From Bacteroidota bacterium (GTDB taxonomy: Bacteria; Bacteroidota; Bacteroidia; Chitinophagales; Chitinophagaceae): a DNA stretch of 64,000 bases. Below are positions 1 through 64,000 of the stretch, piece by piece; positions within the stretch are counted from its first letter, which is position 1; each line of letters starts with the position of its first letter. A model generated the notes under the pieces. It made no database searches and was not told the origin of the DNA. It was given only the letters and a program-made list of their open reading frames with translations. The stretch is taken from NCBI GenBank assembly GCA_030706635.1, contig JAUZOD010000017.1, positions 1 to 64,000 of the forward strand, written 5' to 3'. The translations under genes and the position numbers were made by a program.

Positions 1-164
1 AGGGTTGATAGAATATCAACAATTAAAGACGCTGTAATATAAATCTGTATTAGAAAAAGCTGCTTGTGGTTGCGGCGGGTCCAGCTGACGATAAAACTAA
101 TCAGGGTGGTGACTGTGAGGATCCAGTCAGTAAAGTAATGACTTGTAAAAACAGCATAGTTCAT
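1..164 (-). CDS. Partial putative membrane protein, N-terminal 54 residues
   Basis: An open frame runs from an ATG at 164 down to the window edge, so only the N terminus is present. It begins MNYAVFTSHYFTDW and contains two strongly hydrophobic stretches (about residues 14-28 and 38-52) separated by a basic turn with TRRNHK. This looks like the first two helices of an integral membrane protein. It has an upstream TAnnTTCG promoter-like element at 190-197 and a hairpin just before the start codon. The family cannot be recognised from this fragment. The composition, the promoter and an uninterrupted frame of 54 codons argue that it is a real gene. Confidence 0.5.
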   Translation of the reverse strand, partial: MNYAVFTSHYFTDWILTVTTLISFIVSWTRRNHKQLFLIQIYITASLIVDILST

Positions 165-165
165 A

Positions 166-189
166 TAGCTCCAATCTCAATAGGAGCTA
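166..189 (-). promoter_or_regulatory. 5' leader hairpin covering an SD-like GGAG
   Basis: A perfect 7-bp stem (TAGCTCC/GGAGCTA) with a 10-nt loop sits directly upstream of the ATG at 164. On the minus strand the 3' arm contains GGAG a few bases before the start codon, so the hairpin would hide a Shine-Dalgarno-like sequence. The structure is seen; a regulatory role is inferred. Confidence 0.35.
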
Positions 190-197
190 CGAAAATA
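190..197 (-). promoter_or_regulatory. -7 promoter element TATTTTCG
   Basis: Matches the Bacteroidota -7 consensus TAnnTTTG with one C for T, 25 nt upstream of the ATG at 164. I did not identify a -33 element. Confidence 0.35.
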
Positions 198-400
198 TAG
201 TAACATTTAAATGAAGAAATGCGGTAAAAGACCCTTTTTGATAAGTGATTACGCTGTATATTAATGAATCCCGGGAAGGAGATAAGTGGTTACACTTAGT
301 GGTCTGAAGAAATAAAGCCTGCTTTTTTGTTTTCATCGCACATATCCGCACGCACAAAAAAGCAGGCAAATGACATGGTAGCCCAAACGGTAATCGCTAT

Positions 401-528
401 ATGGTTTCAGAGGAATTGGAAATGGCCTTCGTCTGGTTTTTCACAGGCCTGTTCTTTTCGCATTGGTGACAGAGGCAGTGGCGTATATCTGGTTCAGTCG
501 CGATAAGCTAAAAAAAGAAGTTGATTGA
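401..528 (+). pseudogene. Possible frameshifted small membrane ORF
   Basis: A frame from ATG 401 encodes a hydrophobic run (FVWFFTGLFF) and stops early. One base later in phase, the sequence continues as a plausible tail (ALVTEAVAYIWFSRDKLKKEVD) to a TGA at 526-528. The break lies in a TTCTTTTC tract near 450, so one missing T would join the two parts into a short membrane protein of about 42 residues. No family is recognised. It could be a decayed gene, a sequencing indel or chance. Confidence 0.22.
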
Positions 529-866
529 CATTGGACTTCGCATGGAATTCAGTGGATATTGGAAACTCTTTATGGACGGTAATCTTCGGACATTGGATCT
601 TTTCAGGTCGCTTATTCCTGTCAATCAACTTATAACAAATGTAAAGGGGTGCATTAACCTCACCAATAGCAGGAATGCGCGTTTTTCGCCGTTCGGCATT
701 TACGGCCCCGTTCGTAGGTTTCCCATCAGACGATCGGATATATACCCTAATCGCCCGTAAATCAACTTGGTAGATTTTAGTCTTCCGTATAATCCGAAAT
801 CATTTAATTTCGTAAATCCCCTATAGTAACTATCACCTTTTTTCCTCATTTTGAGTATTATTTCCA
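529..866. other. Intergenic stretch with no supported gene
   Basis: I see no convincing coding sequence, RNA gene or repeat here. The short open frames on both strands have no protein-like composition and lack promoter context. Confidence 0.5.
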
Positions 867-874
867 TATCCTTG
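867..874 (+). promoter_or_regulatory. -7-like promoter element TATCCTTG
   Basis: One mismatch to TAnnTTTG. It ends 5 nt before the ATG at 880, which supports that start and suggests a leaderless or nearly leaderless transcript. Confidence 0.4.
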
Positions 875-879
875 CGTAA

Positions 880-1563
880 ATGGTAAGCCTTATGAAAAAT
901 GCAGATTCCAACCAGCCTATAAAAGTGATCATCGCAGACGACCATGCCCTGTTCCGGGCGGGCGTAAAGACCGCCCTCTCCGTTAAAAAAGACATTGAAC
1001 TGATCGGCGAGGCCGACAACGGCATGCAGCTCCTGAACCTGCTCAAACATATGGAGCCGGATGTGATCCTCCTGGATATTCAGATGCCCATTATGGATGG
1101 CATAACCACCCTGCCGGAGATCCGCAAACTTTATCCTGGCGTTAAAGTGATCATCCTCTCCATGCACAACGACCATTCCATGATCTCCAAACTCATGGAA
1201 ATCGGAGCCAACAGCTACCTGACCAAGAATTCCGATTCGGAAAATATCTATAACGCCATCAAAACCTGTTACGAACAGGAGTTCTATTTCAACGAACTCA
1301 CCAATAAAGCCCTGCTCAGCGGATTGCGAACCCGCCGTACCGAGTCCCTGGCGCCCCAGGAAGCCAACCTCACGGAAAAAGAAACCACCATCCTGAAAAT
1401 GATGTGTGAGGAAAAAACCACCAAGGAGATAGCAGATCTGGTGGAGATCAGCCCCCGCACCGTAGAAGCCATACGGGATAAGCTTAAAACAAAAACCGGG
1501 GCCCGATCCATGGCCGGTCTCGTCATGTATGCCGTGAAGAACGGGATCATTGAACAGCCCTGA
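880..1563 (+). CDS. DNA-binding response regulator, NarL/LuxR type
   Basis: A 227-residue two-domain transcription regulator. The receiver domain (about 14-130) shows the acidic pair DD at 20-21, the phosphoacceptor Asp66 in VILLDIQMP, the switch residue in LSMHND and the Lys in YLTKNS. A LuxR-type helix-turn-helix follows (about 163-225: LTEKETTILKMMCEEKTTKEIA). It should bind DNA as a phosphorylation-controlled dimer. No histidine kinase lies beside it; the only kinase in the window is 60 kb away at 61836-63020 and is probably unrelated. A second ATG at 892 is possible, but the -7-like element 5 nt before 880 favours the longer form. The domains are certain; the target genes are unknown. 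Confidence 0.93.
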   Translation: MVSLMKNADSNQPIKVIIADDHALFRAGVKTALSVKKDIELIGEADNGMQLLNLLKHMEPDVILLDIQMPIMDGITTLPEIRKLYPGVKVIILSMHNDHSMISKLMEIGANSYLTKNSDSENIYNAIKTCYEQEFYFNELTNKALLSGLRTRRTESLAPQEANLTEKETTILKMMCEEKTTKEIADLVEISPRTVEAIRDKLKTKTGARSMAGLVMYAVKNGIIEQP

Positions 1564-1652
1564 GATCTATGCCGGGTGCAGATGTTGCTATAATGATTGA
1601 GGAAGATAATACCTTAGTGTGCGATCTTCATTCAACAGAAACCATGCTACTT

Positions 1653-3686
1653 ATGCGAACCGTTTTGTTCCCGGCTTTCCTGCTCTCCCTGATAATCTGT
1701 TCCGGATGTCATCCGGAAGTAAAACCGGAGAAGCCCGACTTTCTGGCGGCCGACCTGGATACCACGGTCAGTCCCTCGCAGAATTTCTTTGCTTACGCCA
1801 ATGGCGGCTGGATCAAAAAGAACCCGATTCCCACAGACGAAAGTGAATGGGGCGTGGGGCAACTGGTGCAGGAAGATATCTACAGCCGTCTTCGGAAGAT
1901 CAACGAGGATGCTGAAAAAGAGCAGGCTCCTGCGGGAAGCATCACACAAAAAATTGGGGATTTCTGGTATAGCGCCATGGATACGGTCTCCATTGAAAAG
2001 CAAAAATTTATTCCGCTTCAGGCCGATCTTGACCGGATCAAAGCCATTCAAACTCGGGAGGACCTGATGAAACTGACCGCGGATTTCCATACCATCGGGG
2101 TGAAGGTTTTATTCAATGATGGTGTGGCCCAGGACGATAAGGCCAGCGATTTGATGGCCTACCAGCTGGCTCAGGGCGGACTCGGCATGCCCAACCGCGA
2201 CTATTATTTTAATACGGACGCCAGAACAGTGGGCATACGAAATGCCTATCAAAACTATTTGTTCCGGGTATTACATGAGCTGGATGCTGACAGCGCAGCG
2301 GCCAGGTCGGCTGCCAGGGCCGTATTTGCCCTGGAAACCAGGCTGGCCAAAGCTTCCCGAAAACTGGCTGATCTGCGGGACCCGTATAAGAATTACCATA
2401 AGATGTCTGTTTCGGGATTGGAGAAATTATCGGCCCCCTTCAACTGGCCCCTGTATTTGAAAACCGCGGGTATTAATGGATTGGATTCGGCCATTGTCGG
2501 GCAGCCGGAATTCTATTCAACCCTGGGCAAAGAACTTCAAAAAACTTCTTTGGATGACTGGAAGCATTACCTGCAGTTCCACCTGGTTCAGACGTTTACG
2601 CCCTGCCTGGATAGCGTTACTTTCCGTTACGGATTTACTTATCTCCAAACACTTACCGGCGCCGGCACACCGAGACCGCGCTGGAAACGGGCGCTCGACA
2701 GGGAAGAAAATGCTTTGGGTGAAGCCCTGGGCCAGCTTTTCGTGAAAGAGTACTTCAACGAGAAAACGAAAACCCGTTACCAGGCCCTGGTGGAAGCCAT
2801 TCGCGAAGCCTATAGCGAACGCATAAAGAAACTGTCCTGGATGAGCGACAGCACTAAGCAAAGAGCACTTGAGAAACTGGCAGCGATCAGGCCGAAAGTC
2901 GGCTATCCGGATAAATGGAAGGATTTCAGCGCCATGAAAATCGACCGGGGACCCTACGCGCTGAACGTAGAGCGGGCCAATACCTGGTGGTGGAATTATC
3001 AGATCGGCAAACTCGGCAAGCCCGTTGACCGGACGGAATGGGATATGTCGCCCCAGACTTACAATGCCTACTACAATCCCAGCAATAATGAAATCGTACT
3101 GCCTGCGGGGATCTTCGTGGTGCCCGGCATGCGTGATGAAGATCTGGACGACGCATTCGTTTATGGCTATGCGGCGGCTTCCACCATTGGTCATGAGATC
3201 ACGCATGGCTTTGATGACCAGGGACGGCAGTATGATAAAATGGGAAACCTGAAGAGCTGGTGGCAGCCTGCGGATTCAGTCCGGTTCACCGAAAGGGCAA
3301 AGAAGATCATCAGGCAGTTCAACGAATTTAATCCGGTAGACACTCTGCACACCAATGGCGACGCCACCCAGGGTGAGAACATTGCGGACCTCGGCGGCGT
3401 CTTGCTGGGACTGGATGCTTTCAAAAAAACTGCCGCCTATAAGAAGAATGAAAAGATCGGCGGCCTTACTGCCCTGCAACGTTATTTCCTGGGATATGCC
3501 TATGGCTGGCTATATCAGACCAGGAAAGAAACCCTGGCGAGACAGGTTATGACCGACGTGCATGCACCGCCCGAAGAAAGAGTGAACGGGCCTGTGGTGA
3601 ATATTCCTGAATTTTACCAGGCATTCGACGTAAAACCGGGAACCCCGATGTATCGTCCGGACAGCTTAAGAGTAAACATCTGGTAA
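1653..3686 (+). CDS. M13 family zinc metallopeptidase (neprilysin/PepO-like) lipoprotein
   Basis: A neprilysin-like endopeptidase of about 677 residues from the chosen start. The zinc site HEITH lies near residue 514 and the third ligand Glu in ENIADLGG near 575; the substrate-binding motif NAYYNPSNNEI is also intact. An open frame extends up to 1569, but the ATG at 1653 gives a clean lipoprotein signal (MRTVLFPAFLLSLIICSGC), so the enzyme is probably anchored in an envelope membrane and faces the periplasm or surface. Length and motifs fit the family well. It probably cleaves short peptides; the physiological substrate cannot be read from the sequence. It lies about 90 bp after the response regulator on the same strand, but I see no reason to link them functionally. 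Confidence 0.93.
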   Translation: MRTVLFPAFLLSLIICSGCHPEVKPEKPDFLAADLDTTVSPSQNFFAYANGGWIKKNPIPTDESEWGVGQLVQEDIYSRLRKINEDAEKEQAPAGSITQKIGDFWYSAMDTVSIEKQKFIPLQADLDRIKAIQTREDLMKLTADFHTIGVKVLFNDGVAQDDKASDLMAYQLAQGGLGMPNRDYYFNTDARTVGIRNAYQNYLFRVLHELDADSAAARSAARAVFALETRLAKASRKLADLRDPYKNYHKMSVSGLEKLSAPFNWPLYLKTAGINGLDSAIVGQPEFYSTLGKELQKTSLDDWKHYLQFHLVQTFTPCLDSVTFRYGFTYLQTLTGAGTPRPRWKRALDREENALGEALGQLFVKEYFNEKTKTRYQALVEAIREAYSERIKKLSWMSDSTKQRALEKLAAIRPKVGYPDKWKDFSAMKIDRGPYALNVERANTWWWNYQIGKLGKPVDRTEWDMSPQTYNAYYNPSNNEIVLPAGIFVVPGMRDEDLDDAFVYGYAAASTIGHEITHGFDDQGRQYDKMGNLKSWWQPADSVRFTERAKKIIRQFNEFNPVDTLHTNGDATQGENIADLGGVLLGLDAFKKTAAYKKNEKIGGLTALQRYFLGYAYGWLYQTRKETLARQVMTDVHAPPEERVNGPVVNIPEFYQAFDVKPGTPMYRPDSLRVNIW

Positions 3687-3733
3687 CCCGGACGGCCTGT
3701 AATCGCCGGCCCCGGCTGCTAAAAATAAAATAA

Positions 3734-4180
3734 ATGCGCATCGGTAATAGGACTTTAAAATCTACGACCCAATGGATGGGCCTCGTTCTCATTGGAATAT
3801 TGATACAATCTAATCTTTGTGCCCAGAAGTTGAACGGATCTGTTGATGACATAAAAAAAATGCTGTGTAAAAAATGGCAGATTGAATATATGCTGTCCGG
3901 AGGCGTCAAAATCGAAAAAGGGTCTGATGTTCCCGATCTCATCTACGAATTCAAGCCCGATAATAGTTTTGTATTTACTCAGGGTGATCCTCAAAACAAT
4001 GTCTACGGCAGCTGGATCTATAATCAGCAAAAAAAATCGATCCTTTTACAGGCAAAGGGAAAGCCTGCGATCAGGGTCATTTCTCTGATACCGGAAGAAC
4101 TGATCCTGATGACGGATAAGAAAAAACAAGGCGCCCATAAGCAAAACATAAAAATGGTTTTTAGAGTGAAAGGAGATTGA
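3734..4180 (+). CDS. Secreted lipocalin-like small protein
   Basis: A 148-residue protein with an N-terminal hydrophobic signal ending near LCAQ (residue 31). The mature part has the spacing seen in the lipocalin-like domains common in Bacteroidota: a start helix with KKWQIEYM, a strand with LIYEFKPDNSFVF, then GSWIY, ILLQ and ELILMTD strands. I infer a small periplasmic or surface beta-barrel that may bind a hydrophobic ligand. It follows the M13 peptidase by 47 bp on the same strand and may be co-transcribed. The fold assignment is by pattern only and moderately sure. Confidence 0.7.
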   Translation: MRIGNRTLKSTTQWMGLVLIGILIQSNLCAQKLNGSVDDIKKMLCKKWQIEYMLSGGVKIEKGSDVPDLIYEFKPDNSFVFTQGDPQNNVYGSWIYNQQKKSILLQAKGKPAIRVISLIPEELILMTDKKKQGAHKQNIKMVFRVKGD

Positions 4181-4208
4181 TCCTTGTCTGCTTCCCGTCC
4201 TGGAAAAT

Positions 4209-4985
4209 ATGACCGCCGTCCGGATTGATACCAAAGTTGATTTTATGGAAGAAAAAAATGCAGAACTATCCCAAAAGCTGGTCGAATTTTACGACGGTTA
4301 TGTACCCGTTCAGCAAAACTCCGGTATCAATGACCGGATTCATGGTTTATATAAACGGCTTTTAAAAGCAGGCTTAAATACCCATTCCCGGGTACTTGAA
4401 TTGGGTTGCGGTATCGGGTCCATGACTTACCTGCTTTCCCGGACCGTAAAAAAAGGCTTTATCGAATCGGTGGACATCAGCCCTGAATCCATAGCTTTTG
4501 CGCAGCAAAGGATCCGGCAATCCAATATCAGCCTGACTACCGGGAACATCCTACATTATATCCCTAAACAAAGCAAGTTTGATTTTATCACCCTGTTTGA
4601 TGTGATTGAACATATCCCGATGGAAAACCACAAGGATTTATTCAAAAACATTTCCCGGTACACGGATGAAGAAACCCGGATCCTCATCAACATTCCTAAT
4701 CCGGATTACATTGAATATGATATCCAAAACCAGCCCCAATTACTCCAGGTGATTGACCAGCCCGTTCCCCTGGATTCGATCGTCAATCAATTAAAAGCGA
4801 ATCGGCTGAACCTGGTTTTTTTTGAAAATTACAGCGTATGGGTTGAGCAGGATTATCAGTTTTTTATCATTCACAAGGCGAAGGCATTCACGGAAATCAG
4901 GTTAAGTGACCACCGGAATTTATTTTCAAAAGCGAAAAAAAAGTGTGAGCGGATATTCATTAAATGGAAATATCCTTATTGCTAG
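4209..4985 (+). CDS. Class I SAM-dependent methyltransferase
   Basis: A 258-residue protein with the Rossmann methyltransferase signature: motif I VLELGCGIGSMTYLL (about residues 65-79), an acidic residue in VDISPES, and the later motif FDVIEHIPMENH. The substrate is not evident; this grade of methyltransferase modifies small molecules, lipids or proteins. An alternative ATG at 4245 would remove 12 residues. The gene starts 28 bp after the lipocalin-like gene and may be in the same transcript. It converges on the permease gene at 5049-7421, with 63 bp between the two stop codons. Confidence 0.85.
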   Translation: MTAVRIDTKVDFMEEKNAELSQKLVEFYDGYVPVQQNSGINDRIHGLYKRLLKAGLNTHSRVLELGCGIGSMTYLLSRTVKKGFIESVDISPESIAFAQQRIRQSNISLTTGNILHYIPKQSKFDFITLFDVIEHIPMENHKDLFKNISRYTDEETRILINIPNPDYIEYDIQNQPQLLQVIDQPVPLDSIVNQLKANRLNLVFFENYSVWVEQDYQFFIIHKAKAFTEIRLSDHRNLFSKAKKKCERIFIKWKYPYC

Positions 4986-5048
4986 CTCATTCTTAGCGCA
5001 GCCTTTCACGGGGCTCATACCGGCAGCTTTTATCCACTCGTTCCGTGC

Positions 5049-7421
5049 TCACTCGCTTCTCAGGCTCTTCACCGGATTCGCCAGCGCCGCTTTTATAGAT
5101 TGAAACCCGACCGTGGCCATGCCAATAAGAACAGATAAAATTCCGGCTGCGGCAAAAACCCACCATTCCATCTTGATCCGGTACGGGAATGCTTTTAACC
5201 AGGTATTCATTGCCCACCAGGCCAGCGGAGAAGCAATGATGATGGATAGGATCACAAGTTTCAAAAAATCTTTGGAGAGCAGTGCCGTAATGCCGGTAAC
5301 GGAAGCGCCCAGCACTTTCCGGACGCCGATTTCCTTAATTCTGTTTTCGGCAGTATAAGTAGCAAGACCAAACAACCCGAGGCAGGAAATAAAAATGGTC
5401 AGGCCGGCAAACAAAGCCGCCAGCTTACCCGTTCTTTTTTCATCGGCGAACTTCGCTGCGTATTCTTCGTCCACAAAATGGTATTCGAACGGATAGGCGG
5501 GATTATATTTTTTAAAAATCTGCTCTGCCCTGACCAGATTCTCGGCTACTGTGTGGGCCGGATTTAATTTCACATTCAATACATAAAACCCATAACGGTT
5601 TGGTCCGGTGATCAGCATGGGCGTAATAGGCTCATAGGGGGACTCCAGTATGAAATCTTTGATCACGCCCACAACATGAAAGTTCTGTTCATTGAATCTG
5701 ACGATCTCACCGATGGGATCTTTGAAACGCATGACTTTCGCGGCCGATTCATTCAGCAGCATGGCAGAGGAATCGGTTATGTATAGCCTGGCGTTGATAT
5801 CCCGGCCCTGCACGAGTTTTAAACCCATGTTTTTGGCAAAAGCATCATCGGTACCGAGCAGATTAAAGTCAAGCTTTTTATCTGCTTCCGTAGCTCCGCT
5901 CCATTGTATTCCCCAGGTATCCGAACTACGGCTGACCATGGTTCCTGTGGTCCTGGTCACGCCGGTAGCTGCGCCGCTGCTTAGCAGATCATTGCGGATC
6001 TGCTCAAAATTATTTTGCATGGCTCCCTGCATAAAGCTGTAGAACAGATTGTCTTTAGAATAGCCGGAATCCCTGTTCTGCGCGTATTCTATCTGGCGTT
6101 CCACGATGATGGTGGAGATGATGAGCATGATGGCGAAAGTGAACTGAAGCACCACCAGCATTTTGCGCGGCTTCACAAGGGCATGGGCGGTTTTAAAACT
6201 GCCCTTCAGCACTTTTACCGGTTTGAAAGAAGACAGATAAAATGCCGGATAGCTGCCGGCGATCAAACCCGTGAGTAAAATAAATCCCAGACCCGAAATC
6301 CAGAAGTAGGGACTGCTGAAATCAATGAATAATTCTTTATTCACCAGCAGATTGAACGGGCCCAGGCTCAGCTGTACGATCAGTACCGCGGCAATGCCGG
6401 CAAGTAAAGCAATCAATACAGATTCTCCGAGGAACTGCCCGATCAGTTTCGCTTTTGCTGCGCCGACCACTTTCCGGATACCTACTTCTTTTGCACGCTT
6501 TTCACTCCGGGCTGTACTCAGGTTCATAAAGTTGATGCAGGCGATCAATAGAATAAAAGCCGCGATGATCGCGAAGAGACGGACCGTTTCAATCTGACCG
6601 CCGGCAATCCGGCCGTTTTCAAATTTGGAGTAGAGATGCCATTTGTCCGCCGGATGCAGGAACACCTGGGCGTCGGATTTAATTGCGCCTTCCCTGCTGT
6701 GGTCAATGGTGATATTTCGTACCCGCGCATCGAATGCGGTTTCCGTAACGCCGGGTTTGAGGGTTATATAGGTTTGTACGGAATTGTTTACCCAGTAATT
6801 ATCGTCCCAGCCGAGTTCCTGCATATAGGTCCATGGCAGCAGGTATTCAAAATTAAACCGGGTATTGTTCGGCAGGTCTCTCAGCACGCCGGTAACGGTG
6901 AATTGATCCGCGCTGTCCACGCGAACTACTTTACCCATCGGGTCTTCTTTGCCGAATAATTTCCTGGCGGTGGTTTCGGTAAGCACGATATGGCCATTGC
7001 CCCTTAGGGCCAGGTCTGGATTGCCTTTGAGAAGCGGGAAGCTGAACATATTCAGAAAACCGGAGTCGGTGAAATTTCCGGCCAGGTTAAAGTGTCTGTC
7101 TCCGACATTGAACAAGAAGTTGGCATTGCGCATTCTCACGGCATCTTCCACTTGCGGGAAATCCTTTTTAAGAGTAGGCGCGAGCACCTTGGGTGTATAG
7201 TCCCAGGCCCAGATCTTTCCATTGAACTTATCCCGATTGTATATTTCGTAGAGGCGGTCTTTTTTTTCATGAAACCGGTCGTAACTCAGTTCATTCTGTA
7301 TCCACAGCAGAATAAGCATGGCGCTGGCCATGCCGATGGTCAGTCCCATCAGGTTGATCGAAGAAAATACTTTGTTGCGCCGGAGATTACGAATGGCGAC
7401 GAGCAAATAATTTTTAATCAT
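5049..7421 (-). CDS. ABC transporter permease, MacB/FtsX type, two-repeat form
   Basis: About 790 residues from ATG 7421 (MIKNYLLVAIRNLRRNKVFSSINLMG), a start sequence typical of Bacteroidota MacB-like permeases. The open frame continues up to 7565 but without a credible N terminus. The architecture is one helix, a periplasmic MacB core domain, three helices with the FtsX motif (STARSEKRAKEVGIRKVVGA), then a second copy of the same unit ending in ENRIKEIGVRKVLGA and a last helix pair. Such proteins work with a cytoplasmic ATPase in mechanotransmission, often antimicrobial or lipoprotein export. No ATPase gene lies beside it, so it may pair with one encoded elsewhere. Confidence 0.9.
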   Translation of the reverse strand: MIKNYLLVAIRNLRRNKVFSSINLMGLTIGMASAMLILLWIQNELSYDRFHEKKDRLYEIYNRDKFNGKIWAWDYTPKVLAPTLKKDFPQVEDAVRMRNANFLFNVGDRHFNLAGNFTDSGFLNMFSFPLLKGNPDLALRGNGHIVLTETTARKLFGKEDPMGKVVRVDSADQFTVTGVLRDLPNNTRFNFEYLLPWTYMQELGWDDNYWVNNSVQTYITLKPGVTETAFDARVRNITIDHSREGAIKSDAQVFLHPADKWHLYSKFENGRIAGGQIETVRLFAIIAAFILLIACINFMNLSTARSEKRAKEVGIRKVVGAAKAKLIGQFLGESVLIALLAGIAAVLIVQLSLGPFNLLVNKELFIDFSSPYFWISGLGFILLTGLIAGSYPAFYLSSFKPVKVLKGSFKTAHALVKPRKMLVVLQFTFAIMLIISTIIVERQIEYAQNRDSGYSKDNLFYSFMQGAMQNNFEQIRNDLLSSGAATGVTRTTGTMVSRSSDTWGIQWSGATEADKKLDFNLLGTDDAFAKNMGLKLVQGRDINARLYITDSSAMLLNESAAKVMRFKDPIGEIVRFNEQNFHVVGVIKDFILESPYEPITPMLITGPNRYGFYVLNVKLNPAHTVAENLVRAEQIFKKYNPAYPFEYHFVDEEYAAKFADEKRTGKLAALFAGLTIFISCLGLFGLATYTAENRIKEIGVRKVLGASVTGITALLSKDFLKLVILSIIIASPLAWWAMNTWLKAFPYRIKMEWWVFAAAGILSVLIGMATVGFQSIKAALANPVKSLRSE

Positions 7422-7595
7422 GATGCAGCCTGTCTTGTTCCGGGAGCAGAAGCGAAGAAAATGCCATGTTTTTAAGATGCTAAAAATCAAAAGTTTATGC
7501 TTTTTGCTAACCACAAGTGTTGTCCGGTTCTGATACGCCGGGTGTTCATTTTCAAACCCGGCCATTGCGGAATGAAAAAGCTATGCTAAATCGGT

Positions 7596-7603
7596 TATCT
7601 TCG
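7596..7603 (+). promoter_or_regulatory. -7 promoter element TATCTTCG
   Basis: Close match to TAnnTTTG, ending 13 nt before ATG 7617. The identical octamer stands before prs (52149-52156). Confidence 0.5.
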
Positions 7604-7613
7604 GAATTCCGAA
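7600..7613. promoter_or_regulatory. 14-bp perfect palindrome overlapping the promoter
   Basis: TTCGGAATTCCGAA is a perfect palindrome that shares its first four bases with the -7 element and ends 3 nt before the ATG at 7617. This is where a repressor would block transcription, so an operator is possible. The palindrome is seen; its function is inferred. Confidence 0.35.
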
Positions 7614-7616
7614 AAT

Positions 7617-8447
7617 ATGCCGAATCACTTCATCAATTTTAACGGAGAACTGCTGGATGCAGAAACGCCTGTTGTCACCGCGTCCAACCGCAGCTTCCGC
7701 TACGGAGACGGCCTGTTTGAAACCATGCGCTGGGAAAAAGACAGGCTGGAGCTCGGCGATTTTCATTTCGACCGTTTATGGCGGGGCATGGGGATATTGC
7801 AGATGGAACTGGTTTCCGGCTTTACTGCCGGATATCTGCTGGAACAGATCCGCAACCTCTGTGAGAAGAACTCTCTGGACACCGCCCGTGTCCGGCTTAA
7901 TGTATTCCGCGAAGACAGTCCGGCTTTGTTTCCACTGAATAATCATCCCCGGTTTATCATCGAAACGGCCGATTTGCCGGCGCAAAACCCGGAACCTGTG
8001 CGGGCAATCCTGTACACCGAAGAAAAGAAATCTCCCGGTATCCTCGGTAACCTGAAGGTCAACAATCACCTGCTCTATATCATGGCATCCCGGTATGCGG
8101 GTAAAAATGGGTTTGACGATTCGCTGGTACTCAATACGGCGGGCCGGCTCTGTGAGGCCACCTCCAGTAATATTTTTTTTATCAGCGGGAAAAAAATATT
8201 TACACCGGCTTTATCCGAAGGCTGTGTGGCCGGGGTGATGCGCAGGCACCTGACGGGGCTTCTGCCCGAATGGGGATATGCTCTCGAAGAAACCATCATT
8301 CCCAAAGAAATGCCTGGAGATATGGACGAAGCTTTCCTCACAAACGCCATTCGGAGAATTCATCCTGTGGCGTCCATCGGAGATAAAAAATTCTCTCAGA
8401 TGATTACCCGCGAGATCATGCGCCGGCTATCCGTTTATTCTGCCTGA
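7617..8447 (+). CDS. PLP-dependent aminotransferase class IV (PabC/IlvE-like)
   Basis: A 276-residue fold-type IV PLP enzyme. It has the family start SNRSFRYGDGLFETMRW, the likely Schiff-base Lys147 in GNLKVNNHLLY, the Glu of LCEATSSNIFFISG and the phosphate-binding turn near LTNAIRRIHPV. The family includes branched-chain aminotransferases, D-amino acid transaminases and 4-amino-4-deoxychorismate lyase (PabC). The length and the motif NIFFISGKKIFTP resemble PabC-like members, which would place it in folate synthesis, but substrate choice is not certain from sequence. It has its own promoter-like element and a palindrome just upstream. The photolyase gene follows 35 bp downstream. Confidence 0.85.
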   Translation: MPNHFINFNGELLDAETPVVTASNRSFRYGDGLFETMRWEKDRLELGDFHFDRLWRGMGILQMELVSGFTAGYLLEQIRNLCEKNSLDTARVRLNVFREDSPALFPLNNHPRFIIETADLPAQNPEPVRAILYTEEKKSPGILGNLKVNNHLLYIMASRYAGKNGFDDSLVLNTAGRLCEATSSNIFFISGKKIFTPALSEGCVAGVMRRHLTGLLPEWGYALEETIIPKEMPGDMDEAFLTNAIRRIHPVASIGDKKFSQMITREIMRRLSVYSA

Positions 8448-8482
8448 TCTCAGGGGCGGCACCAGATGCTTAAAAAAAAATC

Positions 8483-9841
8483 ATGAAACCTGTTGTGGAT
8501 ATTTTCTGGTTTAGGCGGGATCTGAGGGTGAAGGACAATGCCGGACTTTACCAAGCGCTGAAAGGGCAGTATCCCGTATTGCCCCTGTTTGTTTTCGACC
8601 GGAACATCCTGGAGGGACTGGAGAACAAAACGGACCGGCGGGTGGAGTTCATTGATCAGCAGCTGAAATTATTGCAGCGTCAGTTCGCTTCCGTAGAATC
8701 GGCTATACTTATACGGTATGGTACCCCGACAGAGATATTTTCACAACTGTCGGAACACTATGATATCCGTGCCGTATTATGCAATGAAGATTATGAGCCT
8801 TATGCCAGGGAAAGAGACAGAGTCATTTCAGACATGATGCAGGCAAAAGGAATCCCATTTCATTCCTTTAAAGATCAGGTGATTTTTTCCCGGGATGAAG
8901 TGCTCAGGGGAGACGGATCGCCCTATACCATCTTTACACCTTACAGTAAAAAATGGCTTGCTTTGGTCAGGCCTTTTTATCTGCGTGCCTACCCGGTGGA
9001 ACAATACCTGTCAAATCTTTTTAAGTTCAAACCGCCGGAATCGCCCAGCCTGAAGTACATGGGATTCACCTCATCCGGGGACCCGTTTCCGCCGGAAGAT
9101 CCGGGAGAAGCCCTGATCCGGCATTATGGAAAGCAACGCGACTATCCCGGACTGGATGCGACTTCGCACCTCGGCATCCATCTTCGTTTTGGAACGATAT
9201 CGATCCGGCAGCTTGCGACTGAAGCGGCCACGCTAAGCCCGGTGTTGCTGAATGAGCTCATCTGGCGCGACTTTTATCAGATGATCCTCTGGCATTTTCC
9301 GAAGGTGGGTAAGGGCCGCGCTTTCAAACCCGCCTATGAATACATCAACTGGAGAAATAACGAAAAGGAATTTGCGAAATGGTGTGCCGGTGAAACCGGT
9401 TATCCCATGGTGGATGCCGGTATGCGCCAATTGCATGAAACCGGTTTCATGCACAACCGCGTGCGGATGATCACGGCCTCTTTTCTGGCCAAACACCTGT
9501 TGATTGACTGGCGCTGGGGCGAAGCCTATTTTGCAGAGAAGCTGCTCGACTACGAACTGGCTTCCAATAATGGTGGCTGGCAATGGGCCGCCGGATGCGG
9601 ATGTGATGCCGCACCTTATTTCCGGGTATTCAACCCCACCCTCCAGCAAAAGAAATTTGATCCGGATGGAACCTATGTAAAGAGATGGGTGCCCGAGATC
9701 GCTGAAATGAATTACCCGCAACCGATGGTGGAACATGTATTTGCGCGGAACCGCGCGATCGCAGCTTATAAAAAAGCATTACAAACCTCCAGCAACACAT
9801 CCACGGCCTTTCTGCCTTCCTCTCCCAGGCCCAGGGAATAA
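8483..9841 (+). CDS. phrB: Deoxyribodipyrimidine photolyase (cryptochrome/photolyase family)
   Basis: A 452-residue flavoprotein that repairs UV-induced pyrimidine dimers using light. The N-terminal antenna-binding Rossmann domain begins FWFRRDLRVKDNAGL; the FAD-binding helical domain carries the hallmark block MHNRVRMITASFLAKHLLIDWRWGE and NNGGWQWAAGCGCDAAPYFRVFNP, where the last run is split by the usual catalytic positions. These are class I CPD photolyase traits. The protein would normally end near AAYKKAL; here about 20 further residues rich in Ser, Thr and Pro follow, and they are encoded on the antisense of the end of mqnD (76-bp tail-to-tail overlap). Function is sure; a cryptochrome role is less likely. 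Confidence 0.93.
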   Translation: MKPVVDIFWFRRDLRVKDNAGLYQALKGQYPVLPLFVFDRNILEGLENKTDRRVEFIDQQLKLLQRQFASVESAILIRYGTPTEIFSQLSEHYDIRAVLCNEDYEPYARERDRVISDMMQAKGIPFHSFKDQVIFSRDEVLRGDGSPYTIFTPYSKKWLALVRPFYLRAYPVEQYLSNLFKFKPPESPSLKYMGFTSSGDPFPPEDPGEALIRHYGKQRDYPGLDATSHLGIHLRFGTISIRQLATEAATLSPVLLNELIWRDFYQMILWHFPKVGKGRAFKPAYEYINWRNNEKEFAKWCAGETGYPMVDAGMRQLHETGFMHNRVRMITASFLAKHLLIDWRWGEAYFAEKLLDYELASNNGGWQWAAGCGCDAAPYFRVFNPTLQQKKFDPDGTYVKRWVPEIAEMNYPQPMVEHVFARNRAIAAYKKALQTSSNTSTAFLPSSPRPRE

Positions 9842-10560
9842 TCATTTACATAAAGATCAATGTGCTGGCGCATCACTGACTCTTCCATTTCCTGTGAATG
9901 CTGTTTTACATAGTCTGCCAGAACCGGGTAGTTCGATTGTGCATAGGAAACACTTTTGCGGATCAGTGCGTCAACCCGTTCGGCAATTTGCGGATCAATA
10001 TCCCTTCGTATCACGATACCACCGAGGGGGATGGGAGACTGCGTTTTCTGCTCCCAGAATTCTCCCAGGTCCATGAGTTTGACCAATCCTCTCTGCATAT
10101 AGGTGAAGCGGTTCTCATGAATGATCACGCCGCAGTCCACCGTTCCGTTCAGAACAGCCGATTCGATATCTGAAAAAAGCATGAACTTTTTGAGAGCAGC
10201 TTTCGGGAACGCGAGACTGAACAATACATTCGCCGTGGTTTGTTCTCCGGGTATTGCGATGGTTAACTGATCCACCTGCGGCAGCGGGATTTCTTTTTTT
10301 GCGATCAGCAGGGGTCCGACGCCTCTTCCCAGGGCGCCGCCGGCATCCAGCAGACGATAATCTTTCCGGATCAGGGGCCAGACGCCATAGCTGATTTTGC
10401 TGACGGACAATTTCTTTTTCATCGCCCAGCGATTGAGGGTCTGTACATCTTCGAGCACCGGCTCGAACTGAAAATCGCCCGTGTCGATCTTGCCATTGAC
10501 CAGGGCGTCAAAAATAAACGTGTCGTTGGGGCAGGGACTAAAACCTAAAGATAGTCTCAT
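9766..10560 (-). CDS. mqnD: 1,4-dihydroxy-6-naphthoate synthase
   Basis: A 264-residue MqnD protein that makes 1,4-dihydroxy-6-naphthoate in the futalosine route to menaquinone. It has the diagnostic N-terminal motif FSPCPNDTFIFDAL and the periplasmic-binding-protein-like fold seen as AIPGEQTTANVL, DCGVIIHENRFTY and IPLGGIVIRR. The start overlaps the end of mqnB by 23 bp, so the two genes form an operon transcribed mqnB to mqnD. The 3' end overlaps the photolyase gene by 76 bp in convergent orientation. Confidence 0.95.
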   Translation of the reverse strand: MRLSLGFSPCPNDTFIFDALVNGKIDTGDFQFEPVLEDVQTLNRWAMKKKLSVSKISYGVWPLIRKDYRLLDAGGALGRGVGPLLIAKKEIPLPQVDQLTIAIPGEQTTANVLFSLAFPKAALKKFMLFSDIESAVLNGTVDCGVIIHENRFTYMQRGLVKLMDLGEFWEQKTQSPIPLGGIVIRRDIDPQIAERVDALIRKSVSYAQSNYPVLADYVKQHSQEMEESVMRQHIDLYVNDYSLGLGEEGRKAVDVLLEVCNAFL

Positions 10561-11248
10561 CTGTCGTTTGTAATTTTTTGATGAAGCGGATCAGCGCTAC
10601 GTTCAGATTGGTCAGAGATTCTGACAGTTTCCAACGGCTCTTATCGCGTTCTCCCAGCACGTTGGAGACCGACCGGATCTGCAGGAACGGTATTTTCTCC
10701 ATAAGGCAAACGTAGTGAAGGGCGGCGCCCTCCATGCTTTCAACAAAGCAGGATGATTTTTGTTTCAGCGCCTGGATCCGGGAACGCGTTGTACTGATTT
10801 CATTCACGGTAATCCCTTCCAGAAAAGAAAAGCCGCTCCATGCCATCAGGTGTGTATAGGGATTTTTTAGTGAACCATCGCTGAAGGGAAAATGCTCCGG
10901 GTTGCCCAGGCTCAGGTCAAAAATGGATTTGAATCCCGCTTTTTCTTTCACGCCGAGGTCGGCCAGGCCGTCGGAATGAATGCCAAAGACCTGGCCGATA
11001 TGTTTCGCGTCGGTGGATCCTCCGATGCCCGCCTGGATGACGAAATCGGGCCGGTGCGTGCATATTTTCTTCAGCAGGCAGTAAGCGGTCTGCAGCTGTC
11101 CCACGCCGGTGATCAGCTGTTCCGTTTGCAAAGGCAAAGAGTCGTGCTGCGGCCTGGCAACTTCACGGGATTCATGCGTTGCGGCCTCCAGCCACTCCGC
11201 TGTCTGGCGAAGTTCAGGAGGTGTTGCGGAGATCAGTAGGATACGCAT
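10538..11248 (-). CDS. mqnB: Futalosine hydrolase
   Basis: A 236-residue nucleoside-phosphorylase-family hydrolase that releases hypoxanthine from futalosine. Visible motifs are the N terminus MRILLISATPPEL, the ligand loop GIGGSTDAKHIGQVF and the active-site region FVESMEGAALHYVCLMEKIPFLQIRSVSN, split by typical spacing. It is paired with mqnD, so quinone synthesis here runs through futalosine rather than the classical o-succinylbenzoate path. Only two of the pathway genes are in this window. A weak -7-like element ends 4 nt before the ATG. Confidence 0.93.
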   Translation of the reverse strand: MRILLISATPPELRQTAEWLEAATHESREVARPQHDSLPLQTEQLITGVGQLQTAYCLLKKICTHRPDFVIQAGIGGSTDAKHIGQVFGIHSDGLADLGVKEKAGFKSIFDLSLGNPEHFPFSDGSLKNPYTHLMAWSGFSFLEGITVNEISTTRSRIQALKQKSSCFVESMEGAALHYVCLMEKIPFLQIRSVSNVLGERDKSRWKLSESLTNLNVALIRFIKKLQTTDETIFRF

Positions 11249-11252
11249 GCTG

Positions 11253-11260
11253 CAAATATC
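11253..11260 (-). promoter_or_regulatory. -7-like element GATATTTG before mqnB
   Basis: One mismatch (G for T at the first position) to TAnnTTTG, with a 4-nt gap to the start codon. It fits the near-leaderless pattern seen at other genes here. Confidence 0.3.
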
Positions 11261-11493
11261 CGTAAAGCGGGGGAATTAGCCAGACTGGCAGAACTGACCT
11301 TATATCTTTAAGCTTTAGATCAATCCGCCATTGCGATGCGCCAGCGCCAGCGGCTCGCCTGTTCCATCGCATGCATTGGGTTTGACTGAAGTTAAGAAAC
11401 ATCCCGAAATACCGCCGACGGCCAAAGTAACCGGCCCCTTCCCGCCTTACGGGGCCCGTCACTTCACAAATATGCGATCCCGGTTGAAAGATC

Positions 11494-11758
11494 TTTCGTA
11501 GTCGGGTCGTAGCCTACGAAAGATTTATTTTTTGAATGTTTTGACGGATTAGTAAGAATGGAATCCATTTTTGACCGGTTATCATAACAGCATCCTTTCG
11601 GGTTTCTTTCAGGTTTCTTTCAGGTTTGTTGCGGAATTCCGAAAGAAACCTGAAAGAACTCTGGGAGAACGCCGGCAGAAATATGCCTGCAATATGTTTT
11701 TTGGGTGAAACCGGGATCCGGAAAAAAATCTTTCGTAGGCTACGACCCGACTACGAAA
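11494..11758. repeat. 265-bp element with perfect 33-bp terminal inverted repeats and an inner hairpin
   Basis: The arms at 11494-11526 and 11726-11758 are perfect reverse complements of each other over 33 bp. Each arm is itself hairpin-like (TTTCGTAG, 12-nt loop, CTACGAAA). Near the centre a second inverted repeat with 18-bp arms (11604-11621 and 11641-11658, TTCTTTCAGGTTTCTTTC) flanks a 19-nt loop. No transposase is inside. A clean target duplication is not evident; a related CCCGG motif lies near both ends. It looks like a miniature inverted-repeat element or a large structured RNA or DNA site. Confidence 0.7.
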
Positions 11759-12299
11759 CCCGGCTTCAAAATGACTTCATATTTGTGATGCCGGCGGAAA
11801 GTGCTCGGTCGGATCGCTTATAAAAGATGAGGACGGTTATTAGCTGTTTATTAGGCAGCTGGCGGCTTTTATTCAGATCTTTGGAATCAGTTTTTGTCAG
11901 CATTTTCTCAAAAAATCCGCGCATGGCTGCATCCTCAAACTCAAGGACATTAATGAGCTGTCTTTTAAAAATCGCCAGCACATATCAAATTGTTATTTGG
12001 CTTATTTCAGGGGGCGATTACCTATTGGAAATTTTTGATACCATAGCTCCCAAAAAAAGATTATATCTCTCAATTGCCGAGTATAGGTGTTATAAGCTTC
12101 TCAACACTTATTGTTTGTTCAAATATATTTTTGCTTTTAAATAGCAAATTCTTACTGTCCAAAAACCCCATGGATGTGTGCTTGGACGCGGCAAACACGA
12201 TGTCATTCGTTAAGAACCCAAAATTAAATTTTGATCCAACGGCAAAGCATGCGGGGCCTATGATTATAGAGTAGCTGATCTTAAATAGGCAGATGCTAA
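11759..12299. other. Gene-poor intergenic region
   Basis: No coding sequence is convincing here. A 105-codon plus-strand frame at 11827-12144 and a 71-codon GTG-start minus-strand frame at 11766-11981 overlap each other; neither resembles a known protein or has a promoter. The base composition is more AT-rich than the flanks, which fits decayed or acquired DNA. Confidence 0.45.
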
Positions 12300-13019
12300 T
12301 TACGCTCCATTAAATTTCTCCATATCCTTCTTGTCTCTTTTTCGCTGCATGATGATCTGGAGATATAAAATGATGCCTGCGAAAAAGGTAAAGGGTATTG
12401 CTGTGGCTTTGGAAATGACTTGCAATGCAAAAATCACGAGCAGCAGGAGAGATAATAATATGATGTAAAGCGTTCCTTTTTTTGATGCGAAAAGACCAGG
12501 CATATACTGAATGCGCCCCGCTTCGTCCTGATTGGCATTGTAGGCAATTATTCGATCGGCAACAAGATCAGTTATACCGGCCTCACCGTCCTCTGCATTC
12601 TGTTCCCAGAATGCATATCGCTTTTCTTCTGAAGTTTTAAAATAAAGGCTTAGCCTGGAAGAATCATCCTTTGCCGAATTGAAAATCCTGATAGCCTTCA
12701 ATGTGTTAAAATAAGTATCGTCAGTTTTTTCAAGGTCGCCGTTTAATCCGTTAAAAATGTCCACTGAAATATGGTCCTCATAGAATCTGACTGCTACTTT
12801 CCTGGAAAATGATTTTTTTACCCGTTTGAGGAAGATCAAAGGAAGCAAAATCCAGAATAAAATAAGGCCGCCAAAGGGTACAATATAATGATAGTGGAAT
12901 GAAAATCTAAATGTGCAGATGATGGTGACCAGCGTGCCGAATATCAGAAAACCCAGTAAAGTAAGAAAGAATCCCGTGGAATTGATGATGAGCGCATGGA
13001 CGGTCTTTTCTTCCTGCAT
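12300..13019 (-). CDS. Four-helix membrane protein of unknown function
   Basis: A 239-residue protein with two N-terminal transmembrane helices (about 10-35 and 43-65), a soluble middle of about 110 residues (KVAVRFYEDHISVDIFNG through GITDLVADRI) and two C-terminal helices (about 183-205 and 208-225), ending with a basic tail. The middle has the look of a PH-like YcxB-type domain that follows two helices, but I cannot confirm this. It sits downstream of the ABC exporter genes on the same strand with a 23-bp gap, yet it also has its own TAACTTCG element 4 nt before the ATG. Confidence 0.75.
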   Translation of the reverse strand: MQEEKTVHALIINSTGFFLTLLGFLIFGTLVTIICTFRFSFHYHYIVPFGGLILFWILLPLIFLKRVKKSFSRKVAVRFYEDHISVDIFNGLNGDLEKTDDTYFNTLKAIRIFNSAKDDSSRLSLYFKTSEEKRYAFWEQNAEDGEAGITDLVADRIIAYNANQDEAGRIQYMPGLFASKKGTLYIILLSLLLLVIFALQVISKATAIPFTFFAGIILYLQIIMQRKRDKKDMEKFNGA

Positions 13020-13023
13020 GGCG

Positions 13024-13031
13024 CGAAGTTA
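13024..13031 (-). promoter_or_regulatory. -7 promoter element TAACTTCG
   Basis: Matches TAnnTTTG except one C, with a 4-nt gap to the ATG at 13019. An ATTG with a 20-nt spacer lies upstream and could serve as the -33 element. Confidence 0.45.
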
Positions 13032-13042
13032 ACGGGCCTGCC

Positions 13043-14803
13043 TCAGCTCGCCAATTTGCCATGCAGGAGTTTGTCGACGGCATCGTGGAATGAGCCTGCC
13101 CGGGTCACTTCCCCGGCATTGACAAAATATATTTCATCGGCATTCTCAATGGTATTCAGCCGGTGCGCGATGATGATGCGGGTCGTTTTATGCGGCAGCC
13201 GGCCTAATATTTCTTCGAGCAATTTTTCTGTTACGGTATCAATATTGGCCGTCGCCTCGTCCAGGATCAGCACATCCGGATTGCGGAGAACGGCGCGCAT
13301 GAAGGCGATCAGTTGTTTCTGACCCAGACTGATGCTCTCGCCTCCGGATGAGACCGCGGTTTCCAGACCCTGTTCAAAGATGCTTAATAGTTTATGCAGA
13401 CCGGCTTCTTTGATTACCTGTTCCAGCTGTTCATTGCTATGATGCCGATATTGTTCATTCCCATATAAAATATTATCCCGCACCGTTCCGGTAAAAAGAA
13501 AGGGTTCCTGGAGAATGAAGCCAATCTTCCGGCAACGTTCTTCCGGTTCGTAAGAACGGATGTCTTTTCCGTCCAGGAACACCGTGCCCATGACCGGGTC
13601 ATATAAGCGGGCGATCAGGGATGCGGTGGTTGTTTTACCGCCTCCCGTGGGCCCTACAAAAGCATAGTTTTTCCCTCTTTCCAGTTTGAGGGAAATATTA
13701 TGCAAAACTTCTTTACCATCGGGATAGCTGAAATGAACATGCCTGAATTCTACCAGGGATGGTGAGCGTGTTGTCGTATCCTCCGGAATGGTTTCCAGGT
13801 TGGTATCGAGCGACAGGATCCGGGCGATCCTGTCCCAGCCCGCCATGGCGACCTGAAAGCTTGTCCAGAGCGATGCCAGCTGTCTTAACGGGTTGTAGAA
13901 GTTCGTGGCATACGCCAGGTAACTGACCAGCAGACCAATCGAAAAACTGCCGGTTGAAATCAGGTATATTCCATAGGCCAGTACCGTAAGTTGCGCCAGG
14001 CTGGAGAACAGGCTGTACACGGGCAGGAAAATATTATTGGCCAGTCCCGCAGCCACAGCGGTCTTGTAATTTTGCTGGTTTGCCTCACCGAATCTTTTTC
14101 TGAAATAATCCCGGCGGTTAAAGGCAACGACCACTTTGAAATTGCTCAGGCTTTCCTGGATCTCGGCGCTCATCCCGCCAACGCTTTTCAGGTTCACCGC
14201 GTTCTTTTTCTTCACCCAGGGAGAAGCTATTTTTGTAAACAGCAGGATGAATATGGCGGGTACAAGGGCTGCCGCTCCCAGTTTTACGTTGATGAGCAAC
14301 AGAAAAGTGCCGGCTCCGAGCATGATGGCGATGCTGCTAACAAACTGCATCAGCGATTGCGAGAAAAAGGTATTGAGCTTATCTGTATCGTTGTTCACCC
14401 TGGAAATTAAATCACCTGCTTTGTTCGCATTAAAGAAAGCCACGGGAAGCACCTGCAGCTTATTGAAGATGGCGTTGCGCAGGGTAAATAACAAACGCTG
14501 GCCCACGCTCCCCATCAGTTTGGTCTGGAAATAGCTGGTGAACAAAGCCAGCAGATACATGACCAGCAATATGCCTGAAAATACCAGCACCCCGTGATAC
14601 TGCTTGTGTTGTACATAGTGGTCAATGCTGTATCCGATCAGAAAGGGACCCAGCAGATTGAGGATGGCGTTGGTCAATATGGCTATCAGGGCCAGCAGCA
14701 GATTCTTCCTCTCATGGGCAATGAGCTTCAGCAGGCTTTTAAGCGCCGCGTAGGTAGAAGTCTTTTCCTCTTTTCCGGAAAATTTATTGAGGTTGTAGTT
14801 CAT
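13043..14803 (-). CDS. ABC exporter half-transporter, subunit with catalytic Walker B
   Basis: A 586-residue type IV ABC half-transporter from ATG 14803: six-helix membrane domain (about 25-310), then the ATPase domain. Walker A is GPTGGGKTT, Walker B ends LILDEAT with the catalytic Glu, and the switch His is in IIIAHRL. Its signature motif is degenerate, SLGQKQ instead of LSGGQ. The partner gene at 14784-16535 has the opposite defects, so the two should form a heterodimer with one working and one silent ATP site. An upstream ATG at 14842 would add 13 residues inside the partner gene. The genes overlap by 20 bp. The substrate (drug, lipid or peptide) is unknown. Confidence 0.92.
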   Translation of the reverse strand: MNYNLNKFSGKEEKTSTYAALKSLLKLIAHERKNLLLALIAILTNAILNLLGPFLIGYSIDHYVQHKQYHGVLVFSGILLVMYLLALFTSYFQTKLMGSVGQRLLFTLRNAIFNKLQVLPVAFFNANKAGDLISRVNNDTDKLNTFFSQSLMQFVSSIAIMLGAGTFLLLINVKLGAAALVPAIFILLFTKIASPWVKKKNAVNLKSVGGMSAEIQESLSNFKVVVAFNRRDYFRKRFGEANQQNYKTAVAAGLANNIFLPVYSLFSSLAQLTVLAYGIYLISTGSFSIGLLVSYLAYATNFYNPLRQLASLWTSFQVAMAGWDRIARILSLDTNLETIPEDTTTRSPSLVEFRHVHFSYPDGKEVLHNISLKLERGKNYAFVGPTGGGKTTTASLIARLYDPVMGTVFLDGKDIRSYEPEERCRKIGFILQEPFLFTGTVRDNILYGNEQYRHHSNEQLEQVIKEAGLHKLLSIFEQGLETAVSSGGESISLGQKQLIAFMRAVLRNPDVLILDEATANIDTVTEKLLEEILGRLPHKTTRIIIAHRLNTIENADEIYFVNAGEVTRAGSFHDAVDKLLHGKLAS

Positions 14804-16535
14804 AGTTGCTGGTGCTTTGTTGTGAATTGAACAGCTGTACATACTCAGGGCTGGTATGCATCAGCACAGCGTGCTTTCCGCCCGCAATTATTTCTCCCTG
14901 CATTAACAGGATGATCTGATCATAATTTTCGACCGCCGCTATTTTCTGGGTAACGGAAAGCAGGGTTAAGCCGGGATAATTCCTTTTGATATTTTCCAGA
15001 ATTTTCTGTTCGGTATTATTATCCACCCGGGCAGTAAAATCATCCAGCAGCAATATTTTGGGATCAATTGCCAGGGCTCGCGCCAGCATGATTCTTTGCT
15101 TCTGACCACCCGAAAGACTGGAGCCGCGCTCGGAAACAATGGTGCTCAATTTATCCGGGAGGCTGTCAACGAATTCTTTTAATTCCGCGGTCTCGATGGC
15201 CTTCTCCAGGGACTGATCCGTTACCAGGTCACTGAAGGCAATATTTTCGCGGATGCTCATATTGAAAATGATGCTGTCCTGGAAAACGAATGCGACCTGG
15301 CTGTAGAAGGATTTGCTGTTATAATCGGAAATAAAATGTCCGTCGAATTTTACCGTACCTGAAGCCGGTTTTATCAGACCGGTAAGCAGGTAAAGCAATT
15401 GCGTTTTGCCGGCAGCCGTCGGGCCGACGATGGCTGTTCTGGTGCCAGCCTCCACGGTAAAGGATATATTCTTCAGAACGGGGGTTTGTTCGTAAAGCAC
15501 TTCTACATCATTCAATTCGATTTCGCCGCGGAGGCTGTTGCTGATCGTGCCGGTCTCCGGCGGTTCGGCTGCTTCCAGAACTGTGCTGATCCGTTCATAA
15601 GATGCGGAAGCCTGGGCGATGATATTGCTCATAAAGCCGATAACCAGTATGGGAAAGATCAGCATGGCCAGATAACTGTTGAAGGCTGCAAAATCTCCCA
15701 GGCTCATGCTGCCGCTGATCACAAAATGGCCGCCCAGCGCCAGGATGGTCAGTGCCGCCATGTTGGCCGTAAACGTGATCACCGGGATAAGCCCTGCAAA
15801 TAATTTCAGAATGGAAAGTCCGAAATCTTTAGCCCTGGTATTGGCTTCCAGGAATTTATTATACTCCATCTGCTGTGAGTTCAGCACCCGGATGATGGCG
15901 GCGCCCAGGATGCTTTCATTGATCACTTTATTCAGCCAGTCTATCACGGCCCGGCTTTGCTTAAACAATCCCCTCACTTTCCGCAGCACGAAAAAAAACG
16001 TGACCCCGATGATGGGTATAATGGCGATCACGCAAAGGGCCAGTTTCCAGTTGATCGAGATCAGCAGGATGCTGGCGCCGATGATGATAAAAACGGAAGA
16101 GATTATGGAGACGATGGCCTGGGAGATGAACATTTTGATGGAATCGGTATCCGCTGTAAGATTGGTTAATAATTTAGCCGGATTGGCCGATTCAATGAAA
16201 GCGTGATTCTGTTTCGATATTTTATCAGAAAGCCTGTTTCGCAAATCCCGGGCAACCCGCTCTGAGGAATAGGTTTGTATGATGCTCTGCAGGTAGGTAA
16301 ATATCAATATACATAAAACGGCCACGGAGAATTCCATGATGATATGCCGAAACGCAAAATGACCGGTGGTAAAAGCATCTATGCTGTTTGCGATGATTTT
16401 CGGAAGCCAGAGGTTGATGGCATTGCTCAAAAGGGTAAAAATCAATAACAACGCGATCAGCCCCGAATAGGGTTTCAACAGGCTCAGCAGGCCGGGTTTC
16501 TTAATCTTTTTTTCTGCAGATGGTTTGTTTTGCAT
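14784..16535 (-). CDS. ABC exporter half-transporter, subunit with degenerate ATP site
   Basis: A 583-residue half-transporter: basic N terminus, six-helix membrane domain (about 25-320), ATPase domain. Walker A GPTAAGKTQ and signature LSGGQKQR are intact, but the residue after Walker B is Asp rather than Glu (ILLLDDFTARVD) and the switch His is replaced by Gln (LLSVTQKI). These two changes are the known marks of the non-catalytic half of heterodimeric exporters such as BmrCD or TM287/288. It is the first gene of the pair and overlaps the next by 20 bp. The imperfect promoter candidate (TATACTTTG, one extra base) lies about 70 bp upstream. Confidence 0.92.
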   Translation of the reverse strand: MQNKPSAEKKIKKPGLLSLLKPYSGLIALLLIFTLLSNAINLWLPKIIANSIDAFTTGHFAFRHIIMEFSVAVLCILIFTYLQSIIQTYSSERVARDLRNRLSDKISKQNHAFIESANPAKLLTNLTADTDSIKMFISQAIVSIISSVFIIIGASILLISINWKLALCVIAIIPIIGVTFFFVLRKVRGLFKQSRAVIDWLNKVINESILGAAIIRVLNSQQMEYNKFLEANTRAKDFGLSILKLFAGLIPVITFTANMAALTILALGGHFVISGSMSLGDFAAFNSYLAMLIFPILVIGFMSNIIAQASASYERISTVLEAAEPPETGTISNSLRGEIELNDVEVLYEQTPVLKNISFTVEAGTRTAIVGPTAAGKTQLLYLLTGLIKPASGTVKFDGHFISDYNSKSFYSQVAFVFQDSIIFNMSIRENIAFSDLVTDQSLEKAIETAELKEFVDSLPDKLSTIVSERGSSLSGGQKQRIMLARALAIDPKILLLDDFTARVDNNTEQKILENIKRNYPGLTLLSVTQKIAAVENYDQIILLMQGEIIAGGKHAVLMHTSPEYVQLFNSQQSTSNYELQPQ

Positions 16536-16802
16536 GTTGTATATGAAATATGGTCTCTGACCAGCGCGCGAATTTCCGATGAAATCATAAACCGGACCAA
16601 AGTATAATCGGCCGTTATCTGAAAATACCCGGCAAAAGTATTGGTAAAAACGGCGGGAAGCAGCGGCATAGGGTGTATTGACAACCTATGATGCACTATC
16701 AAGGCAACGGTTATATAAGGGAGATTAAGCGCAGTCGGGGATGCGCGATGCCCGGGCCGGCACCCGGAAGGTATTACAGACAGATCAGTTTAATTATTAT
16801 AG

Positions 16803-16810
16803 TACCTTTG
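16803..16810 (+). promoter_or_regulatory. -7 promoter element TACCTTTG
   Basis: A perfect TAnnTTTG match, 17 nt before the GTG at 16828. Because it lies downstream of the ATG at 16741, it argues strongly for the GTG start of the first pterin synthase. Confidence 0.6.
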
Positions 16811-16827
16811 CAAAAAATTTTCAGCGC

Positions 16828-17235
16828 GTGGTTTTTCTCACAAGAATTGAACATTTTAATGCGGCGCACAAGCTGTACAACCCCTCCTGGAACCGGGAGA
16901 AAAATGAAGCGGTTTTTGGGGCCTGCGCTAATGAAAACTGGCACGGACACAATTATGAACTATATGTAACCGTGAAGGGCGAGCCCGATGCAGATACCGG
17001 CTTCCTGATGGATGTAAAAGCACTGAGCGGTATCATAAAGGAACAGGTTCTGGAAAAGCTGGATCATAAAAACCTGAATGTGGAAGTGGATTTTCTGAAG
17101 AATAAAATGTGCTCAACGGAAAACCTGGTCATCGGCATCTGGAACCAGTTGTTGCCGCATATTCCGGGGCAGGTGCGGCTTCATTCCATTAAACTGTATG
17201 AAACACCCAGGATCTTTGTGGAATATTTCGGGTAA
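16828..17235 (+). CDS. 6-pyruvoyl/6-carboxytetrahydropterin synthase family, first copy
   Basis: A 135-residue T-fold enzyme from GTG 16828. Zinc ligands are His14 (HFNAAH) and His39 and His41 (HGH); the likely catalytic Cys is Cys33; LDHKNLN and the C-terminal LYETPRIFVEYF are family blocks. It acts on dihydroneopterin triphosphate made by FolE, yielding a pyruvoyl-pterin (BH4 route) or a carboxy-pterin (QueD, queuosine route). The context FGACANENWHGHNYEL is closer to the PTPS pattern, but queE in the same window supports a queuosine role for at least one copy. The open frame reaches 16741, but the promoter lies inside that extension. Confidence 0.88.
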   Translation: MVFLTRIEHFNAAHKLYNPSWNREKNEAVFGACANENWHGHNYELYVTVKGEPDADTGFLMDVKALSGIIKEQVLEKLDHKNLNVEVDFLKNKMCSTENLVIGIWNQLLPHIPGQVRLHSIKLYETPRIFVEYFG

Positions 17236-17264
17236 AAGGACATATTCATAAATGATTTTATATC

Positions 17265-17696
17265 ATGGAAAAAAAAGTGGCCATTTTCAGGAAGGAGCAT
17301 TTCAATGCAGCCCATCGTTTGTTCGTTCCCGAATGGTCTGACGAAAAAAACCGCGAGGTGTTCGGCAAGTGCAGTAACCCGCATTATCACGGTCATAACT
17401 ATGAGCTGATTGTGAAAGTTACGGGTGTGCCGGATCCAACAACCGGATATGTGGTTAATCTGTCTGTTTTGTCTGATCTGATCGGAAAGGAGGTGCTGGC
17501 AAAATTCGATCATAAAAACCTGAACCTGGATACGAAGGAGTTCGCCCATCTGAATCCGACCGCAGAAAATATTGTTGTGGTGATTTATGAAATGCTCAGA
17601 AGCAAAATAGATCCGAAGCTGGATCTTTCGGTGAGATTGTATGAAACGGAACGGAATTTTGTGGAATACCCGGTTTCGTTGACGGTTGACGGTTGA
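17265..17696 (+). CDS. 6-pyruvoyl/6-carboxytetrahydropterin synthase family, second copy
   Basis: A 143-residue paralogue of the preceding gene, 29 bp downstream. Ligands are His17, His42 and His44, with Cys36 in the PTPS-like string FGKCSNPHYHGHNYEL; LDHKNLN is represented by FDHKNLNLD, and the C terminus has LYETERNFVEY. The two copies share the same fold and catalytic set but differ clearly, which suggests separate roles (QueD versus a BH4-like pterin enzyme, or subunits of a mixed oligomer). The last seven residues are encoded by a heptad hairpin repeat that begins at 17678, so the native stop codon was probably replaced by the insertion. Confidence 0.9.
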   Translation: MEKKVAIFRKEHFNAAHRLFVPEWSDEKNREVFGKCSNPHYHGHNYELIVKVTGVPDPTTGYVVNLSVLSDLIGKEVLAKFDHKNLNLDTKEFAHLNPTAENIVVVIYEMLRSKIDPKLDLSVRLYETERNFVEYPVSLTVDG

Positions 17697-17751
17697 CCGT
17701 TGACCGCCTTTTATTGCGAATGCGCACCCAAGATCCGTCAACTGTCAACCC
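17678..17751. repeat. Heptad hairpin repeat, copy A
   Basis: Left arm 17678-17706 is four GTTGACN heptads plus G (29 nt); the loop 17707-17734 is 28 nt; the right arm is shortened to 17735-17751. It overlaps the final 19 bases of the second pterin synthase gene and ends 39 bp before folE. Same plan as copies C and D. Confidence 0.85.
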
Positions 17752-17790
17752 TTCATTTCAACGTATTCAACCTAAAACAACCCCCCCACC

Positions 17791-18387
17791 ATGGGATATA
17801 AAAAAATTGAGCACTACGACGAGGCGACCACTTTAAATTTAATGGTCAACTATAAAAATGCCCTGAACCTGCTGGGAGAGAATGCAAACAGGGAAGGGCT
17901 TCAGGAAACGCCCAAAAGGCTGGCTAAAGCCATGCAGTTCCTCACCCAGGGCTATGACCTGGATGCCCATGCCATTCTCAACTCAGCCAAGTTTCATGAG
18001 GATGTGAGTGAGATGATCATCGTGAAAGACATTGAAGTGTATAGTTTGTGCGAACACCACATGCTTCCATTCTTTGGAAAAGCGCATATTGCGTATATCC
18101 CCAATGGCTGGATCACCGGGTTGAGTAAAATTGCCCGTGTTGTGGATGTGTTTGCCCGGCGTCTTCAGGTGCAGGAGCGTTTAACGACGGAGATCCTGCA
18201 TGCGATCCGGGATACCCTGCAGCCGCTGGGTGCGGCTGTGGTGATCGAAGCCTCGCATCTTTGCATGATGATGCGTGGCGTGCAAAAACAGAATTCCGTC
18301 ACCACCACCTCGGCCTTTCACGGAGAATTTCAAAAGAATGAAACACGTAGTGAGTTTATCAAGCTCATTTCAGCAGATCTGGATTAA
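17791..18387 (+). CDS. folE: GTP cyclohydrolase I
   Basis: A 198-residue enzyme that converts GTP to 7,8-dihydroneopterin triphosphate, the shared precursor of folate, BH4-type pterins and queuosine. The zinc and active-site motif [18 protein letters not shown] and the block [23 protein letters not shown] are both complete; the late Cys in [13 protein letters not shown] is also present. It follows the two pterin synthases on the same strand, so substrate maker and users are encoded together. Length is normal for the family. No clear promoter was seen; the heptad hairpin lies between it and the upstream gene. Confidence 0.97.
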
Positions 18388-18530
18388 TGGGATACCCGGA
18401 TCAGGTATCAGACTGTATTTCGTTGCCGGTTGATAGCGGGCCGCGGCGTGTATCCGGACCGCTTCTTAAAATATTCTTTGCTGAATCGGTGCTTTGTGGC
18501 AAATTTGTTTTTTAACCTCCAGTTCTATTT

Positions 18531-19421
18531 ATGAAGCATGCTTATGTTTTCCCCGGACAAGGTTCTCAGTTTCCGGGCATGGGAAAGAATCATTATGATC
18601 AGAGTGCTTTTGCGAAAAGACTATTTGAACAGGGGAATGAAATTGTTGGCTTTCGTCTTTCAGATATCATGTTTCAGGGTTCGGAATCAGACCTGAAGCA
18701 AACGAATGTTACCCAGCCGGCCGTTTTCATGCATTCGGTGATCGCGTATAAAAGTGTGGACGGGGCAAAACCCGAAATGGTTGCGGGGCATTCGCTGGGT
18801 GAATTTTCTGCGCTCGTGGCCAACGGTGTTTTGTCTTTTGAAGACGGACTGCACCTGGTGATCGTTCGGGCAGAAGCGATGCAGAAAGCCTGCATCACGA
18901 ATCCCGGCACCATGGCTGCGGTATTGGCGCTGGATGATGAGGTAGTGGAAAAGATCTGTCTCGAATTACAAAAAGAAACCGGCGAAGTGCTGGTTCCCGC
19001 GAATTATAATTGCCCCGGTCAGTTGGTCGTCAGCGGATCATTAAAAGGCGTTGAGCTGGGTTGCGAAAGGTTGAAAGCGGCAGGTGCACGGCGCGCCGTA
19101 TTGCTTCCGGTGGGTGGCGCATTTCATTCCCCACTGATGGAACCGGCCAGGGAGGAGCTGGCCGCTGCTATTGAAAAAACGACTTTTTATAATCCCACCT
19201 GTCCCGTATATCAGAATGTGGTGGCACGGGCTGTTATGGATAAAGAGGAGATCAAGAAGAATCTGATTGATCAATTGACGGGCCCTGTGCGATGGACCCA
19301 GTCTGTTATGGCTATGATTGCGAATGACGGATCAAATTTCACCGAGATCGGGCCGGGTAAGGTGCTGCAGGGGCTGATCAATAAAATTGATAAAAATGTA
19401 ACCACTTCCGGCGTGGACTAG
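18531..19421 (+). CDS. fabD: Malonyl-CoA:ACP transacylase
   Basis: A 296-residue enzyme that loads malonyl units onto acyl carrier protein for fatty acid synthesis. It begins with the oxyanion-loop motif FPGQGSQFPGMG, has the nucleophile Ser88 in GHSLGEF, and the catalytic His in GGAFHSPLM near residue 198. fabH lies 0.5 kb away on the opposite strand, with an acetyltransferase between. The stop codon overlaps the end of the acetyltransferase gene by 4 bp, tail to tail. Confidence 0.96.
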   Translation: MKHAYVFPGQGSQFPGMGKNHYDQSAFAKRLFEQGNEIVGFRLSDIMFQGSESDLKQTNVTQPAVFMHSVIAYKSVDGAKPEMVAGHSLGEFSALVANGVLSFEDGLHLVIVRAEAMQKACITNPGTMAAVLALDDEVVEKICLELQKETGEVLVPANYNCPGQLVVSGSLKGVELGCERLKAAGARRAVLLPVGGAFHSPLMEPAREELAAAIEKTTFYNPTCPVYQNVVARAVMDKEEIKKNLIDQLTGPVRWTQSVMAMIANDGSNFTEIGPGKVLQGLINKIDKNVTTSGVD

Positions 19422-19885
19422 GGAAGGCCCAGATTGCAGTTCAGCCAGCCGCTCTCTATATTGGCTCCGTATTTCTGATAAAATAAAATGGCGGGTTCGT
19501 TCCAGTCCAGCACCTGCCAGGTCATCCCGTTCAATTGAAGATCCCTGGCTTCCTGCAGTGTTTTTTCGAAGAGCATTTTTCCAATGCCTTTGCCCCGGAA
19601 TTTTTCATTCACAATAAGGTCCTCCAGGTATAGCCGCTGGCCCTTCCAGGTGGAATACCGGATGTAGAAAAGGCTTAGTCCCACTAATTTTTCCTGCTGA
19701 CCCGGTTTGGAAATGGTCGCCACAAAAGCCTGCCATACGGGATTTTTTCCGAATCCGCTTTCTCTGAAATGTTCCAGGGAAACCGTTACGGCGGCTGGCG
19801 CTTTTTCAAAAATGGCCAATTCGCGGACCAGGGCCATCATGTCTGCACAATCGCTGATCACAGCTCTTCTCAGTGTGATTTTCAT
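19418..19885 (-). CDS. GNAT family N-acetyltransferase
   Basis: About 155 residues from ATG 19885; an ATG at 19900 would add five. The GNAT fold is shown by the N-terminal MKITLRRAVISDCADMMALV, the acetyl-CoA P-loop KFRGKGIGKMLFEK and the terminal block WQVLDWNEPAILFYQKYGA. The last block and the early KAPAAV segment resemble diamine (spermidine/spermine-type) acetyltransferases, so a polyamine or small amine substrate is possible. It follows fabH by 27 bp and is probably co-transcribed. Confidence 0.85.
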   Translation of the reverse strand: MKITLRRAVISDCADMMALVRELAIFEKAPAAVTVSLEHFRESGFGKNPVWQAFVATISKPGQQEKLVGLSLFYIRYSTWKGQRLYLEDLIVNEKFRGKGIGKMLFEKTLQEARDLQLNGMTWQVLDWNEPAILFYQKYGANIESGWLNCNLGLP

Positions 19886-19912
19886 CCGCGTTCCTGCCAT
19901 ACCGAAAGCAAT

Positions 19913-20905
19913 TTAATGTCCCCATTTTACCAGGGTGGCTCCCCAGGTGAACCCGCCTCCGAAGGCTGCCAGCACGAGCAGGTCGCCTGATTTTAACTGG
20001 TTCTCCCATTCCCAAAGGCAAAGCGGAATGGTGGCGGCCGTGGTATTTCCAAAGCGCTGGATATTGATCATCACTTTGTCTTCTGACAAACCGATGCGGT
20101 TCGCCGTGGCATCAATGATCCGCTTATTGGCCTGGTGCGGAACGAGAAAAGCGATGTCTTCGCCGGTTAGTTTATTTCGTTTCAGCAGTTCTTCACTCAC
20201 GTCGGCCATCCGGGTGACGGCGAACTTAAAAACGGGTTGTCCTTCCTGGTAGATATAATGTTCTTTTTTGGCCACGGTTTCATAGGAAGGGGGCCTTAAA
20301 GATCCACCGGCTTTCATGTGCAGGTGCACTTTTCCGGCGCCATCACTTTTCAGCAGGCTGTCCTGCACACCGAATCCTTCGTAATTGGGTTCCAGCAATA
20401 CGGCAGCGGCGCCATCGCCGAAAATAATGCAGGTGCTCCTGTCACTATAGTCCACAATGGAACTCATTTTGTCTGCGCCCACTACAACAACTTTTTTATA
20501 GCGGCCGCTTTCAATCAGGGAGGCGCCTGTAGTGAGGCTGTAGAGAAATCCGCAGCAGGCTGCCAACAGGTCAAAGCCCCAGGCATTCACAGCGCCGACT
20601 TTTTCGCAGATGAGGTTGGCGGTTGACGGAAAGAGCATATCGGGTGTAACCGTACCCACCACGATGCAATCTATTTCCGAGGGGTCAATGCCTCTTTTTT
20701 TACAAAGTTCAAGAACCGCCGGAACACAGAGGTCGGAGGTGGCCTGGTTCAGTCCCTTCTGAATCCTTCTTTCGGAAATCCCCGTTCGGGTCCGGATCCA
20801 TTCGTCGTTGGTGTCCACCAGTTTTTCAAGATCGGCATTGGTTAACAGGTCATCCGGTACATAGCCGCCTACAGAGGTGATGGCGGCTGTGATCTTTTGC
20901 GTCAT
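19913..20905 (-). CDS. fabH: 3-oxoacyl-ACP synthase III (KASIII)
   Basis: A 330-residue condensing enzyme that starts fatty acid chains from acyl-CoA and malonyl-ACP. The catalytic Cys lies in FDLLAACCGFLYSL, the His in VPHQANKRII and the Asn in NTTAATIPL, giving the Cys-His-Asn triad. The start at 20905 (MTQKITAAITSVGGY) gives the usual family length; the open frame beyond it to 21118 runs antisense to ruvA and is not coding. It is divergent from ruvA, with 63 bp between start codons and promoter-like elements for both. Confidence 0.95.
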   Translation of the reverse strand: MTQKITAAITSVGGYVPDDLLTNADLEKLVDTNDEWIRTRTGISERRIQKGLNQATSDLCVPAVLELCKKRGIDPSEIDCIVVGTVTPDMLFPSTANLICEKVGAVNAWGFDLLAACCGFLYSLTTGASLIESGRYKKVVVVGADKMSSIVDYSDRSTCIIFGDGAAAVLLEPNYEGFGVQDSLLKSDGAGKVHLHMKAGGSLRPPSYETVAKKEHYIYQEGQPVFKFAVTRMADVSEELLKRNKLTGEDIAFLVPHQANKRIIDATANRIGLSEDKVMINIQRFGNTTAATIPLCLWEWENQLKSGDLLVLAAFGGGFTWGATLVKWGH

Positions 20906-20909
20906 GGAA

Positions 20910-20917
20910 CAAAGATC
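20910..20917 (-). promoter_or_regulatory. -7-like element GATCTTTG before fabH
   Basis: One mismatch to TAnnTTTG, 4-nt gap to the fabH ATG at 20905. Confidence 0.35.
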
Positions 20918-20955
20918 GTGTGTTTTTATAAAATATATACGCGGCTTAAAAATAC

Positions 20956-20963
20956 TATTTTCG
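20956..20963 (+). promoter_or_regulatory. -7 promoter element TATTTTCG before ruvA
   Basis: TAnnTTYG match ending 5 nt before the ruvA ATG at 20969. It decides the ruvA start, because any earlier start would lie upstream of the promoter. Confidence 0.45.
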
Positions 20964-20968
20964 CGGTC

Positions 20969-21553
20969 ATGATCACTTTTCTCCGGGGCGACTTTGTATT
21001 GAAAACACCGGCCATGCTGCATGTGGATGTGCAGGGTGTGGGTTATGAAGTGCAGATCAGTCTGCATACCTTCTCCCAGATGCAGCACCTGGACAAAGGA
21101 TTGCTGCATATCTACCATCAGGTGCGGGAAGACGATGAGATTCTGTACGGATTTTTTGAAACGGGAGAAAAGGAGCTTTTCATCCAGCTGCTGAGTGTTT
21201 CCGGCGTAGGCGCTTCCACTGCCCGGATGATGCTTTCAGCCATGAAACCTGAGGAGCTGGCGCGGGCCATCGTGCAGGGCGAAGTGAAGAAGCTGGAAAG
21301 CATCAAAGGAATCGGTAAAAAATCGGCAGAAAGGATCGTTCTGGAACTGCGGGATAAAGTAGGCAAAAAACTTCACGGATCAAATATTTCCCCATTGATA
21401 AACAATACCTTGGAGCAGGATGCGTTGAATGCTCTGGTGTCCCTGGGTATAGCCCGGCCGGTAGCGGAACAGGCCATTAAAAAACTGGCTTTGAACAACG
21501 CGGGTCCGCAAAAAGCGGAAGATATCATAAAGCAAGTTTTAAAAATCCTTTAG
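20969..21553 (+). CDS. ruvA: Holliday junction branch migration protein RuvA
   Basis: A 194-residue protein that binds four-way junctions and loads the RuvB motor. The N-terminal OB fold begins MITFLRGDFVLKTP and has VGYEVQIS; the two helix-hairpin-helix motifs are LLSVSGVGASTARMML and LESIKGIGKKSAERIVLEL; the C-terminal RuvB-binding domain ends DIIKQVLKIL. The ATG at 20969 gives the standard family start; an open frame up to 20897 is an artefact. The ruvA-sprA order is common in gliding Bacteroidota. sprA starts 42 bp downstream. Confidence 0.96.
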   Translation: MITFLRGDFVLKTPAMLHVDVQGVGYEVQISLHTFSQMQHLDKGLLHIYHQVREDDEILYGFFETGEKELFIQLLSVSGVGASTARMMLSAMKPEELARAIVQGEVKKLESIKGIGKKSAERIVLELRDKVGKKLHGSNISPLINNTLEQDALNALVSLGIARPVAEQAIKKLALNNAGPQKAEDIIKQVLKIL

Positions 21554-21595
21554 CCTATCGTAGGGATCTATACCTAACTAATTCTTGAGGAAAGT

Positions 21596-24500
21596 TTGAC
21601 CCGGTATCTGCTTCAGATTATCACTACCACGGTATGGATTATTGCCGTTTCTGTTGCCTTTCTGGCACCGGCAACCCTGTGTGCGCAGACTCCCCGGGAT
21701 ACTTCCCGACTCCCATTTTCAGATAGCCTTCATTTCCCTATTCATGACCGCCGCGGCGATCCGTTAAGCAATCCGGACCGGAATTCCTTCAACCTGAAAA
21801 ACCCGTCGAACCTGCGGGATTCCATCGAATATGATCCGAAAACCAACCGATACTACCTGATGGAAAAGGTTGGTAATAAATACTTTCGCAAGCCCACCTA
21901 CCTCACGTACGAGGAGTTCCTTAAACTCACCGGCCAGCAGTCGGAAGATGATTATTTCAGGGAGCGTGCAAACATGCTGAGCGAGCTTAACCACAAACTG
22001 GATAAGCCGAAGCTCAATGTAAATGACAACCTGTTCAACCGGCTTTTCGGCAATGGTAAAATTGATATCAAACCTCAGGGCAACGTGGACATACTGGCAG
22101 GTTACCAGGGGCAGAATGTGCAGAACCCGACCCTGCCGGAGAATGCGCGGAAAACAGGCGGACTGGATTTCAACATGGCCGCCAATGTGAATGTGCTGGG
22201 TAATATCGGCAATAAGCTGAAACTGCCCATTTCCTACAATACCCAGGCTACGTTTGACTGGATGAACCAGCTTAAGCTGGAATATACAGGCAGTCCCGAT
22301 GATATCATCAAAAAAATTGAGGTCGGCAATACTTCTTTTACCACCAAAAGCACGCTGATGTCCAGCCAGCAATCCCTGTTTGGTGTCAAGACCCAGCTCC
22401 AGTTCGGAAAATTGTACATCACTGGGGTACTGGCCAGCGAGCGTTCCCAAAGTCAGTCTACTTCCCTCCAGGGAGGCGCTGCCACCACCAACTACCAGTT
22501 TAAGGCGGATGATTATGACGAAAACCGGCACTTCCTGCTGGCGCAGTATTTCCGCGCGAATTATAACAAGGCCATGTCCAACCTTCCCATCGTCACTTCA
22601 CAGGTTCAGATCCTGCGGATCGAAGTGTGGGTGACCAACCGCAATGGCGCTACTACCCAGGCCCGCCAGGTGGTTGGCTTAATGGATCTGGGGGAAACAA
22701 ATCCTTATAATACCAATGTGCATCCCCAGACCGGGTTACCCTACCCATCAAATGATGCCAACGATCTTTATCGCCGGATCATCAACGATCCGTCCAGCAG
22801 GAGCTCAGACCAGGTGATCAGCAAACTGACTTCCGTGGGCCTTACCCAGGTACAGGATTATGAACAGGTGTATGCCCGCAAACTCAACGCCACAGACTAT
22901 ACCTTTAATCCTCAGGTCGGGTTTATTTCACTGAACCAGGTGCTGCAACCCAATGATGTGCTGGCTGTGGCTTACCAGTACAGTTTCAACGGCAAGATCT
23001 ACCAGGTCGGTGAATTTTCCCAGGACGTTCCACCCGATACCACACGGGGGTTTAACCCGGGTGCGCAAAAAGTGATCTATCTGAAATTGCTGAAAGCCAC
23101 GTCCCAGCGGACCAACCTTCCCATCTGGAACCTGATGATGAAGAACGTGTACACCCTGAAAACAGGAACGGGCACCTATCTTTCCAATATCCAGCAGGCG
23201 GGCTTTCAAATGAATGTATTGTTTGATGAGCCGAGCAAAGGCACCAAAAGATACCTGCCTGCAGGTGATAAAGAAGGCATTCCCTTAATATCGGTGCTTA
23301 ACCTGGACAGGTTGAATGCGCACAACGATCCCCAGCCGGATGGCGTATTTGACTACCTGGAAGGATTCACCATCGTCTCGTCGCAGGCCAGGATCATCTT
23401 TCCCCTCCTGGAACCTTTCGGGCGGGACCTGGATTCCCTGGCATTCCACAACAGTCAGAGCATTAAAGGCAGTTATATTTTTCAGCAGCTTTATGATACC
23501 ATCAAATCGGTGGCGCAAACTTTTGCCAATGTGGACCGGTACTATATCAGCGGCGTAGCCAAGGGACAGACCAGCACGGATGTTTCCCTCGGCGCCTTCA
23601 ACGTGCCACCGGGATCGGTTGTCGTGACCGCCGGCGGCCAAACGCTACGGGAGAATATTGACTACGTGGTGGATTACAACAATGGTACGGTGAAAGTAAT
23701 CAATCAGGCAATCCTCAATTCCGGTGTGCCGGTGAATGTGCAGTATGAAAATAATGCCAGTTACGGAACACAGCAAAGGGGATTCATGGGTTTGCGGCTC
23801 GACTATCTCGCCAAGAGCACCGCCACCCAGTCGCTGACTCTCGGCGGTACGATTGAAAGATTGAATGAGCGTCCTTTTTTTACCAAAACAAATTATAACG
23901 AAGATCCGATCCGCAATACCATGTACGGAGCAGATGCCAACTTCCGTTCGCAATGGCCGGGACTGACGCGTTTGATGAATAAGCTTCCTTTTTATTCTTC
24001 CCGCGAAGTGAGTACCATCAGCGCAGTAGGAGAAGCGGCATTCCTGAAGCCTGGTCATCCACCGCAGATTGGCAAGGGAAACAGCGGGGTTATTTATATA
24101 GATGATTTTGAAGGATCCACCAGTTCCATTGATCTGCGCTTTCCGCTCACCAGCTGGGCCCTGGCTTCCACGCCGGCGGGCGACGGGCTTTTCCCGGAAG
24201 GCAGCCTCAATAATTCCCTGGATTACGGGTTCAACCGTTCCAAGATTGCCTGGTATAATATCGAACCCACCCTGCAGGATAAAACCAATTCGGCCAATCC
24301 GGTCCGGGATTACGAAAATTTTGGCGATCCGAGGATCTCGCCCATTAATATCCAGCAACTGTTTCCACAAATCACACCGGAATTCGGCCAGGCACAGCTG
24401 ATCACTTTCGATGTTGCTTACTATCCTTCCGAAAAGGGACCTTATAATTTTGACGCCCGCCCGGGCAGCCTCCTGCCGGATGGGAAACTGGCCAATCCGC

Positions 24501-27500
24501 AGAACCGCTGGGGTGGTATCATGCGATCCATAGACCAGACAGACTTTGAAACCAGCAATGTGCAGTATGTTGAATTCTGGATGCAGAGTCCCTTCCTGAC
24601 CAATCCCGGTGGCAGCGGGGGACAATTATATTTTGATCTGGGCAGTGTATCGGAAGATATCCTAAAGGATGGAAGAAGACTTTTTGAAAACGGGTTAAAC
24701 ACGCCCTCCAGTCCCGCCGCCGTAGACAGCACTTCTGTGTGGGGAAGGGCGCCGGCCAACCAGATCCAGGTAACCAATGCCTTCAGCAATGATCCGGGAG
24801 ACCGCCCTTACCAGGATGTGGGTTTTGACGGACTGGATGATGCCGGCGAGCAATCCAAATTTTCCAATTACCTCGCCAAGCTGGCGGCTGCTTACGGAAC
24901 CGGCTCCGCCGTTTATCAGAAAGCTGCTGGCGATCCATCCGGCGATGATTTTCTCAATTACCGCGATCCTTCTTACGACCAGTCGAAAGCAGGTATCCTT
25001 GACCGTTATAAAAACATAAACAGTCCCCAGGGCAATTCGCCGATTGCTTCCGGCAATTCAACCTACGTGAACGCGTACACGCTTTATCCCGATCAGGAAG
25101 ATCTTGATCACGATAATACCATGAACGAGCTGGAAGAGTATTTTGAATATAAAGTAAACCTCGTGCCATCCCAGCTTGCGGTGGGGCAGAACTTCGTTTC
25201 CGATAAGAGGGATTTTGTCGGAAGCAACGGAGTTCCCCAAACCTGGTACCAGTTCCGGATTCCGATCAACGCCTACACCCAGAAAGTGGGGAATATCCCG
25301 GATTTTAAATCCATCCGGTTCATCCGTATGTTCCTGACCGGTTTTACGGATTCCGTGGTATGCCGCTTTGCAGAATTCCAGCTGATCCGGGATTCCTGGC
25401 GCAATTTCAATTATGAACTGGATACCACGGGGCAGTATATCACCATTCCCGCGAACACCCCGACGGATTTCAATGTAACGGCCGTGAACATCGAGCAGAA
25501 CGGTTCGAGAACGCCCGTACCTTATGTGATTCCGCCGGGCATTCAACGTCAGCAGCAGCTCAGTACCAATAATGTAAACCTTTTGCTAAATGAACAGGCA
25601 CTGAGTTTACAGATCTGTAATCTGGCCAAGGGCGATGCCCGCGGCGTATTTAAAAATACCAACCTGGATCTGAGACGTTATGGAACCATGGATATGTTCA
25701 TTCACGCGGAAGGCGCCGGAATTATAGATAATCTAAACGATAACGATCTCTATGCGGTGATCCGTTTAGGGAGTGATTTCATCAATAATTTTTACGAGGT
25801 TAAAATTCCATTACGGAAAACGAGGTGGGGGGCAACGATCGACACCGATATCTGGCCGGATTCCAATAACCTGAACCTGAACCTGGATAAACTTATTCAA
25901 TTGAAGACCGACCGGAATGCGTCGGGAAGCTCAACGCTGTATTACCAGGAGATTGATTCGGCAACCCACCGGTCTTATGCCATAGTGGGTAATCCGAATA
26001 TCGGACAGGTGCAGGCCTTTTTCCTGGGTGTGCAGAATGCGAGCCAGAACAGCGTCTGCACCGAAGTGTGGTTTGATGAACTCAGGTTATCGAATATCAA
26101 TGACCAGGGTGGATATGCCGCTACCGGCCGGGTGGATCTGAAGATTGCCGACTTCGGCACCATGTACATGTCTGGCAGTTTCCGTTCCGTGGGCTTCGGA
26201 AGTATTGATCAGAGCATCAACCAGCGTTCGCTGAGCAACAACACCCAGCTGGACGCAGCCACGAACCTCGAGCTTGGAAAACTGCTTCCTAAAACCACAG
26301 GCCTGTCTATTCCTTTTTATGCCAGCGTTTCCAAGAGCATCAGTGCGCCGGAATATGATCCCTACGACCTGGATATTAAACTCAAGGATAAAATCGCTGC
26401 GGCTACAACCAGGGCGCAAAAAGATTCCATCCGGAATCAGGCGATAGATGCTACGACCATATCCACTTTCAATTTCACCAATGTCAGAAAAAATAATACT
26501 TCCGGAAAAAAACTCAAACTCTGGAGCCTTGAAAACTTCGACCTGAGTTATTCCTATACGCGATCGGACCATCACAATCCCATCGCCAGTGAAGACAACC
26601 TGATTAACTATAAAGCGGGCCTGGGATATAATTTTACAGGATTGCCCAAATACTGGGAGCCATTCAAAAAAATGATCAGGTCCAAGAGTCCCTGGTTCAA
26701 ACTCGTCAAGGATTTCAACCTGAACCCCGTTCCTGCGGTACTCACTTTCCGGGCGGATGTGAATCGACAGTTTGGCGCCTACCGATCGCGGAATCTTGAC
26801 GGTGGCAAAGAAGTTCTTCCGGAAACCTTTAATAAATTTTTTACGTTCGACAGGTTATATGTTGTGCGCTGGGACGTCACGCGATCGTTCAACGTGGATT
26901 TCAGTGCGACCAATAAAGGCTGGGTGGATGAGGACAGCGGAAGGCTGGACAAAGCGGGAAGGAAAGACATGTGGAAGAATTTCTGGAAAGGCGGAAGAAC
27001 AATCCACTATCAGCAAACGGCGAATTTTACTTACACCGTTCCCACCAATAAAGTGCCGGCGCTTGACTGGACAAATTTCAGGCTCGGGTACGGATCTTCT
27101 TATCAGTGGACTGGCGCGTCCACGCTGGCCACGGATCTGGGTAATGCCCTTCAGAACACGCAGCAGAAGGTTGTTACCGGCGACCTTAATTTTTCCAGAC
27201 TGTACAGTAAATGGCGATTGTTACGTGAACTGGATCAGCAGGCCTCTCCGAATGCCCCCTCTTTGCCTGGCAAAAAGGTTGACAGCAGCAAGCAAAAACG
27301 ATCGGCCATAGAAAGCGGCGACCAGAAACATCTGTCGGGTATCATGAAAAGTGTCGCCCGGCTGCTGACCTCTTTAAAGGATGTAACGATCAATTATTCG
27401 GAAAATTCTGCTTCCAGCATTTATGGGTATAAAGACAGTACCCAGGTGTTGGGTATGGATCTTAAATCGGGAGAACCAGGCTTCGGCTACATCTTTGGTG

Positions 27501-28801
27501 AACAGCCCGACACGGGATATGTGAACCGCCTGGGTAAAAAAGGACTGCTCACCACCGATACCTTATTTAATTTTCAGAATCAGGCCAGTTATAATCAGAT
27601 ACTCACCCTGGCAGCTCAGATCCAGCCCATAAAAGATCTGAATATAACGGTTAATGTAAACAAGAGCTTTGGTAAGAATTATACGGAACTGTATAAGGAT
27701 ACTGCCGGCAGCAATACTTTTGCGCGGTTAAATCCGTACACGGCGGGAAGTTTCAGCATCAGTTTTATTTCCGTGAAAACATTGTTCGGTGGTTTTAAGC
27801 CGAATGAAGTGACTTCCACGTTCAAAACTTTTGAAAGCTACCGGCAGATCATTTCCAGCAGGCTGGGTAATCAGAATCCTTATTCAGGCGGAGCCACTAC
27901 GGCAGACGGTTACGCCAAGGGATACGGGAAGTATGCACAGGATGTGCTGATTCCGGCCTTTATTGCCGCCTACAGCGGCAAGAGCCCCGATAAAATTGCA
28001 TTGATCAATGAAGACAATCCCAACATTAAATTCAATCCGTTCTCCGGCTACCTGCCCAAGCCGAACTGGCGGATCACCTACAATGGACTAAGCCGCATAC
28101 CCGGCATGGATAAAATATTTACCAATTTCAGTGTCAGCAATGGATATACGAGTACACTCAGCATGAACAGTTTCAATACTGCGCTTACTTATCAGGATCC
28201 ATTCGGAATCCGTCAGCCGGGATTCATTGATACGCTGACGGGAAATTTTGTTCCTTATTTTCTGGTTCCGAATATTTCCATCAGCGAGCAATTTTCACCG
28301 TTGATTGATCTGGATATGCAATTTGTAAATCAGTTGCTGGCTAAATTCAGTTACAGCAAATCCAGGCAGCTGAGTCTGAGCCTGATTGACTACCAGATGA
28401 GTGAAACCCGTTCAACGGAATATACAGTCGGGCTGGGATTTCGTAAACGGGGCCTTCCGCTTCCTTTTAAGTTAACCCTTCCGGGCAAGAACGGGCCCTC
28501 GGGCAGGCTGGAGAATGACCTCACCCTCAGGCTGGACGTAAGCTACCGGGATGATGCCACCTCCAATAGTTATCTCGATCAGAACGACGCGCTTCCGGTC
28601 GGCGGTCAGCGGGTGGTGAGCATCTCACCTTCGATTGACTATGTGATCAACAACCGCATCAATATTAAATTCTATTTTGATCAGCGGAAAACGGTGCCCA
28701 AGATTTCGAGTTCTCCGCCGGTATCCACCACAAGGGGAGGTATCCAGATCAGGATCTCTCTGGCAGAAGTGGCTGCGGGAAAACCGAAGGCGACGAAATA
28801 G
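21596..28801 (+). CDS. sprA: Type IX secretion translocon protein SprA
   Basis: A 2401-residue outer-membrane protein, the giant beta-barrel pore of the type IX secretion system, also called Sov. An N-terminal signal peptide ends near LCAQ. Early blocks match the family: RDSIEYDPKTNRYYLMEKVG, LTYEEFLKLT and the plug-type region GNIGNKLKLPISYNTQATF, followed by long alternating strands and GFDGLDDAGEQSKFSNYL-like loops, ending in a barrel strand rich in RISLAEV. The start is a TTG at 21596, preceded by an SD-like GAGGA; no ATG near it preserves the signal peptide. It exports proteins such as the CHU_C-domain protein at 30371-32989. A heptad repeat begins right after the stop. Confidence 0.97.
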   Translation: MTRYLLQIITTTVWIIAVSVAFLAPATLCAQTPRDTSRLPFSDSLHFPIHDRRGDPLSNPDRNSFNLKNPSNLRDSIEYDPKTNRYYLMEKVGNKYFRKPTYLTYEEFLKLTGQQSEDDYFRERANMLSELNHKLDKPKLNVNDNLFNRLFGNGKIDIKPQGNVDILAGYQGQNVQNPTLPENARKTGGLDFNMAANVNVLGNIGNKLKLPISYNTQATFDWMNQLKLEYTGSPDDIIKKIEVGNTSFTTKSTLMSSQQSLFGVKTQLQFGKLYITGVLASERSQSQSTSLQGGAATTNYQFKADDYDENRHFLLAQYFRANYNKAMSNLPIVTSQVQILRIEVWVTNRNGATTQARQVVGLMDLGETNPYNTNVHPQTGLPYPSNDANDLYRRIINDPSSRSSDQVISKLTSVGLTQVQDYEQVYARKLNATDYTFNPQVGFISLNQVLQPNDVLAVAYQYSFNGKIYQVGEFSQDVPPDTTRGFNPGAQKVIYLKLLKATSQRTNLPIWNLMMKNVYTLKTGTGTYLSNIQQAGFQMNVLFDEPSKGTKRYLPAGDKEGIPLISVLNLDRLNAHNDPQPDGVFDYLEGFTIVSSQARIIFPLLEPFGRDLDSLAFHNSQSIKGSYIFQQLYDTIKSVAQTFANVDRYYISGVAKGQTSTDVSLGAFNVPPGSVVVTAGGQTLRENIDYVVDYNNGTVKVINQAILNSGVPVNVQYENNASYGTQQRGFMGLRLDYLAKSTATQSLTLGGTIERLNERPFFTKTNYNEDPIRNTMYGADANFRSQWPGLTRLMNKLPFYSSREVSTISAVGEAAFLKPGHPPQIGKGNSGVIYIDDFEGSTSSIDLRFPLTSWALASTPAGDGLFPEGSLNNSLDYGFNRSKIAWYNIEPTLQDKTNSANPVRDYENFGDPRISPINIQQLFPQITPEFGQAQLITFDVAYYPSEKGPYNFDARPGSLLPDGKLANPQNRWGGIMRSIDQTDFETSNVQYVEFWMQSPFLTNPGGSGGQLYFDLGSVSEDILKDGRRLFENGLNTPSSPAAVDSTSVWGRAPANQIQVTNAFSNDPGDRPYQDVGFDGLDDAGEQSKFSNYLAKLAAAYGTGSAVYQKAAGDPSGDDFLNYRDPSYDQSKAGILDRYKNINSPQGNSPIASGNSTYVNAYTLYPDQEDLDHDNTMNELEEYFEYKVNLVPSQLAVGQNFVSDKRDFVGSNGVPQTWYQFRIPINAYTQKVGNIPDFKSIRFIRMFLTGFTDSVVCRFAEFQLIRDSWRNFNYELDTTGQYITIPANTPTDFNVTAVNIEQNGSRTPVPYVIPPGIQRQQQLSTNNVNLLLNEQALSLQICNLAKGDARGVFKNTNLDLRRYGTMDMFIHAEGAGIIDNLNDNDLYAVIRLGSDFINNFYEVKIPLRKTRWGATIDTDIWPDSNNLNLNLDKLIQLKTDRNASGSSTLYYQEIDSATHRSYAIVGNPNIGQVQAFFLGVQNASQNSVCTEVWFDELRLSNINDQGGYAATGRVDLKIADFGTMYMSGSFRSVGFGSIDQSINQRSLSNNTQLDAATNLELGKLLPKTTGLSIPFYASVSKSISAPEYDPYDLDIKLKDKIAAATTRAQKDSIRNQAIDATTISTFNFTNVRKNNTSGKKLKLWSLENFDLSYSYTRSDHHNPIASEDNLINYKAGLGYNFTGLPKYWEPFKKMIRSKSPWFKLVKDFNLNPVPAVLTFRADVNRQFGAYRSRNLDGGKEVLPETFNKFFTFDRLYVVRWDVTRSFNVDFSATNKGWVDEDSGRLDKAGRKDMWKNFWKGGRTIHYQQTANFTYTVPTNKVPALDWTNFRLGYGSSYQWTGASTLATDLGNALQNTQQKVVTGDLNFSRLYSKWRLLRELDQQASPNAPSLPGKKVDSSKQKRSAIESGDQKHLSGIMKSVARLLTSLKDVTINYSENSASSIYGYKDSTQVLGMDLKSGEPGFGYIFGEQPDTGYVNRLGKKGLLTTDTLFNFQNQASYNQILTLAAQIQPIKDLNITVNVNKSFGKNYTELYKDTAGSNTFARLNPYTAGSFSISFISVKTLFGGFKPNEVTSTFKTFESYRQIISSRLGNQNPYSGGATTADGYAKGYGKYAQDVLIPAFIAAYSGKSPDKIALINEDNPNIKFNPFSGYLPKPNWRITYNGLSRIPGMDKIFTNFSVSNGYTSTLSMNSFNTALTYQDPFGIRQPGFIDTLTGNFVPYFLVPNISISEQFSPLIDLDMQFVNQLLAKFSYSKSRQLSLSLIDYQMSETRSTEYTVGLGFRKRGLPLPFKLTLPGKNGPSGRLENDLTLRLDVSYRDDATSNSYLDQNDALPVGGQRVVSISPSIDYVINNRINIKFYFDQRKTVPKISSSPPVSTTRGGIQIRISLAEVAAGKPKATK

Positions 28802-28933
28802 TTGATGGTTGATAGTTGATGGTTGATGGGAGATCCTGTGGCGCAAATTGCGAAAGAATCGGGGTCCTTTGTTTCGGTTGACAGTTGACAGTTGACGGTT
28901 GACCGACTTCAGGTGCGAATCCGGAATATATAA
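28802..28933. repeat. Heptad hairpin repeat, copy B (composite, truncated)
   Basis: Just after the sprA stop come TTGATGG/TTGATAG heptads (28802-28830). At 28877-28905 a full 29-nt arm of GTTGACN heptads is followed by a loop in reverse orientation (18 of its first 18 bases match the complement of the copy C loop). The loop ends at 28933 and the second arm is missing; the stop codon of the next gene starts at 28934. Confidence 0.75.
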
Positions 28934-29452
28934 TTAACGGGAAATATTAGCCTGGTCGGCAGGGCGGGGTTGCGGGCCTTTTACTTTTTTAAGTAACATC
29001 ACATAGCCGCAGATTTTCTTTTTCTTTTTGTTTACCTGCACCGGTTTGATCATGTGGTATTCAGTGAACTGGGGGATGTAGGCATAGGAAATGATATTGC
29101 CGTCCACGTCTCCCCACATGTTTTTCTTATACAGCACCTGCTTTTCGTCGTTGTCGTACATGCGCACTTCATACAAACGGGAACTGGGATCGCCGATAAA
29201 AACAAATTCATACAATGCGCCCTGGGTCATGGGCACTACGATGGGCATTTCATATTCGCTTTCCATGGTCATGGAAGCCTCGCGAAGCAGGATATAACCT
29301 TTTGATGTAAATAATGATTTAACGCTGTCGATCTGTTCCTGATAGGGGCGTATGTCGCAACTTTCCTGCCGGATCACTTCCTGGGCAAAGAGGAGGTGGG
29401 CGTTCAGAACAAAAATAATGGCAAGTAACGGCTTGCAATAATGGGTTTTCAT
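28934..29452 (-). CDS. Secreted protein of unknown function
   Basis: A 172-residue protein with a signal peptide (about 1-23, ending LLFAQ) and a mature part with predicted strands, including SKGYILLREASMTMESEYE, VVPMTQGALYEFVFIG and VRMYDNDEKQVLYKKN, then a Lys-rich run KKKKK near residue 150. It resembles small periplasmic or surface proteins of Bacteroidota, but I do not recognise the family. It converges on sprA. The residue pattern (YEFVFIGDPSSRLYEVRMYD) suggests a C2-like or jelly-roll beta sandwich, which is a guess. Confidence 0.75.
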   Translation of the reverse strand: MKTHYCKPLLAIIFVLNAHLLFAQEVIRQESCDIRPYQEQIDSVKSLFTSKGYILLREASMTMESEYEMPIVVPMTQGALYEFVFIGDPSSRLYEVRMYDNDEKQVLYKKNMWGDVDGNIISYAYIPQFTEYHMIKPVQVNKKKKKICGYVMLLKKVKGPQPRPADQANISR

Positions 29453-29580
29453 CAGAGGGATTTATAAACGGACTCGATGACAAAATACACAATCCTTTTG
29501 GAGGATGCAAGTGGGGGAAACCCTTAGGGGGGTTGACGGTCAACAAAGCTTCTTCGAACAATAAAACAAGTCAACAAACG

Positions 29581-29683
29581 TTATGCCGGATCTTTAAAAA
29601 GATAAAAAGCATTCGCCTGGGCTAAGCAGGTCACTTCAAGTTCATTGATACAAACATGCGCCGGCCGGGAGGCAGCAAAAAAA
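29581..29683 (-). pseudogene. Out-of-frame C-terminal remainder of the SDR oxidoreductase
   Basis: In the frame shifted by one base at the 7-A run 29677-29683, the sequence reads AASRPAHVCINELEVTCLAQANAFYLFKDPA and stops at 29581-29583. That is the normal end of YdfG-type short-chain dehydrogenases. It joins perfectly to the upstream part if one base is added to the homopolymer. Confidence 0.8.
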
Positions 29684-30344
29684 CAAGATCGGCAATATCC
29701 GCCGCCTGCAGTGGTTCATAGCCTTCATACGTTTTTTTGGCCTCTTTTTCATCATGCTTTAGCCGGACCATCGAAAATTCCGTTTCGGCTGCGCCGGGAT
29801 GAATGGCGGTGACTTTAATTTTATGCGGCAGGAGATCTATGCGCATGGACTGGGAGATTGCCTCTACGGCGTGCTTTGTGGCACAATACACATTTCCTTT
29901 CTGGTACACCTGTGTGGCAGCTATGGATCCGATATTGATGATATGTCCCCGATTGCGTGAAATCATCAGGGGAAGTACAGCTCTGGACATATAAAGCAAT
30001 CCTTTCACATTGGTATCGATCATGGTATCCCAATCATCCAGCGATGCCTGGTCAAAATTATCGCGGCCCAGGGCAAGTCCTGCGTTATTCAGCAGTACGT
30101 CAATTTTCTTCCATTTCGCCGGAAGGGATTCCATGGCTTCAAAAACCGCTGATTTATTTCGGACGTCCATGGGCAGCACATACACTTTCACATCCTGTTT
30201 TTCTTCAATCCTTTTCTTCAGCGATTCCAGTTTTTCTTTCCTTCTTCCGGTAATGATCACATCAAAATGATGTTCAGAGAACTTGATGGCACAAGCTTCT
30301 CCAAAGCCGGAGCCTGCTCCGGTGATGCAGATAATTTTTTTCAC
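29631..30344 (-). CDS. Short-chain dehydrogenase (YdfG-like), frameshifted near the C terminus
   Basis: As written, 237 residues of an NAD(P)-dependent Rossmann oxidoreductase: cofactor motif TGAGSGFGEA, LLNNAGLA, the catalytic Ser in NIGSIAA, and the Tyr-Lys pair in YCATKHAVE. The family is typified by 3-hydroxy acid dehydrogenase YdfG. The final residues (LPPGRRMFVSMNLK) are out of phase; the true family tail is encoded one frame over and extends to 29581. The cause is one base missing from the 29677-29683 homopolymer, either a sequencing error, a fresh mutation or a phase-variable tract. The active site is unaffected, but the tail takes part in dimer contacts. It lies 26 bp downstream of the CHU_C-domain gene. 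Confidence 0.88.
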   Translation of the reverse strand: MKKIICITGAGSGFGEACAIKFSEHHFDVIITGRRKEKLESLKKRIEEKQDVKVYVLPMDVRNKSAVFEAMESLPAKWKKIDVLLNNAGLALGRDNFDQASLDDWDTMIDTNVKGLLYMSRAVLPLMISRNRGHIINIGSIAATQVYQKGNVYCATKHAVEAISQSMRIDLLPHKIKVTAIHPGAAETEFSMVRLKHDEKEAKKTYEGYEPLQAADIADLVFLLPPGRRMFVSMNLK

Positions 30345-30370
30345 GATGAATTTTTTTATTGAAAAGAGAT

Positions 30371-32989
30371 TTAACGGATAAGCACCATCGTTCCTTTTTT
30401 ACTGATGACTTTTCCGGTATAATCAACACCCTGCACCATCCAGACATAACCCCCGCTGGCCTGTGGTTTTCCATTGAGGGTTCCGTCCCAGCCATCGCCC
30501 ATCCGGGTGCTGCTATAGACCAGCATGCCATTCCGGTTATACACCCGGAACAGCTCCAGTTTGGAAATGCCCACGGGAATGGGCCGGAAAATGGCATTGG
30601 ATGCCTGACCTGGTGTGAAGGCATTGGGTACAAAGATATCCGGTGCAGTAGTGAAAACTTTCACTTTTATGCTGTCATATGCAAAACAGCCTTCTTCCGT
30701 AAAGGTCTTCATGATGTATTGCTGGTCCTTATCCAGGATGGCCACCGGGTTTTCGATATCATTCCGGTCCAGACCTGTTGGCGGATACCAAAGAAAGGAG
30801 GGCGCACCCGATCCATGCAATTGCAGGGGCTGGCCTATGACTATCGAGGTATCGTTGCCGGCAAAGGGAAAAATCTGCGGGTTCACCTGGATGGTTACCT
30901 GCGAGATGCCGGGTTTTGGGCAGCCCAGCGTGTCGTAAACAAACAGGCTGTACACTGTTGTCTGATCCGGGAAAGCATAAGGATTTAAAATAGTTGGATT
31001 GCTCAGGGAATTCGCGGGTACCCAGTTGTACCGGATCCCTTTTGCCGTGGCGTGCAGATAGGCCGTATCCTGCCAGCAGATAAAGGTATCCGCTGCGGCA
31101 GCAGATAGCGGATAGGGAACCGTTTTCAGCGTAACAGTTCCCGAAGTATTACACTTTCCGATACTGGCCACTACGGTATAAGTAGTGGTTGCGGGTGGTG
31201 CTGCATGCGGATTTTTTGCTGTCGGCAGATCCAGCGAAGCGGTTGGTGACCAGACAAAATAAAGTCCGTCGCCGCCCGGATTTAATATGGCCGTGTCGCC
31301 CAGGCAGATGGTAGAATCATTACCCGGGTATAGGGTGACCCGGTCCACCACCCGCACTTTCACCGAATCTGCATTTACGCAGCCCGATTCCTCCAGCGTG
31401 GCCGTGTACCAGGTGGTGGTTTTGGGGAAGACCAGCGGATCGGCGGTAAAGTTATTGAGCATGGAAGTTGCGGGGCCCCAGGAAAAATTTCCCGAACCCT
31501 TTGCGTGCAGTTGCAGGGTGTCTATGCTGCAGATCAGGGTGTCGCGGAAGGGAAAAGATATCGGCGGTTTGTTTACCAGATCAATGGATGCTTTTACGGT
31601 GTCCATGCAGCCTTTGGAACTGGAGACGATAAGCTGGATATTCTTAACTCCGGTATCGCTGTATTTCCAGGATGGCGCCGGAATAACAGATGTATCTGCG
31701 CCCGATGCGTCGTCGCCGAAATTCCAGCGCCAGGAAGAAATGGCGCCGTACCTGGTTTTGGTAGTATCAGTGAACTGGACAGGATTCAAGACGCAGATCC
31801 CGGAGGATTTAAAGCCGGGGAAAAATCCCGGATATACCTTCATGATCGTACTGGTGCTGTCTGAGCAGAGTTCTCCCTTGTTCACAAATAGGGTAACCTT
31901 ATAAAGACCGGTATCCGGAAAAGTAAAAGTAGGCTGCTGTTGGGATGTGGTATCTGAATTGGTCCCGTTCACCCCAAAATCCCAGTAGTAAGAATGGACC
32001 AGGGGAGAGGGAGGGGATTCATTCTGAAAGCTGAAATTAAATCCATCGCAGGTGATATAACTGGGTTCCAATGCGGCAGAAGGGAAATCACAACGGTCAT
32101 CCACGTGAATGATAAAATCTTTCCGGTGCACTGTGATCTGTACGCCATTTCGGTATTCTCTCAGTAACACGCATACCACATAATCGCCTGAAGCGGGCGC
32201 CAGTCCGGAGATAAGACCCGTATTCCGGTTGATGGTCACGCCCGGCCCAAGGGGCTGCAAGCCCGAAAAGCCTGAAGCATATTCTATAGGCTGCAGTAAA
32301 TTCGGCGAAGTCGGACTGGTTACGATCGCATTATTAACACTGCCGCCGTAATAACCATCGGAAAATTCATAGGTTAAGGAATCTCCATCCTGATCCGTGG
32401 CGTGGTAATCGAGCTGAAACCTTCTTTTCTGACAGATCAGTACTGTGTCTTTGATGTTGAATTCAGGATTTGAGTTTATTCCATTTACGCCAATACTGTT
32501 GGTTCCCTGTATCTGGCAGGAATAGGTTGCCCCGATATTAACATTCGGAGACGCATTGCGAATGCCATCTATCCGGCAGCAGCGTTGAAAAATAACGGTG
32601 TAGCCCATGGGATCTCTCGGGATATCCTTGGTCACCGTGTATTCGCGGATCCAGTAACATACCGGGGAAGGATTAATAATGCAGGGACTGGGTGAACCAA
32701 GCGTGATGATTTCGCTGCGGCTAAGAGTTGCCGTTAAGGGCTCGAATGCGGGCGTGTTATTGGAGTTTTTGAAAACACCCAGAGACACTTCGGTCTCCAG
32801 CTGACCCTGAGTTGACTGGCAACTGACGAATAACCGGAGGCGGATCAGGTATTTATCCGTGCCGGCCAATGCGCCCGGTCCCATATAGATGTAATGGATC
32901 TCACCCCCCTTAATATGACGTGCAAAACCGGCCTGGGCCAGCACAACAAAGAGGCAGGAAAGAAACAGTATTTTGGTCAGGCCACACAC
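30371..32989 (-). CDS. Large secreted PKD-repeat protein with gliding-motility/T9SS C-terminal domain
   Basis: An 872-residue surface protein. The signal peptide ends near GFARH (residue 24). Several PKD/Ig-like domains follow, recognised by repeats such as YYWDFGVNGTNSDTTSQQ, WRWNFGDDASGADTS and TTYTVVASIGKC. The last 85 residues (NAFTPGQASNAIFRPIP, LFRVYNRNGMLVY, WDGTLNGKPQASGGYVW) are the CHU_C gliding-motility-associated domain, a type B T9SS export signal. It should pass through the SprA translocon. The start is GTG at 32989. Role in adhesion or motility is inferred from the domains. Confidence 0.92.
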   Translation of the reverse strand: MCGLTKILFLSCLFVVLAQAGFARHIKGGEIHYIYMGPGALAGTDKYLIRLRLFVSCQSTQGQLETEVSLGVFKNSNNTPAFEPLTATLSRSEIITLGSPSPCIINPSPVCYWIREYTVTKDIPRDPMGYTVIFQRCCRIDGIRNASPNVNIGATYSCQIQGTNSIGVNGINSNPEFNIKDTVLICQKRRFQLDYHATDQDGDSLTYEFSDGYYGGSVNNAIVTSPTSPNLLQPIEYASGFSGLQPLGPGVTINRNTGLISGLAPASGDYVVCVLLREYRNGVQITVHRKDFIIHVDDRCDFPSAALEPSYITCDGFNFSFQNESPPSPLVHSYYWDFGVNGTNSDTTSQQQPTFTFPDTGLYKVTLFVNKGELCSDSTSTIMKVYPGFFPGFKSSGICVLNPVQFTDTTKTRYGAISSWRWNFGDDASGADTSVIPAPSWKYSDTGVKNIQLIVSSSKGCMDTVKASIDLVNKPPISFPFRDTLICSIDTLQLHAKGSGNFSWGPATSMLNNFTADPLVFPKTTTWYTATLEESGCVNADSVKVRVVDRVTLYPGNDSTICLGDTAILNPGGDGLYFVWSPTASLDLPTAKNPHAAPPATTTYTVVASIGKCNTSGTVTLKTVPYPLSAAAADTFICWQDTAYLHATAKGIRYNWVPANSLSNPTILNPYAFPDQTTVYSLFVYDTLGCPKPGISQVTIQVNPQIFPFAGNDTSIVIGQPLQLHGSGAPSFLWYPPTGLDRNDIENPVAILDKDQQYIMKTFTEEGCFAYDSIKVKVFTTAPDIFVPNAFTPGQASNAIFRPIPVGISKLELFRVYNRNGMLVYSSTRMGDGWDGTLNGKPQASGGYVWMVQGVDYTGKVISKKGTMVLIR

Positions 32990-33009
32990 GATAGGGTAAC
33001 TGCTTTTGT

Positions 33010-33810
33010 TTACACGGGAATCTGGTCCAGGAACCGATCTACGGAAGAATTACACAGGTTGGTATTTTCAAGCATGCCCATGTGGGCCGTATTTGCCAGG
33101 ATATGAATATACGAAATCCGGGGTAAATGACATTGTTCGAGGGCATCTTTCAGCGGCACGGCAGGGTCTTCTTCCCCCATCAAAAACAAAGCGGGCATTT
33201 CCATGTTTTTCAATATCCGGGTTTTATCTTTTCTATTCTTCATCGCATTCAGGTATTGTACGAGAGAATCGGGGTTAAAGTTGGCATACCGCTCAACCTG
33301 TTCCAGTATCTTTTCCGGATGCGCGTTTTTAAAATGATCGGAGAACAGCCCGGGCAGGGATTGCCGGACATAAAGAGCTGCCCCATGTTTCCGGATAAAT
33401 TCCATGCTTTTGATGCGGGACTCCTTTTTTTCGGGCCTGTCATCATAAGCCGTTGAATGAAACAATCCCAGCCCTTTTAAGATTTCCGGATATTTTTCAG
33501 CGAGGGCAAGGGAAACATATCCGCCCATACTGTGACCGATGAGGACTATTTGCTGAATTTGCTCCTCCTGCAGGATGGCCATTGCTGCGTCTGCAAAATC
33601 AGCAATGCTTTGCAGACCATTATTGAAATCTGATTTTCCGCTTCCCGGCAGATCCGGGACAAGCCAGAGATATTGCCCAGGGAATGCGCCGACCAGGGAA
33701 TCCCAGATGCTGTGGTCTTCAGTAAAGCCGTGAATCAGCATGACCGGCAAGCCTTTTCCGGTAACTTCATAAACCAGATTTTGCTGCCGGTAAATGATCG
33801 TTTTTTGCAT
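33010..33810 (-). CDS. Alpha/beta hydrolase
   Basis: A 266-residue single-domain hydrolase with the nucleophile Ser94 in LIGHSMGGY, oxyanion-hole HGFTED, acid Asp in MGEEDPAVP and His in NTAHMGMLEN. It is a cytoplasmic enzyme: no signal peptide is seen. This shape covers esterases, haloalkane dehalogenase-like enzymes and lactonases; the substrate is open. The start overlaps the end of the DUF4105 gene by 44 bp, so the two are translated from one message, and the secreted CHU_C gene begins 20 bp further on. Confidence 0.9.
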   Translation of the reverse strand: MQKTIIYRQQNLVYEVTGKGLPVMLIHGFTEDHSIWDSLVGAFPGQYLWLVPDLPGSGKSDFNNGLQSIADFADAAMAILQEEQIQQIVLIGHSMGGYVSLALAEKYPEILKGLGLFHSTAYDDRPEKKESRIKSMEFIRKHGAALYVRQSLPGLFSDHFKNAHPEKILEQVERYANFNPDSLVQYLNAMKNRKDKTRILKNMEMPALFLMGEEDPAVPLKDALEQCHLPRISYIHILANTAHMGMLENTNLCNSSVDRFLDQIPV

Positions 33811-34981
33811 TTCTTAATTTTAAGAACTGGTGAAAGCTGCGGAAGACCATAAGCAGCAGCAACACGGCCACAGCCGAATTCATTTGTTGCGGCCACCAGA
33901 TAAATCCAACGAGCAGAACGGCAGATAAGCCGGCAGTGATCAGAAAATAACTTTTCAGCCAGGAAGGGTTTTTTCTTAAAAAAAATACGGCAGCGAGATG
34001 TGTCGGGAGCGCCCAGAAAATATTGATGTTATTTCTGCAGACTTCATCTACCCTGAATATCCAAACGTAGAGGATCACCACACCAAAAAGGCCGAGCAGG
34101 CTGAACAGGGCAATATCAAAAACCTGCAATGTTTTTTGAGCCGTGTTTTTTCTGATCACAGAAAGAATGATGCTCAGCACAAACAAAAAGCCAAAAACCA
34201 TTGCGGGAGTTATCCCGGAAGAGCCGGTCTTCACTTCCGCAAACTGAAGAAGGGTTTCTTTTTTGCGCACCAGGGGTCCGGTAGCCTTACGCGCGTGATC
34301 GATTCCGTTCATTAAATAATCGGGAAGAAAATACATCGCCTGCTCGTTGCCGGGTTTCTTGTCCAGGTTGCTTCCGAGAAGCATGTCAATCCCGAATTCA
34401 GGCCAATACTGGTGCTGCCGTTCCAGGTAGACATGAATCATCTGGCGGTAAGTGGGTGAAGGGCTGGGCAGAATGTTTTCGATCCGGAGGGGCTGACTGT
34501 GTGAAACAATCATTTTTCCTGCCCGGGTGGTGCAATTGTCGGCATAGAACTGATAGTTATAAAATCGCTTGTCTTCTGTGGTATTTTGCCGCAGTGCTTC
34601 GTAAAGATTTTTCTTTTGCTCACAGGTCAAATCAAGAATCTGGGCTACCACGCCCCGGTGCTCGTATTCGTATTCACTCATGAAGTCTTCGAAGGTTGAG
34701 GCAGAGACGGAATAAAGCATTATCCCGTTGGTGAAATGAACATAGAAAAGCGGATCACTGTCGTCGAAAGTGCCATAATTGTAAACCACATCCATACCGC
34801 GGCGCTGGTCGCGTACGCGGATGGCGGTATGCCCGAACAGGGAATAAAGATCGGTTCCCGGAGCGCAGGTGAGGAGGCTTATTTCCAGTGTGCAGGAATC
34901 GTCCGGATTTTGTGCCGTTCCGTTTATGGAACAAAAAAGCAGGAAAGGGAATGCTATCCATGGTACGATCCTTTTGCGCAT
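33767..34981 (-). CDS. DUF4105 (Lnb N-terminal-like) membrane protein
   Basis: About 404 residues from ATG 34981; an ATG at 35005 would add eight. A signal peptide (ending INGTAQ) is followed by the DUF4105 block: SLFGHTAIRV, YNYGTFDDSDPLFYVHF and YQFYADNCTTRAGK. The conserved His and Cys of the last motifs suggest a papain-like NlpC/P60-related hydrolase that faces the periplasm. The C-terminal third holds about four transmembrane helices and a Lys-rich end. The family is widespread in Bacteroidota without a firm function; a role in envelope or lipoprotein processing is a guess. Confidence 0.85.
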   Translation of the reverse strand: MRKRIVPWIAFPFLLFCSINGTAQNPDDSCTLEISLLTCAPGTDLYSLFGHTAIRVRDQRRGMDVVYNYGTFDDSDPLFYVHFTNGIMLYSVSASTFEDFMSEYEYEHRGVVAQILDLTCEQKKNLYEALRQNTTEDKRFYNYQFYADNCTTRAGKMIVSHSQPLRIENILPSPSPTYRQMIHVYLERQHQYWPEFGIDMLLGSNLDKKPGNEQAMYFLPDYLMNGIDHARKATGPLVRKKETLLQFAEVKTGSSGITPAMVFGFLFVLSIILSVIRKNTAQKTLQVFDIALFSLLGLFGVVILYVWIFRVDEVCRNNINIFWALPTHLAAVFFLRKNPSWLKSYFLITAGLSAVLLVGFIWWPQQMNSAVAVLLLLMVFRSFHQFLKLRNAKNDHLPAAKSGL

Positions 34982-35052
34982 ATTCTCACAAAAACGGTTT
35001 AGCATCCATCAGGCATTTTATGAAAATTAATCCGGACGCAGGAGATCAGAGC

Positions 35053-36546
35053 CTACCTGCTGTAATTCGGCGATTCACGGGTAATCTCAATATCATGAGC
35101 GTGGCTTTCCTGCATTCCCGCATTGGTGATCTTGATGAACTGTGCTTTCTGAAGTGCCGGGATATCTTTGGCGCCGCAATAGCCCATTCCGGCGCGGAGA
35201 CCGCCTACATATTGGACCACCACTTCATTGAGATTTCCTTTAAAGGCTACCCGGCCTTCAATGCCTTCAGGCACTAACTTTTTTATTCCGTCTTCCACAT
35301 CCTGGAAATAGCGGTCGCTGCTTCCCTGGGTCATGGCGCCCAGCGAACCCATGCCGCGATATTGTTTGAATTTTCTTCCTTCATAGATAATGGTGTCTCC
35401 CGGACTTTCCTCTGTGCCGGCAAAAACGCTGCCCATCATGACGGCGTTGGCTCCTGAGGCCAGGGCCTTTACCATATCCCCGGTATAACGAATACCTCCA
35501 TCCGCAATCAGGGGGATGCCGAGCGGTTTCAGCGCCGAAGCGGCTTCCATGATCGCTGTGATTTGCGGAACGCCGGCGCCGGCAACAATACGGGTTGTAC
35601 AAATGGATCCGGGACCGATACCTACTTTAACGGCGTCTGCTCCGGCTTCTGCCATGGCTTTTGCTCCGGAAGCCGTTCCCACATTGCCCGCGATCACCTG
35701 GAGTTTAGGGAAGTTCTTTTTAATTTTTTTCAGGGCGTTCAATACGCCGGTGTGATGACCATGTGCACTGTCCAGGCAGGCCACATCAACGCCGATCTGC
35801 TGCAGGGCCGCAGCTCTTTCCATCAGATCTGCCGTGATACCCAGGGCGGCGCCCACGCGCAAACGGCCGAATTCATCTTTAACGGCCAATGGAAAGCTTT
35901 GCAACTGCAGAATATCCCGGTACGTGATGAGGCCGATCAGTTTGCCTGACTTGTTCACCACGGGTAACTTTTCGATTTTATGTTTGTTCAGGATAATCGC
36001 TGCCATTTTGAGATCCGTTCCTTCCGGTGCCACAACGAGATTGTCTTTCGTCATCACTTCCCTGATCTTTTTTTTCCTGTCTTCTTCAAATCTCAGATCG
36101 CGGTTGGTTAAAATGCCCACTAGTTTCTTACCGCCATCGATGATGGGAATGCCGCCGATCCTGTTTTCCTTCATCAGGTGGAGGGCATCCCCAATGGTAG
36201 CATCAGGTTGTAGTGTAATGGGATCGATGATCAACCCGCTTTCACTCCGTTTTACTTTTCTCACCTGTTCAGCCTGTTTGTCGATCGCCATGTTTTTATG
36301 AAGGATGCCGAGGCCGCCTTCGCGGGCAAGGGCAATAGCCAGCGTTGCTTCGGTAACCGTATCCATGGCGGCGGAGAGCATTGGAATGTTCAGGGCGATC
36401 TTTTTTGTTAAACGGGTGCTGATGTTGGTTTCCCGGGGAAGAACTTCAGAAAAAGCAGGAAGCAGGAGAACATCGTCGAAGGTTAAGCCTTCTCCAAAAA
36501 ATTTTGCCTTAAATGAGGGGGGAGTGGTAGTATTTATTCTTGCCAT
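35053..36546 (-). CDS. guaB: Inosine-5'-monophosphate dehydrogenase
   Basis: A 497-residue enzyme that oxidises IMP to XMP, the committed step of GTP synthesis. The TIM barrel starts [18 protein letters not shown]; two CBS domains are inserted (about 100-220); the catalytic Cys lies in [17 protein letters not shown]; the mobile-flap region carries [10 protein letters not shown]. The ATG at 36546 sits 3 nt after a perfect TATCTTTG element, which has a TTTG 21 nt further upstream, so this start is firm; the open frame up to 36606 would place codons upstream of the promoter. Confidence 0.97.
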
Positions 36547-36549
36547 GTG

Positions 36550-36557
36550 CAAAGATA
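36550..36557 (-). promoter_or_regulatory. guaB promoter -7 element TATCTTTG
   Basis: Perfect TAnnTTTG, 3 nt before the guaB ATG, with a -33-like TTTG at a 21-nt spacer upstream. This is the most complete promoter in the window and implies a leaderless message. Confidence 0.65.
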
Positions 36558-36668
36558 ATGCAAGGCATAAATTACTCCCAAATGATTTTCGACCCGCTTC
36601 ATTCACAGGGTTCTCGTTGTAAATCCCTAAAGATCAGCATCAGAATCAATTTTTTTAACAGCCCTGAT

Positions 36669-37778
36669 TCAACTTTTCAGTTTATAAATCCTGCCTGGCA
36701 GACTGTATATAATATCCTTCATTTCAAGACTTAAGAGTGCTGCGGCGTGCTCGCTTGCCGTAAACCCGGAAATGGCGTTGATGACTTCTATATGCATGGA
36801 CTCCCTTTCTTTTAAAAGATTGACAATTCTTTGTTCGTGACTGTTCAGGGTCATGAATAAATCCTGCTGGTCTGCTTTAGCAGCCGTTTTTTTTTCCTCC
36901 CAACCCATTCCTTTGATCAGCTCCTGGCCATTTGAAATGAGGCTGGCCTGATTGTTCCGGATAAGCCAGTGGCAGCCGGCGCTCTTCAGATCGGTGGTGC
37001 GTCCGGGAAAGGTGAATACTTCTTTATGGTAACCGTTCGCCAGATCTGCGGTTATCATACTGCCTCCTTTCACGCCGGTTTCTGTGACCACAGTGGCGTC
37101 GCTCATGCCGGCAACGATCCGGTTGCGGATGGGGAAATGATGTTTGTCCGGTTTGATATCGCTCATGAATTCCGTCAGCAGTCCGCCCTGTTTTGTCATG
37201 TCTTTTGAAAGCAGCGTATGTTCCGGCGGGTAAAGTGTACTGAGGCCGTGCGCCAGCACACCCACGGTTTGAAGGGATTGCCTGAGGGCGGTTTTATGGG
37301 CGATGGCATCAATACCAAAAGCCAGTCCGCTCACCACCAGCACCCGGTGAAGGGTTATATCCCGGATCAGTTTTTCCGTGATTTGTTTTCCATACTCGGA
37401 ATAGCGACGGGTGCCTACAATCGAGATCACTTTTGGCTGGTTCAGATCTGCGCTCCCTTTATAATAAAGTAATACCGGTGCGTCGTAACAAAGCAGTAAC
37501 CTTTGCGGATAAGCTGCGTCAGACATGGTGAGCGCGCTGATCCGGTATCGTTCCAGGAAGTGGATTTCCTTTTCCGATCGCGAAAAATCGCGGAAGGACC
37601 TGATGGACTGGGCACGTATCCTGCCAATGCCTTCCAGCTTTTCTAATAAGGATACCGGCGCTTTAAACACTGCTTCGGCCGTTCCGAAATGCTGAAGCAG
37701 TATTTTAGCGTGAATGCAACCGACCTGGGGAACACGGGTCAGGCTGATCAGATGAACAAGGTCAGGGTCGTTAGGCAT
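36669..37778 (-). CDS. dprA: DNA-processing protein DprA
   Basis: A 369-residue DNA uptake and recombination mediator that loads RecA on single-stranded DNA. The Rossmann core shows GTRRYSEYGKQITEKLI, VVSGLAFGIDAIAHKTAL and the later FPIRNRIVAGMSDATVVTE, split by conserved Gly. An N-terminal helix-hairpin-helix (EKLEGIGRIRAQSI) and a C-terminal winged helix (about 310-369, HEQRIVNLLKERESMHIEVI) are present. Transformation competence is suggested but not proved; the HhH protein at 42374-44473 resembles ComEA only in its domain. Confidence 0.95.
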   Translation of the reverse strand: MPNDPDLVHLISLTRVPQVGCIHAKILLQHFGTAEAVFKAPVSLLEKLEGIGRIRAQSIRSFRDFSRSEKEIHFLERYRISALTMSDAAYPQRLLLCYDAPVLLYYKGSADLNQPKVISIVGTRRYSEYGKQITEKLIRDITLHRVLVVSGLAFGIDAIAHKTALRQSLQTVGVLAHGLSTLYPPEHTLLSKDMTKQGGLLTEFMSDIKPDKHHFPIRNRIVAGMSDATVVTETGVKGGSMITADLANGYHKEVFTFPGRTTDLKSAGCHWLIRNNQASLISNGQELIKGMGWEEKKTAAKADQQDLFMTLNSHEQRIVNLLKERESMHIEVINAISGFTASEHAAALLSLEMKDIIYSLPGRIYKLKS

Positions 37779-37785
37779 TGCTGTT

Positions 37786-37793
37786 CAAAAATA
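37786..37793 (-). promoter_or_regulatory. dprA promoter -7 element TATTTTTG
   Basis: Perfect TAnnTTTG, 7 nt before the dprA ATG at 37778. Confidence 0.5.
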
Positions 37794-37864
37794 GCCCGTG
37801 CTTTTTGGGTTGCATAAGTGAGAACACGGTGGAGGGGAGCGTTTTATTTGGGAATGGAGAAAGG

Positions 37865-37950
37865 GTTGACGGTTGACAGTTGACGGTTGACGGCCTTTTA
37901 TTTCGGATTCGCACCTGAAGTCCGTCAACCGTCAACTGTCAACCGTTATC
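37865..37950. repeat. Heptad hairpin repeat, copy C
   Basis: The clearest copy. Left arm 37865-37893 (29 nt, four GTTGACN heptads plus G), loop 37894-37921 (28 nt) and right arm 37922-37950. The innermost 25 bp of the stem (37869-37893 with 37922-37946) pair perfectly. It lies between the promoter of dprA and the 3' end of the PorE-like gene, where it could stop transcription. Confidence 0.9.
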
Positions 37951-37963
37951 CTTTTTATCAGGC

Positions 37964-39871
37964 TTATTTAATAATCACCTTCAGCTCCGTTCTCCTGTTC
38001 TTCCCACGGCCCTCTTCGGTGTCGTTGCTGCTGATGGGTTCTGTATCGCCATATCCTTTGAAGGAAAGCCGCCTGCCGTCAATGCCTTTTGATTTTAAAT
38101 AATTTACGACGGCCTTCGCGCGATTTTCAGAGAGTAACAGGTTATCTGCCTCTTTGCCCACATTGTCCGTATGGCCATTGATCTGGACAGAAACCTGCGG
38201 GTTTTCATTCAGAAGCCGGATCACTTCACCGAGTTCCACCTGGGATGCCGGTTTCAGATCGAACTGATTTACGTCGAAAAAAATATTTTTAAGCACGATG
38301 CTGGCGTTGGCTTCAATGGGCTGGAGCGGGATATCAATATGGTAGGTGGAATCGGGGGATTCTTTTCCCAGCATGAAATTACCGGAAAAGAAAAGATAGC
38401 CCCTGCGGGTTACGTTGAATGCATAATCTTTTCCAATGGGAAGGGTCGTGAGATAATTTCCGGTCTCGTCCGTTTGCAGGTTGCTGATCACTTCTTTGGA
38501 AGCCAGATCGATCAGTTCCACGGAAGAAGGAAGTCCCTTTCCTGTTTTCTGGTCAAACACCTTTCCTTTTACCCAGAGGGTTCTCGCGGGCCGCACATCG
38601 GTCCTTAATTCAAAGGAATACAGATCGAGTTGCCCGCGGCTGTCTGCCCGGTCGCTCGCATAATAAGCGGTTTTCCCATCCGCGGCAACAATCAGGCTGC
38701 CTTCATTTTCAATGGTATTGATGGGGTATCCCAGGTTCTCGGGTTCGCCCCATTTGCCATCAGCCGTTTTGCGAACCATAAACAGGTCGTCGCCGCCATA
38801 ACCGGGCAAGCCATTGGATGTAAAGTACAGGGTCATATTATCCGCATGGATAAAAGGAGCGCTTTCATCTCCGGCGGTATTGATGGAAGGCCCCATATTT
38901 TCCGGCGGGCTCCAGCTCCCATTCTCCCGGCGATGGCTCACATAGATATCATTCCCGCCATAACCTCCGGGTCTGTTGCTGGTAAAATATAAATCCCTTT
39001 TATCCGGTGAAAGGGAAGGTGCGGATTCCCAGAATTCCGTATTGAAATTCTTTCCCAGATTTTCCGGTGTGCTCCAGCCCTGGGGGGTGAGATAGGAAAT
39101 ATAAAGGTCGCAGCTGCCAAATCCATCGGGGAAATTACAGCCGGTAAAAATAAGCCATTGTCCATCCTGCGAAATGTTCAGAGCCCCTTCATTGTTATTA
39201 CTATTGATATTGCCCACCAGCGCTTTTGCTTCTGACCAGCCACCGGGCAGGCGGTGAGACTCGAAAAAGTCTTCGTTAAATCCCTTGACCCGGCGGGTAT
39301 AAATCAGGGTGTTGCCGTCGAGGGCGATCGTCGGATAATATTCGGATACTGCTGAATTGATACTGTCGCCCATGTTCTGCGGTTCGAACTTGTAATCGTC
39401 CGCATTTTTTTTAGCGGCATAGTCCAAAGCAAACTGGTATGTTTTCGTTCGGTACGCGGAAGCTTTTAATGCAGATTCATTGAGGTTGGGAATGCTTTTA
39501 AACCGGTTGACGGCATCCAATGCTTTTTGGAACTGACCCAGGCCGGCCAGGTTAATGGAATAGGAGAGATCGAAATCAATAAAATAAATACTGTCAATCG
39601 CTTTTGCCTTTTCGTAATTTTCTATGGCAGCCGTATAATTTTTCAGTTCCCCGTACATGCCCGCCATGGAGAGATAAGCATCCTCGAAATGATCATCCAG
39701 GCGAACGGCTTCTTTGAGGGAAGCGATCCCGTCTTCAAATTTTTCATCCCTTGCCTGGTCCTGCGATTTCAAATACCATTTGGCTGCTTTCTTATTCACT
39801 TTTGAAGGATCATATTGTGCATGCGCCTGAAAAAGAGGGAAAAGCAGGAGGATAAGACAGAATTTCTTCAT
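37964..39871 (-). CDS. PorE-like OmpA family protein (TPR, PD40 propeller, CRD, OmpA)
   Basis: About 635 residues from ATG 39871. A signal peptide (MKKFCLILLLFPLFQAHAQ) is followed by TPR-like helices (about 25-150), PD40 beta-propeller repeats (YPTIALDGNTLIY, APFIHADNMTLYFTSNG), a carboxypeptidase-regulatory-like domain (WVKGKVFDQKTGKGLPSSV, near 440) and an OmpA peptidoglycan-binding domain (INGHTDNVGKEADN, SFKGYGDTEP). This is the domain order of PorE, the T9SS peptidoglycan anchor. PorE itself is a lipoprotein, while this protein has no lipobox Cys, so it may be a paralogue. A TACCTTTG element lies 15 nt upstream. Confidence 0.88.
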   Translation of the reverse strand: MKKFCLILLLFPLFQAHAQYDPSKVNKKAAKWYLKSQDQARDEKFEDGIASLKEAVRLDDHFEDAYLSMAGMYGELKNYTAAIENYEKAKAIDSIYFIDFDLSYSINLAGLGQFQKALDAVNRFKSIPNLNESALKASAYRTKTYQFALDYAAKKNADDYKFEPQNMGDSINSAVSEYYPTIALDGNTLIYTRRVKGFNEDFFESHRLPGGWSEAKALVGNINSNNNEGALNISQDGQWLIFTGCNFPDGFGSCDLYISYLTPQGWSTPENLGKNFNTEFWESAPSLSPDKRDLYFTSNRPGGYGGNDIYVSHRRENGSWSPPENMGPSINTAGDESAPFIHADNMTLYFTSNGLPGYGGDDLFMVRKTADGKWGEPENLGYPINTIENEGSLIVAADGKTAYYASDRADSRGQLDLYSFELRTDVRPARTLWVKGKVFDQKTGKGLPSSVELIDLASKEVISNLQTDETGNYLTTLPIGKDYAFNVTRRGYLFFSGNFMLGKESPDSTYHIDIPLQPIEANASIVLKNIFFDVNQFDLKPASQVELGEVIRLLNENPQVSVQINGHTDNVGKEADNLLLSENRAKAVVNYLKSKGIDGRRLSFKGYGDTEPISSNDTEEGRGKNRRTELKVIIK

Positions 39872-39886
39872 GGGAACTGTTGAATG

Positions 39887-39894
39887 CAAAGGTA
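39887..39894 (-). promoter_or_regulatory. -7 promoter element TACCTTTG
   Basis: Perfect TAnnTTTG, 15 nt before the ATG at 39871 of the PorE-like gene. It fixes that start over the ATG at 39889. Confidence 0.55.
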
Positions 39895-39943
39895 AAGAAC
39901 GCCGGGAACGGGTTTTTTATTCTCGTGTTAAAACGAGGTGCGG

Positions 39944-40567
39944 TCAGGGAACCTGGATATATTTATGGAGTTGCAATGAGAACTCCCAGGCCGGGTTCTC
40001 CAGTATGTATTGGGTGATCAGGGGGGTGATCTGTTCCCGCCGGCTCCATTCAGGTTGCAGAAAAAGTTTACAACGGGGTCCGACCAGGGCAGCGTGTTTT
40101 TCGGCCCAGGCGAAATCGGAAGGATGATAGATGACCACTTTCAGCTCATGGGCCTTAAGCAGGAGCTCCGGGCGCGGGGCCCTGAACTTTTTTGGTGAAA
40201 GGCAGATCCAGTCCCAGGAGCCACTCAGCGGGTAAGCCCCTGAAGTTTCCACATGCGTTTGAAATCCTCTAATCTTCAACTGTTCTGTAAGAGGGGCGCA
40301 ATCGTGCATCAGGGGCTCGCCCCCGGTGATCACGGCTATTCTGGCCGGATGGTGTTGCGCTTCAGAAACTATCTCGGGAATTGGTTTACGGGGATGGGCG
40401 GAAACATCCCAGCTCTCTTTTACATCGCACCATACGCAGCCCACATCGCATCCGGCGAGGCGTATAAAATAAGCCGCTTTACCCTGATGGAAACCTTCTC
40501 CCTGAAGCGTATAAAAAGCCTCCATAACGGGAAGGGTCTGAACGGCGGTATCTGTGGTTTCCGTCAT
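39944..40567 (-). CDS. queE: 7-carboxy-7-deazaguanine synthase
   Basis: A 207-residue radical SAM enzyme that turns 6-carboxytetrahydropterin into 7-carboxy-7-deazaguanine for queuosine. The cluster-binding Cys are 40, 44 and 47 in the short form AGCDVGCVWCDVK, and the SAM motif is ITGGEPLMHD. The substrate-binding start FYTLQGEGFHQGKAAYFIRL is typical. It lies 9 bp after folD on the same strand, so the two are one operon. Its substrate maker (QueD) is one of the two pterin synthases at 16.8-17.7 kb. Confidence 0.93.
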   Translation of the reverse strand: MTETTDTAVQTLPVMEAFYTLQGEGFHQGKAAYFIRLAGCDVGCVWCDVKESWDVSAHPRKPIPEIVSEAQHHPARIAVITGGEPLMHDCAPLTEQLKIRGFQTHVETSGAYPLSGSWDWICLSPKKFRAPRPELLLKAHELKVVIYHPSDFAWAEKHAALVGPRCKLFLQPEWSRREQITPLITQYILENPAWEFSLQLHKYIQVP

Positions 40568-40576
40568 GATTTCCGG

Positions 40577-41452
40577 TTAAAGATTATTCTGACAGGCTGT
40601 AAAAGTATTTTTCATCAGCGCGGCGATGGTCATGGGGCCCACGCCGCCAGGAACCGGCGTGATATAACTGCATTTCGGAGAAACCGCGGGGAAGTCAACG
40701 TCTCCCTTTAGGGCGAAGCCGCTTTTCTTGGAAGCATCCGGAACGCGGGTGATGCCTACATCAATGATCACTGCACCTGGTTTAACCATATCTCCGGTTA
40801 CAAAGCCTGGCCGGCCAAGTGCGGCAACGATGATGTCGCTGCGCAGGCAGATCTCTTTCAGGTTGTGGGTATGGGAATGACAGAGTGTAACGGTGCTGTT
40901 TCCATAATTGGTATTGGCGCTGAGCAGGATACTCATCGGGCGGCCGACAATATTGCTTCTTCCGATAACGGCCGCCTGTTTTCCTTTGGTCTCTATTTTA
41001 TAATGTTCCAGGAGGAGCATAATGCCGTGTGGCGTGGCGGAAACAAAAGCCGGTGAGCCCATGACCAGTTTACCTGCATTCACGGGATGAAAACCATCCA
41101 CATCTTTAGACGGATCAATAGCCATAATCACGTGTTCATCCGAAATGTGTTTGGGCAGAGGCAGTTGCACCAGGATGCCATCCACATCAGGATCAGTATT
41201 CAGGTCGCCGATCACGGAAAGCAATTTGTTCTCCGTTACCGAATCTTCCATGCGGATTAAAGTAGATTTAAAACCGATCTCTGAACAGGCTTTTACTTTG
41301 GCCCCCACGTAGGTTTCGCTGGCCCCGTTATTCCCCACCAGTATGGCAGCGAGATGCGGGGGTCTTTTTCCTTCCACTACCAGGGCAGCCACGTCCAGTT
41401 TCAGGGAATCTTTAATGGTTTTCGAGACCAGCTGACCATCTAAAATTTGCAT
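40577..41452 (-). CDS. folD: Methylenetetrahydrofolate dehydrogenase/cyclohydrolase
   Basis: A 291-residue bifunctional enzyme that interconverts methylene-, methenyl- and formyl-tetrahydrofolate. Motifs are [16 protein letters not shown] with the catalytic Lys, [28 protein letters not shown] and the NADP-binding [14 protein letters not shown]; the last block [18 protein letters not shown] is complete. It is the first gene of a two-gene operon with queE. A perfect TAACTTTG element ends 4 nt before the ATG. Confidence 0.97.
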
Positions 41453-41456
41453 GGGG

Positions 41457-41464
41457 CAAAGTTA
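41457..41464 (-). promoter_or_regulatory. folD promoter -7 element TAACTTTG
   Basis: Perfect TAnnTTTG with a 4-nt gap to the folD ATG. Confidence 0.6.
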
Positions 41465-41555
41465 ATTCCATCCCGTGTTAAAACCTCATTAGTCAGGTCA
41501 TTTTACGTTAATTCCGGACTGTCCTCAGGTTTAATTTTACGAAGAGGGCCGGAAT

Positions 41556-42374
41556 ATGAACAGGTTTTGGATAATTGTTTTTAGTGTTTTTGCTTCGGGA
41601 ATCGTCAATGGGCAGATATTTCACTCGCCTGCCAAATCGGTTTATTTAACAGGCGGAGCATACAGCGGTCAGTTTACAGATCCATTATCCTTCACGGGAA
41701 ACCCGGCAGTGCTGGGATCTGCAAAAAGCTTCCGGATGGCTTTATCAACCGAAAGAAGGTGGATGCTGAAGGATCTGGACTTTTCGCGCCTGGCCTGTTC
41801 GTTTTCTGCCGGGCAGGGCGGCATGGGATTCCTGTTTCATTATACCGGCAATTCAGATTATCAGGAGACAGCCATGGCCATGTCTTATGGAAAGAACCTG
41901 GGCAGGATTTCTCTGGGCATTCAGTTCCGTTATGATCAGGATCATATTCCCGGCTATAGTACACGTTCGGATGGCTCAGCGATGCTGGGGATCCTGTTTC
42001 ATCCCGTAGAGAAGATATATGCCGGAATGGCATTCAGCACTTCGCTGTTTGCAAATACGGCATACATAAATCCCGAAAAATATGCAGGTAATTATGATAT
42101 GGGATTGGGGTATGAAGTTTCTCCGATGGTGTTCCTGAGTGTACAACTGGAAAAAGAAGCCGGGCTTCCGATGAATCTGACAGGATGTTTGGACTACCGG
42201 TGGAGCGAACAGTTTTATGCCTCCGCAGGCGTAAGCAGTATTTCCGGTTCGCCTTTTATAAAAGCCGGGTGGAAAAAAAATCAGTTGACCATTGAGATAT
42301 TCACCGCTTATCATCTGGTATTGGGCTTTACGCCCGGCATCGTATTTTTCTGGGAACGCAAAAACAAATCCTGA
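41556..42374 (+). CDS. Outer-membrane beta-barrel protein of the PorV/SprF-like grade
   Basis: A 272-residue protein with a signal peptide (about 1-19, ending IVNGQ) and strongly alternating strands with aromatic ends, such as LSFTGNPAVLGSAKSFRM, GMGFLFHYTGNSDYQETAMAM and LGIQFRYDQDHIPGYS, each separated by turns. I infer an 8-14 stranded barrel. The motif SFTGNPAVLGSA recalls the start of PorV/PorP-type proteins, but assignment to T9SS is not safe. Its stop overlaps the next ATG in TGATG, so the two products are probably made together in fixed ratio. Confidence 0.75.
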   Translation: MNRFWIIVFSVFASGIVNGQIFHSPAKSVYLTGGAYSGQFTDPLSFTGNPAVLGSAKSFRMALSTERRWMLKDLDFSRLACSFSAGQGGMGFLFHYTGNSDYQETAMAMSYGKNLGRISLGIQFRYDQDHIPGYSTRSDGSAMLGILFHPVEKIYAGMAFSTSLFANTAYINPEKYAGNYDMGLGYEVSPMVFLSVQLEKEAGLPMNLTGCLDYRWSEQFYASAGVSSISGSPFIKAGWKKNQLTIEIFTAYHLVLGFTPGIVFFWERKNKS

Positions 42375-44473
42375 TGAACAGCCCATTTCGTCGCTGGCTG
42401 ACCATGCTGGCCCTGTTCATACTGAGTGTAGTAAAGTTGTATTCCCAGGATAATCCGGAAGAGAGCGGCGAGAGCAGGCAGCTGGAGGCCATCGCGGAAA
42501 AACACGATGCTGAGCCTGAAGATGACTCACACGAACAGGACCTGGAAAACTGGAGAATGCATCCCCTGGATCTGAATCGCGCCACTGAGGAAGAATTGTA
42601 TGGATTACAGGGGCTAACGGCATTACAGATCGAAAACTTCATGCAGTACCGGAAATTATTGGGAAGCCTGTTGAGCATATACGAATTGCAGGCCGTTCCG
42701 GGATGGGATCTCCAAACCATCCGGGGATTGCTGCCATATATTAAAACAGGCACTGAGGAATCTCTCTATTCTGCCCTGCGGGAAAGATGGAAGGGGGGAG
42801 ACGCCTCTTTGCTGCTAAGGGCGGGTCAGACACTGGAAAAATCAGCCGGTTATGAAGAGCCGGCGCAACCCGGAGCCTCTTATTATGAGGGAAGCCCGCA
42901 AAAGATCTTCTTCCGGTACGCCTATAATTATAAGCAGTTATTGCAATATGGATTCATGGGAGAGAAAGATGCCGGCGAACCATTTTTCCGGGGTGCCCAG
43001 CGATATGGATTTGATTTTTATTCTTTTCATTTCTTCCTGCACAATACCGGCATCATCCGCGATCTGGCCCTGGGTGATTTCACCGTCAACCTCGGTCAGG
43101 GCCTGATCCAATGGCAGACATTCGCATCTGCCAAGGGGGCTTCTGTGCTGGGGATTAAGCGCCAGGCATCCTGTTTAAAGCCCTATCATTCTGCCGGTGA
43201 ATTTAATTTTCACCGTGGGGCCGGAATTACTTTGCAAAAAGGGAACTGGCACAGCAGCTTGTTTTTTTCACGACAAAAGATCAGCAGCAATGCGGACGCG
43301 GATACCACGGGGAGGGAGGATATTTTCACCTCTTTTGAAAACAGCGGCTACCATCGCACGGCAAATGAAATAGCGGACCGGAATAACAATATTCAATTTT
43401 CTGCCGGGGGAAATTTGAATTTTTCAAAAACAGGGCTATCTCTGAGTGCGAATTTTATACATTTTCAATTTTCAAGGCCTTTTCAGAAAAGGGACGAACC
43501 TTATAACTTCTATAGTTTTAAAGGCCGCCGGGTCAGCAATGCCAGTTTTGACTACGGGTACACCTTCAGAAACATGCATGTTTTCGGGGAGCTGGCTATT
43601 GACCGCGACCGTCACCTGGCTCTTATTCAGGGCACGCTGGTTAGTCTCGGCGCTGCCCTTGATCTATCCATATTATACCGGAATATTTCTCCTGCATATC
43701 AGTCTTTGTACGCTGATGCATTCACCGAAAATGGAAGTCCGGTTAATGAAAAAGGATTGTACACAGCCATATCTTTCAGACCCGGAAACGCGCTTCGTTT
43801 GGAAATGTATTATGATTTATTTGTATTTCCGTGGTTAAAGTACCGGGTAGATGCTCCGTCTTCCGGAAATGATTTTTCAATTCAGGCATTTTTTCAGCCA
43901 GACAAAAACTGGTATTTGAGAAGTCAGTACAAACGGGAAAAAAAAGGAGCAAACCAGGAAAATGCTGAAAGGGGCTACCATCCTGTATTTTCACCGGAGA
44001 AAGAGCGCTATCAGCTGGAAACAGGTTACAAAATCAGCCGAAAATGGCAGATTAAAAGCCGTGCGGAGTTTATATGGATTCAAAAGGATTGGACTGAAAA
44101 CAGAACAAAACAGGAGGGTTTTCTCGGTTTTTTAGATATTTTCTATAATAGTAGATTGATAAATGGAAATCTCAGAATCCAGCGTTTTTTGATCCCGGGA
44201 TATGATTTTAGGATATATATATATGAAAGTGATATGTTGTTGAATCTTTCCCTGCCTTCATATTATGATAACGGCTGGAGGTATTATATCAACCTGCATA
44301 AGAGTTTCCACCTAGGTAAGAAGAGGGGTTCAGGTGTTCCTGACAAGCTAACGGCCTGGGTCAAATGGGCTCAGGTGATTTATGAGGATAAATCAGTAGT
44401 AGGCAGTGGATTAGATGCAATAAACGGAAATAAAAAAAGCGAAATTAAAGTGCAGATTCTGTTTAATTGGTGA
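42374..44473 (+). CDS. Large outer-membrane protein with N-terminal helix-hairpin-helix (ComEA-like) domain
   Basis: A 699-residue protein. A signal peptide (about 1-25) and an acidic linker (about 28-55) lead to a ComEA-like HhH domain (about 57-125: PLDLNRATEEELYGLQGL, ENFMQYRKLLGSLLSIYELQ). The rest, over 550 residues, is strand-rich with aromatic-alternating segments (YGFDFYSFHFFLHNTG, LHKSFHLGKKRG) and ends with VQILFNW, which is typical of an outer-membrane barrel. An HhH domain on a secreted barrel is an unusual pairing: it could bind incoming DNA at the cell surface. It is translationally coupled to the upstream barrel gene. Confidence 0.75.
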   Translation: MNSPFRRWLTMLALFILSVVKLYSQDNPEESGESRQLEAIAEKHDAEPEDDSHEQDLENWRMHPLDLNRATEEELYGLQGLTALQIENFMQYRKLLGSLLSIYELQAVPGWDLQTIRGLLPYIKTGTEESLYSALRERWKGGDASLLLRAGQTLEKSAGYEEPAQPGASYYEGSPQKIFFRYAYNYKQLLQYGFMGEKDAGEPFFRGAQRYGFDFYSFHFFLHNTGIIRDLALGDFTVNLGQGLIQWQTFASAKGASVLGIKRQASCLKPYHSAGEFNFHRGAGITLQKGNWHSSLFFSRQKISSNADADTTGREDIFTSFENSGYHRTANEIADRNNNIQFSAGGNLNFSKTGLSLSANFIHFQFSRPFQKRDEPYNFYSFKGRRVSNASFDYGYTFRNMHVFGELAIDRDRHLALIQGTLVSLGAALDLSILYRNISPAYQSLYADAFTENGSPVNEKGLYTAISFRPGNALRLEMYYDLFVFPWLKYRVDAPSSGNDFSIQAFFQPDKNWYLRSQYKREKKGANQENAERGYHPVFSPEKERYQLETGYKISRKWQIKSRAEFIWIQKDWTENRTKQEGFLGFLDIFYNSRLINGNLRIQRFLIPGYDFRIYIYESDMLLNLSLPSYYDNGWRYYINLHKSFHLGKKRGSGVPDKLTAWVKWAQVIYEDKSVVGSGLDAINGNKKSEIKVQILFNW

Positions 44474-44608
44474 AAGTTTTCCGTGTTTTGCAGCGTAATG
44501 GAACCGGAGATTGTCTAGCTTTATACGGGCTGAATATTTAACAATTTTTTTTGTCAGATATAAAAGTTCCCTAATTTACACGCTCTAAATTCATAAACTC
44601 ACATTCAC

Positions 44609-47600
44609 ATGAGAAAATTTCTATCACTGATAGCAGTGTTGATATTGTGCTCCCCTTTTGCTTTCTCACAGGGCAGGGAGTCAGTCTCGGGCAGAGTTAC
44701 AGATCAGCAGGGCCAGCCGGTACCGTTTGCTACGGTCAGAGTTAAATCGAGTAAGTCGGGCGTTTCCGCGGATGGAAATGGTGATTTCACGATTAATGCC
44801 AGAATCGGAGATGTACTTGTTGTGTCCGGTACAGGCATAACGGAAACGGAAGCTGCCATAACTGGTCCGATTCTGAATTTCAAGGTTGAACGGCGGGAGT
44901 CGAGTCTTTCCGAAGTGGTAGTAACTGCACTGGGTCAGAGTCAGAGCAGGGCTAAAGTCGGGTATTCGACCCAAACTTTCAATTCTGCTGCCATCAACCG
45001 GAATGCGGTGGTGGGCGTGCTCGATGGACTGCAGGGGAAAGTAGCCGGCGCCGAAATTTCCACTACTGGTGGACCCGGAGCCTCTACCAAAGTGGTTTTA
45101 CGGAGTTACGGGAATATTGCCGGTGCAAATAATCAACCACTGTATGTGATTGACGGTGCGCCGCTGAGTGATGGGCAGTTTGAGCATTCGGCAAACGGAA
45201 CGGATGGTGCCGACTATGGAAATGGAATGAATAATATCAATCCAAATGATGTCGAAAGCATTACCATTCTGAAAGGAACGGCCGCTTCTTCCCTATATGG
45301 TGGGCTAGCCAAGAACGGAGTGATCATGATCACGACCAAAAAAGGCCGTGCAGGAAAATTAAAAATAGACTACAGCGGTTCTGCCAATATGAGTCAGGTG
45401 GGCAAATTGCCGACCTATCAGAGTGAATTTGGCCAGGGTTGGGGCGGTGTTTTTGTTGCGAGTGAAAACGGTTCCTGGGGCCCCAGGATGGACGGCAAAG
45501 AAAGATTGTGGGGTCCTGTAGTAGATCATTCCCAATTATTGAAACCATTCTCGCCGATTAAAGATCCCCTCCGTAAATTTTATACCAACGGAAGTGAGAT
45601 CAATAACAGCCTTGCTTTGTCCGGTGGCAGCGATATAACGCGCTTTTACTTTTCCTATAGTAATGTGGTTAGTGATGGAATTATTCCAACAAAAACTGAT
45701 TTTCTTGCCCGGAACACCCTGGCGTTGAGAACAAACAGCAATTTTGGTAAGTTCGTTGTGAATACTTCCATCAATTATATAGATCAGAAATTACGGGTTC
45801 CGAATACGGGCCAGAGTACGTCAAGCGGGGGTGGTGTTTTTGAATCTCTGTTACAAATACCGGTTGACATGCCGATTAATGTTTTTAAAGATTATAAAAA
45901 TAAATTCTTTAATAACGATAACTATTTCAGCCCTTATGCCGAGAATCCTTATTATGGCCTTTATGAAAATGGTAACCAGCAGAATATTTCCCGTGTGTTT
46001 GGCAACTTCGACCTGGAGTATAAGTTTACCCCTGAGCTAAGTGCTCAGTTTCGGTTAGGAGGGGATTTTACCAGCGCCAGAACCTTCGAGTGGAAGCAAC
46101 CCAACGCGGCTGCTGATGGGGCCTGGAGAGGAGCGACTCACCCCAGCAATGTGGAGGGCGCTACTTCCCAGGTTGATGTGGGTTCGGTATTCCAGGGTTC
46201 GGATTATTTAGGAACCGTAAATGGTGATTTTATTCTTAAGTATAATAAATCATTTGGCACTTCCTTTACACTCGATGCGCTTGCCGGTGCGAATTATTAT
46301 CAGTCTTCTCAAAAATCAGAAACGGGTTTTATTCAAAATTTAATAGTACCCGGATTTTTTAATCTGAGCAATACGAGCAAATTGCCGGTAGTAACCGATT
46401 TTACCGCAAATAAAAGAAGAATGGGTTTATACGGCCAGGTTACCTTAGGCTATAAAGATCAATTGTATCTGACCGGTAATATCCGTAACGACTGGTCCTC
46501 AACGCTACCCATAAATAGCAATTCCATTTTTTATCCCGGCGCCAACGCTTCCTGGATTGCCTCGCAGAATTTTACGAATAAAAACACCATTTCTTATCTA
46601 AAGTTCCATGCGGCTTATGGAAGAACGGGATCAGACCCGGACGTATATCTGACCTACCCAAGACTGGGTGTTGGTACCGTTCCTTTATATGACGGAACGC
46701 TCACCTTTCCCTTTAATAATGTAGCCGGATTCGGGATTAGCAACCAGATTGCCAATCAGTCGCTGAAACCCATTTTTACGGATGAACTGGAAGCCGGCGT
46801 GGAATTCAAACTTTTCAATAACCTTTTGGGAGTTGACGCCACCGTCTATGATAAGAAAACGAACGGTCAGATTTTCCCGGTTCCCGTTGCACCGTCATCC
46901 GGATATACAACCCTGGTGGAAAATCTGGGCCAGGTATCCAACAAGGGCATAGAATTGTCTGTGAACGTAAAACCGGTAAATACTCAGAATGTTGAATGGA
47001 GTTTCATTTTCCTGTATACCAAAAACTGGAATAATGTGGATAATTTAACCGGCAATGTACCCAACCCTGTTCTGAATAGTGCTTATGAAGCTGAACTCAG
47101 GGCAGTGGTCGGTAAAACCGTAGCTTCCATTTATGCGCCTGTTCCGCAAAAATCACCCGACGGACAGATTGTGGTTAATGCACAAACCGGATTGCCAATT
47201 GTGAATACGACGCCCCTGGATAAGTACGGATTGAAAAATGGGTACTACGGAAGTGGACTTCCCAACTATACCATGGGCTTTTCAAATATGGTTCGGTATA
47301 AAGATTTCTCTGTTAACTTCTCCCTGGATTTCAGATACGGAGGTGTGATGTGGAGCCAGACCGCATCATTATCTGAGTTTGTCGGAAACAGCAAATCAAC
47401 CATATACAATGACCGTAAGCCATTTATTATTCCCAATTCCGTAAACGCTGTGGTAGATGGAAGCGGCAAAACAAGCTATGTGGAGAATACGACTTTTATA
47501 GGAAATGCAACTGGCAGCGGGCAGAGCGATGTGTATTATAACTATTTCAACAATCCGGCAAATATCGGTTCACTTTACCAGAGCACAATCTTTGACCGTT

Positions 47601-47848
47601 CTTTCCTAAAACTGAGAGACATCAACATAGCTTATAGGCTCCCGGACAGATGGGCTTCCAAAATTGGTTCTTCCAATGCCTCTATTTCAATATATGGCAG
47701 GAATTTCCTGTTGTGGGTGCCCAAATCAAACATATATGTTGATCCCGAGTCCACGAATTATGGCAATGATCTTACCGGAAATCTTGGAGAGTTTGCTACG
47801 GGCCCTCTTTCAAAGACCTATGGGGTAGCACTTAAATTAACTTTTTAA
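44609..47848 (+). CDS. SusC/RagA family TonB-linked outer-membrane transporter
   Basis: A 1079-residue TonB-dependent receptor that imports a large ligand, usually a glycan or peptide, with its SusD partner. In order: signal peptide ending AFSQ (residue 21), carboxypeptidase-regulatory-like domain (SVSGRVTDQQGQPVPFATVRV), the SusC box (SSLSEVVVTALGQSQ), the plug (LQGKVAGAEIST, LYVIDGAPLSDG, NPNDVESITILKGTAASSLYG) and a barrel ending in AYGVALKLTF-like strands. No adjacent sigma/anti-sigma pair or glycoside hydrolase suggests its substrate. It is the first gene of a four-gene operon. Confidence 0.97.
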   Translation: MRKFLSLIAVLILCSPFAFSQGRESVSGRVTDQQGQPVPFATVRVKSSKSGVSADGNGDFTINARIGDVLVVSGTGITETEAAITGPILNFKVERRESSLSEVVVTALGQSQSRAKVGYSTQTFNSAAINRNAVVGVLDGLQGKVAGAEISTTGGPGASTKVVLRSYGNIAGANNQPLYVIDGAPLSDGQFEHSANGTDGADYGNGMNNINPNDVESITILKGTAASSLYGGLAKNGVIMITTKKGRAGKLKIDYSGSANMSQVGKLPTYQSEFGQGWGGVFVASENGSWGPRMDGKERLWGPVVDHSQLLKPFSPIKDPLRKFYTNGSEINNSLALSGGSDITRFYFSYSNVVSDGIIPTKTDFLARNTLALRTNSNFGKFVVNTSINYIDQKLRVPNTGQSTSSGGGVFESLLQIPVDMPINVFKDYKNKFFNNDNYFSPYAENPYYGLYENGNQQNISRVFGNFDLEYKFTPELSAQFRLGGDFTSARTFEWKQPNAAADGAWRGATHPSNVEGATSQVDVGSVFQGSDYLGTVNGDFILKYNKSFGTSFTLDALAGANYYQSSQKSETGFIQNLIVPGFFNLSNTSKLPVVTDFTANKRRMGLYGQVTLGYKDQLYLTGNIRNDWSSTLPINSNSIFYPGANASWIASQNFTNKNTISYLKFHAAYGRTGSDPDVYLTYPRLGVGTVPLYDGTLTFPFNNVAGFGISNQIANQSLKPIFTDELEAGVEFKLFNNLLGVDATVYDKKTNGQIFPVPVAPSSGYTTLVENLGQVSNKGIELSVNVKPVNTQNVEWSFIFLYTKNWNNVDNLTGNVPNPVLNSAYEAELRAVVGKTVASIYAPVPQKSPDGQIVVNAQTGLPIVNTTPLDKYGLKNGYYGSGLPNYTMGFSNMVRYKDFSVNFSLDFRYGGVMWSQTASLSEFVGNSKSTIYNDRKPFIIPNSVNAVVDGSGKTSYVENTTFIGNATGSGQSDVYYNYFNNPANIGSLYQSTIFDRSFLKLRDINIAYRLPDRWASKIGSSNASISIYGRNFLLWVPKSNIYVDPESTNYGNDLTGNLGEFATGPLSKTYGVALKLTF

Positions 47849-47868
47849 AAGAAAAAAAGAAATTTATC

Positions 47869-49377
47869 ATGAACCGAACAAGAATAAATTTATCCGTCAC
47901 ATTGCTATCGTTTTTCTGCCTGCTGATTGGAGCAGGCTGTAAGCAACAGTTGGATATTAATCAGAACCCCAATTTCCCAACGCTGGGTCAGGGAAAACCT
48001 TCGCTCGTCTTACCTGCTGCCGTCCTGTCCACTACCGGGAAGGTGGGTGCGGATCTGGCCATTGTAGGCGGTATCTGGGCGCAGTATTTTACTGAATCAG
48101 CCGTAGCGAGCCAATACAAACAGGTGGATGCTTATAATTTGCAGAACACCGATAATTTTGTCAATGATGTGTTTGATAATATGTATTCATTCGGGCTTAA
48201 GAATTATCAATTTGTGATCGATGAGTCGAAAGTGGCTGAAGACTGGAACACAGTACTGATCGCTACCGTGATGAAAGCCTATACGGCTGGCATACTGGTT
48301 GACATGTATGACAAAATTCCCTATTCTGAGGCCCTGCAAGGAGCGGCAAATCTCAAACCCAAGTTTGATGACGGATATGATGTTTATACTTCCCTGCTCA
48401 GCAGTATTGATTCTGCATTAAGCAATGATTTCAGTGCGGGAACCAATACCAATCTCGGAACCCAGGACCTGGTGTTTGGGGGAGATATGAGTCAGTGGAT
48501 ACTTTTTGCCAATACACTTAAATTGAAGTTTTACCTGCGGATGATTAACGCCCATCCGGATGTTGCCCAGGCAGGTATCCAGGCCATGTTGACCGCGGGT
48601 ACCCCCTTCCTGACAACCGACGCGGCGGTTACCAATTTCAGCGATGCCCCCAGTCAGGATAATCCATTCTGGGAATGGAATAAGCGGACGCTGAATACTG
48701 GAGATAACCTGAAAGCCAGCGGAACGTTTGTTTTGTGGCTGGAAGCGAATAATGACCCCCGGATTGTAAGTTATTTCGGAAAAACTACCCCTGACTACGT
48801 AAACCAGGGTGATTTTAGCGGTGCTGGTGCTCATCCTTCTTACCTCACAGCTGCAAATTTTGTTCAGTCTCCTACTGATCCGGTAGAATTTATTTCAGCG
48901 GCGGAGTCTTATTTCATGCAGGCAGAAGCGCAAGTGCGTTATGGTGATCCGGCTTCGGCAAAACCACTTTATGATTTGGGGGTACAGACCGCCTTTTCAT
49001 ATCTTGGACTTGATGGCACGTCATTCACAGGTGCCGGAGGTAAATACGAATGGGGAAATGAAATAGAAGATGGCGCTGCATTGACCCCCATTCAACAAAT
49101 TATCCGGCAAAAATGGGCATCCTTCCCTTATGGATGTCATCAGATTGAAGGTTTCTTTGATAAAAACAGAACGGGTTTCCCTTTGACCAGTCCGGTTTAT
49201 TCAACTTCAACAAACCCCGCTTATATTCCCGGTCAGTTTGTCATCAGCGCAAACTCTGTTTTGGATCCGGGATTACTGCCCAAAAGATTTGTATATCCTT
49301 ATGACGAAACGTCCCGTAATTCCAACGCGCCACAAACTCTTGTTCCCATGTCAACCCCCGTATGGTGGGCCCTGTAA
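47869..49377 (+). CDS. SusD/RagB family nutrient-binding lipoprotein
   Basis: A 502-residue surface lipoprotein forming the lid of the SusC transporter. The signal peptide has the lipobox LIGAGC with Cys24. The TPR-rich helical fold is shown by blocks such as VMKAYTAGILVDMYDKIPYSEAL and YFMQAEAQVRYGDPASAKPLY. The motifs fit the SusD-like 2 group rather than classical SusD. It starts 20 bp after susC. The ligand is unknown. Confidence 0.95.
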   Translation: MNRTRINLSVTLLSFFCLLIGAGCKQQLDINQNPNFPTLGQGKPSLVLPAAVLSTTGKVGADLAIVGGIWAQYFTESAVASQYKQVDAYNLQNTDNFVNDVFDNMYSFGLKNYQFVIDESKVAEDWNTVLIATVMKAYTAGILVDMYDKIPYSEALQGAANLKPKFDDGYDVYTSLLSSIDSALSNDFSAGTNTNLGTQDLVFGGDMSQWILFANTLKLKFYLRMINAHPDVAQAGIQAMLTAGTPFLTTDAAVTNFSDAPSQDNPFWEWNKRTLNTGDNLKASGTFVLWLEANNDPRIVSYFGKTTPDYVNQGDFSGAGAHPSYLTAANFVQSPTDPVEFISAAESYFMQAEAQVRYGDPASAKPLYDLGVQTAFSYLGLDGTSFTGAGGKYEWGNEIEDGAALTPIQQIIRQKWASFPYGCHQIEGFFDKNRTGFPLTSPVYSTSTNPAYIPGQFVISANSVLDPGLLPKRFVYPYDETSRNSNAPQTLVPMSTPVWWAL

Positions 49378-49393
49378 TTTAAAAAAAGATAAA

Positions 49394-50068
49394 ATGAAAA
49401 TAACTTTTTCATCATTCATTGTCCTCTTATTTGTTGCCGGAATGTTTTCCTGTAAGAAGGATAATTTCAATTACCCAAAGGGTACCGTGGCAGGATCAAA
49501 AATTATCTATTTTCCCACTATTGCCATCAAAGAGGATAAGTTTGTGGCTGTTACTCAGGGAGCCGGCTATGCTGATTCCGGGGCTACTGCTATTTTGAAC
49601 GGAACTCCGGTAACGTATACAACCAGCATGACTATTGATGCAAATACTGCTCCGGGCGTTTACAGGATCAATTATACGGCTGTCAACGCTGAAGGGTATA
49701 GTGCCAGTGATGCCCGTGTTGTTGTGGTGGTTCCTACTGCAGTTGCTGCTGACCCTGTTGTTGCAGCGAACGATTTTTCCGGTACTTATTTAAGGGCTGC
49801 TACCGGAGTTACCAGTACCTGGACCAAAATCGCCAACGGTGTATATACTGTTGAAAATCCCGGAGGTAGTTCTGGTGTTGGGTTAAGAGTCATCGTGACA
49901 AATTATTCTGGAACCAGTATTGATATGCCGTCCCAGGATAGTCCCGATTTCGGTGGAACCGTTAGCAGCACAGGTGCTACTTATAATACAACTCCGCCAG
50001 CCACATATAGCTGGGTATTTAATGCACCGGGTTATGGCACATCAACAAGGACTTTTGTAAAACAATAA
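49394..50068 (+). CDS. Surface lipoprotein with DUF5011-like immunoglobulin fold
   Basis: A 224-residue lipoprotein from ATG 49394 (signal ending GMFSC, Cys20). The middle contains a bacterial Ig-like unit with the phrase YADSGATAILNGTPVTYTTS and PGVYRINYTAVNAEGYSAS, as in DUF5011-type domains; the C-terminal half is a separate strand-rich domain (TYLRAATGVTSTWTKI). Such proteins often accompany SusC/D pairs as extra ligand-binding or surface-glycan-binding parts. An open frame begins at 49238 inside susD, but without a signal peptide at that end. It starts 16 bp after susD. Confidence 0.85.
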   Translation: MKITFSSFIVLLFVAGMFSCKKDNFNYPKGTVAGSKIIYFPTIAIKEDKFVAVTQGAGYADSGATAILNGTPVTYTTSMTIDANTAPGVYRINYTAVNAEGYSASDARVVVVVPTAVAADPVVAANDFSGTYLRAATGVTSTWTKIANGVYTVENPGGSSGVGLRVIVTNYSGTSIDMPSQDSPDFGGTVSSTGATYNTTPPATYSWVFNAPGYGTSTRTFVKQ

Positions 50069-50078
50069 AATTCTAATC

Positions 50079-50570
50079 ATGCGAAAAATATTGACGATAT
50101 CGTTAATCTTCTTTACGGGGATTTATTTCTTGTCTTCCTGTAAAAAAAGTTCTTACGATCCGGGCACCACGAAATCGCCGAATGCTTCAAACGGCTGGTG
50201 GGTGACTTATTCTGTAGGCGGAGCTCCGATATATGGCCCTGTTTTTTTCAGTACTTACAACACCGCTGCCGATAAGGCGGATTCCATGTGGATTGACGAT
50301 CTTCAGAATTTCTGGCAGTTTAAAGGCAAGGTGGCGCTGGATTATAAGACTCTCACATTTAGTAATCCGAGTTGTCAAAATGTATATTATACTTCAGATG
50401 CAAAGGTTGCCAATGGAAAGATCCTGACAAAGGGCGGTCATTCGAAAAGCGGAGTCATAACAGATAGTATCTATTTTGAAATTCAGTTTTCTGATGATAC
50501 CACGCCGTATGGAACCACATATCAGGTCAGTGGCACGGCAAGAACAGGATTTATTGAAGATGACTACTAA
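50079..50570 (+). CDS. Small lipoprotein, possible lipid-binding (Lipid_bd-like) family
   Basis: A 163-residue lipoprotein (Cys21 in FLSSCKK) with a compact domain: GWWVTYSVGGAPIYGPVFFS, ADSMWIDDLQNFWQFKGKV, then CQNVYYTSDAKVANGKIL. The pattern resembles the lipid-binding-like proteins found at the ends of SusCD operons in Bacteroidota. It is the last gene of the operon, 10 bp after the previous one, and a strong terminator follows. The ligand is unknown and the family call is moderately sure. Confidence 0.78.
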   Translation: MRKILTISLIFFTGIYFLSSCKKSSYDPGTTKSPNASNGWWVTYSVGGAPIYGPVFFSTYNTAADKADSMWIDDLQNFWQFKGKVALDYKTLTFSNPSCQNVYYTSDAKVANGKILTKGGHSKSGVITDSIYFEIQFSDDTTPYGTTYQVSGTARTGFIEDDY

Positions 50571-50599
50571 AATAAACGGGCATGCTAACCGCTTAATAA

Positions 50600-50628
50600 A
50601 AAAAGACCTTCCGCTGGAGGGTCTTTTT
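50600..50628 (+). terminator. Rho-independent terminator of the susCD operon
   Basis: Arms AAAAAGACC and GGTCTTTTT are perfect complements, extended inward to a 13-bp stem with one G-T pair and a GCT loop. The 3' arm ends in a T run. It lies 30 bp after the last lipoprotein gene. Confidence 0.85.
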
Positions 50629-50666
50629 ATTTTGCGCATGATGTCGGCCGGTGTTTGATGAAATTG

Positions 50667-50674
50667 TACTTTTG
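50667..50674 (+). promoter_or_regulatory. -7 promoter element TACTTTTG
   Basis: Perfect TAnnTTTG, 20 nt before the ATG at 50695. The identical octamer stands before the glycosyltransferase (63041-63048). Confidence 0.55.
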
Positions 50675-50694
50675 AGGTATTAAAACATATCTGA

Positions 50695-51003
50695 ATGGCA
50701 GAGCCGGCAAATAATCAGTTAAACATAGAGATCAGCGAGGAAGTTGCAGAAGGTGAATATGCTAACCTGGCCATCATCACGCACAGCCATGCGGAGTTCG
50801 TCATTGACTTTGTTAACGTAATGCCGGGGACTCCAAAGAGTAAGGTCAAGTCCCGCATCATCTTCACTCCCCAGCATGCCAAGCGTTTTATGAAAGCCCT
50901 CATGGAGAATGTGAGTCGTTTCGAAACGGCTAACGGGAAAATACAAGACCTGGAAGACGTTCAGATTCCCATGAATTTCGGCGGCCCAACGGCACAGGCC
51001 TGA
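50695..51003 (+). CDS. DUF3467 domain protein
   Basis: A 102-residue cytoplasmic protein matching DUF3467: EGEYANLAIITHSHAEFVIDFVNVMPG and ARIIFTPQHAKRFMKAL-like central blocks, here SRIIFTPQHAKRFMKAL. The family is highly conserved among Bacteroidota and has no firm function; a ribosome-side or housekeeping role is suggested by conservation only. It is monocistronic, with its own promoter and the susCD terminator before it. Confidence 0.9.
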   Translation: MAEPANNQLNIEISEEVAEGEYANLAIITHSHAEFVIDFVNVMPGTPKSKVKSRIIFTPQHAKRFMKALMENVSRFETANGKIQDLEDVQIPMNFGGPTAQA

Positions 51004-51025
51004 CCAGGGTGTAACCGACCGGTAT

Positions 51026-51718
51026 TTACATCATCCCCGAATCTGCAAAACTGAAATAGCCCTCATGGCTTACAATGATATGGTCAATCACCTTAATGTC
51101 CAGGTATTTGGCGGCCTCCCTGATCTTATAGGTAAGATCCTCATCCGCTTTGCTGGGCCTGAGATTTCCGGAAGGATGATTATGACAAAGGATCACATTC
51201 ACCGCATGCGTTTCCAGCGCCTTTTTTAAGATCACCCTCGGATCTGCAACCGTTCCGGTGATCCCTCCCCGGCTGACCACCTCAAAATGGTTCACCCGGT
51301 TGGCCTGATTCAGGAATAATACGGCGAAAACTTCCCGGCTATTGTCCTGCAGGGTCACCCGGAGCCAGTCGGCGACCTGACGGCTATCCCGGATGACCGG
51401 CTTATCGAGAGCCCCCATGGTATGCCGACGGCGGCCCAATTCCATCGCAGCTAAGATCACCACCGCTTTCACCGGGCCTATACCCTTAATTTTCAGCAGG
51501 TCATGAATGCTGAGCTTACCCAGTTCATTCAGGTTGTTTTTTACGGAAAATAATAGTTCCTTGGCCAGATCTACCGCATTTTTTTCGTGCGTTCCCTGAT
51601 TGATCAGGATGGCCAGCAACTCAGAATCGGTGAGGTTTTCCGCATTTTTACTAAGTAACTTTTCGCGGGGCCTGTCATCCGCCGCCCAGGTCTTAATTGA
51701 GTAGTTTTGCGCTTGCAT
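51026..51718 (-). CDS. radC: RadC family JAB domain protein
   Basis: A 230-residue UPF0758/RadC protein. The N-terminal helix-hairpin-helix (LSIHDLLKIKGIGPVKAVVIL) precedes a JAB1/MPN metalloprotease-like fold with the zinc motif CHNHPSGNLRPSKADED. The family was named for DNA repair, but its role in repair is doubtful; many members accompany mobile DNA. The gene converges on the DUF3467 gene with 22 bp between stops. Confidence 0.92.
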   Translation of the reverse strand: MQAQNYSIKTWAADDRPREKLLSKNAENLTDSELLAILINQGTHEKNAVDLAKELLFSVKNNLNELGKLSIHDLLKIKGIGPVKAVVILAAMELGRRRHTMGALDKPVIRDSRQVADWLRVTLQDNSREVFAVLFLNQANRVNHFEVVSRGGITGTVADPRVILKKALETHAVNVILCHNHPSGNLRPSKADEDLTYKIREAAKYLDIKVIDHIIVSHEGYFSFADSGMM

Positions 51719-51831
51719 GCTTCAATGATAGGCACTATTTTTATGCCTTACAATCCCTGTTCGTGGTATATTTCGGCAAGGGCCGGGCTACCCGCACCGG
51801 TATCCTAAATTGAAAATCTAATTTAATATCC

Positions 51832-52035
51832 ATGAAACCGAAATCTACACTCTCTGCCATTGGCGGCTGGAACTCCTTCTTCTTCTGCATTGGTATGTAC
51901 CTGGTTGCTTTATTCTTTTCCATTTTTGTTTGTTCGTCTATCTTTTATGTGGTGAACAGCAATAAGCAGTCAGAAAAAAATACCTATACCGTTAAGTCGA
52001 CCGCAAAGCCTGAACTCGCTTCACTTAACAAGTAA
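51832..52035 (+). CDS. Small single-span membrane protein
   Basis: A 67-residue protein with one hydrophobic span (about 14-42: FFFCIGMYLVALFFSIFVC and onwards) and a Lys/Ser-rich tail (SEKNTYTVKSTAKPELASLNK). The amino acid pattern and the clean start after an AT-rich leader support a real gene. No family is recognised. A heptad hairpin follows 17 bp downstream. Confidence 0.6.
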   Translation: MKPKSTLSAIGGWNSFFFCIGMYLVALFFSIFVCSSIFYVVNSNKQSEKNTYTVKSTAKPELASLNK

Positions 52036-52052
52036 ATTTTTCTAAACTTTTT

Positions 52053-52138
52053 GTTGACGGTTGACTGACGACGGTTGACGGCCTTTGTGTGCGAATCCGC
52101 ACCTGAATTCCGTCAACCGTCGTCGGTCAACCGTCAAC
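52053..52138. repeat. Heptad hairpin repeat, copy D
   Basis: Left arm 52053-52081 and right arm 52110-52138 pair at 28 of 29 positions; the loop 52082-52109 is 28 nt and shares 21 of 28 bases with the copy C loop. It sits between the small membrane protein gene and the prs promoter. Confidence 0.9.
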
Positions 52139-52148
52139 TTTTTTATTA

Positions 52149-52156
52149 TATCTTCG
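52149..52156 (+). promoter_or_regulatory. prs promoter -7 element TATCTTCG
   Basis: TAnnTTYG element, 16 nt before the prs ATG at 52173 and 10 bp after the end of heptad repeat D. Confidence 0.5.
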
Positions 52157-52172
52157 CCCAACACTTCCATTT

Positions 52173-53123
52173 ATGCAAGGAATTGCCAAGATATTCTCAG
52201 GTACCGGCTCCCAGTACCTGGCAGAAAAAATCACCCGCCGTTATGGCTGTCCCCCCGGAAAAATAACTATCCAGCATTTTAGCGATGGCGAGATTCAGCC
52301 CATTTTCAACGAGAGTGTTCGCGGAGACATGGTATTTCTGGTGCAGAGTACGTTTGCACCTACGGAGAACCTGATGGAGCTGCTCCTCATGATTGATGCT
52401 GCCAAGAGGGCATCGGCTTATAAGGTGGTGCCGGTGATCCCCTATTACGGGTATGCCCGCCAGGACCGGAAGGATAAGCCCAGGGTGGCCATCGGTTCAA
52501 AGCTGGTAGCCAATATGTTAGTGGCTGCCGGGGCAGACAGGGTCATTACCATGGACCTGCACGCTCCCCAGATTCAGGGCTATTTTGATATCCCGGTGGA
52601 TCACCTGGACAGCTCGGCCATTTTTATCCCTTACATAGAAAATCTTAAGCTCGAAAACCTTACCTTTGCGGCCCCCGACGTGGGAAGTGCCAACCGGATA
52701 AGGGAGATTGCTTCTTACTTCAATGCAGAGATGGTGATTTGCGACAAACACCGCAAAAGGGCCAATGAAATCGCCAGTATGGTGGTGATCGGGGAAGTAG
52801 CGGACAGGGACGTGGTTTTAATTGATGATATCTGTGATACGGGAGGAACCCTGATGAAAGCGGCCGGTCTGCTCAGAGAAAAAGGAGCCAGAAGTGTCCG
52901 GGCCCTTTGTACACATCCGGTGCTGAGTGGTAACGCGTACGCAAATATTGAAAATAGCGTGCTGGAGGAACTGGTGGTTTGCGATACCATTCCGTTGAAG
53001 CAACATGGTTCGAAAATAAAAGTGCTGAGTGTGGCGGAATTATTTGCAGTGGCCATCCGGAATGCGTTTGAAAACAGAAGCATTACCGGATTGTTTATCC
53101 ACTCACAACTCAGGAATAAATAA
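52173..53123 (+). CDS. prs: Ribose-phosphate pyrophosphokinase
   Basis: A 316-residue enzyme that makes PRPP from ribose 5-phosphate and ATP, the precursor of purines, pyrimidines, histidine and NAD. Motifs are the start IFSGTGSQYLAEKI, the ATP-site PYYGYARQDRKDKPR, the metal site with TMDLHAPQIQGYFDIP and the PRPP loop VVLIDDICDTGGTL. Length is standard. rplY follows 26 bp downstream, so the pair is co-transcribed, an arrangement known from other bacteria. Confidence 0.97.
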   Translation: MQGIAKIFSGTGSQYLAEKITRRYGCPPGKITIQHFSDGEIQPIFNESVRGDMVFLVQSTFAPTENLMELLLMIDAAKRASAYKVVPVIPYYGYARQDRKDKPRVAIGSKLVANMLVAAGADRVITMDLHAPQIQGYFDIPVDHLDSSAIFIPYIENLKLENLTFAAPDVGSANRIREIASYFNAEMVICDKHRKRANEIASMVVIGEVADRDVVLIDDICDTGGTLMKAAGLLREKGARSVRALCTHPVLSGNAYANIENSVLEELVVCDTIPLKQHGSKIKVLSVAELFAVAIRNAFENRSITGLFIHSQLRNK

Positions 53124-53149
53124 GCGGTATTCAATAAATAAAAAATAAA

Positions 53150-53800
53150 ATGCAAACAATTACCATCGAAGGACAACTCAGGACCGGACTGGGCAAACAA
53201 GCCACCCGCCAACTCCGCTCTGAGGGAAAAGTGCCCGGTGTAATTTACGGGGGTGCAAGCGAACTGAATTTTTCAGCGCCTGTCACGGCTTTCAAGAACC
53301 TTGTATATACACCTGTTTTTCAGCTCGCGGAAATCAAGCTCGACGGAAAAAGCTATCGCTGCATCTTAAAAGACATCCAGTTTAATAAGGTGACCGATGC
53401 TCTGAATCATTTGGATTTCCTGGAATTGGTGGAAGGCAAAAAGGTTACAGCCACCATACCCCTTAAATTTACCGGCGCGGCAAAAGGGGTAAAAGACGGA
53501 GGCAAGCTGATCACCAAAATGAAAGCGCTGAGGATTAAGGCTTATCCAAAAGATCTTCGCGAGAATATCGAAGTGGATCTGACCAATCTTGAACTGAATG
53601 GAAATGTTCGGGTGGAAGATGTAAAGGCGGAAAATTATGAGATCCTGAATTCACCACGCATACCGGTGGCATCCATCGTGCTTACCCGCGTGCTGAAACA
53701 GGAAGAAACAGCAGCTCCTGCTGCGGGCGCTGCACCTGCGGCCACCGCTGCTGCACCAGCCGCTGCTGCCAAATCCGGCGCACCTGCTGCAAAAAAATAA
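53150..53800 (+). CDS. rplY: 50S ribosomal protein L25/Ctc family
   Basis: A 216-residue L25 of the long Ctc form, which binds 5S rRNA. The N-terminal L25 domain (about 1-95) has GKQATRQLRSEGKVPGVIYGG and the C-terminal TL5 domain spans about 100-185. A low-complexity tail of about 30 residues, Ala-rich with Pro and Gly, ends in KK. The tail has no known function and is a common variable end of this family. Co-transcribed with prs. Confidence 0.95.
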   Translation: MQTITIEGQLRTGLGKQATRQLRSEGKVPGVIYGGASELNFSAPVTAFKNLVYTPVFQLAEIKLDGKSYRCILKDIQFNKVTDALNHLDFLELVEGKKVTATIPLKFTGAAKGVKDGGKLITKMKALRIKAYPKDLRENIEVDLTNLELNGNVRVEDVKAENYEILNSPRIPVASIVLTRVLKQEETAAPAAGAAPAATAAAPAAAAKSGAPAAKK

Positions 53801-53827
53801 TAAATCACCAGGTCACTATAATGGCAA

Positions 53828-53855
53828 GGCTGTTTCAAAATATTTTGAAACAGCC
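53828..53855 (+). terminator. 28-bp perfect palindromic terminator after rplY
   Basis: GGCTGTTTCAAAAT and ATTTTGAAACAGCC form an uninterrupted 14-bp stem with no extra loop bases, followed by TTCTTTCTTT. The right arm also contains TTTG at 53844-53847, which is placed as the -33 element of the pth promoter. Confidence 0.8.
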
Positions 53856-53864
53856 TTCTTTCTT

Positions 53865-53872
53865 TACATTTG
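53865..53872 (+). promoter_or_regulatory. pth promoter -7 element TACATTTG
   Basis: Perfect TAnnTTTG, 4 nt before the pth ATG. A TTTG lies 17 nt upstream, within the terminator of rplY. Confidence 0.6.
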
Positions 53873-53876
53873 ATAT

Positions 53877-54455
53877 ATGTCATCTTTCCTGATCGCCGGA
53901 CTGGGCAATATTGGCGCCGAATACGAGGGAACGCGTCACAATATTGGATTTGACGTGGTAGCTGCACTGGTTGCCAAACACGAGGGATCATTCTCCGTGG
54001 ACCGGCTGGCAGCTCTTTCGGAAATTAAATTCAGGGGAAGAACCCTTACCTGCATACTTCCTTCCACGTATATGAACCTCAGCGGCAAGGCGGTTAAGTA
54101 CTGGCTGGACCGAAAAAAAATTCCCCTGGAGCGCCTGCTGGTTATTGCGGATGATTTGGCGCTGCCGCTATCCCGCCTCCGTCTCAGACCATCCGGTAGT
54201 GATGCCGGGCATAATGGTCTGAAAAGCCTGTTTGCGGAGCTGCAAACCGAGCAATACGCCAGATTGCGGTACGGAATTGGAAACGATTTTCCCAGGGGAA
54301 TGCAGGTTGAATATGTTCTGGGAAGGTGGAGACCCGAAGAACTGCCGCTGGTTAAAGCAAAGAATGAAAAGGCCGTTCAAATGATTGAAAGCTTTGTTAC
54401 CGCGGGCCTGCAACGGACCATGAATGATTATAACAAAATGGAGATAACGCTATGA
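53877..54455 (+). CDS. pth: Peptidyl-tRNA hydrolase
   Basis: A 192-residue enzyme that frees tRNA from stalled peptidyl-tRNA. Active-site residues are Asn11 and His21 in LGNIGAEYEGTRHNIGF and Asp in IADDLALPLSRLRLR; FPRGMQVEYVLGRW is also typical. Length is standard. The start codon lies 4 nt after the -7 element, which implies an almost leaderless message. Confidence 0.96.
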   Translation: MSSFLIAGLGNIGAEYEGTRHNIGFDVVAALVAKHEGSFSVDRLAALSEIKFRGRTLTCILPSTYMNLSGKAVKYWLDRKKIPLERLLVIADDLALPLSRLRLRPSGSDAGHNGLKSLFAELQTEQYARLRYGIGNDFPRGMQVEYVLGRWRPEELPLVKAKNEKAVQMIESFVTAGLQRTMNDYNKMEITL

Positions 54456-54597
54456 TTTGTAATTGGGAATCATTATTTTAGCGTCCGAATCCGCGGTATA
54501 TACCGCGGATGCTCATATTCAAGCTCCTATGATCGATCCCATGCTTTTTCAGGCATACAGAACAGCATTGATCTTCTATCTAAAACCTTAATTGAAT

Positions 54598-55209
54598 ATG
54601 AAAATATTCTGCGTCGGCCGTAACTACGTTGCGCATGCCATTGAATTGAATAACGAGGTGCCTGAAGAGCCTGTCATCTTCATGAAACCAAAAAGTGCCC
54701 TGCTTCAGGCCCATACCCCATTTTATTATCCAGAGTTTACCAACGAATTGAATTACGAATGTGAGCTTGTACTCCGTATTTCAAAAAATGGAAAATATGT
54801 ACAGGAACGATTCTCCTCTAAATATTACGATGCCGTAACTGTCGGGATTGATTTTACAGCCAGGGATATCCAGAATGAATTGAAAGAAAAAGGACTGCCC
54901 TGGGAGAAAGCTAAAGCCTGGGACAATTCTGCAGCGGTCGGGAAATGGATTCCGTTTCAAAATGTAAAGAACAAAAAGGACATCAACTTTTGTCTCTATA
55001 AGAATAAGGAACTGGTACAGCAGGGTAGTTCTACTTTAATGCTGCACAATTTTGATAAGATTGTCGCCTATATTTCCACATTCTTTTCCATTAATATCGG
55101 CGATCTGATTTTTACCGGTACACCGGCCGGCGTAGGGGAATGTGTGGTGGGAGACGAGCTGGAAGCTTTCATTGAAGATGAGAGCCTGCTGTCCCTCGAA
55201 ATTAAATAA
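54598..55209 (+). CDS. Fumarylacetoacetate hydrolase family protein
   Basis: A 203-residue protein from ATG 54598 (KIFCVGRNYVAHAIELNN); an in-frame TTG two codons earlier is possible. The FAH fold is shown by the metal ligands in NYECELVLRI, and VGIDFTARDIQNELKEKG, and the block FTGTPAGVGECVVGD. It is the short single-domain form, which hydrolyses acylpyruvates or decarboxylates oxaloacetate. It stands 142 bp after pth on the same strand. Confidence 0.92.
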   Translation: MKIFCVGRNYVAHAIELNNEVPEEPVIFMKPKSALLQAHTPFYYPEFTNELNYECELVLRISKNGKYVQERFSSKYYDAVTVGIDFTARDIQNELKEKGLPWEKAKAWDNSAAVGKWIPFQNVKNKKDINFCLYKNKELVQQGSSTLMLHNFDKIVAYISTFFSINIGDLIFTGTPAGVGECVVGDELEAFIEDESLLSLEIK

Positions 55210-55273
55210 GTCTCCTGGCCCCAAGCCTGCCCGCTTTTTACCGGAAAGGTTTTTTTGAATTTAAGTATGCCGC

Positions 55274-57319
55274 ATGACCGATTCCGGAATTCTTCTCAAA
55301 GCATATCAATACATGTGTACGGCGAGAGCGATGGCTTCCGTATATGAAAATAACCGCGGCGTTTGCAAATATGTTCATTCGGTTTCGTCGGGGCATGAAG
55401 CTATTCAACTGGCCACTGCATTTCAACTTCAGCCTTGCGATTATGTAAGTCCCTATTACCGCGACGAAAGCCTGTTGCTTGGTCTGGGATTCTCGCCTTA
55501 TACTTTAATGGAACAGTTGCTTGCCAGGGCAGATGATATTTTTTCGGGAGGAAAGGCGTACTATGCGCATCCCAATTACAGAGGCCCGGACAAGCCCACC
55601 ATTATTCATCAGAGCAGTGCTACCGGTATGCAGGCCATTCCGGCGACGGGCATTGCCCAGGGCATTGCATTCAAAGAACAGTTGCAAAAAACGGATCAGC
55701 CTCCCGTTGTTCTTTGTTCTTTCGGCGATGCCAGTATCACTGAAGGAGAGGTGAGTGAAGCATTCCAGTTTTCGGTGTTAAAAAAACTGCCCATTATCTA
55801 TCTTGTTCAGGACAATGCCTGGGGCATCAGCGTTACAGCAGAAGAATCGCGAACCATGGATGCATTCCGTTATGCGGGCGGCTTTGAAGGAATGGAGAGA
55901 ATAAAGATTGACGGGGCGGACTTTGAGCAATCTTATCAATGCATGCGCCAGGTATTTGAATTTGTAAGAAAATACAGATCGCCATACCTGGTTCACGCAC
56001 GTGTTCCTTTGCTGACCCATCATACCAGCGGGGTTCGTATGGAGAGTTATCGCAGTGAGGCAGATCTTGCCCGCCACCGCGCGCTGGATCCTTTACAAGT
56101 GTTAAAACGACAATTATTCCAGCATGGTATTCCGGAACGGCAGTTGCGGGACGTGGAAGAAAATGCAGCCGCACAGATTATCATTGAATTCGAAAAAGCC
56201 GTGGCGTCTGCCGAACCTGAACTGCACACGGCTTCGGAACATATTTTTGTGCCTGCCAATGTATTCGGGGAGGAGGGAGAAAGGGAACCCGTTGATGGGA
56301 AGAAGATACTGATGGTTGACGCCGTATTGTACGCGTTGCGCGAAATTCTGGAAGATCATCCGGAAGCGGTTTTATACGGACAGGATGTGGGCAGAAGACT
56401 CGGTGGCGTTTTTCGGGAAACGGCCACGCTTGCTGCACAATTCGGAGATCACCGGGTGTTTAATACTGCAATCCAGGAAGCCTATCTCATTGGATCCACT
56501 GTAGGCATGTGCGCAGCCGGATTAAAGCCCATCGTGGAAATCCAGTTTGGCGATTATGTTTATCCCGGATTTAACCAGCTCGTAACAGAAGTGGCTAAAT
56601 CATCTTACCTGAGCTGTGGAAAATTTCCCGTGCAGGCGCTGATCCGGATCCCGGTGGGCGCCTACCAGGGAGGCGGACCCTATCACAGCGGCAGTATGGA
56701 AAGCACGCTCCTTTCCGTAAAAGGATTGAAGATTGTTTATCCTTCCAATGCTGCCGATATGAAAGGATTGATGAAAGCCGCTTTCCTTGATCCCAACCCC
56801 GTGCTGATGCTCGAACACAAAGGGCTTTACTGGAGCAAGGTTCCGGGAACGGAGGAAGCCCGGACGATCGAACCATCCAGAGATTATATCATTCCACTTG
56901 GCAAAGCCCGGGTGGTTCTTGCAGCATCAACAACTGCATTAGAACAAGGAAACAGTTGCTGTGTGATTACTTACGGTATGGGTGTTTACTGGGCGCTGGC
57001 TGCGGCAAAAAAATTTGAGGGTCAGATAGAGATCATTGATCTGCGTACGTTATTTCCGCTGGACGAAGAACTCCTGTTTGAGTCTGTGCGTAAACATGGT
57101 AAATGCCTGGTGCTTACGGAAGAAGCACAGAATAACTCTTTTGCTGAAGCGCTTGCGAGCAGGATTTCCCAGGCATGTTTTCAGTGGCTGGATTGCGCTG
57201 TAGATGTTTTGGGTGCATTAAATGTGCCGGCTATCCCGATGAATATCCGGCTGGAAAAAGAAATACTTCCGGGTGCAGAAAAAACCGAGGCGAGATTTAG
57301 GGCTTTACTGGGTAATTAG
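55274..57319 (+). CDS. Fused E1 alpha/beta component of a 2-oxoacid dehydrogenase
   Basis: A 681-residue thiamine-diphosphate enzyme with the two E1 subunits joined in one chain. The alpha half (about 1-320) has the ThDP motif FGDASITEGE with the distal Asn in VQDNAWGIS; the beta half (about 345-681) has the blocks VLYGQDVGRRLGGVFRET, NTAIQEAYLIG and EIQFGDYVYPGFNQLV. It most resembles branched-chain (2-oxoisovalerate) dehydrogenase E1, an input for branched fatty acid primers used by FabH. No E2 or E3 gene is adjacent. Confidence 0.93.
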   Translation: MTDSGILLKAYQYMCTARAMASVYENNRGVCKYVHSVSSGHEAIQLATAFQLQPCDYVSPYYRDESLLLGLGFSPYTLMEQLLARADDIFSGGKAYYAHPNYRGPDKPTIIHQSSATGMQAIPATGIAQGIAFKEQLQKTDQPPVVLCSFGDASITEGEVSEAFQFSVLKKLPIIYLVQDNAWGISVTAEESRTMDAFRYAGGFEGMERIKIDGADFEQSYQCMRQVFEFVRKYRSPYLVHARVPLLTHHTSGVRMESYRSEADLARHRALDPLQVLKRQLFQHGIPERQLRDVEENAAAQIIIEFEKAVASAEPELHTASEHIFVPANVFGEEGEREPVDGKKILMVDAVLYALREILEDHPEAVLYGQDVGRRLGGVFRETATLAAQFGDHRVFNTAIQEAYLIGSTVGMCAAGLKPIVEIQFGDYVYPGFNQLVTEVAKSSYLSCGKFPVQALIRIPVGAYQGGGPYHSGSMESTLLSVKGLKIVYPSNAADMKGLMKAAFLDPNPVLMLEHKGLYWSKVPGTEEARTIEPSRDYIIPLGKARVVLAASTTALEQGNSCCVITYGMGVYWALAAAKKFEGQIEIIDLRTLFPLDEELLFESVRKHGKCLVLTEEAQNNSFAEALASRISQACFQWLDCAVDVLGALNVPAIPMNIRLEKEILPGAEKTEARFRALLGN

Positions 57320-57587
57320 AGTGGAGTCAACTAATGCCGGTTCTCCTGGCAAGATAAAAGGGAAGCCATTGAGACCTCCCTTATTTCCAAAACAAATGCT
57401 CACCAGCCAATCAGCCGGCGGATTAATTGTGTATATCAAAATTAACTCCCGGTGGCGGTGGCGTATGATGACGATCATAATAACCACGGGTATGATGATT
57501 CTCGTGATAATATCTGTGCTCCACGCATCCGGTTATAGAAAATAACATGGCCATCTCCCGCGCCAGCAATCAATGCATCATTAAAAT

Positions 57588-58658
57588 TTACAGTACAATC
57601 CTTTTTCCCTCCAATGCAGACCGTTTGGCCGCTTCCAGAATTTTGACAACAATGAGATTGTTTTCCAGGGAAGAAAGATCGTTGCCCGGATGTATTTCGC
57701 CACGGAGTACGGCGGCGAGGTAAATTAAGTTATCCGTGTAGGCCGCCGGTTTTACTTCCACGTTATCATAGGTATCCTGAAGTCTTTCCTGCAGGGTATT
57801 GCTGTTGAGCGCGTGCAGGTAACCTGTCTGCCCGAACACCTCCATATCTTTTATGCTGAAAGGCCAGTTCCAGGAAGCCTCGATCAGGCCGGTAGCTCCC
57901 GGATATTCCAGCAGGATCGTGGCATCATCATCCACTTTAGGATAAATCTCAGGCTTGTAATGCCGGGTGATGGCTGTTACAGCAATGGGTGCCTGTCCAT
58001 CCATCAGCCAGGTCATCAGGTTAGCGCCGTAACAGCCAAAATCTACCAACGCACCGCCGCCATTCTTCTCCGGATCGGTAAGCCATTTTAAAAAATCAGG
58101 ACTGCATCCAATCTCCTTAGGGCCCTGATGCCCATCGTGCACAACCATCTTGCGAATATTTCCGATCGCCTGTTGTTTGTGCACCATCTCATATACCTGT
58201 TGATTGCTGGAATACCAGGTGGTCTCAAAATTGGTGAGCACCTGAATATGATACTGGCTGACAAGTGCGGCCATCCGTTCCGACTGCTTCACGGTCATGG
58301 CCAAAGGCTTTTCCACCATCACAGAAACGCCTTTTGGAGCGCAGGCTTCCACCACGGCCAGATGATCGGAAATGGCGTTGTAAGCCAGCACTGCGTCTGG
58401 TTTGATGTGTTCGAGCATGGAAGGAACATCTTTATAGAACAACGCGTCGGGGAGATTGTATTTTTTTTTATAGCGCTGCACCAGATCCTGGTCAGGTTCT
58501 GCGATGCCCAGAATGATAACGCGGTCTTTTTTGTAGTTCTCCATGAGTCCGCGCACATGATCGTGATTCAGGCCCGCAACGCCCACCCGGAGTGGCTTCT
58601 GAGCTAACCCCGACATGGCGTATAATAACAATATGGCCAGGAAACTGCCTGTTTTCAT
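57588..58658 (-). CDS. Exported Gfo/Idh/MocA family oxidoreductase
   Basis: A 356-residue enzyme from ATG 58658 with a signal peptide (TGSFLAILLLYAMSGLAQ), so the catalytic domain is predicted outside the cytoplasm. The N-terminal Rossmann domain starts LRVGVAGLNHDHVRG; EKPLAMTVKQSE is the family Lys-Pro motif; the C-terminal domain has GGGALVDFGCYGANLMTWLMDG. NAD-dependent enzymes are usually cytoplasmic, so export implies a tightly bound cofactor, as in other exported family members. The open frame reaches 58721 without a signal peptide. Substrate: a sugar or sugar-like compound, not determined. Confidence 0.88.
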   Translation of the reverse strand: MKTGSFLAILLLYAMSGLAQKPLRVGVAGLNHDHVRGLMENYKKDRVIILGIAEPDQDLVQRYKKKYNLPDALFYKDVPSMLEHIKPDAVLAYNAISDHLAVVEACAPKGVSVMVEKPLAMTVKQSERMAALVSQYHIQVLTNFETTWYSSNQQVYEMVHKQQAIGNIRKMVVHDGHQGPKEIGCSPDFLKWLTDPEKNGGGALVDFGCYGANLMTWLMDGQAPIAVTAITRHYKPEIYPKVDDDATILLEYPGATGLIEASWNWPFSIKDMEVFGQTGYLHALNSNTLQERLQDTYDNVEVKPAAYTDNLIYLAAVLRGEIHPGNDLSSLENNLIVVKILEAAKRSALEGKRIVL

Positions 58659-58800
58659 TTTTAAGTTATTTATGGGAAAATAAGATTTTATTGGGTCATT
58701 ATTCCTGTAATCTACTACCAAAGTGGTATTTTATTAGCTCACTTAAATTAATATTTTGTAATTCAAAACCTGGGTTTTTGAGAAAAGAAAATGGTAAATC

Positions 58801-59433
58801 ATGCAGCTTGGATTTATTCAAAATAAAATACATGAAATAAGAGGGCAAAAAGTAATGTTGGATTATGATCTGGCCAAACTCTATGAAGTAGAAACAAAAG
58901 CTTTTAATCAGGCTGTGAGACGAAATATTAGTCGTTTCCCGGTTGATTTCATGTTCCAACTCACAAAAGTTGAATGGAATCTGAGGAGGTCACAATCTGT
59001 GACCTCCTCAGACGACTTAAAAGTCAAAATGCCGCAAATATCGGATTGTCAATTAATTGAAGGGGACCTGGACAGGTCACATTCCGAGAACAATACATCT
59101 AAGTTCAGGAAGAAGGAGTATCTGCCCTATGCATTCACTGAACATGGAGTCACTATGCTTTCAAGTGTTTTGAGAAGTGAAAAAGCGATCAATATGGGTA
59201 TTTCCGTAGTACGCGCTTTTATTGAGCTTAAGCAATATGTTATCCTGCAAAAAGACATTTCAGTTCAACTCCGTGAAATACGTGACAGATTAGGTGAACA
59301 TGATGTTCAGCTCAGCAGCATATATGATGCCATTGAAAATTTATTAGATGACGAACCGTCTAAGGAAACGTTGCCAAAAATTTGGGATGAAAGGGAACGT
59401 ATTGGTTTTAGAAATCAACCCCGGTCAACGTAA
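58801..59433 (+). CDS. ORF6N domain protein with an inserted segment
   Basis: A 210-residue protein. The ORF6N DNA-binding domain starts IQNKIHEIRGQKVMLDYDLAKLYEVET and FPVDFMFQLTK, and the second half of the domain has YLPYAFTEHGVTMLSSVLRS. Between them, about 40 extra residues interrupt the usual short link. A coiled-coil tail follows (about 155-195). This domain is common in phages and mobile elements. The insertion begins exactly at a perfect 31-bp hairpin in the DNA (58981-59011). It is the first gene of the small accessory patch before tRNA-Leu. Confidence 0.85.
   Translation: MQLGFIQNKIHEIRGQKVMLDYDLAKLYEVETKAFNQAVRRNISRFPVDFMFQLTKVEWNLRRSQSVTSSDDLKVKMPQISDCQLIEGDLDRSHSENNTSKFRKKEYLPYAFTEHGVTMLSSVLRSEKAINMGISVVRAFIELKQYVILQKDISVQLREIRDRLGEHDVQLSSIYDAIENLLDDEPSKETLPKIWDERERIGFRNQPRST
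58981..59011. repeat. Perfect 14-bp-arm hairpin inside the ORF6N coding sequence
   Basis: CTGAGGAGGTCACA, a 3-nt loop and TGTGACCTCCTCAG. Coding constraint normally prevents such symmetry, and it lies at the junction where the protein departs from the family pattern. Confidence 0.7.
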
Positions 59434-59513
59434 TAATAATATCCATCCGCCTCTCCGTGGAAATATCGGCGGGAACTTTCAGCTTACGGTGTATCTCCAT
59501 CAATCCTCAGTAA

Positions 59514-59711
59514 TTGAAAGCCAATTTACATATCCGGGTTAATACCGATGAGCAAGCCAGTAAAGGATATTCACAAAGAGAGCAGGCAGAATGCCCAAAA
59601 AGCAATAATCAAATAACTATTCATGAGGTAATATTTGAAGATCATTCGGCAAAAACATTTAATCGTCCTAAGTGGCATAAACTTCTGACCAGGAGAACAG
59701 CGCTATTTTAG
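59514..59711 (+). pseudogene. Serine recombinase (resolvase) N-terminal remnant
   Basis: About 65 codons read as the start of a large serine recombinase: HIRVNTDEQASKGYSQREQAE and VIFEDHSAKTFNRPKWHKLL match the family pattern (IRVSTDEQADKGYSQR and EDHSAKTFNRPEWKKLL). The usual RLRKYCE-type piece between them is altered, the catalytic Ser position is replaced by Asn (VNTDEQ), and the frame ends after LLTRRTALF. It is a relic of an integrase-like gene, not functional. Confidence 0.8.
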
Positions 59712-59785
59712 CGAAAGCCCGGAAAAAATTTGTATTGGACGAAATGAAAAACAAGACAAAACGGCTAAAAACCGATTTGTCTCGT

Positions 59786-59801
59786 CATGTGCGGAAGAGG
59801 A
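59786..59801. repeat. Direct repeat of the tRNA-Leu 3' end (outer copy)
   Basis: CATGTGCGGAAGAGGA, identical over 16 bp to 59911-59926, which includes the last 12 bases of the tRNA gene. This is the form of an attachment-site duplication left by an element integrated in tRNA-Leu. Confidence 0.75.
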
Positions 59802-59910
59802 TCATCTTGCATCCTCTGATTAAAAAGGGTTAAAAAGGGATCAGTCCTAAATAACAATTGGCCCACAAAACATTGATTTTCAATAAAATCGTTGCTTTGT
59901 AAGCCAACTG

Positions 59911-59926
59911 CATGTGCGGAAGAGGA
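59911..59926. repeat. Direct repeat of the tRNA-Leu 3' end (copy in the tRNA)
   Basis: Second copy of the 16-bp repeat, overlapping the tRNA 3' end. Only 109 bp separate it from the outer copy. Confidence 0.75.
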
Positions 59927-59998
59927 GATTCGAACTCCCACGCCAGTTACGGCGCTACCACCTCAAAGTAGTGCGTCTACCAATTTCGCCACCTCCGC
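59915..59998 (-). tRNA. tRNA-Leu, anticodon GAG
   Basis: An 84-nt class II tRNA. Acceptor stem GCGGAGG with CTTCCGC (one G-T pair) and discriminator A; D arm with GCG...CGC; anticodon stem CTACT/GGTAG with loop TTGAGGT, giving GAG; long variable arm CGCC/GGCG; T arm GGGAG, TTCGAAT, CTCCT. CCA is not encoded. It reads leucine codons CUC/CUU. Confidence 0.93.
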
Positions 59999-60287
59999 GA
60001 AACATAAAATGGACTGCAAAAATAGTAGATCGTCCGTCAAGCCGCAAATTTGTTCTCAGACTTGGACGCTTTCCAACAGAGTGTGACCGGCCAGTCAGTG
60101 TTAATATGACGGAACATTTGGAGATTATCAAGGAGGAGTTCCCAACATAGATAACCGTTCTAATCTCCGGATAAAAATTATATTTGCGATTCAACTTCTC
60201 CCGGAGGATATAGTAAATGGAATGGTTCCCTGTTGCCTGGAATCGGGGTGATGAGGTAGTTGCTTATTTCATTCTTAATGATATAAA

Positions 60288-61784
60288 ATGAAATCTATTT
60301 CAAATTTTCTCGTCATCATTCCCGTGCTGCTGTCCTTTCCGCGGGCGGACGGCCAGGTTGCTGAAACCAGGAAAAATTACGAGCCAACTTTATTATCAAT
60401 AAACGATCACCGGGCGCCCGATTGGTTCGAGGATGCCAAGTTCGGAATGTTTATAGATTACGGTCTTTATTCTGTTGCCGGATATGCTCCAAAAAAAGAT
60501 GGAGCAATGTATCCTGACTGGTACCTGTATAACATGTATCACGACCCGGAAGTGATCGCCTATCACAAAGAGAAATGGGGTAAAGATTTTCAACGGGATG
60601 ACTTTATCCCGCTGTTTACTGCCGAAAAATTTGATGCGGATGCTATTGTTAAACTGGCGGCTGAGGCAGGAATGAAATACGTCGTGCCCTTCTGCAAACA
60701 TCACGATGGGTTCTGCCTTTGGCCGAGTACTTATACAAAACGGAATTCATTGGACATGGGTCCGAAGAAAGATCTGATCAGGCCATTGGTCAATGCCTGT
60801 AAAAAGGAAGGATTGAAATTTGGTTTTTATTTTTCCGTAGAAGAATGGGAATACCCGATCCTGATCGGAGGGGTAAAAAAGATCAGGAGATGGACGGGCT
60901 CTTTACACGATACCATTCCTTATGATGAGAAGGAGATGAACGGTAAAATTAGCGGTAAGATACCTGTCAAGGATTTTTTCGGTGATTACATCATTCCCCA
61001 GGCGAAAGAATTTATTAACAGGTATGATCCTGATGTACTTTGGTTTGACGGGGAGTGGACGACAGATATCAATACGCTCCGGACTCCAGAAATTGTAAGC
61101 TATTTTTATAATAATGCAGCGGGTCGCAAGGAAGTTGCCTGTAACGACCGGCTGGGGGCTAACCTGCGTTTTATTTCAGGTGATTTCTTCACCAGCGAAT
61201 ATGGCGGTGGTGCGCATGAAGCCAACCCGGTACAGTCGCATATGCTGCATAAATGGGAAGAGAACAGGGGCATCAGCCAGTCGTTCGGATATAACTGGCA
61301 GGACACCCGGGATAATATAATAAGCACTCCCCAGTTCATTGATATGTTTGTGAAGATTGTTAGCGAAAACGGAAACCTTTTGCTTATTGTAAACCTGGAT
61401 GGGAAAGGGGCGATGCCTGAATATATCAAAACCAGGCTTGTGGATATAGGTAAATGGCTGAAGGTTAACGGTGAGGCAATTTATGGATCGAGGCCATGGC
61501 TTGTGTCACATCAGGGAGACAGTTTAAGGTTCACCCAGAGTAAAGACAGGAGATATGTCTTTGCCATTCATACAGGCTGGCCGGATCATGAAATGGTTAT
61601 TAAAAACCTTCGGCTGGATAAACAGGCCAGTATTCAGCTATTGGGTTCTGAACAAAAACTTCAGTGGAAAAATGTTTCTGCCGAAGACGGCGGCGGCCAA
61701 GTGGTTGTGGAGATACCGCAATCCCTTAAAAGCAGTATCCCTTGCGATTACGCCTATACGTTAAAAATTCAGTTGGCGGATTAA
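60288..61784 (+). CDS. GH29 alpha-L-fucosidase
   Basis: A 498-residue secreted glycosidase (signal peptide ending RADGQ). It has the GH29 entry motif APDWFEDAKFGMFIDYGLYSV, the block VVPFCKHHDGFCLWPSTYT and the catalytic nucleophile Asp254 in VLWFDGEW. It removes alpha-linked fucose from glycans or glycoconjugates. It ends with a C-terminal beta-sandwich domain. It is not next to the SusCD operon, which is 10 kb away. No promoter with the TAnnTTTG pattern was seen near its start. Confidence 0.93.
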   Translation: MKSISNFLVIIPVLLSFPRADGQVAETRKNYEPTLLSINDHRAPDWFEDAKFGMFIDYGLYSVAGYAPKKDGAMYPDWYLYNMYHDPEVIAYHKEKWGKDFQRDDFIPLFTAEKFDADAIVKLAAEAGMKYVVPFCKHHDGFCLWPSTYTKRNSLDMGPKKDLIRPLVNACKKEGLKFGFYFSVEEWEYPILIGGVKKIRRWTGSLHDTIPYDEKEMNGKISGKIPVKDFFGDYIIPQAKEFINRYDPDVLWFDGEWTTDINTLRTPEIVSYFYNNAAGRKEVACNDRLGANLRFISGDFFTSEYGGGAHEANPVQSHMLHKWEENRGISQSFGYNWQDTRDNIISTPQFIDMFVKIVSENGNLLLIVNLDGKGAMPEYIKTRLVDIGKWLKVNGEAIYGSRPWLVSHQGDSLRFTQSKDRRYVFAIHTGWPDHEMVIKNLRLDKQASIQLLGSEQKLQWKNVSAEDGGGQVVVEIPQSLKSSIPCDYAYTLKIQLAD

Positions 61785-61835
61785 CAAACAGGGAAAGAAA
61801 ACAGCGTATTTTCAAAATCAGGTATTTTCAAATCT

Positions 61836-63020
61836 TCAAATTCTTTTCAGCACAATCCGAAACGTAGTGCCCTTCCCCGGTTCTGAATGCCTGACAAATA
61901 GTTCGCCCTTATGATATTCTTCCATGATCCGTTTGGATAAGGTGAGTCCCAGCCCCCAGCCCCTTTTTTTTGTGGTAAATCCCGGATTGAATACGCGCCG
62001 GATATTGGTGGCAGGAATGCCCTTCCCGGTGTCGGTTACGTCGATGATCACCTGCTGGGGTTCGTTTTTGATATCCACGCTGATTTTTCCTTTCCCTTCC
62101 ATGGCGTCGAGCGCATTTTTAAACAGGTTTTCGATCACCCAGTCAAATAACGGTCTCGAGATATTCGCGTGTACGGGGGAAGGCCCCTGCGTTTCGACCG
62201 AGAACTGTACTTTGGAGGTAGTGCGCCGGCTCATGTATTCCACCATCTGCCGTACCTGAAAAATGATATCTGATTCTTCCAGATTGGGAATGCTGCCGAT
62301 TTTGGAGAACCGGTCTGAAATAAGCTTTAGCCGGTCCACATCTTTCTGCAGCTCGAGCACAGTATCGGGGGTCGATCCTTCTTCCTTTAACATTTCAATC
62401 CAGCCCTGCAGGGAAGAAAGCGGTGTGCCGAGCTGATGGGCTGTTTCTTTAGCCATACCTGCCCATACCTGGTTTTGGGTAGCCCGGTTGCTGGCGCTGA
62501 TGGAATAGAGAATGAAAAAGACGAGAATGGCAACGAGCAGCAGCTGAATGATGGGAAAATAATGAACCTGGTCGAGCAAGGCAGTATGTCCGTAGTAATA
62601 CCGGTTTGCCGTATACGGGGAATCGCTCCATTTAATTTCCAGGGGCGGATTTTGGGAGCGGAATGTTTTCAGCTGATTCCGCAGGTAAGATTTGTCCCGG
62701 ACCGCTTTCAGCGTGTCCAGATTAAAATAGCTGGTGATGCTGTCTTTTTCATTGGTCTCGATAACGGGAATGGAGTGTTGCTCATTCCGGATCAGGTTCG
62801 GCAACGTGAGGTCGGGATTGAGGATGGCCTTGCTGGCCGCGAGCCATTGTTCTATTTTCTGCTGTTCTTCCAGTTCAATCTTATTCGCCAGGTATTGGGA
62901 ATAGAAAATGGTGCCGCAGACAATGCCGATACCCAACAGGGCGAAAAGCCAGCGCCAATGCAGACGAAATCCGATCATGCCGCTAAAGTAGTTAAAGCCG
63001 GTGAAATCATAATTCAGCAT
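61836..63020 (-). CDS. Membrane-bound sensor histidine kinase (orphan)
   Basis: A 394-residue two-component kinase. A transmembrane helix near 24-42, a periplasmic sensor of about 110 residues (46-155) and a second helix (157-175) lead to the kinase core: phosphoacceptor His195 in AKETAHQLGTPLSSLQGW, N box ENLFKNALDAMEG, G1 DTGKGIP and G2 GWGLGLTL. There is no HAMP domain and no response regulator within reach. An ATG at 62978 would shorten the N terminus by 14 residues and remove little of the first helix. Divergent from the glycosyltransferase. Ligand unknown. Confidence 0.92.
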   Translation of the reverse strand: MLNYDFTGFNYFSGMIGFRLHWRWLFALLGIGIVCGTIFYSQYLANKIELEEQQKIEQWLAASKAILNPDLTLPNLIRNEQHSIPVIETNEKDSITSYFNLDTLKAVRDKSYLRNQLKTFRSQNPPLEIKWSDSPYTANRYYYGHTALLDQVHYFPIIQLLLVAILVFFILYSISASNRATQNQVWAGMAKETAHQLGTPLSSLQGWIEMLKEEGSTPDTVLELQKDVDRLKLISDRFSKIGSIPNLEESDIIFQVRQMVEYMSRRTTSKVQFSVETQGPSPVHANISRPLFDWVIENLFKNALDAMEGKGKISVDIKNEPQQVIIDVTDTGKGIPATNIRRVFNPGFTTKKRGWGLGLTLSKRIMEEYHKGELFVRHSEPGKGTTFRIVLKRI

Positions 63021-63040
63021 CCGGTTCCCTGCAGAAGCCT

Positions 63041-63048
63041 TACTTTTG
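63041..63048 (+). promoter_or_regulatory. -7 promoter element TACTTTTG
   Basis: Perfect TAnnTTTG, 29 nt before the GTG at 63078, in the divergent gap between the kinase and glycosyltransferase genes. Confidence 0.5.
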
Positions 63049-63077
63049 AGCCACTTTTTTTACCGCAACGAAATCCA

Positions 63078-64000
63078 GTGCCGGCTAAAGTATCAGTTGT
63101 TATTCTCAATTTTAACGGGCGCAAATACCTGGAGCAATTTCTTCCCTCGGTATTGGCAAGCACTTATTCCCCTGTTGAAGTGGTGGTGGCGGACAATGCG
63201 TCCACAGACGATTCCCTTGCATTTCTGAATGATCATTATCCACAGGTGCGGCAGATTTTGCTGATCCGGAATTATGGATACGCCGGAGGTTATAATCAGG
63301 CGCTGAAACAGGTTGACAGTGATTATTATGTTCTGCTGAATTCGGATGTTGAAGTGACACCCGGATGGATTGATCCGGTGATTGCGCTCATGGAAAATGA
63401 CCTCAGCATAGGCGCCTGTCAGCCCAAGATTTTAGATTTTAACAGGCGGGATCATTTTGAATATGCCGGAGCTTCCGGCGGATGGATGGATTGCCTGGGT
63501 TATCCTTTTGCGCGCGGAAGGATATTCGATATCTGCGAACAGGATCATGGGCAATATGATGATGTTCAGAAAATTTTCTGGGCAAGCGGCGCCGCGCTGT
63601 TTGTTCGTGCATCCTTGTATCATTCGCTGAACGGATTGGACACCTATTTTTTTGCGCACATGGAGGAGATTGATTTCTGCTGGCGCATGCAGCTGATAAA
63701 TTATGGGATCTATGTCTGTCCGGATTCGGTTGTATATCATGTCGGCGGCGGCACCCTGCCGAAGGGAAATGAAAGAAAAGTGTTTTTGAATTTCCGGAAC
63801 AACATGATCATGCTGGCTAAAAATCTGCCCAGGCGGCAGTCTTTCTGGAAAATTCCGCTGCGGGTGATCATGGATATTATTTCTGCCTGGAAATCTCTGT
63901 TTGCCGGAGAGGCGGTTTACTTTTTTGCCATTCTGGAAGCGCATCTGGCTTTTGTGAAATGGTTGTTTTTTATGCAGGGCCGGAGCATTTTTCCCTCCCG
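63078..64000 (+). CDS. Glycosyltransferase family 2, cut by the window edge
   Basis: About 307 residues before the window ends. The frame starts at GTG 63078, the first usable start after the promoter. GT-A motifs are VSVVILNFNGRKYLEQFLPSV, ADNASTDDSL, LLNSDVEVTPGW with the metal-binding acidic pair and IRNYGYAGGYNQAL; a later HMEEIDFCWRM block and a hydrophobic C-terminal segment (near 270-300) follow. It probably builds an O-antigen, capsule or exopolysaccharide. Donor and acceptor are unknown. Confidence 0.92.
   Translation, partial: MPAKVSVVILNFNGRKYLEQFLPSVLASTYSPVEVVVADNASTDDSLAFLNDHYPQVRQILLIRNYGYAGGYNQALKQVDSDYYVLLNSDVEVTPGWIDPVIALMENDLSIGACQPKILDFNRRDHFEYAGASGGWMDCLGYPFARGRIFDICEQDHGQYDDVQKIFWASGAALFVRASLYHSLNGLDTYFFAHMEEIDFCWRMQLINYGIYVCPDSVVYHVGGGTLPKGNERKVFLNFRNNMIMLAKNLPRRQSFWKIPLRVIMDIISAWKSLFAGEAVYFFAILEAHLAFVKWLFFMQGRSIFPS

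Follow-up and report, generated by a model that had tools for sequence, protein, structure and literature searches.

Introduction

Heptanucleotide tandem repeats dispersed between genes are known from cyanobacteria as the STRR repeats; they are not known to form inverted arms around a conserved core. Direct repeats of a second heptamer, TAACTGA, occur in Beggiatoaceae, Cyanobacteria and some Bacteroidetes. The word provides stops in all three frames and is hence tolerated at ORF ends, and the corresponding intergenic regions in close relatives of two species are described as free of obvious repeats (PMC4679880, in part). Repetitive sequences of the REP type, in the GTAG and CGTC superfamilies, have stems of 5–13 bp and a one-sided unpaired tag, and CGTC REPs lack a dedicated transposase and are reported from Bacteroidetes (PMC3733652, in part). 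Template switching between inverted repeats has two reported products, arm homogenisation and spacer inversion (PMC8604942, in part).

The heptad palindromes described here are a REP-like repeat of a new form. Like REPs, they are short, extragenic, present in many copies and mostly downstream of genes; unlike REPs, they have a 32-nt core flanked by two arms of 7-nt tandem repeats, for a total of about 86 nt (compared with part of PMC3733652). Their arms resemble the TAACTGA repeats in being intergenic 7-nt tandem repeats, whereas TAACTGA arrays are nearly all direct, with most of those in the main species immediately before a start codon, and have no common core or hairpin plan in the portion of the account compared (PMC4679880). 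The BrickBuilt MITE of Porphyromonas gingivalis, also an intergenic element of Bacteroidota with tandem repeats and inverted ends, differs in its 23-nt units, its distance of 49–591 nt from genes and its promoter elements (PMC4596501, in part). Template switching likewise homogenises the arms of short inverted repeats and inverts the spacer between them, but it is a process of mutation that acts on inverted repeats already in place and not a dispersed family (PMC8604942, in part). Titles and abstract openings, which leave subscription journals mostly uncovered and so give weak evidence of novelty, describe neither a heptad-armed palindrome nor this family.

Heptad Palindromes in the Window

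The window is a stretch of 64,000 nt from the genome of a Bacteroidota bacterium (the source genome), placed in the Chitinophagaceae on the strength of its sister species, and contains the following elements:

17678–17749, plus strand: copy A; left arm of four GTTGACN heptads (17678–17705), core (17705–17736) and right arm of two heptads (17737–17749)
28801–28829, plus strand: first half-element of copy B; four GTTGATN heptads, no inverted partner seen
28877–28924, plus strand: second half-element of copy B; four GTTGACN heptads and the first half of the core, without a right arm
37865–37950, no strand assigned: copy C; complete element, core 37892–37923
52053–52138, no strand assigned: copy D; complete element, mirrored TGACGACG block in both arms, core 52080–52111

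The original prediction had assigned all four copies a 29-28-29 plan. Copies C and D follow it and are near-perfect hairpins by RNA folding against shuffles (z −12.76 and −14.55, respectively). Copy A departs from it in its two-heptad right arm (z −4.58), and copy B (28801–28924) consists of two half-elements in the same direction that, taken whole, fold no better than shuffles (z −0.20), so that the latter is no hairpin of this plan. An Rfam search of the window returned a tRNA as the sole match above the gathering score, and no known RNA family for the hairpins.

The TGA stop of a PTPS-like ORF (17265–17696) upstream of copy A falls inside its left arm, and the first half-element of copy B overlaps the stop codon of an sprA-like gene (21596–28801) by one base. 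An OmpA-type gene (37964–39871, minus strand) has copy C at its 3' end, upstream of dprA, and copy D separates a small ORF, which ends at 52035, from a PRPP synthetase gene (52173–53123). A T run follows some copies, copy D among them.

A Dispersed Family with a Core of Nearly Constant Length

A model search of the whole source genome (4.58 Mb) gave 147 matches at 81 or more places, a lower bound because 150 of the 2028 first-look candidates were scored; the dispersed family proposed from the window is real. On the better strand, 67 of the 81 places measure exactly 74 nt, twelve of the other 14 measure 67–79 nt, and two measure 98 nt. Forward and reverse counts of the motif GTTGACNGTTGAC are 162 and 118, compared with 27 and 9 for the backwards-read pattern; these counts, together with the genome-wide model matches, rule out a chance origin.

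The usual element comprises four GTTGACN-type heptads, a 32-nt core and four inverted heptads, so that the arms are direct tandem 7-nt units inverted around a common core. The distance from GTTGAC to GTCAAC, innermost to innermost, is 32 nt, or 39 nt from the next heptad out, in every hairpin listed by a scan that allowed 28–44 nt in the window and 30 short source-genome loci. This core equals the previously described 28-nt loop plus two bases on each side. Its length is nearly constant across the family, and the genome-wide check of loop length thus agrees with the fixed loop of the original prediction. That loop is, however, itself quasi-palindromic (GGACTT..AAGTCC, then TGCG-AATY-CGCA, with a mismatched middle), which makes the element one long imperfect stem. 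The commonest arm has the innermost heptad and three more (right arm 45/80, left arm 41/80). Single copies appear to predominate; one locus of a sister species (L237 of G006) holds a pair about 107 nt apart.

Position at Gene Ends

As claimed from the window, the elements lie at gene 3' ends. None of the 81 copies is inside a called gene of the source genome, according to home-made gene calls that missed the small ORF before copy D and therefore listed this copy as divergent. Among the facing stop codons, 81 of 88 are within 30 nt of the outer arm or inside the arm (23 of these inside), and 69 of 88 are within 15 nt or overlapping. Convergent gene pairs flank 24 of 81 copies, compared with 7 of 40 gaps in the window.

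Along the inward strand of the GTTGACN-type family, a TGA turns up in each of the three frames within about three heptads. Of 160 source-genome arms, 130 have all frames stopped in the inward direction and 1 in the outward direction.

TTTT occurs within 12 nt after 15 of 88 sense directions (17%, against a background of 9.5%) and on the non-gene side in 11 of 72, so the family as a whole does not show the hairpin and immediate U tract of an intrinsic terminator. At one locus (L081, copy 3), the palindrome is itself preceded by a GC stem and T run of the conventional kind. Insertion into terminator loops was rejected as a general rule, with one apparent case (L224) and pairing beyond the arms that does not exceed that of shuffles.

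Sites and Cores in Sister Species

Two sister species, G006 and G019, carry similarly planned hairpins at several of the gene ends that are occupied in the source genome; at these common sites the palindrome plan is kept, and the word (GTTGAC or GTTGAT) and the core are replaced. The named comparison genomes are MAGs, and that of G019 has N gaps beside the arms. In a survey of occupied and empty sites, filled sites are over-represented, since most target stretches had been picked at hairpins. Six sites are free of this bias (three at L081, three at L077): in G006 three are filled and three empty, and in G019 two are filled, three are empty and one falls at a contig end. Copies 1 and 2 of L081 and copy 3 of L077 are clean empty sites in both species, with no target-site duplication visible by eye in their diverged flanks.

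The source genome and G006 share 15 sites, drawn from 57 G006 copies, with flanks 73–83% identical; one of these pairs is contradicted by the survey, and one is the half-element B. Independent insertion would give 1.7–4.6 shared pairs for 2500–1000 available sites, and 9.2 (maximum 20) if there were 500 sites only. L092_1998/L135_3245 and L109_1958/L276_1295 are shared in the pair comparison and empty in the survey.

The cores at the 15 shared sites are alike at 20.8 of 32 positions, compared with 21.0 for random family members. Shared cores of G019 are slightly closer, both to the source genome (23.8 vs 21.3, 6 pairs) and to G006 (23.6 vs 22.0, 9 pairs). The G019 ortholog of copy D has a core identical at 30 of 32 positions and different arms, with four GTTGAC heptads on the left and four GTTGAT heptads on the right, which amounts to a block change of one arm. 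A further pair, between G006 and G019 (L234/L280), has cores identical at 30 of 32 positions when one is reversed and at 22 when read directly, and is one clear inversion; core orientation is mostly weakly defined, and most other apparent inversions are uncertain.

Mirrored Arms

The change shared by the two arms of copy D had been read as compensatory and as a sign of selection. The change itself is genuine but atypical of the family: over 21 positions in the source genome, 75 of 269 left-arm departures are mirrored in the opposite arm. With three quarters of the departures unmirrored, the argument for selection lacks support. At nine positions chosen for their score of zero, none of 64 departures is mirrored. 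Mirrored change clusters at the positions that define the word type (GTTGAC, GTTGAT or GATGAC) and at N, and other point changes are mostly unmirrored.

About four in five mirrored heptads carry the same word (182/233 in the source genome, 137/170 in G006 and 65/84 in G019), against 53%, 39% and 46%, respectively, expected for independent arms. Where the left word is not GTTGAC, the counts are 41/67, 97/128 and 40/52; the scan template favours GTTGAC in the innermost heptad pair, which somewhat inflates the mirror counts. The concentration of mirrored change at the word-type and N positions is more consistent with one arm being copied onto the other in blocks than with compensation step by step. 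The arms change in 7-nt steps, in keeping with the originally suggested growth by heptad slippage.

Search for a Copying Enzyme

The original prediction called for a search for a RAYT-type transposase, and none was found in the source genome or in five heptad-rich relatives (G005, G006, G015, G017 and G019). A profile search with PF01797 gave no match in the source genome (99.93% complete) or in these five and G022 (58–86% complete), although the profile matches in 26 of the 39 genomes searched; two members of the genus without heptads, G003 and G012, also have no match. A one-sided GTAG or CGTC tag is absent, the arms being symmetric heptad arrays, and CGTC appears, repeated, in the paired right arm. 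RAYT mobilisation was rejected on the absence of PF01797 from the source genome and its heptad-rich relatives.

Comparison of copy C with phage records gave no match, and with plasmid records only 25–30 nt of heptad arm in two records. A 19-nt core edge is present in four viral contigs with no further core and no heptad arrays nearby, and looks like chance; in 16 viral contigs with heptads, no family core adjoins. A phage or plasmid origin was rejected on these comparisons. Integron attC sites were dropped as candidates, since their core-site consensus does not match.

The nuclease background was also considered. SbcD is half of the hairpin nuclease SbcCD; the source genome has no SbcD match, 1 of 24 genus genomes has one above the cut-off, and 10 others have weak matches below it. 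Loss of SbcCD was discarded as a sufficient cause, because most heptad-free genomes of the genus also have no above-cut-off match. A missing SbcD is possibly a permissive background for palindromes.

Origin of the Palindromes

The observation made on the window is thus confirmed in part, and its interpretation holds in part. The evidence supports non-coding, non-autonomous, dispersed elements of REP/MITE-like character at gene 3' ends. We give about an even chance to the account in which a gene-end palindromic repeat is spread by a copying process other than RAYT and then rewritten in place by slippage and template switching. New copies would arise by that process, and survivors would be those that land on gene ends, where harm is presumably small because the inward strand gives TGA in every frame within about three heptads. 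Slippage would then alter the arms in 7-nt steps and homogenise words within an arm, and template switching between the arms during replication would copy one arm onto the other and could flip the core. In transcripts, the hairpin may also act on mRNA 3' ends or on translation. The mirrored words, the one inverted core and the blockwise arm change fit gene-end insertion, slippage and template switching. Template switching within one hairpin does not account for the core divergence between the source genome and G006: as shared cores are no closer than random ones, exchange between copies or re-insertion would also be needed. The searches made found no copying enzyme, which counts against the mechanism, as does the want of a visible target-site duplication at the clean empty sites, even though their flanks have diverged.

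The palindromes might instead be selected RNA hairpins at gene ends, that would terminate transcription in both directions, protect mRNA 3' ends or slow translation termination, with the hairpin kept while the sequence drifts. Stop codons adjoining both sides (69/88 within 15 nt or overlapping), the share of convergent pairs (24/81 vs 7/40), the very stable folds of copies C and D, and sites common with G006 despite flanks of 73–83% identity agree with this reading, as does a report that REPs of E. coli lower translation when a stop codon lies within 15 nt (PMC12306157, in part). We nevertheless rate it as unlikely, given that TTTT follows only 15 of 88 sense directions, that the majority of arm departures are unmirrored, that neither sister species has a copy at several sites, and that copy 3 of L081 already follows a GC stem and T run. 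Somewhat more doubtful is a classical MITE, mobilised by a DDE or other transposase, in which the heptad arrays would serve as terminal inverted repeats. Dispersed copies with a common core, inverted ends and precise positions, and presence that differs between sister species, would suit such an element; arm words that differ wholesale between species, unlike transposase-bound ends, palindromes elsewhere in the genus that follow the same plan with neither word nor core in common, no autonomous partner in the comparisons made, and no visible target-site duplication at the clean empty sites, whose flanks are diverged, would not.

High-copy extragenic palindromes at gene 3' ends also recall REP/BIME elements moved by RAYT (Y1 tyrosine transposase), and one genome, G014, combines 16 model matches with three PF01797 matches. 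With PF01797 absent from the source genome and the six genomes named above, and with symmetric arms in place of a tag, this origin is very improbable. Equally hard to credit are plain heptad microsatellites lying by chance in inverted pairs. Pure direct arrays do exist, with at least 13 GTTGACA units in the source genome and others in viral contigs, but the words are mirrored across the core, and the common core between arrays in about 80 copies refutes this explanation.

If the preferred account of copying, slippage and template switching is true, the palindromes would be natural recorders of the latter two processes, each locus showing which arm was copied from which, together with a flippable core, at many parallel loci per genome. 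REP-like spread and persistence without a known transposase would become directly testable, and all-frame stops would simply explain the success at gene ends of tandem repeats whose period is not divisible by three. The palindromes are a useful case of a repeat whose form outlives its sequence.

Palindromes in Other Members of the Genus

Tentatively, and with more doubt than confidence, a genus-wide class may be proposed that is defined by plan and not by sequence: a palindrome at gene ends, with arms of 7- or 8-nt tandem words and stops commoner on the inward strand. Neither word length is divisible by 3, so that a few units would close all frames entered from either side. Each species would rewrite its word genome-wide and sites would outlast sequences, the elements being spread or overwritten by a copying or conversion process and not by a transposase tied to one end sequence. 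Of 24 period-7/8 palindromes in the surveyed stretches, 7 were known before the stretches were chosen (copies C and D of the window, two at L305, one at L313, the first at L314 and the last at L317), which biases their density. The source genome uses GTTGAC and GATGAC, G006 and G019 use GTTGAT, and G017 uses GCYTAAA and GTTATGN. Elsewhere in the genus, palindromes are built from other words of 7 or 8 nt around cores that are unrelated and differ in length, and some occupy the same sites.

Structure and setting of the window copies

Copies A to D, the members of the heptad-armed palindrome family found in the window, are organized as follows.

Copy A, 17678-17749: four left and two right heptads; at the end of a PTPS-like gene, upstream of GTP cyclohydrolase I
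Copy B: two half-elements in the same direction, right arm missing; flanked by a sprA-like gene and by an ORF that has no Pfam match
Copy C, 37865-37950: complete (four GTTGACN-type heptads, a 32-nt core, four inverted heptads); at the end of an OmpA-type gene, ahead of dprA
Copy D, 52053-52138: complete, with the same composition as C; between a small ORF (stop 52033-52035) and PRPP synthetase

The 29-28-29 plan proposed for all four copies in the original prediction is complete in C and D, whereas A has a short right arm and B consists of half-elements only. The core is a quasi-palindrome in which pairing is possible between GGACTT and AAGTCC and, flanking AATY, between TGCG and CGCA, leaving a mismatched middle. 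As the core is thus not a loop, C and D fold as one long stem (-61.6 kcal/mol, z -12.76, and -67.8 kcal/mol, z -14.55, respectively), and the supposed 28-nt loop is instead a part of that stem. Copy B folds no better than shuffled sequences.

Two adjacent 6-pyruvoyl tetrahydropterin synthase-like genes lie at 16741-17696 of the window, followed by GTP cyclohydrolase I. At 11494-11758 there is an inverted repeat with no sequence relationship to the heptad family; its 37-nt arms are 97% complementary, lie 191 nt apart and lack a 7-nt period.

Copy number and distribution

In the genome from which the window comes (the source genome), GTTGACNGTTGAC occurs 162 times in forward and 118 times in reverse orientation, against 27 and 9 for the same pattern read backwards. 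A covariance model built from 12 copies gave at least 147 strand matches at 81 or more distinct places, a lower bound because 150 of 2028 candidates were scored; on the better strand, 67 of the 81 measure exactly 74 nt, and the family is dispersed genome-wide. A template scan of the stretches around the model places, with two places left out, yielded 83, 81 and 80 copies at scores of at least 28, 29 and 30; the 81 were used for gene context and the 80 for the later arm analyses. Since this template fixes core length, the constancy of length rests on a scan in which it could vary over 28-44 nt and on the model-match lengths. Two long-core variants (L085:1969-2066 and L111:2004-2101) give 98-nt matches; the L085 variant has about 56 nt between its arms, with both core ends kept and a different centre.

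A strict core-plus-arm pattern was found in only two species, both Chitinophagaceae MAGs, of an 84,980-species collection from which the source genome is possibly absent. Among 39 genomes, the source genome, G005, G006, G015, G017 and G019 are heptad-rich; G014 has 16 model matches, and G022 has 21, yet its heptads are not above control. The RAYT-type (Y1) transposase profile PF01797 was found in 26 of the 39, including G014. It had no match in the source genome, which upholds the predicted absence of such a transposase, nor in G005, G006, G015, G017, G019, G022 and the genus members G003 and G012. SbcD (TIGR00619), half of the hairpin nuclease SbcCD, exceeded the cut-off in one of 24 genus genomes, with weaker matches below it in 10 others and none in the source genome (99.93% complete), G005, G006, G017 and G019.

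Position relative to genes and stop codons

None of the 81 copies lies within a called gene. Their contexts are tandem (45), convergent (24), divergent (11) and unknown (1); the window's own 40 gaps comprise 27 tandem, 7 convergent and 6 divergent. For 88 gene ends facing a copy within 150 nt, the stop codon is inside the outer arm in 23 and precedes it by 0 to 30 nt in 58, giving 81 of 88 in line with the predicted location at gene 3' ends. At 69 ends the stop is inside the arm or no more than 15 nt from it. The copies may also act in RNA. E. coli REPs are reported to reduce translation when within 15 nt of the stop codon (PMC12306157), and most copies here are equally close. Of 88 sense directions, 15 have a TTTT run after the copy, as do 11 of the 72 remaining directions (background 12-mers, 9.5%); with so few sense directions carrying one, the majority of copies do not qualify as textbook intrinsic terminators.

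The 28-nt arms contain stops in all three frames in 130 of 160 cases when read inward and in 1 of 160 when read outward. The all-frame stop argument was previously made for TAACTGA heptamers (PMC4679880). Those heptamers are direct, whereas the palindromes here add inverted arms, a conserved core and replacement of words between species, a combination that our literature search did not find in print.

Mirrored words in the arms

The heptad words are GTTGAC, GATGAC and GTTGAT, with GTATAT, GTGGAT and GTAGAT being rarer. Heptads at mirrored positions agree in word in 182 of 233 instances in the source genome (53% expected), and in 137 of 170 (39%) and 65 of 84 (46%) in the sister species G006 and G019; the template used in the scan is biased towards GTTGAC for the innermost heptads. 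With left-hand GTTGAC heptads excluded, the mirrored word is identical in 41/67, 97/128 and 40/52 cases, respectively. By contrast with whole words, 75 of the 269 deviations from the left-arm consensus, counted over 21 positions, have a counterpart on the right, and 0 of 64 do at nine positions picked post hoc for zero score. Covariation in the 12-copy alignment is weak: of 500 shuffles, 18 reached its score, 58 its paired-cell count and 79 its both-side pair changes. The shared change originally noted in copy D is real, a single altered heptad block mirrored across both arms, but it is not representative of the family. The overall picture is of arms that form, or are re-formed, as mirror images of each other and decay afterwards.

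Comparison of sites between species

Fifteen copies of the source genome could be paired with a G006 copy through one-to-one matches of both flanks; one of these pairs (L092_1998) scored empty in a separate occupancy comparison. Their cores are identical at 20.8 of 32 positions (random pairs, 21.0) and their arms at 39.9 of 56 (35.9). Cores at shared sites agree at 23.8 versus 21.3 positions between the source genome and G019 (6 pairs), and at 23.6 versus 22.0 between G006 and G019 (9 pairs). With unassigned heptads left out, GTTGAC accounts for 379 of 542 scored heptads in the source genome and GATGAC for 78; in G006, GTTGAT accounts for 213 of 385 and GATGAC for 2. The G019 ortholog of copy D shares 30 of 32 core positions but differs in its arms, with GTTGAC on one side and GTTGAT on the other; N bases adjoin an arm there. 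The cores of the G006/G019 pair L234/L280 agree at 30 of 32 positions in inverted and at 22 in direct alignment.

A palindrome scan of the prs-upstream regions of 24 loci and the OmpA-downstream regions of 23 loci returned heptad-armed palindromes above threshold in the source genome at both sites and in G041 at OmpA, and in no others; the scan missed the prs-upstream copy of G019, presumably because its arms differ. By eye, G017 and G014 have heptad arrays at the OmpA site.

In a sample biased towards occupied sites, copies of the source genome corresponded to 16 occupied and 5 empty sites in G006 and to 5 and 3 in G019. Those of G006 gave 14 and 5 in the source genome and 9 and 1 in G019, and those of G019 gave 6 and 0 in the source genome and 10 and 0 in G006. 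Both sister species lack an element at three sites (L081 copies 1 and 2, L077 copy 3), with no target duplication visible. At the last of these, inspection by eye shows that the stops of two convergent genes abut in G006 (TGATTA); in the source genome both stops are retained, with the element between them. Two "empty" targets (L110, L276) retain a short remnant with a single heptad on each side, which is what collapse of a palindrome would leave. The remnant at L110, in the source genome, is a minimal, perfect hairpin with a single heptad in each arm plus TTTT; it lies opposite a full element at G006 L231_3380 and is probably a collapsed copy. At L224:1780-1950 in G006, an element sits in what looks like the loop of a conventional GC stem; the opposite stretch in the source genome, L106, has a short GC hairpin only.

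In the best-supported reading, a putative copying route would bring a REP-like palindrome to gene ends, where slippage and template switching would then remodel it. Arm homogenisation and spacer inversion, both signatures of template switching, are described for inverted repeats (PMC8604942).

Other palindromes with a period of 7 or 8

At some of the same sites, G017 (GGTTATG/AGATATG and GCYTAAA), G015 (GCCTAAC and GTTATGA) and G005 (GCTGAAC) carry palindromes or arrays built from very different heptads. A survey of the window and of stretches of up to 20 kb from this genus and order gave 33 palindromes whose arms reach 18 nt or more, 18 with period 7, 6 with period 8, 1 with period 10 and 8 with none; among shuffled arms, about 1.3% show a period of 7 or 8. 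The 24 with period 7 or 8, seven of them already met before the stretches were chosen, come from the source genome, G005, G006, G014, G015, G017 and G041. Only palindromes without these periods were found in G009, G020 and the order-mate G024, and a single one without a period in one E. coli stretch. The stretches of ten genus-mates (G002, G003, G007, G008, G010, G013, G022, G039, G042 and G043) and nine order-mates contained none. Stop codons are in excess inward in 17 of the 24 and outward in 5, with 2 ties, and all-frame stops occur inward in 9 and outward in 5 (shuffled mean 2.7), a bias that is suggestive only, since families recur among the 24.

In G014, 60 kb (L314-L316) hold three period-7 palindromes, three of period 8 and three further ones with arms of 35-74 nt, their sequences being varied. 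The source genome has a second dispersed palindromic repeat at L077:9990-10140 (C35), composed by eye of 8-nt words of the TGGTAATG/TGCTGATG type. Partial copies occur in L064, L069, L085, L087, L097, L099 and L106, and the repeat is also matched in G006 and G019.

Follow-up and report, generated by a model that had tools for sequence, protein, structure and literature searches.

A dispersed family of heptad-built palindromes in a Chitinophagaceae bacterium, with arms that change together

The window, the whole 64,000-nt stretch of DNA analysed here, contains four copies (A to D) of an element that a sequence-only reading had presented as hairpins of one 29-28-29 plan, all at gene 3' ends. Copies C and D followed this plan. 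Copy C (37865..37950, plus strand) has arms at 37865-37893 and 37922-37950 around a core at 37894-37921, and paired at 27 of 29 positions, 25 of them in one run, with a 28-nt loop. It lies 13 nt past an OmpA-family gene, with a fold of -55.4 kcal/mol. Copy D (52053..52138, plus strand), which follows the end of an uncharacterised ORF of 67 aa by 17 nt, has arms at 52053-52081 and 52110-52138 and a core at 52082-52109. It paired at 28 of 29 positions around its 28-nt loop (-66.6 kcal/mol), and the proposed GACGAC/GTCGTC change was indeed present on both arms. Copy A (17678..17763, plus strand) kept the layout alone. Its left arm of four heptads (17678-17706) covers the stop codon of the PTPS gene at 17265-17696 and is followed by the core (17707-17734) and the right arm (17735-17763), which retains two heptads (paired to 17749), so that only 17 of 29 positions paired.

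Copy B was not a hairpin. A direct GTTGATN array (28801..28829, plus strand) begins where the SprA-family gene (21596-28801) ends, and the GTTGACN array at 28877-28903 shares its direction, bears half of the core and then gives way to unrelated DNA. We therefore read B as a minus-strand half-element (28877..28929), in which a single heptad arm is joined to the CACCTGAA core half and has no partner arm; the direct array beside it is not one of its arms. The window also holds a collapsed remnant, GTTGACGGTCAAC (29532..29544, no strand assigned), in which two arms are joined without a core. The matching site in one of two related draft genomes, G006, carries a full element (L177:6712).

The family itself was real and extended far beyond four copies. 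The pattern GTTGACNGTTGAC occurred 28 times in the 64-kb window at up to 2 mismatches, against 3.16 expected, and none of 100 shuffles reached 28. Across the window's genome (G000), the core gave 29 matches at up to 3 mismatches and the reversed pattern none. Within the stretches of this genome examined we counted 85 family places, 74 of them at least 60 nt long; 7 further core matches lay outside these stretches. The typical element has heptad arms (GTTGACN/GTCAACN) flanking an asymmetric core of about 30 nt, and half-elements and core-less joined-arm remnants also occur. After 3 of 157 places were dropped for lying too close to a locus end, 137 of 154 passed a core score of 12 and 130 a score of 13. 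The fixed plan did not extend to the family, since stem length beyond the core ranged from 12 to 36 in 133 elements (28 in 41, 21 in 17 and 22 in 14). In 94 of the 133, dividing the length by 7 left a remainder of 0 or 1, which supports the suggested change in heptad steps. The refuting pattern named in the sequence-only reading, loops that differ in length and sequence or arms that vary without pairing, was not found within G000, G006 and G019, the second, fragmented, related draft; the heptad hairpins of other carrier genomes do have different loops.

The elements are extragenic as well as numerous, as in REP families. None of 137 lay wholly within a called gene, although 27 of 142 distances to a gene 3' end were overlaps with that end. 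The median distance from element start to gene 3' end was 7 nt, and 122 of the 142 were 30 nt or less. Convergent gaps were favoured, with 34 elements against 26 element-free convergent gaps among 265. The placement at 3' ends held for the four window copies, but 21 of 137 elements in the family lay between divergent called genes, a number that includes copy D because the gene caller omitted the 67-aa ORF.

We compared the elements at matched sites in G000, G006 and G019, where 53 matched pairs involved 81 elements, some in several pairs. For paired change, 33 of the 53 were scored, with at least 70% pairing required in both genomes. Changes on both sides that stayed paired occupied 70 of 693 positions, against 2-6 expected, a figure that may be inflated because this choice of pairs favours paired outcomes. 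The both-arm change seen in copy D is therefore general in the family, and it does not depend on the fragmented G019, since 33 of the 70 double changes came from 16 G000-G006 pairs. Within elements, arm identity was 0.801, compared with 0.718 between elements (sd 0.007, 300 shuffles, maximum 0.737). Because arm lengths differ, comparing the arms by offset from their outer ends told nothing, and mirror pairing was tested by heptad order instead. The heptads paired in mirror order, with a mean of 0.8011 versus 0.7735 and none of 2000 shuffles as high; only the mean was clearly shifted, the true order being strictly best in 11 of 130 elements, tied in 84 and beaten in 35. The arms thus change together, as in inverted repeats subject to template switching.

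The sequence-only reading had taken the both-arm change as a sign of selection on an RNA fold. A functional RNA hairpin, acting as a terminator, an mRNA 3' protector or an RNase III site and preserved by ordinary compensatory changes, would suit the strong folds of copies C and D, the closeness to gene 3' ends and the preference for convergent gaps. Several features of the elements argue against it, and we regard it as unlikely. Mismatches on the transcribed strand comprised 51 G-U and 64 A-C, without the G-U excess that RNA pairing would leave, and the core lay in the direction of transcription in 42 elements and opposite in 32, which is no clear strand bias. At least 5 T in the 8 nt directly to the right of the stem occurred in 14 of 133 elements, no enrichment over the other flank and base combinations (12-17), and the elements between divergent genes also fit poorly. 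We accordingly rejected a terminator or strand-specific RNA. A known RNA family was rejected as well, the window giving one tRNA alone at the Rfam gathering threshold. RNA pairing as the keeper of the stem is not favoured.

The second feature of the matched pairs was apparent inversion of the core in place. Orientation was confident on both sides in 28 of 53 pairs, and 10 of these 28 had flipped cores, 9 of them involving G019. Assembly errors might explain the flips, as palindromes of 86 nt are badly handled by short reads. The rates by genome pair (9 of 16 in G019 pairs, 1 of 12 in G000-G006 pairs) and the stretches of N that some G019 elements contain or adjoin point in that direction. Several flipped pairs (L242/L266, L169/L154 and L176/L149), however, contained no N, and their flanks aligned base for base; one flip was between G006 and G000. 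We consider assembly error a possible but doubtful explanation. The canonical core identity of matched pairs was 0.71 for same and 0.70 for flipped orientation, barely above random cross-genome pairs (0.66-0.69), so some of the matched elements could be independent arrivals.

Arm matching together with spacer inversion is described as a signature of replication template switching (PMC8604942), and arm homogenisation with spacer inversion at inverted repeats is reported in PMC8604942 and PMC8794818. Both-arm changes and apparent in-place core flips fit such DNA copying, and we favour it over RNA-fold selection. On balance, and by a modest degree of confidence, we propose that the heptad family consists of dispersed, non-coding, DNA-level palindromic repeats whose arms are matched by template switching. 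A replicating strand would switch template and copy one arm from the other, keeping the arms matched, and a switch across the spacer would flip the core. Slippage would lengthen and shorten the arms in 7-nt steps, and deletion between the arms would leave remnants. New copies may arise by some DNA route, through a trans-acting transposase or by ectopic copying from one element to another, and those that persist would mostly be the ones directly downstream of a stop codon, where harm is least. This explanation is weakened by 130 one-sided, pair-breaking changes in the 33 scored pairs and by some elements in which one whole arm differs in motif from the other, among them the one at the G019 site matching copy D (L159:2399), whose core is near-identical to that of D (0.93) and whose arms are different.

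Selection for a DNA palindrome would likewise keep the arms matched. The elements could be sites for a DNA-binding protein, such as a nucleoid protein or a recombinase, selected as palindromes; the conserved core half GCACCTGAA, the retention of sites across genomes in the 53 matched pairs and the lack of strand bias are consistent with this. We hold it to be improbable, because arm letters were replaced wholesale while the site persisted, and remnants or absence were frequent. There were 30 one-sided comparisons between genomes, in which gain and loss of elements are pooled, and 21 of 26 element-free matched intervals had no hairpin at all. One striking site, L146, carried three different palindromes in the three genomes, but the idea that matched sites keep a periodic palindrome of whatever motif was not supported in general, another hairpin being found in 5 of 26 unique element-free intervals and 41 of 337 control gaps. 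L117:6917 did not stand as a clean insertion site, as G019 has a half-element there and G006 a heptad remnant.

The spread of the family raises a different question from the maintenance of its arms. The REP/MITE-like character noted earlier (dispersed, extragenic, biased to 3' ends, no transposase seen) agreed with our results. A MITE- or REP-type element moved by a trans-acting transposase, with the heptads as terminal repeats, could account for the near-identical cores dispersed in G000 (eight copies exact over the 22 specified bases), for one of these eight, L128, being missing from both relatives, and for the extragenic, structured, asymmetric core. Against this, target duplications of at least 3 nt, scored as exact matches adjoining the stem, were found in 3 of 133 elements (shuffled mean 2.7), and the ends varied at heptad steps. 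The RAYT-type search suggested by the sequence-only reading found no Y1_Tnp in G000 or in G005, G006, G015, G017 and G019, six of the seven carriers, five of these six being 58-86% complete drafts. Two were present in the carrier G025, and the GTTGAC-free genomes G009 and G007 had four and two. RAYT mobilisation was rejected on this distribution. Y2_Tnp had no match in 15 genomes, control genomes being equally silent. We judge mobilisation in trans tentative, with the odds against it, and it can coexist with template switching. Carriage by phage was rejected (no phage match), as was carriage by plasmid, where a single record matched the heptads alone over 30 nt; the core pattern also turned up in three viral contigs, there without heptads, and these matches were taken as chance.

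We filed the family as REP-like palindromes built from heptameric repeats. It resembles the GTAG- and CGTC-tagged REPs outlined in PMC3733652 in being many-copy extragenic palindromes; CGTC REPs, according to that paper, apparently lack a dedicated transposase and occur in Bacteroidetes among other phyla. In contrast to those 20-40 bp REPs, the heptad elements measure about 86 nt, have arms of repeated heptads and stem letters that vary within one genome, and displayed no constant unpaired end tag. The 8 flanking nt were A/T-rich, with C at 9% on the left and G at 9% on the right, so a fixed GTAG/CGTC tag fits poorly as judged by base composition; the ends fell at heptad steps. Heptameric simple sequence repeats are described as intergenic 7-nt units whose length and sequence vary at one site between relatives, with slippage proposed and some inverted arrays in Xanthomonas (PMC4679880, PMC4692102). 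Our family shares the intergenic, variable 7-nt units and differs from those descriptions in that its heptads make up the two pairing arms of an element whose conserved core is dispersed. Homogenised arms and apparent inversion of the spacer in place recall template switching as presented for yeast (PMC8604942) and RNA stems (PMC8794818), and the inversion recalls the loop flip-flop of plastid hairpins (PMC6342102). The cases in these sources are scattered single sites with few-base inversions, whereas here a dispersed bacterial family has a spacer of about 30 nt. Judged from titles and abstract openings, we recognised no description of this family in the open-licence literature.

A 7-nt period was in excess in intergenic DNA, as for heptameric simple sequence repeats. 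In loci chosen for holding family copies, period-7 stretches numbered 204 in 160 kb of intergenic DNA (43 with the family masked) and 12 in 899 kb of coding DNA; intergenic periods 4-6 and 9-10 numbered 0 and period 8 numbered 46. An AATGTG octad and AAAAGTA and GTTATGA heptad palindromes were observed in the same genomes as the GTTGAC family. A search for the GTTGAC pattern found none in G014, yet that genome has palindromes of its own (CTTTGCGT, ACAAGGT). It is conceivable, though we would give it little weight, that some genomes of the genus, but not all, have a replication or repair peculiarity, such as an enzyme or a polymerase habit, that assembles intergenic palindromes from units of 7 and 8 nt. 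The GTTGAC family would then be its most copied product.

The family offers a many-copy natural record of what resembles template switching, together with slippage by heptads, in a bacterial setting, with dozens of matched sites at which to follow the copying of arms, the inversion of spacers and the collapse of hairpins. Since one copying event can alter both arms, compensatory change in a repeat hairpin need not imply selection on RNA. The patchy occurrence of 7- and 8-nt palindromes within one genus provides a way to search for the gene responsible.

The hairpin repeats form a dispersed family that is real and sizeable. In the window, the heptad pattern (at most two mismatches) gave 28 matches against 3.16 expected, far above chance. 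Across the assembly of the window's genome, G000 (4.58 Mb, 162 contigs), GTTGACNGTTGAC occurred 162+118 times compared with 27+9 for the backward-read pattern. BLAST with copy C as query returned 81 matches, many places being counted twice, once per strand, and a covariance model gave at least 149 with both strands included. A profile search of 580 kb fetched around copies located 85 places, 74 of them at least 60 nt long, and seven more core matches lay beyond those 580 kb. These matches together establish the family, with at least 85 places plus seven core matches in G000, and bear out the dispersal proposed in the sequence-only reading. The 29-28-29 hairpin which that reading assigned to four copies held for two, C (37865-37950) and D (52053-52138), which are near-perfect hairpins with 28-nt loops. 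Copy A (17678-17763) keeps only the layout, its right arm having decayed, and copy B (28877-28929) is a half-element adjoining a direct GTTGATN array. A collapsed family copy lies at 29532-29544 of the window.

The copies share a common plan of [GTTGACN]3-4, an asymmetric core and [GTCAACN]3-4. The core consensus over 104 elements from G000 and two related drafts, G006 and G019, is GACTTTAATTGCGAATTCGCACCTGAAATC. Its halves are imperfect mirror images, with CACCTGAA on one side and, in many copies, TTTTATT or similar opposite. Beyond the core, the stems fall into length clusters of 28, 21-22 and 14-15 nt, and in 94 of 133 the length equals a multiple of seven, or that plus one. The arm heptads GTTGAC, GTTGAT and GATGAC number 232, 51 and 36 in G000, 53, 94 and 0 in G006, and 50, 75 and 0 in G019; a mixed GTATAT/GTGGAT/GTAGAT class numbers 37, 34 and 6, respectively. 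Eight of 58 genomes matched the 20-nt heptad pattern, and a single genus accounts for all eight. The backward control of the pattern was equally high in G025 and G026, despite which G025 gave 45 covariance-model matches. Among 33 genomes of the genus, the core (at most three mismatches) matched 29 times in G000, five in G006, four in G019 and once in G007, where the match carried no heptads when read. Loci of the remaining carriers hold heptad hairpins with other cores. At one G000 locus (L076 6699-6873; contig C120:21198-21372), core and right arm are stacked in tandem about three times at a spacing of about 50 nt.

The two arms of an element change together. Arm identity was 0.801 within elements and 0.718 between them (sd 0.007). 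Heptad matching in mirror order reached 0.8011 versus 0.7735, and 0.7681 versus 0.7309 in the 77 elements whose right arm is heterogeneous; none of 2000 random orders was as high in either case, the effect being a shift of the mean with single elements mostly tied. Comparison of corresponding sites among the three genomes gave 53 matched pairs with an element in both and 30 with an element on one side only. In the 33 pairs that passed the pairing filter, 70 of 693 positions had changed on both sides with pairing kept, where 2-6 would be expected from independent change, and 130 changes were one-sided. Change on both arms, as noted earlier in copy D, is genuine and general. The double changes were distributed as 33 in 16 G000-G006 pairs, 26 in seven G000-G019 pairs and 11 in ten G006-G019 pairs. 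At one site (L076:906), the arms are of GTTGAC type in G000 and of GTATATG/GTGGATG type in both G006 and G019.

Such changes had been attributed to selection or to repeated copying of the fold; for an RNA hairpin, selection is not favored by the data. In tandem contexts the core pointed along the direction of transcription 42 times and opposite to it 32 times, the transcribed strand showed 51 G-U and 64 A-C mismatches in the stem, and a T-tract followed the stem in 14 of 133; all three results argue against an RNA hairpin kept by selection. By the calls of a simple custom gene caller, 137 elements comprised 74 in tandem gaps, 34 convergent, 21 divergent and eight at locus edges, with none wholly within a gene. 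Element-free gaps of at least 100 nt in the same loci were 141 tandem, 98 divergent and 26 convergent. The suggested position at gene 3' ends was largely upheld (122 of 142 distances at most 30 nt, median 7, with 27 overlapping the gene end; for 5' ends, 28 of 116, median 49), except for the 21 elements between divergent called genes. Directly before copy D lies a 67-aa ORF (51832-52035, forward strand) with a hydrophobic stretch and a weak resemblance to the CcoQ model (E 0.17, far below the model cut-off).

Core orientation, in pairs confident in both genomes, was the same in 18 and opposite in 10, and in several flipped pairs the flanks aligned to the base. G019, whose draft has N runs at some elements, took part in nine of the ten apparent flips (9 of 16 G019 pairs versus 1 of 12 G000-G006 pairs). 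Core identity was 0.71 in same-orientation and 0.70 in flipped pairs, slightly above random cross-genome pairs (0.66-0.69), so some pairs could be independent arrivals. Copies are lost. Among the 26 unique matched intervals that lack a family element, a hairpin is absent from 21; some element-free intervals keep a single arm, or a pair of arms that abut with no core between them. Copies are probably also gained. The G000 copy at L128 has a perfect core and is absent from G006 and G019, and eight G000 copies have cores identical over 22 specified bases.

Replication template switching and slippage at inverted repeats would leave matching arms, mirror order and spacer inversion, together with 7-nt length steps and collapse, and are the likely source of the arm, core and length patterns. 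The traces of fold-back copying are clear on the arms and likely on the core. One study describes template switching that homogenises arms and inverts spacers (PMC8604942), another makes a related argument for RNA stems (PMC8794818), and a third reports flip-flop of plastid hairpin loops (PMC6342102). A long array of some 13 GTTGACA units, pure and with no hairpin (L081 1680-1770; G000 C76:48680-48769), is what slippage would give. As for dispersal, the absence of a transposase suggested earlier holds, for Y1_Tnp, in six of seven carriers tested, mostly incomplete drafts; one carrier has it. No target duplications were found at elements.

Periodic palindromes extend beyond the family. The first 1.02 Mb of loci held 204 intergenic period-7 stretches (43 with the family masked) and 46 of period 8; 899 kb of coding DNA held 12 of period 7. 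Period 7 characterized 122 of 142 family hairpins, and the strong non-family hairpins in 1.42 Mb comprised 19 of period 7, 22 of period 8, two of period 11 and 16 aperiodic. None of these counts is a genome-wide rate, because the loci were chosen for family copies. The 22 period-8 hairpins are AATGTGNN/AATTTGAA palindromes, at L082, L113, L115, L116, L121, L133 and other loci of G000 and at L149, L152 and L166 of G019. A 37-nt inverted repeat in the window (11494-11530 and 11722-11758; 97% complementary, 191 nt between arms) is unrelated to the family. In 40 kb of G014 (L294, L295), where the GTTGAC pattern was not found, there were 18 strong hairpins of other motifs, two of period 7, four of period 8 and 12 aperiodic (two containing N runs), some built of CTTTGCGT, TTTTGAGA, ACAAGGT or GGTGTAA units. 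The nine other genomes of the genus among the ten sampled (20-40 kb each) had no such hairpins, and four genomes outside it (10 kb each) had one in total. This on/off pattern in small samples is the basis for a rather improbable reading, that a replication or repair peculiarity of some genomes in the genus builds palindromes of 7- and 8-nt units between genes. The family itself is a variant of REP-like palindromes: it shares with REP its palindromic elements, but its palindromes are made of heptameric repeats.
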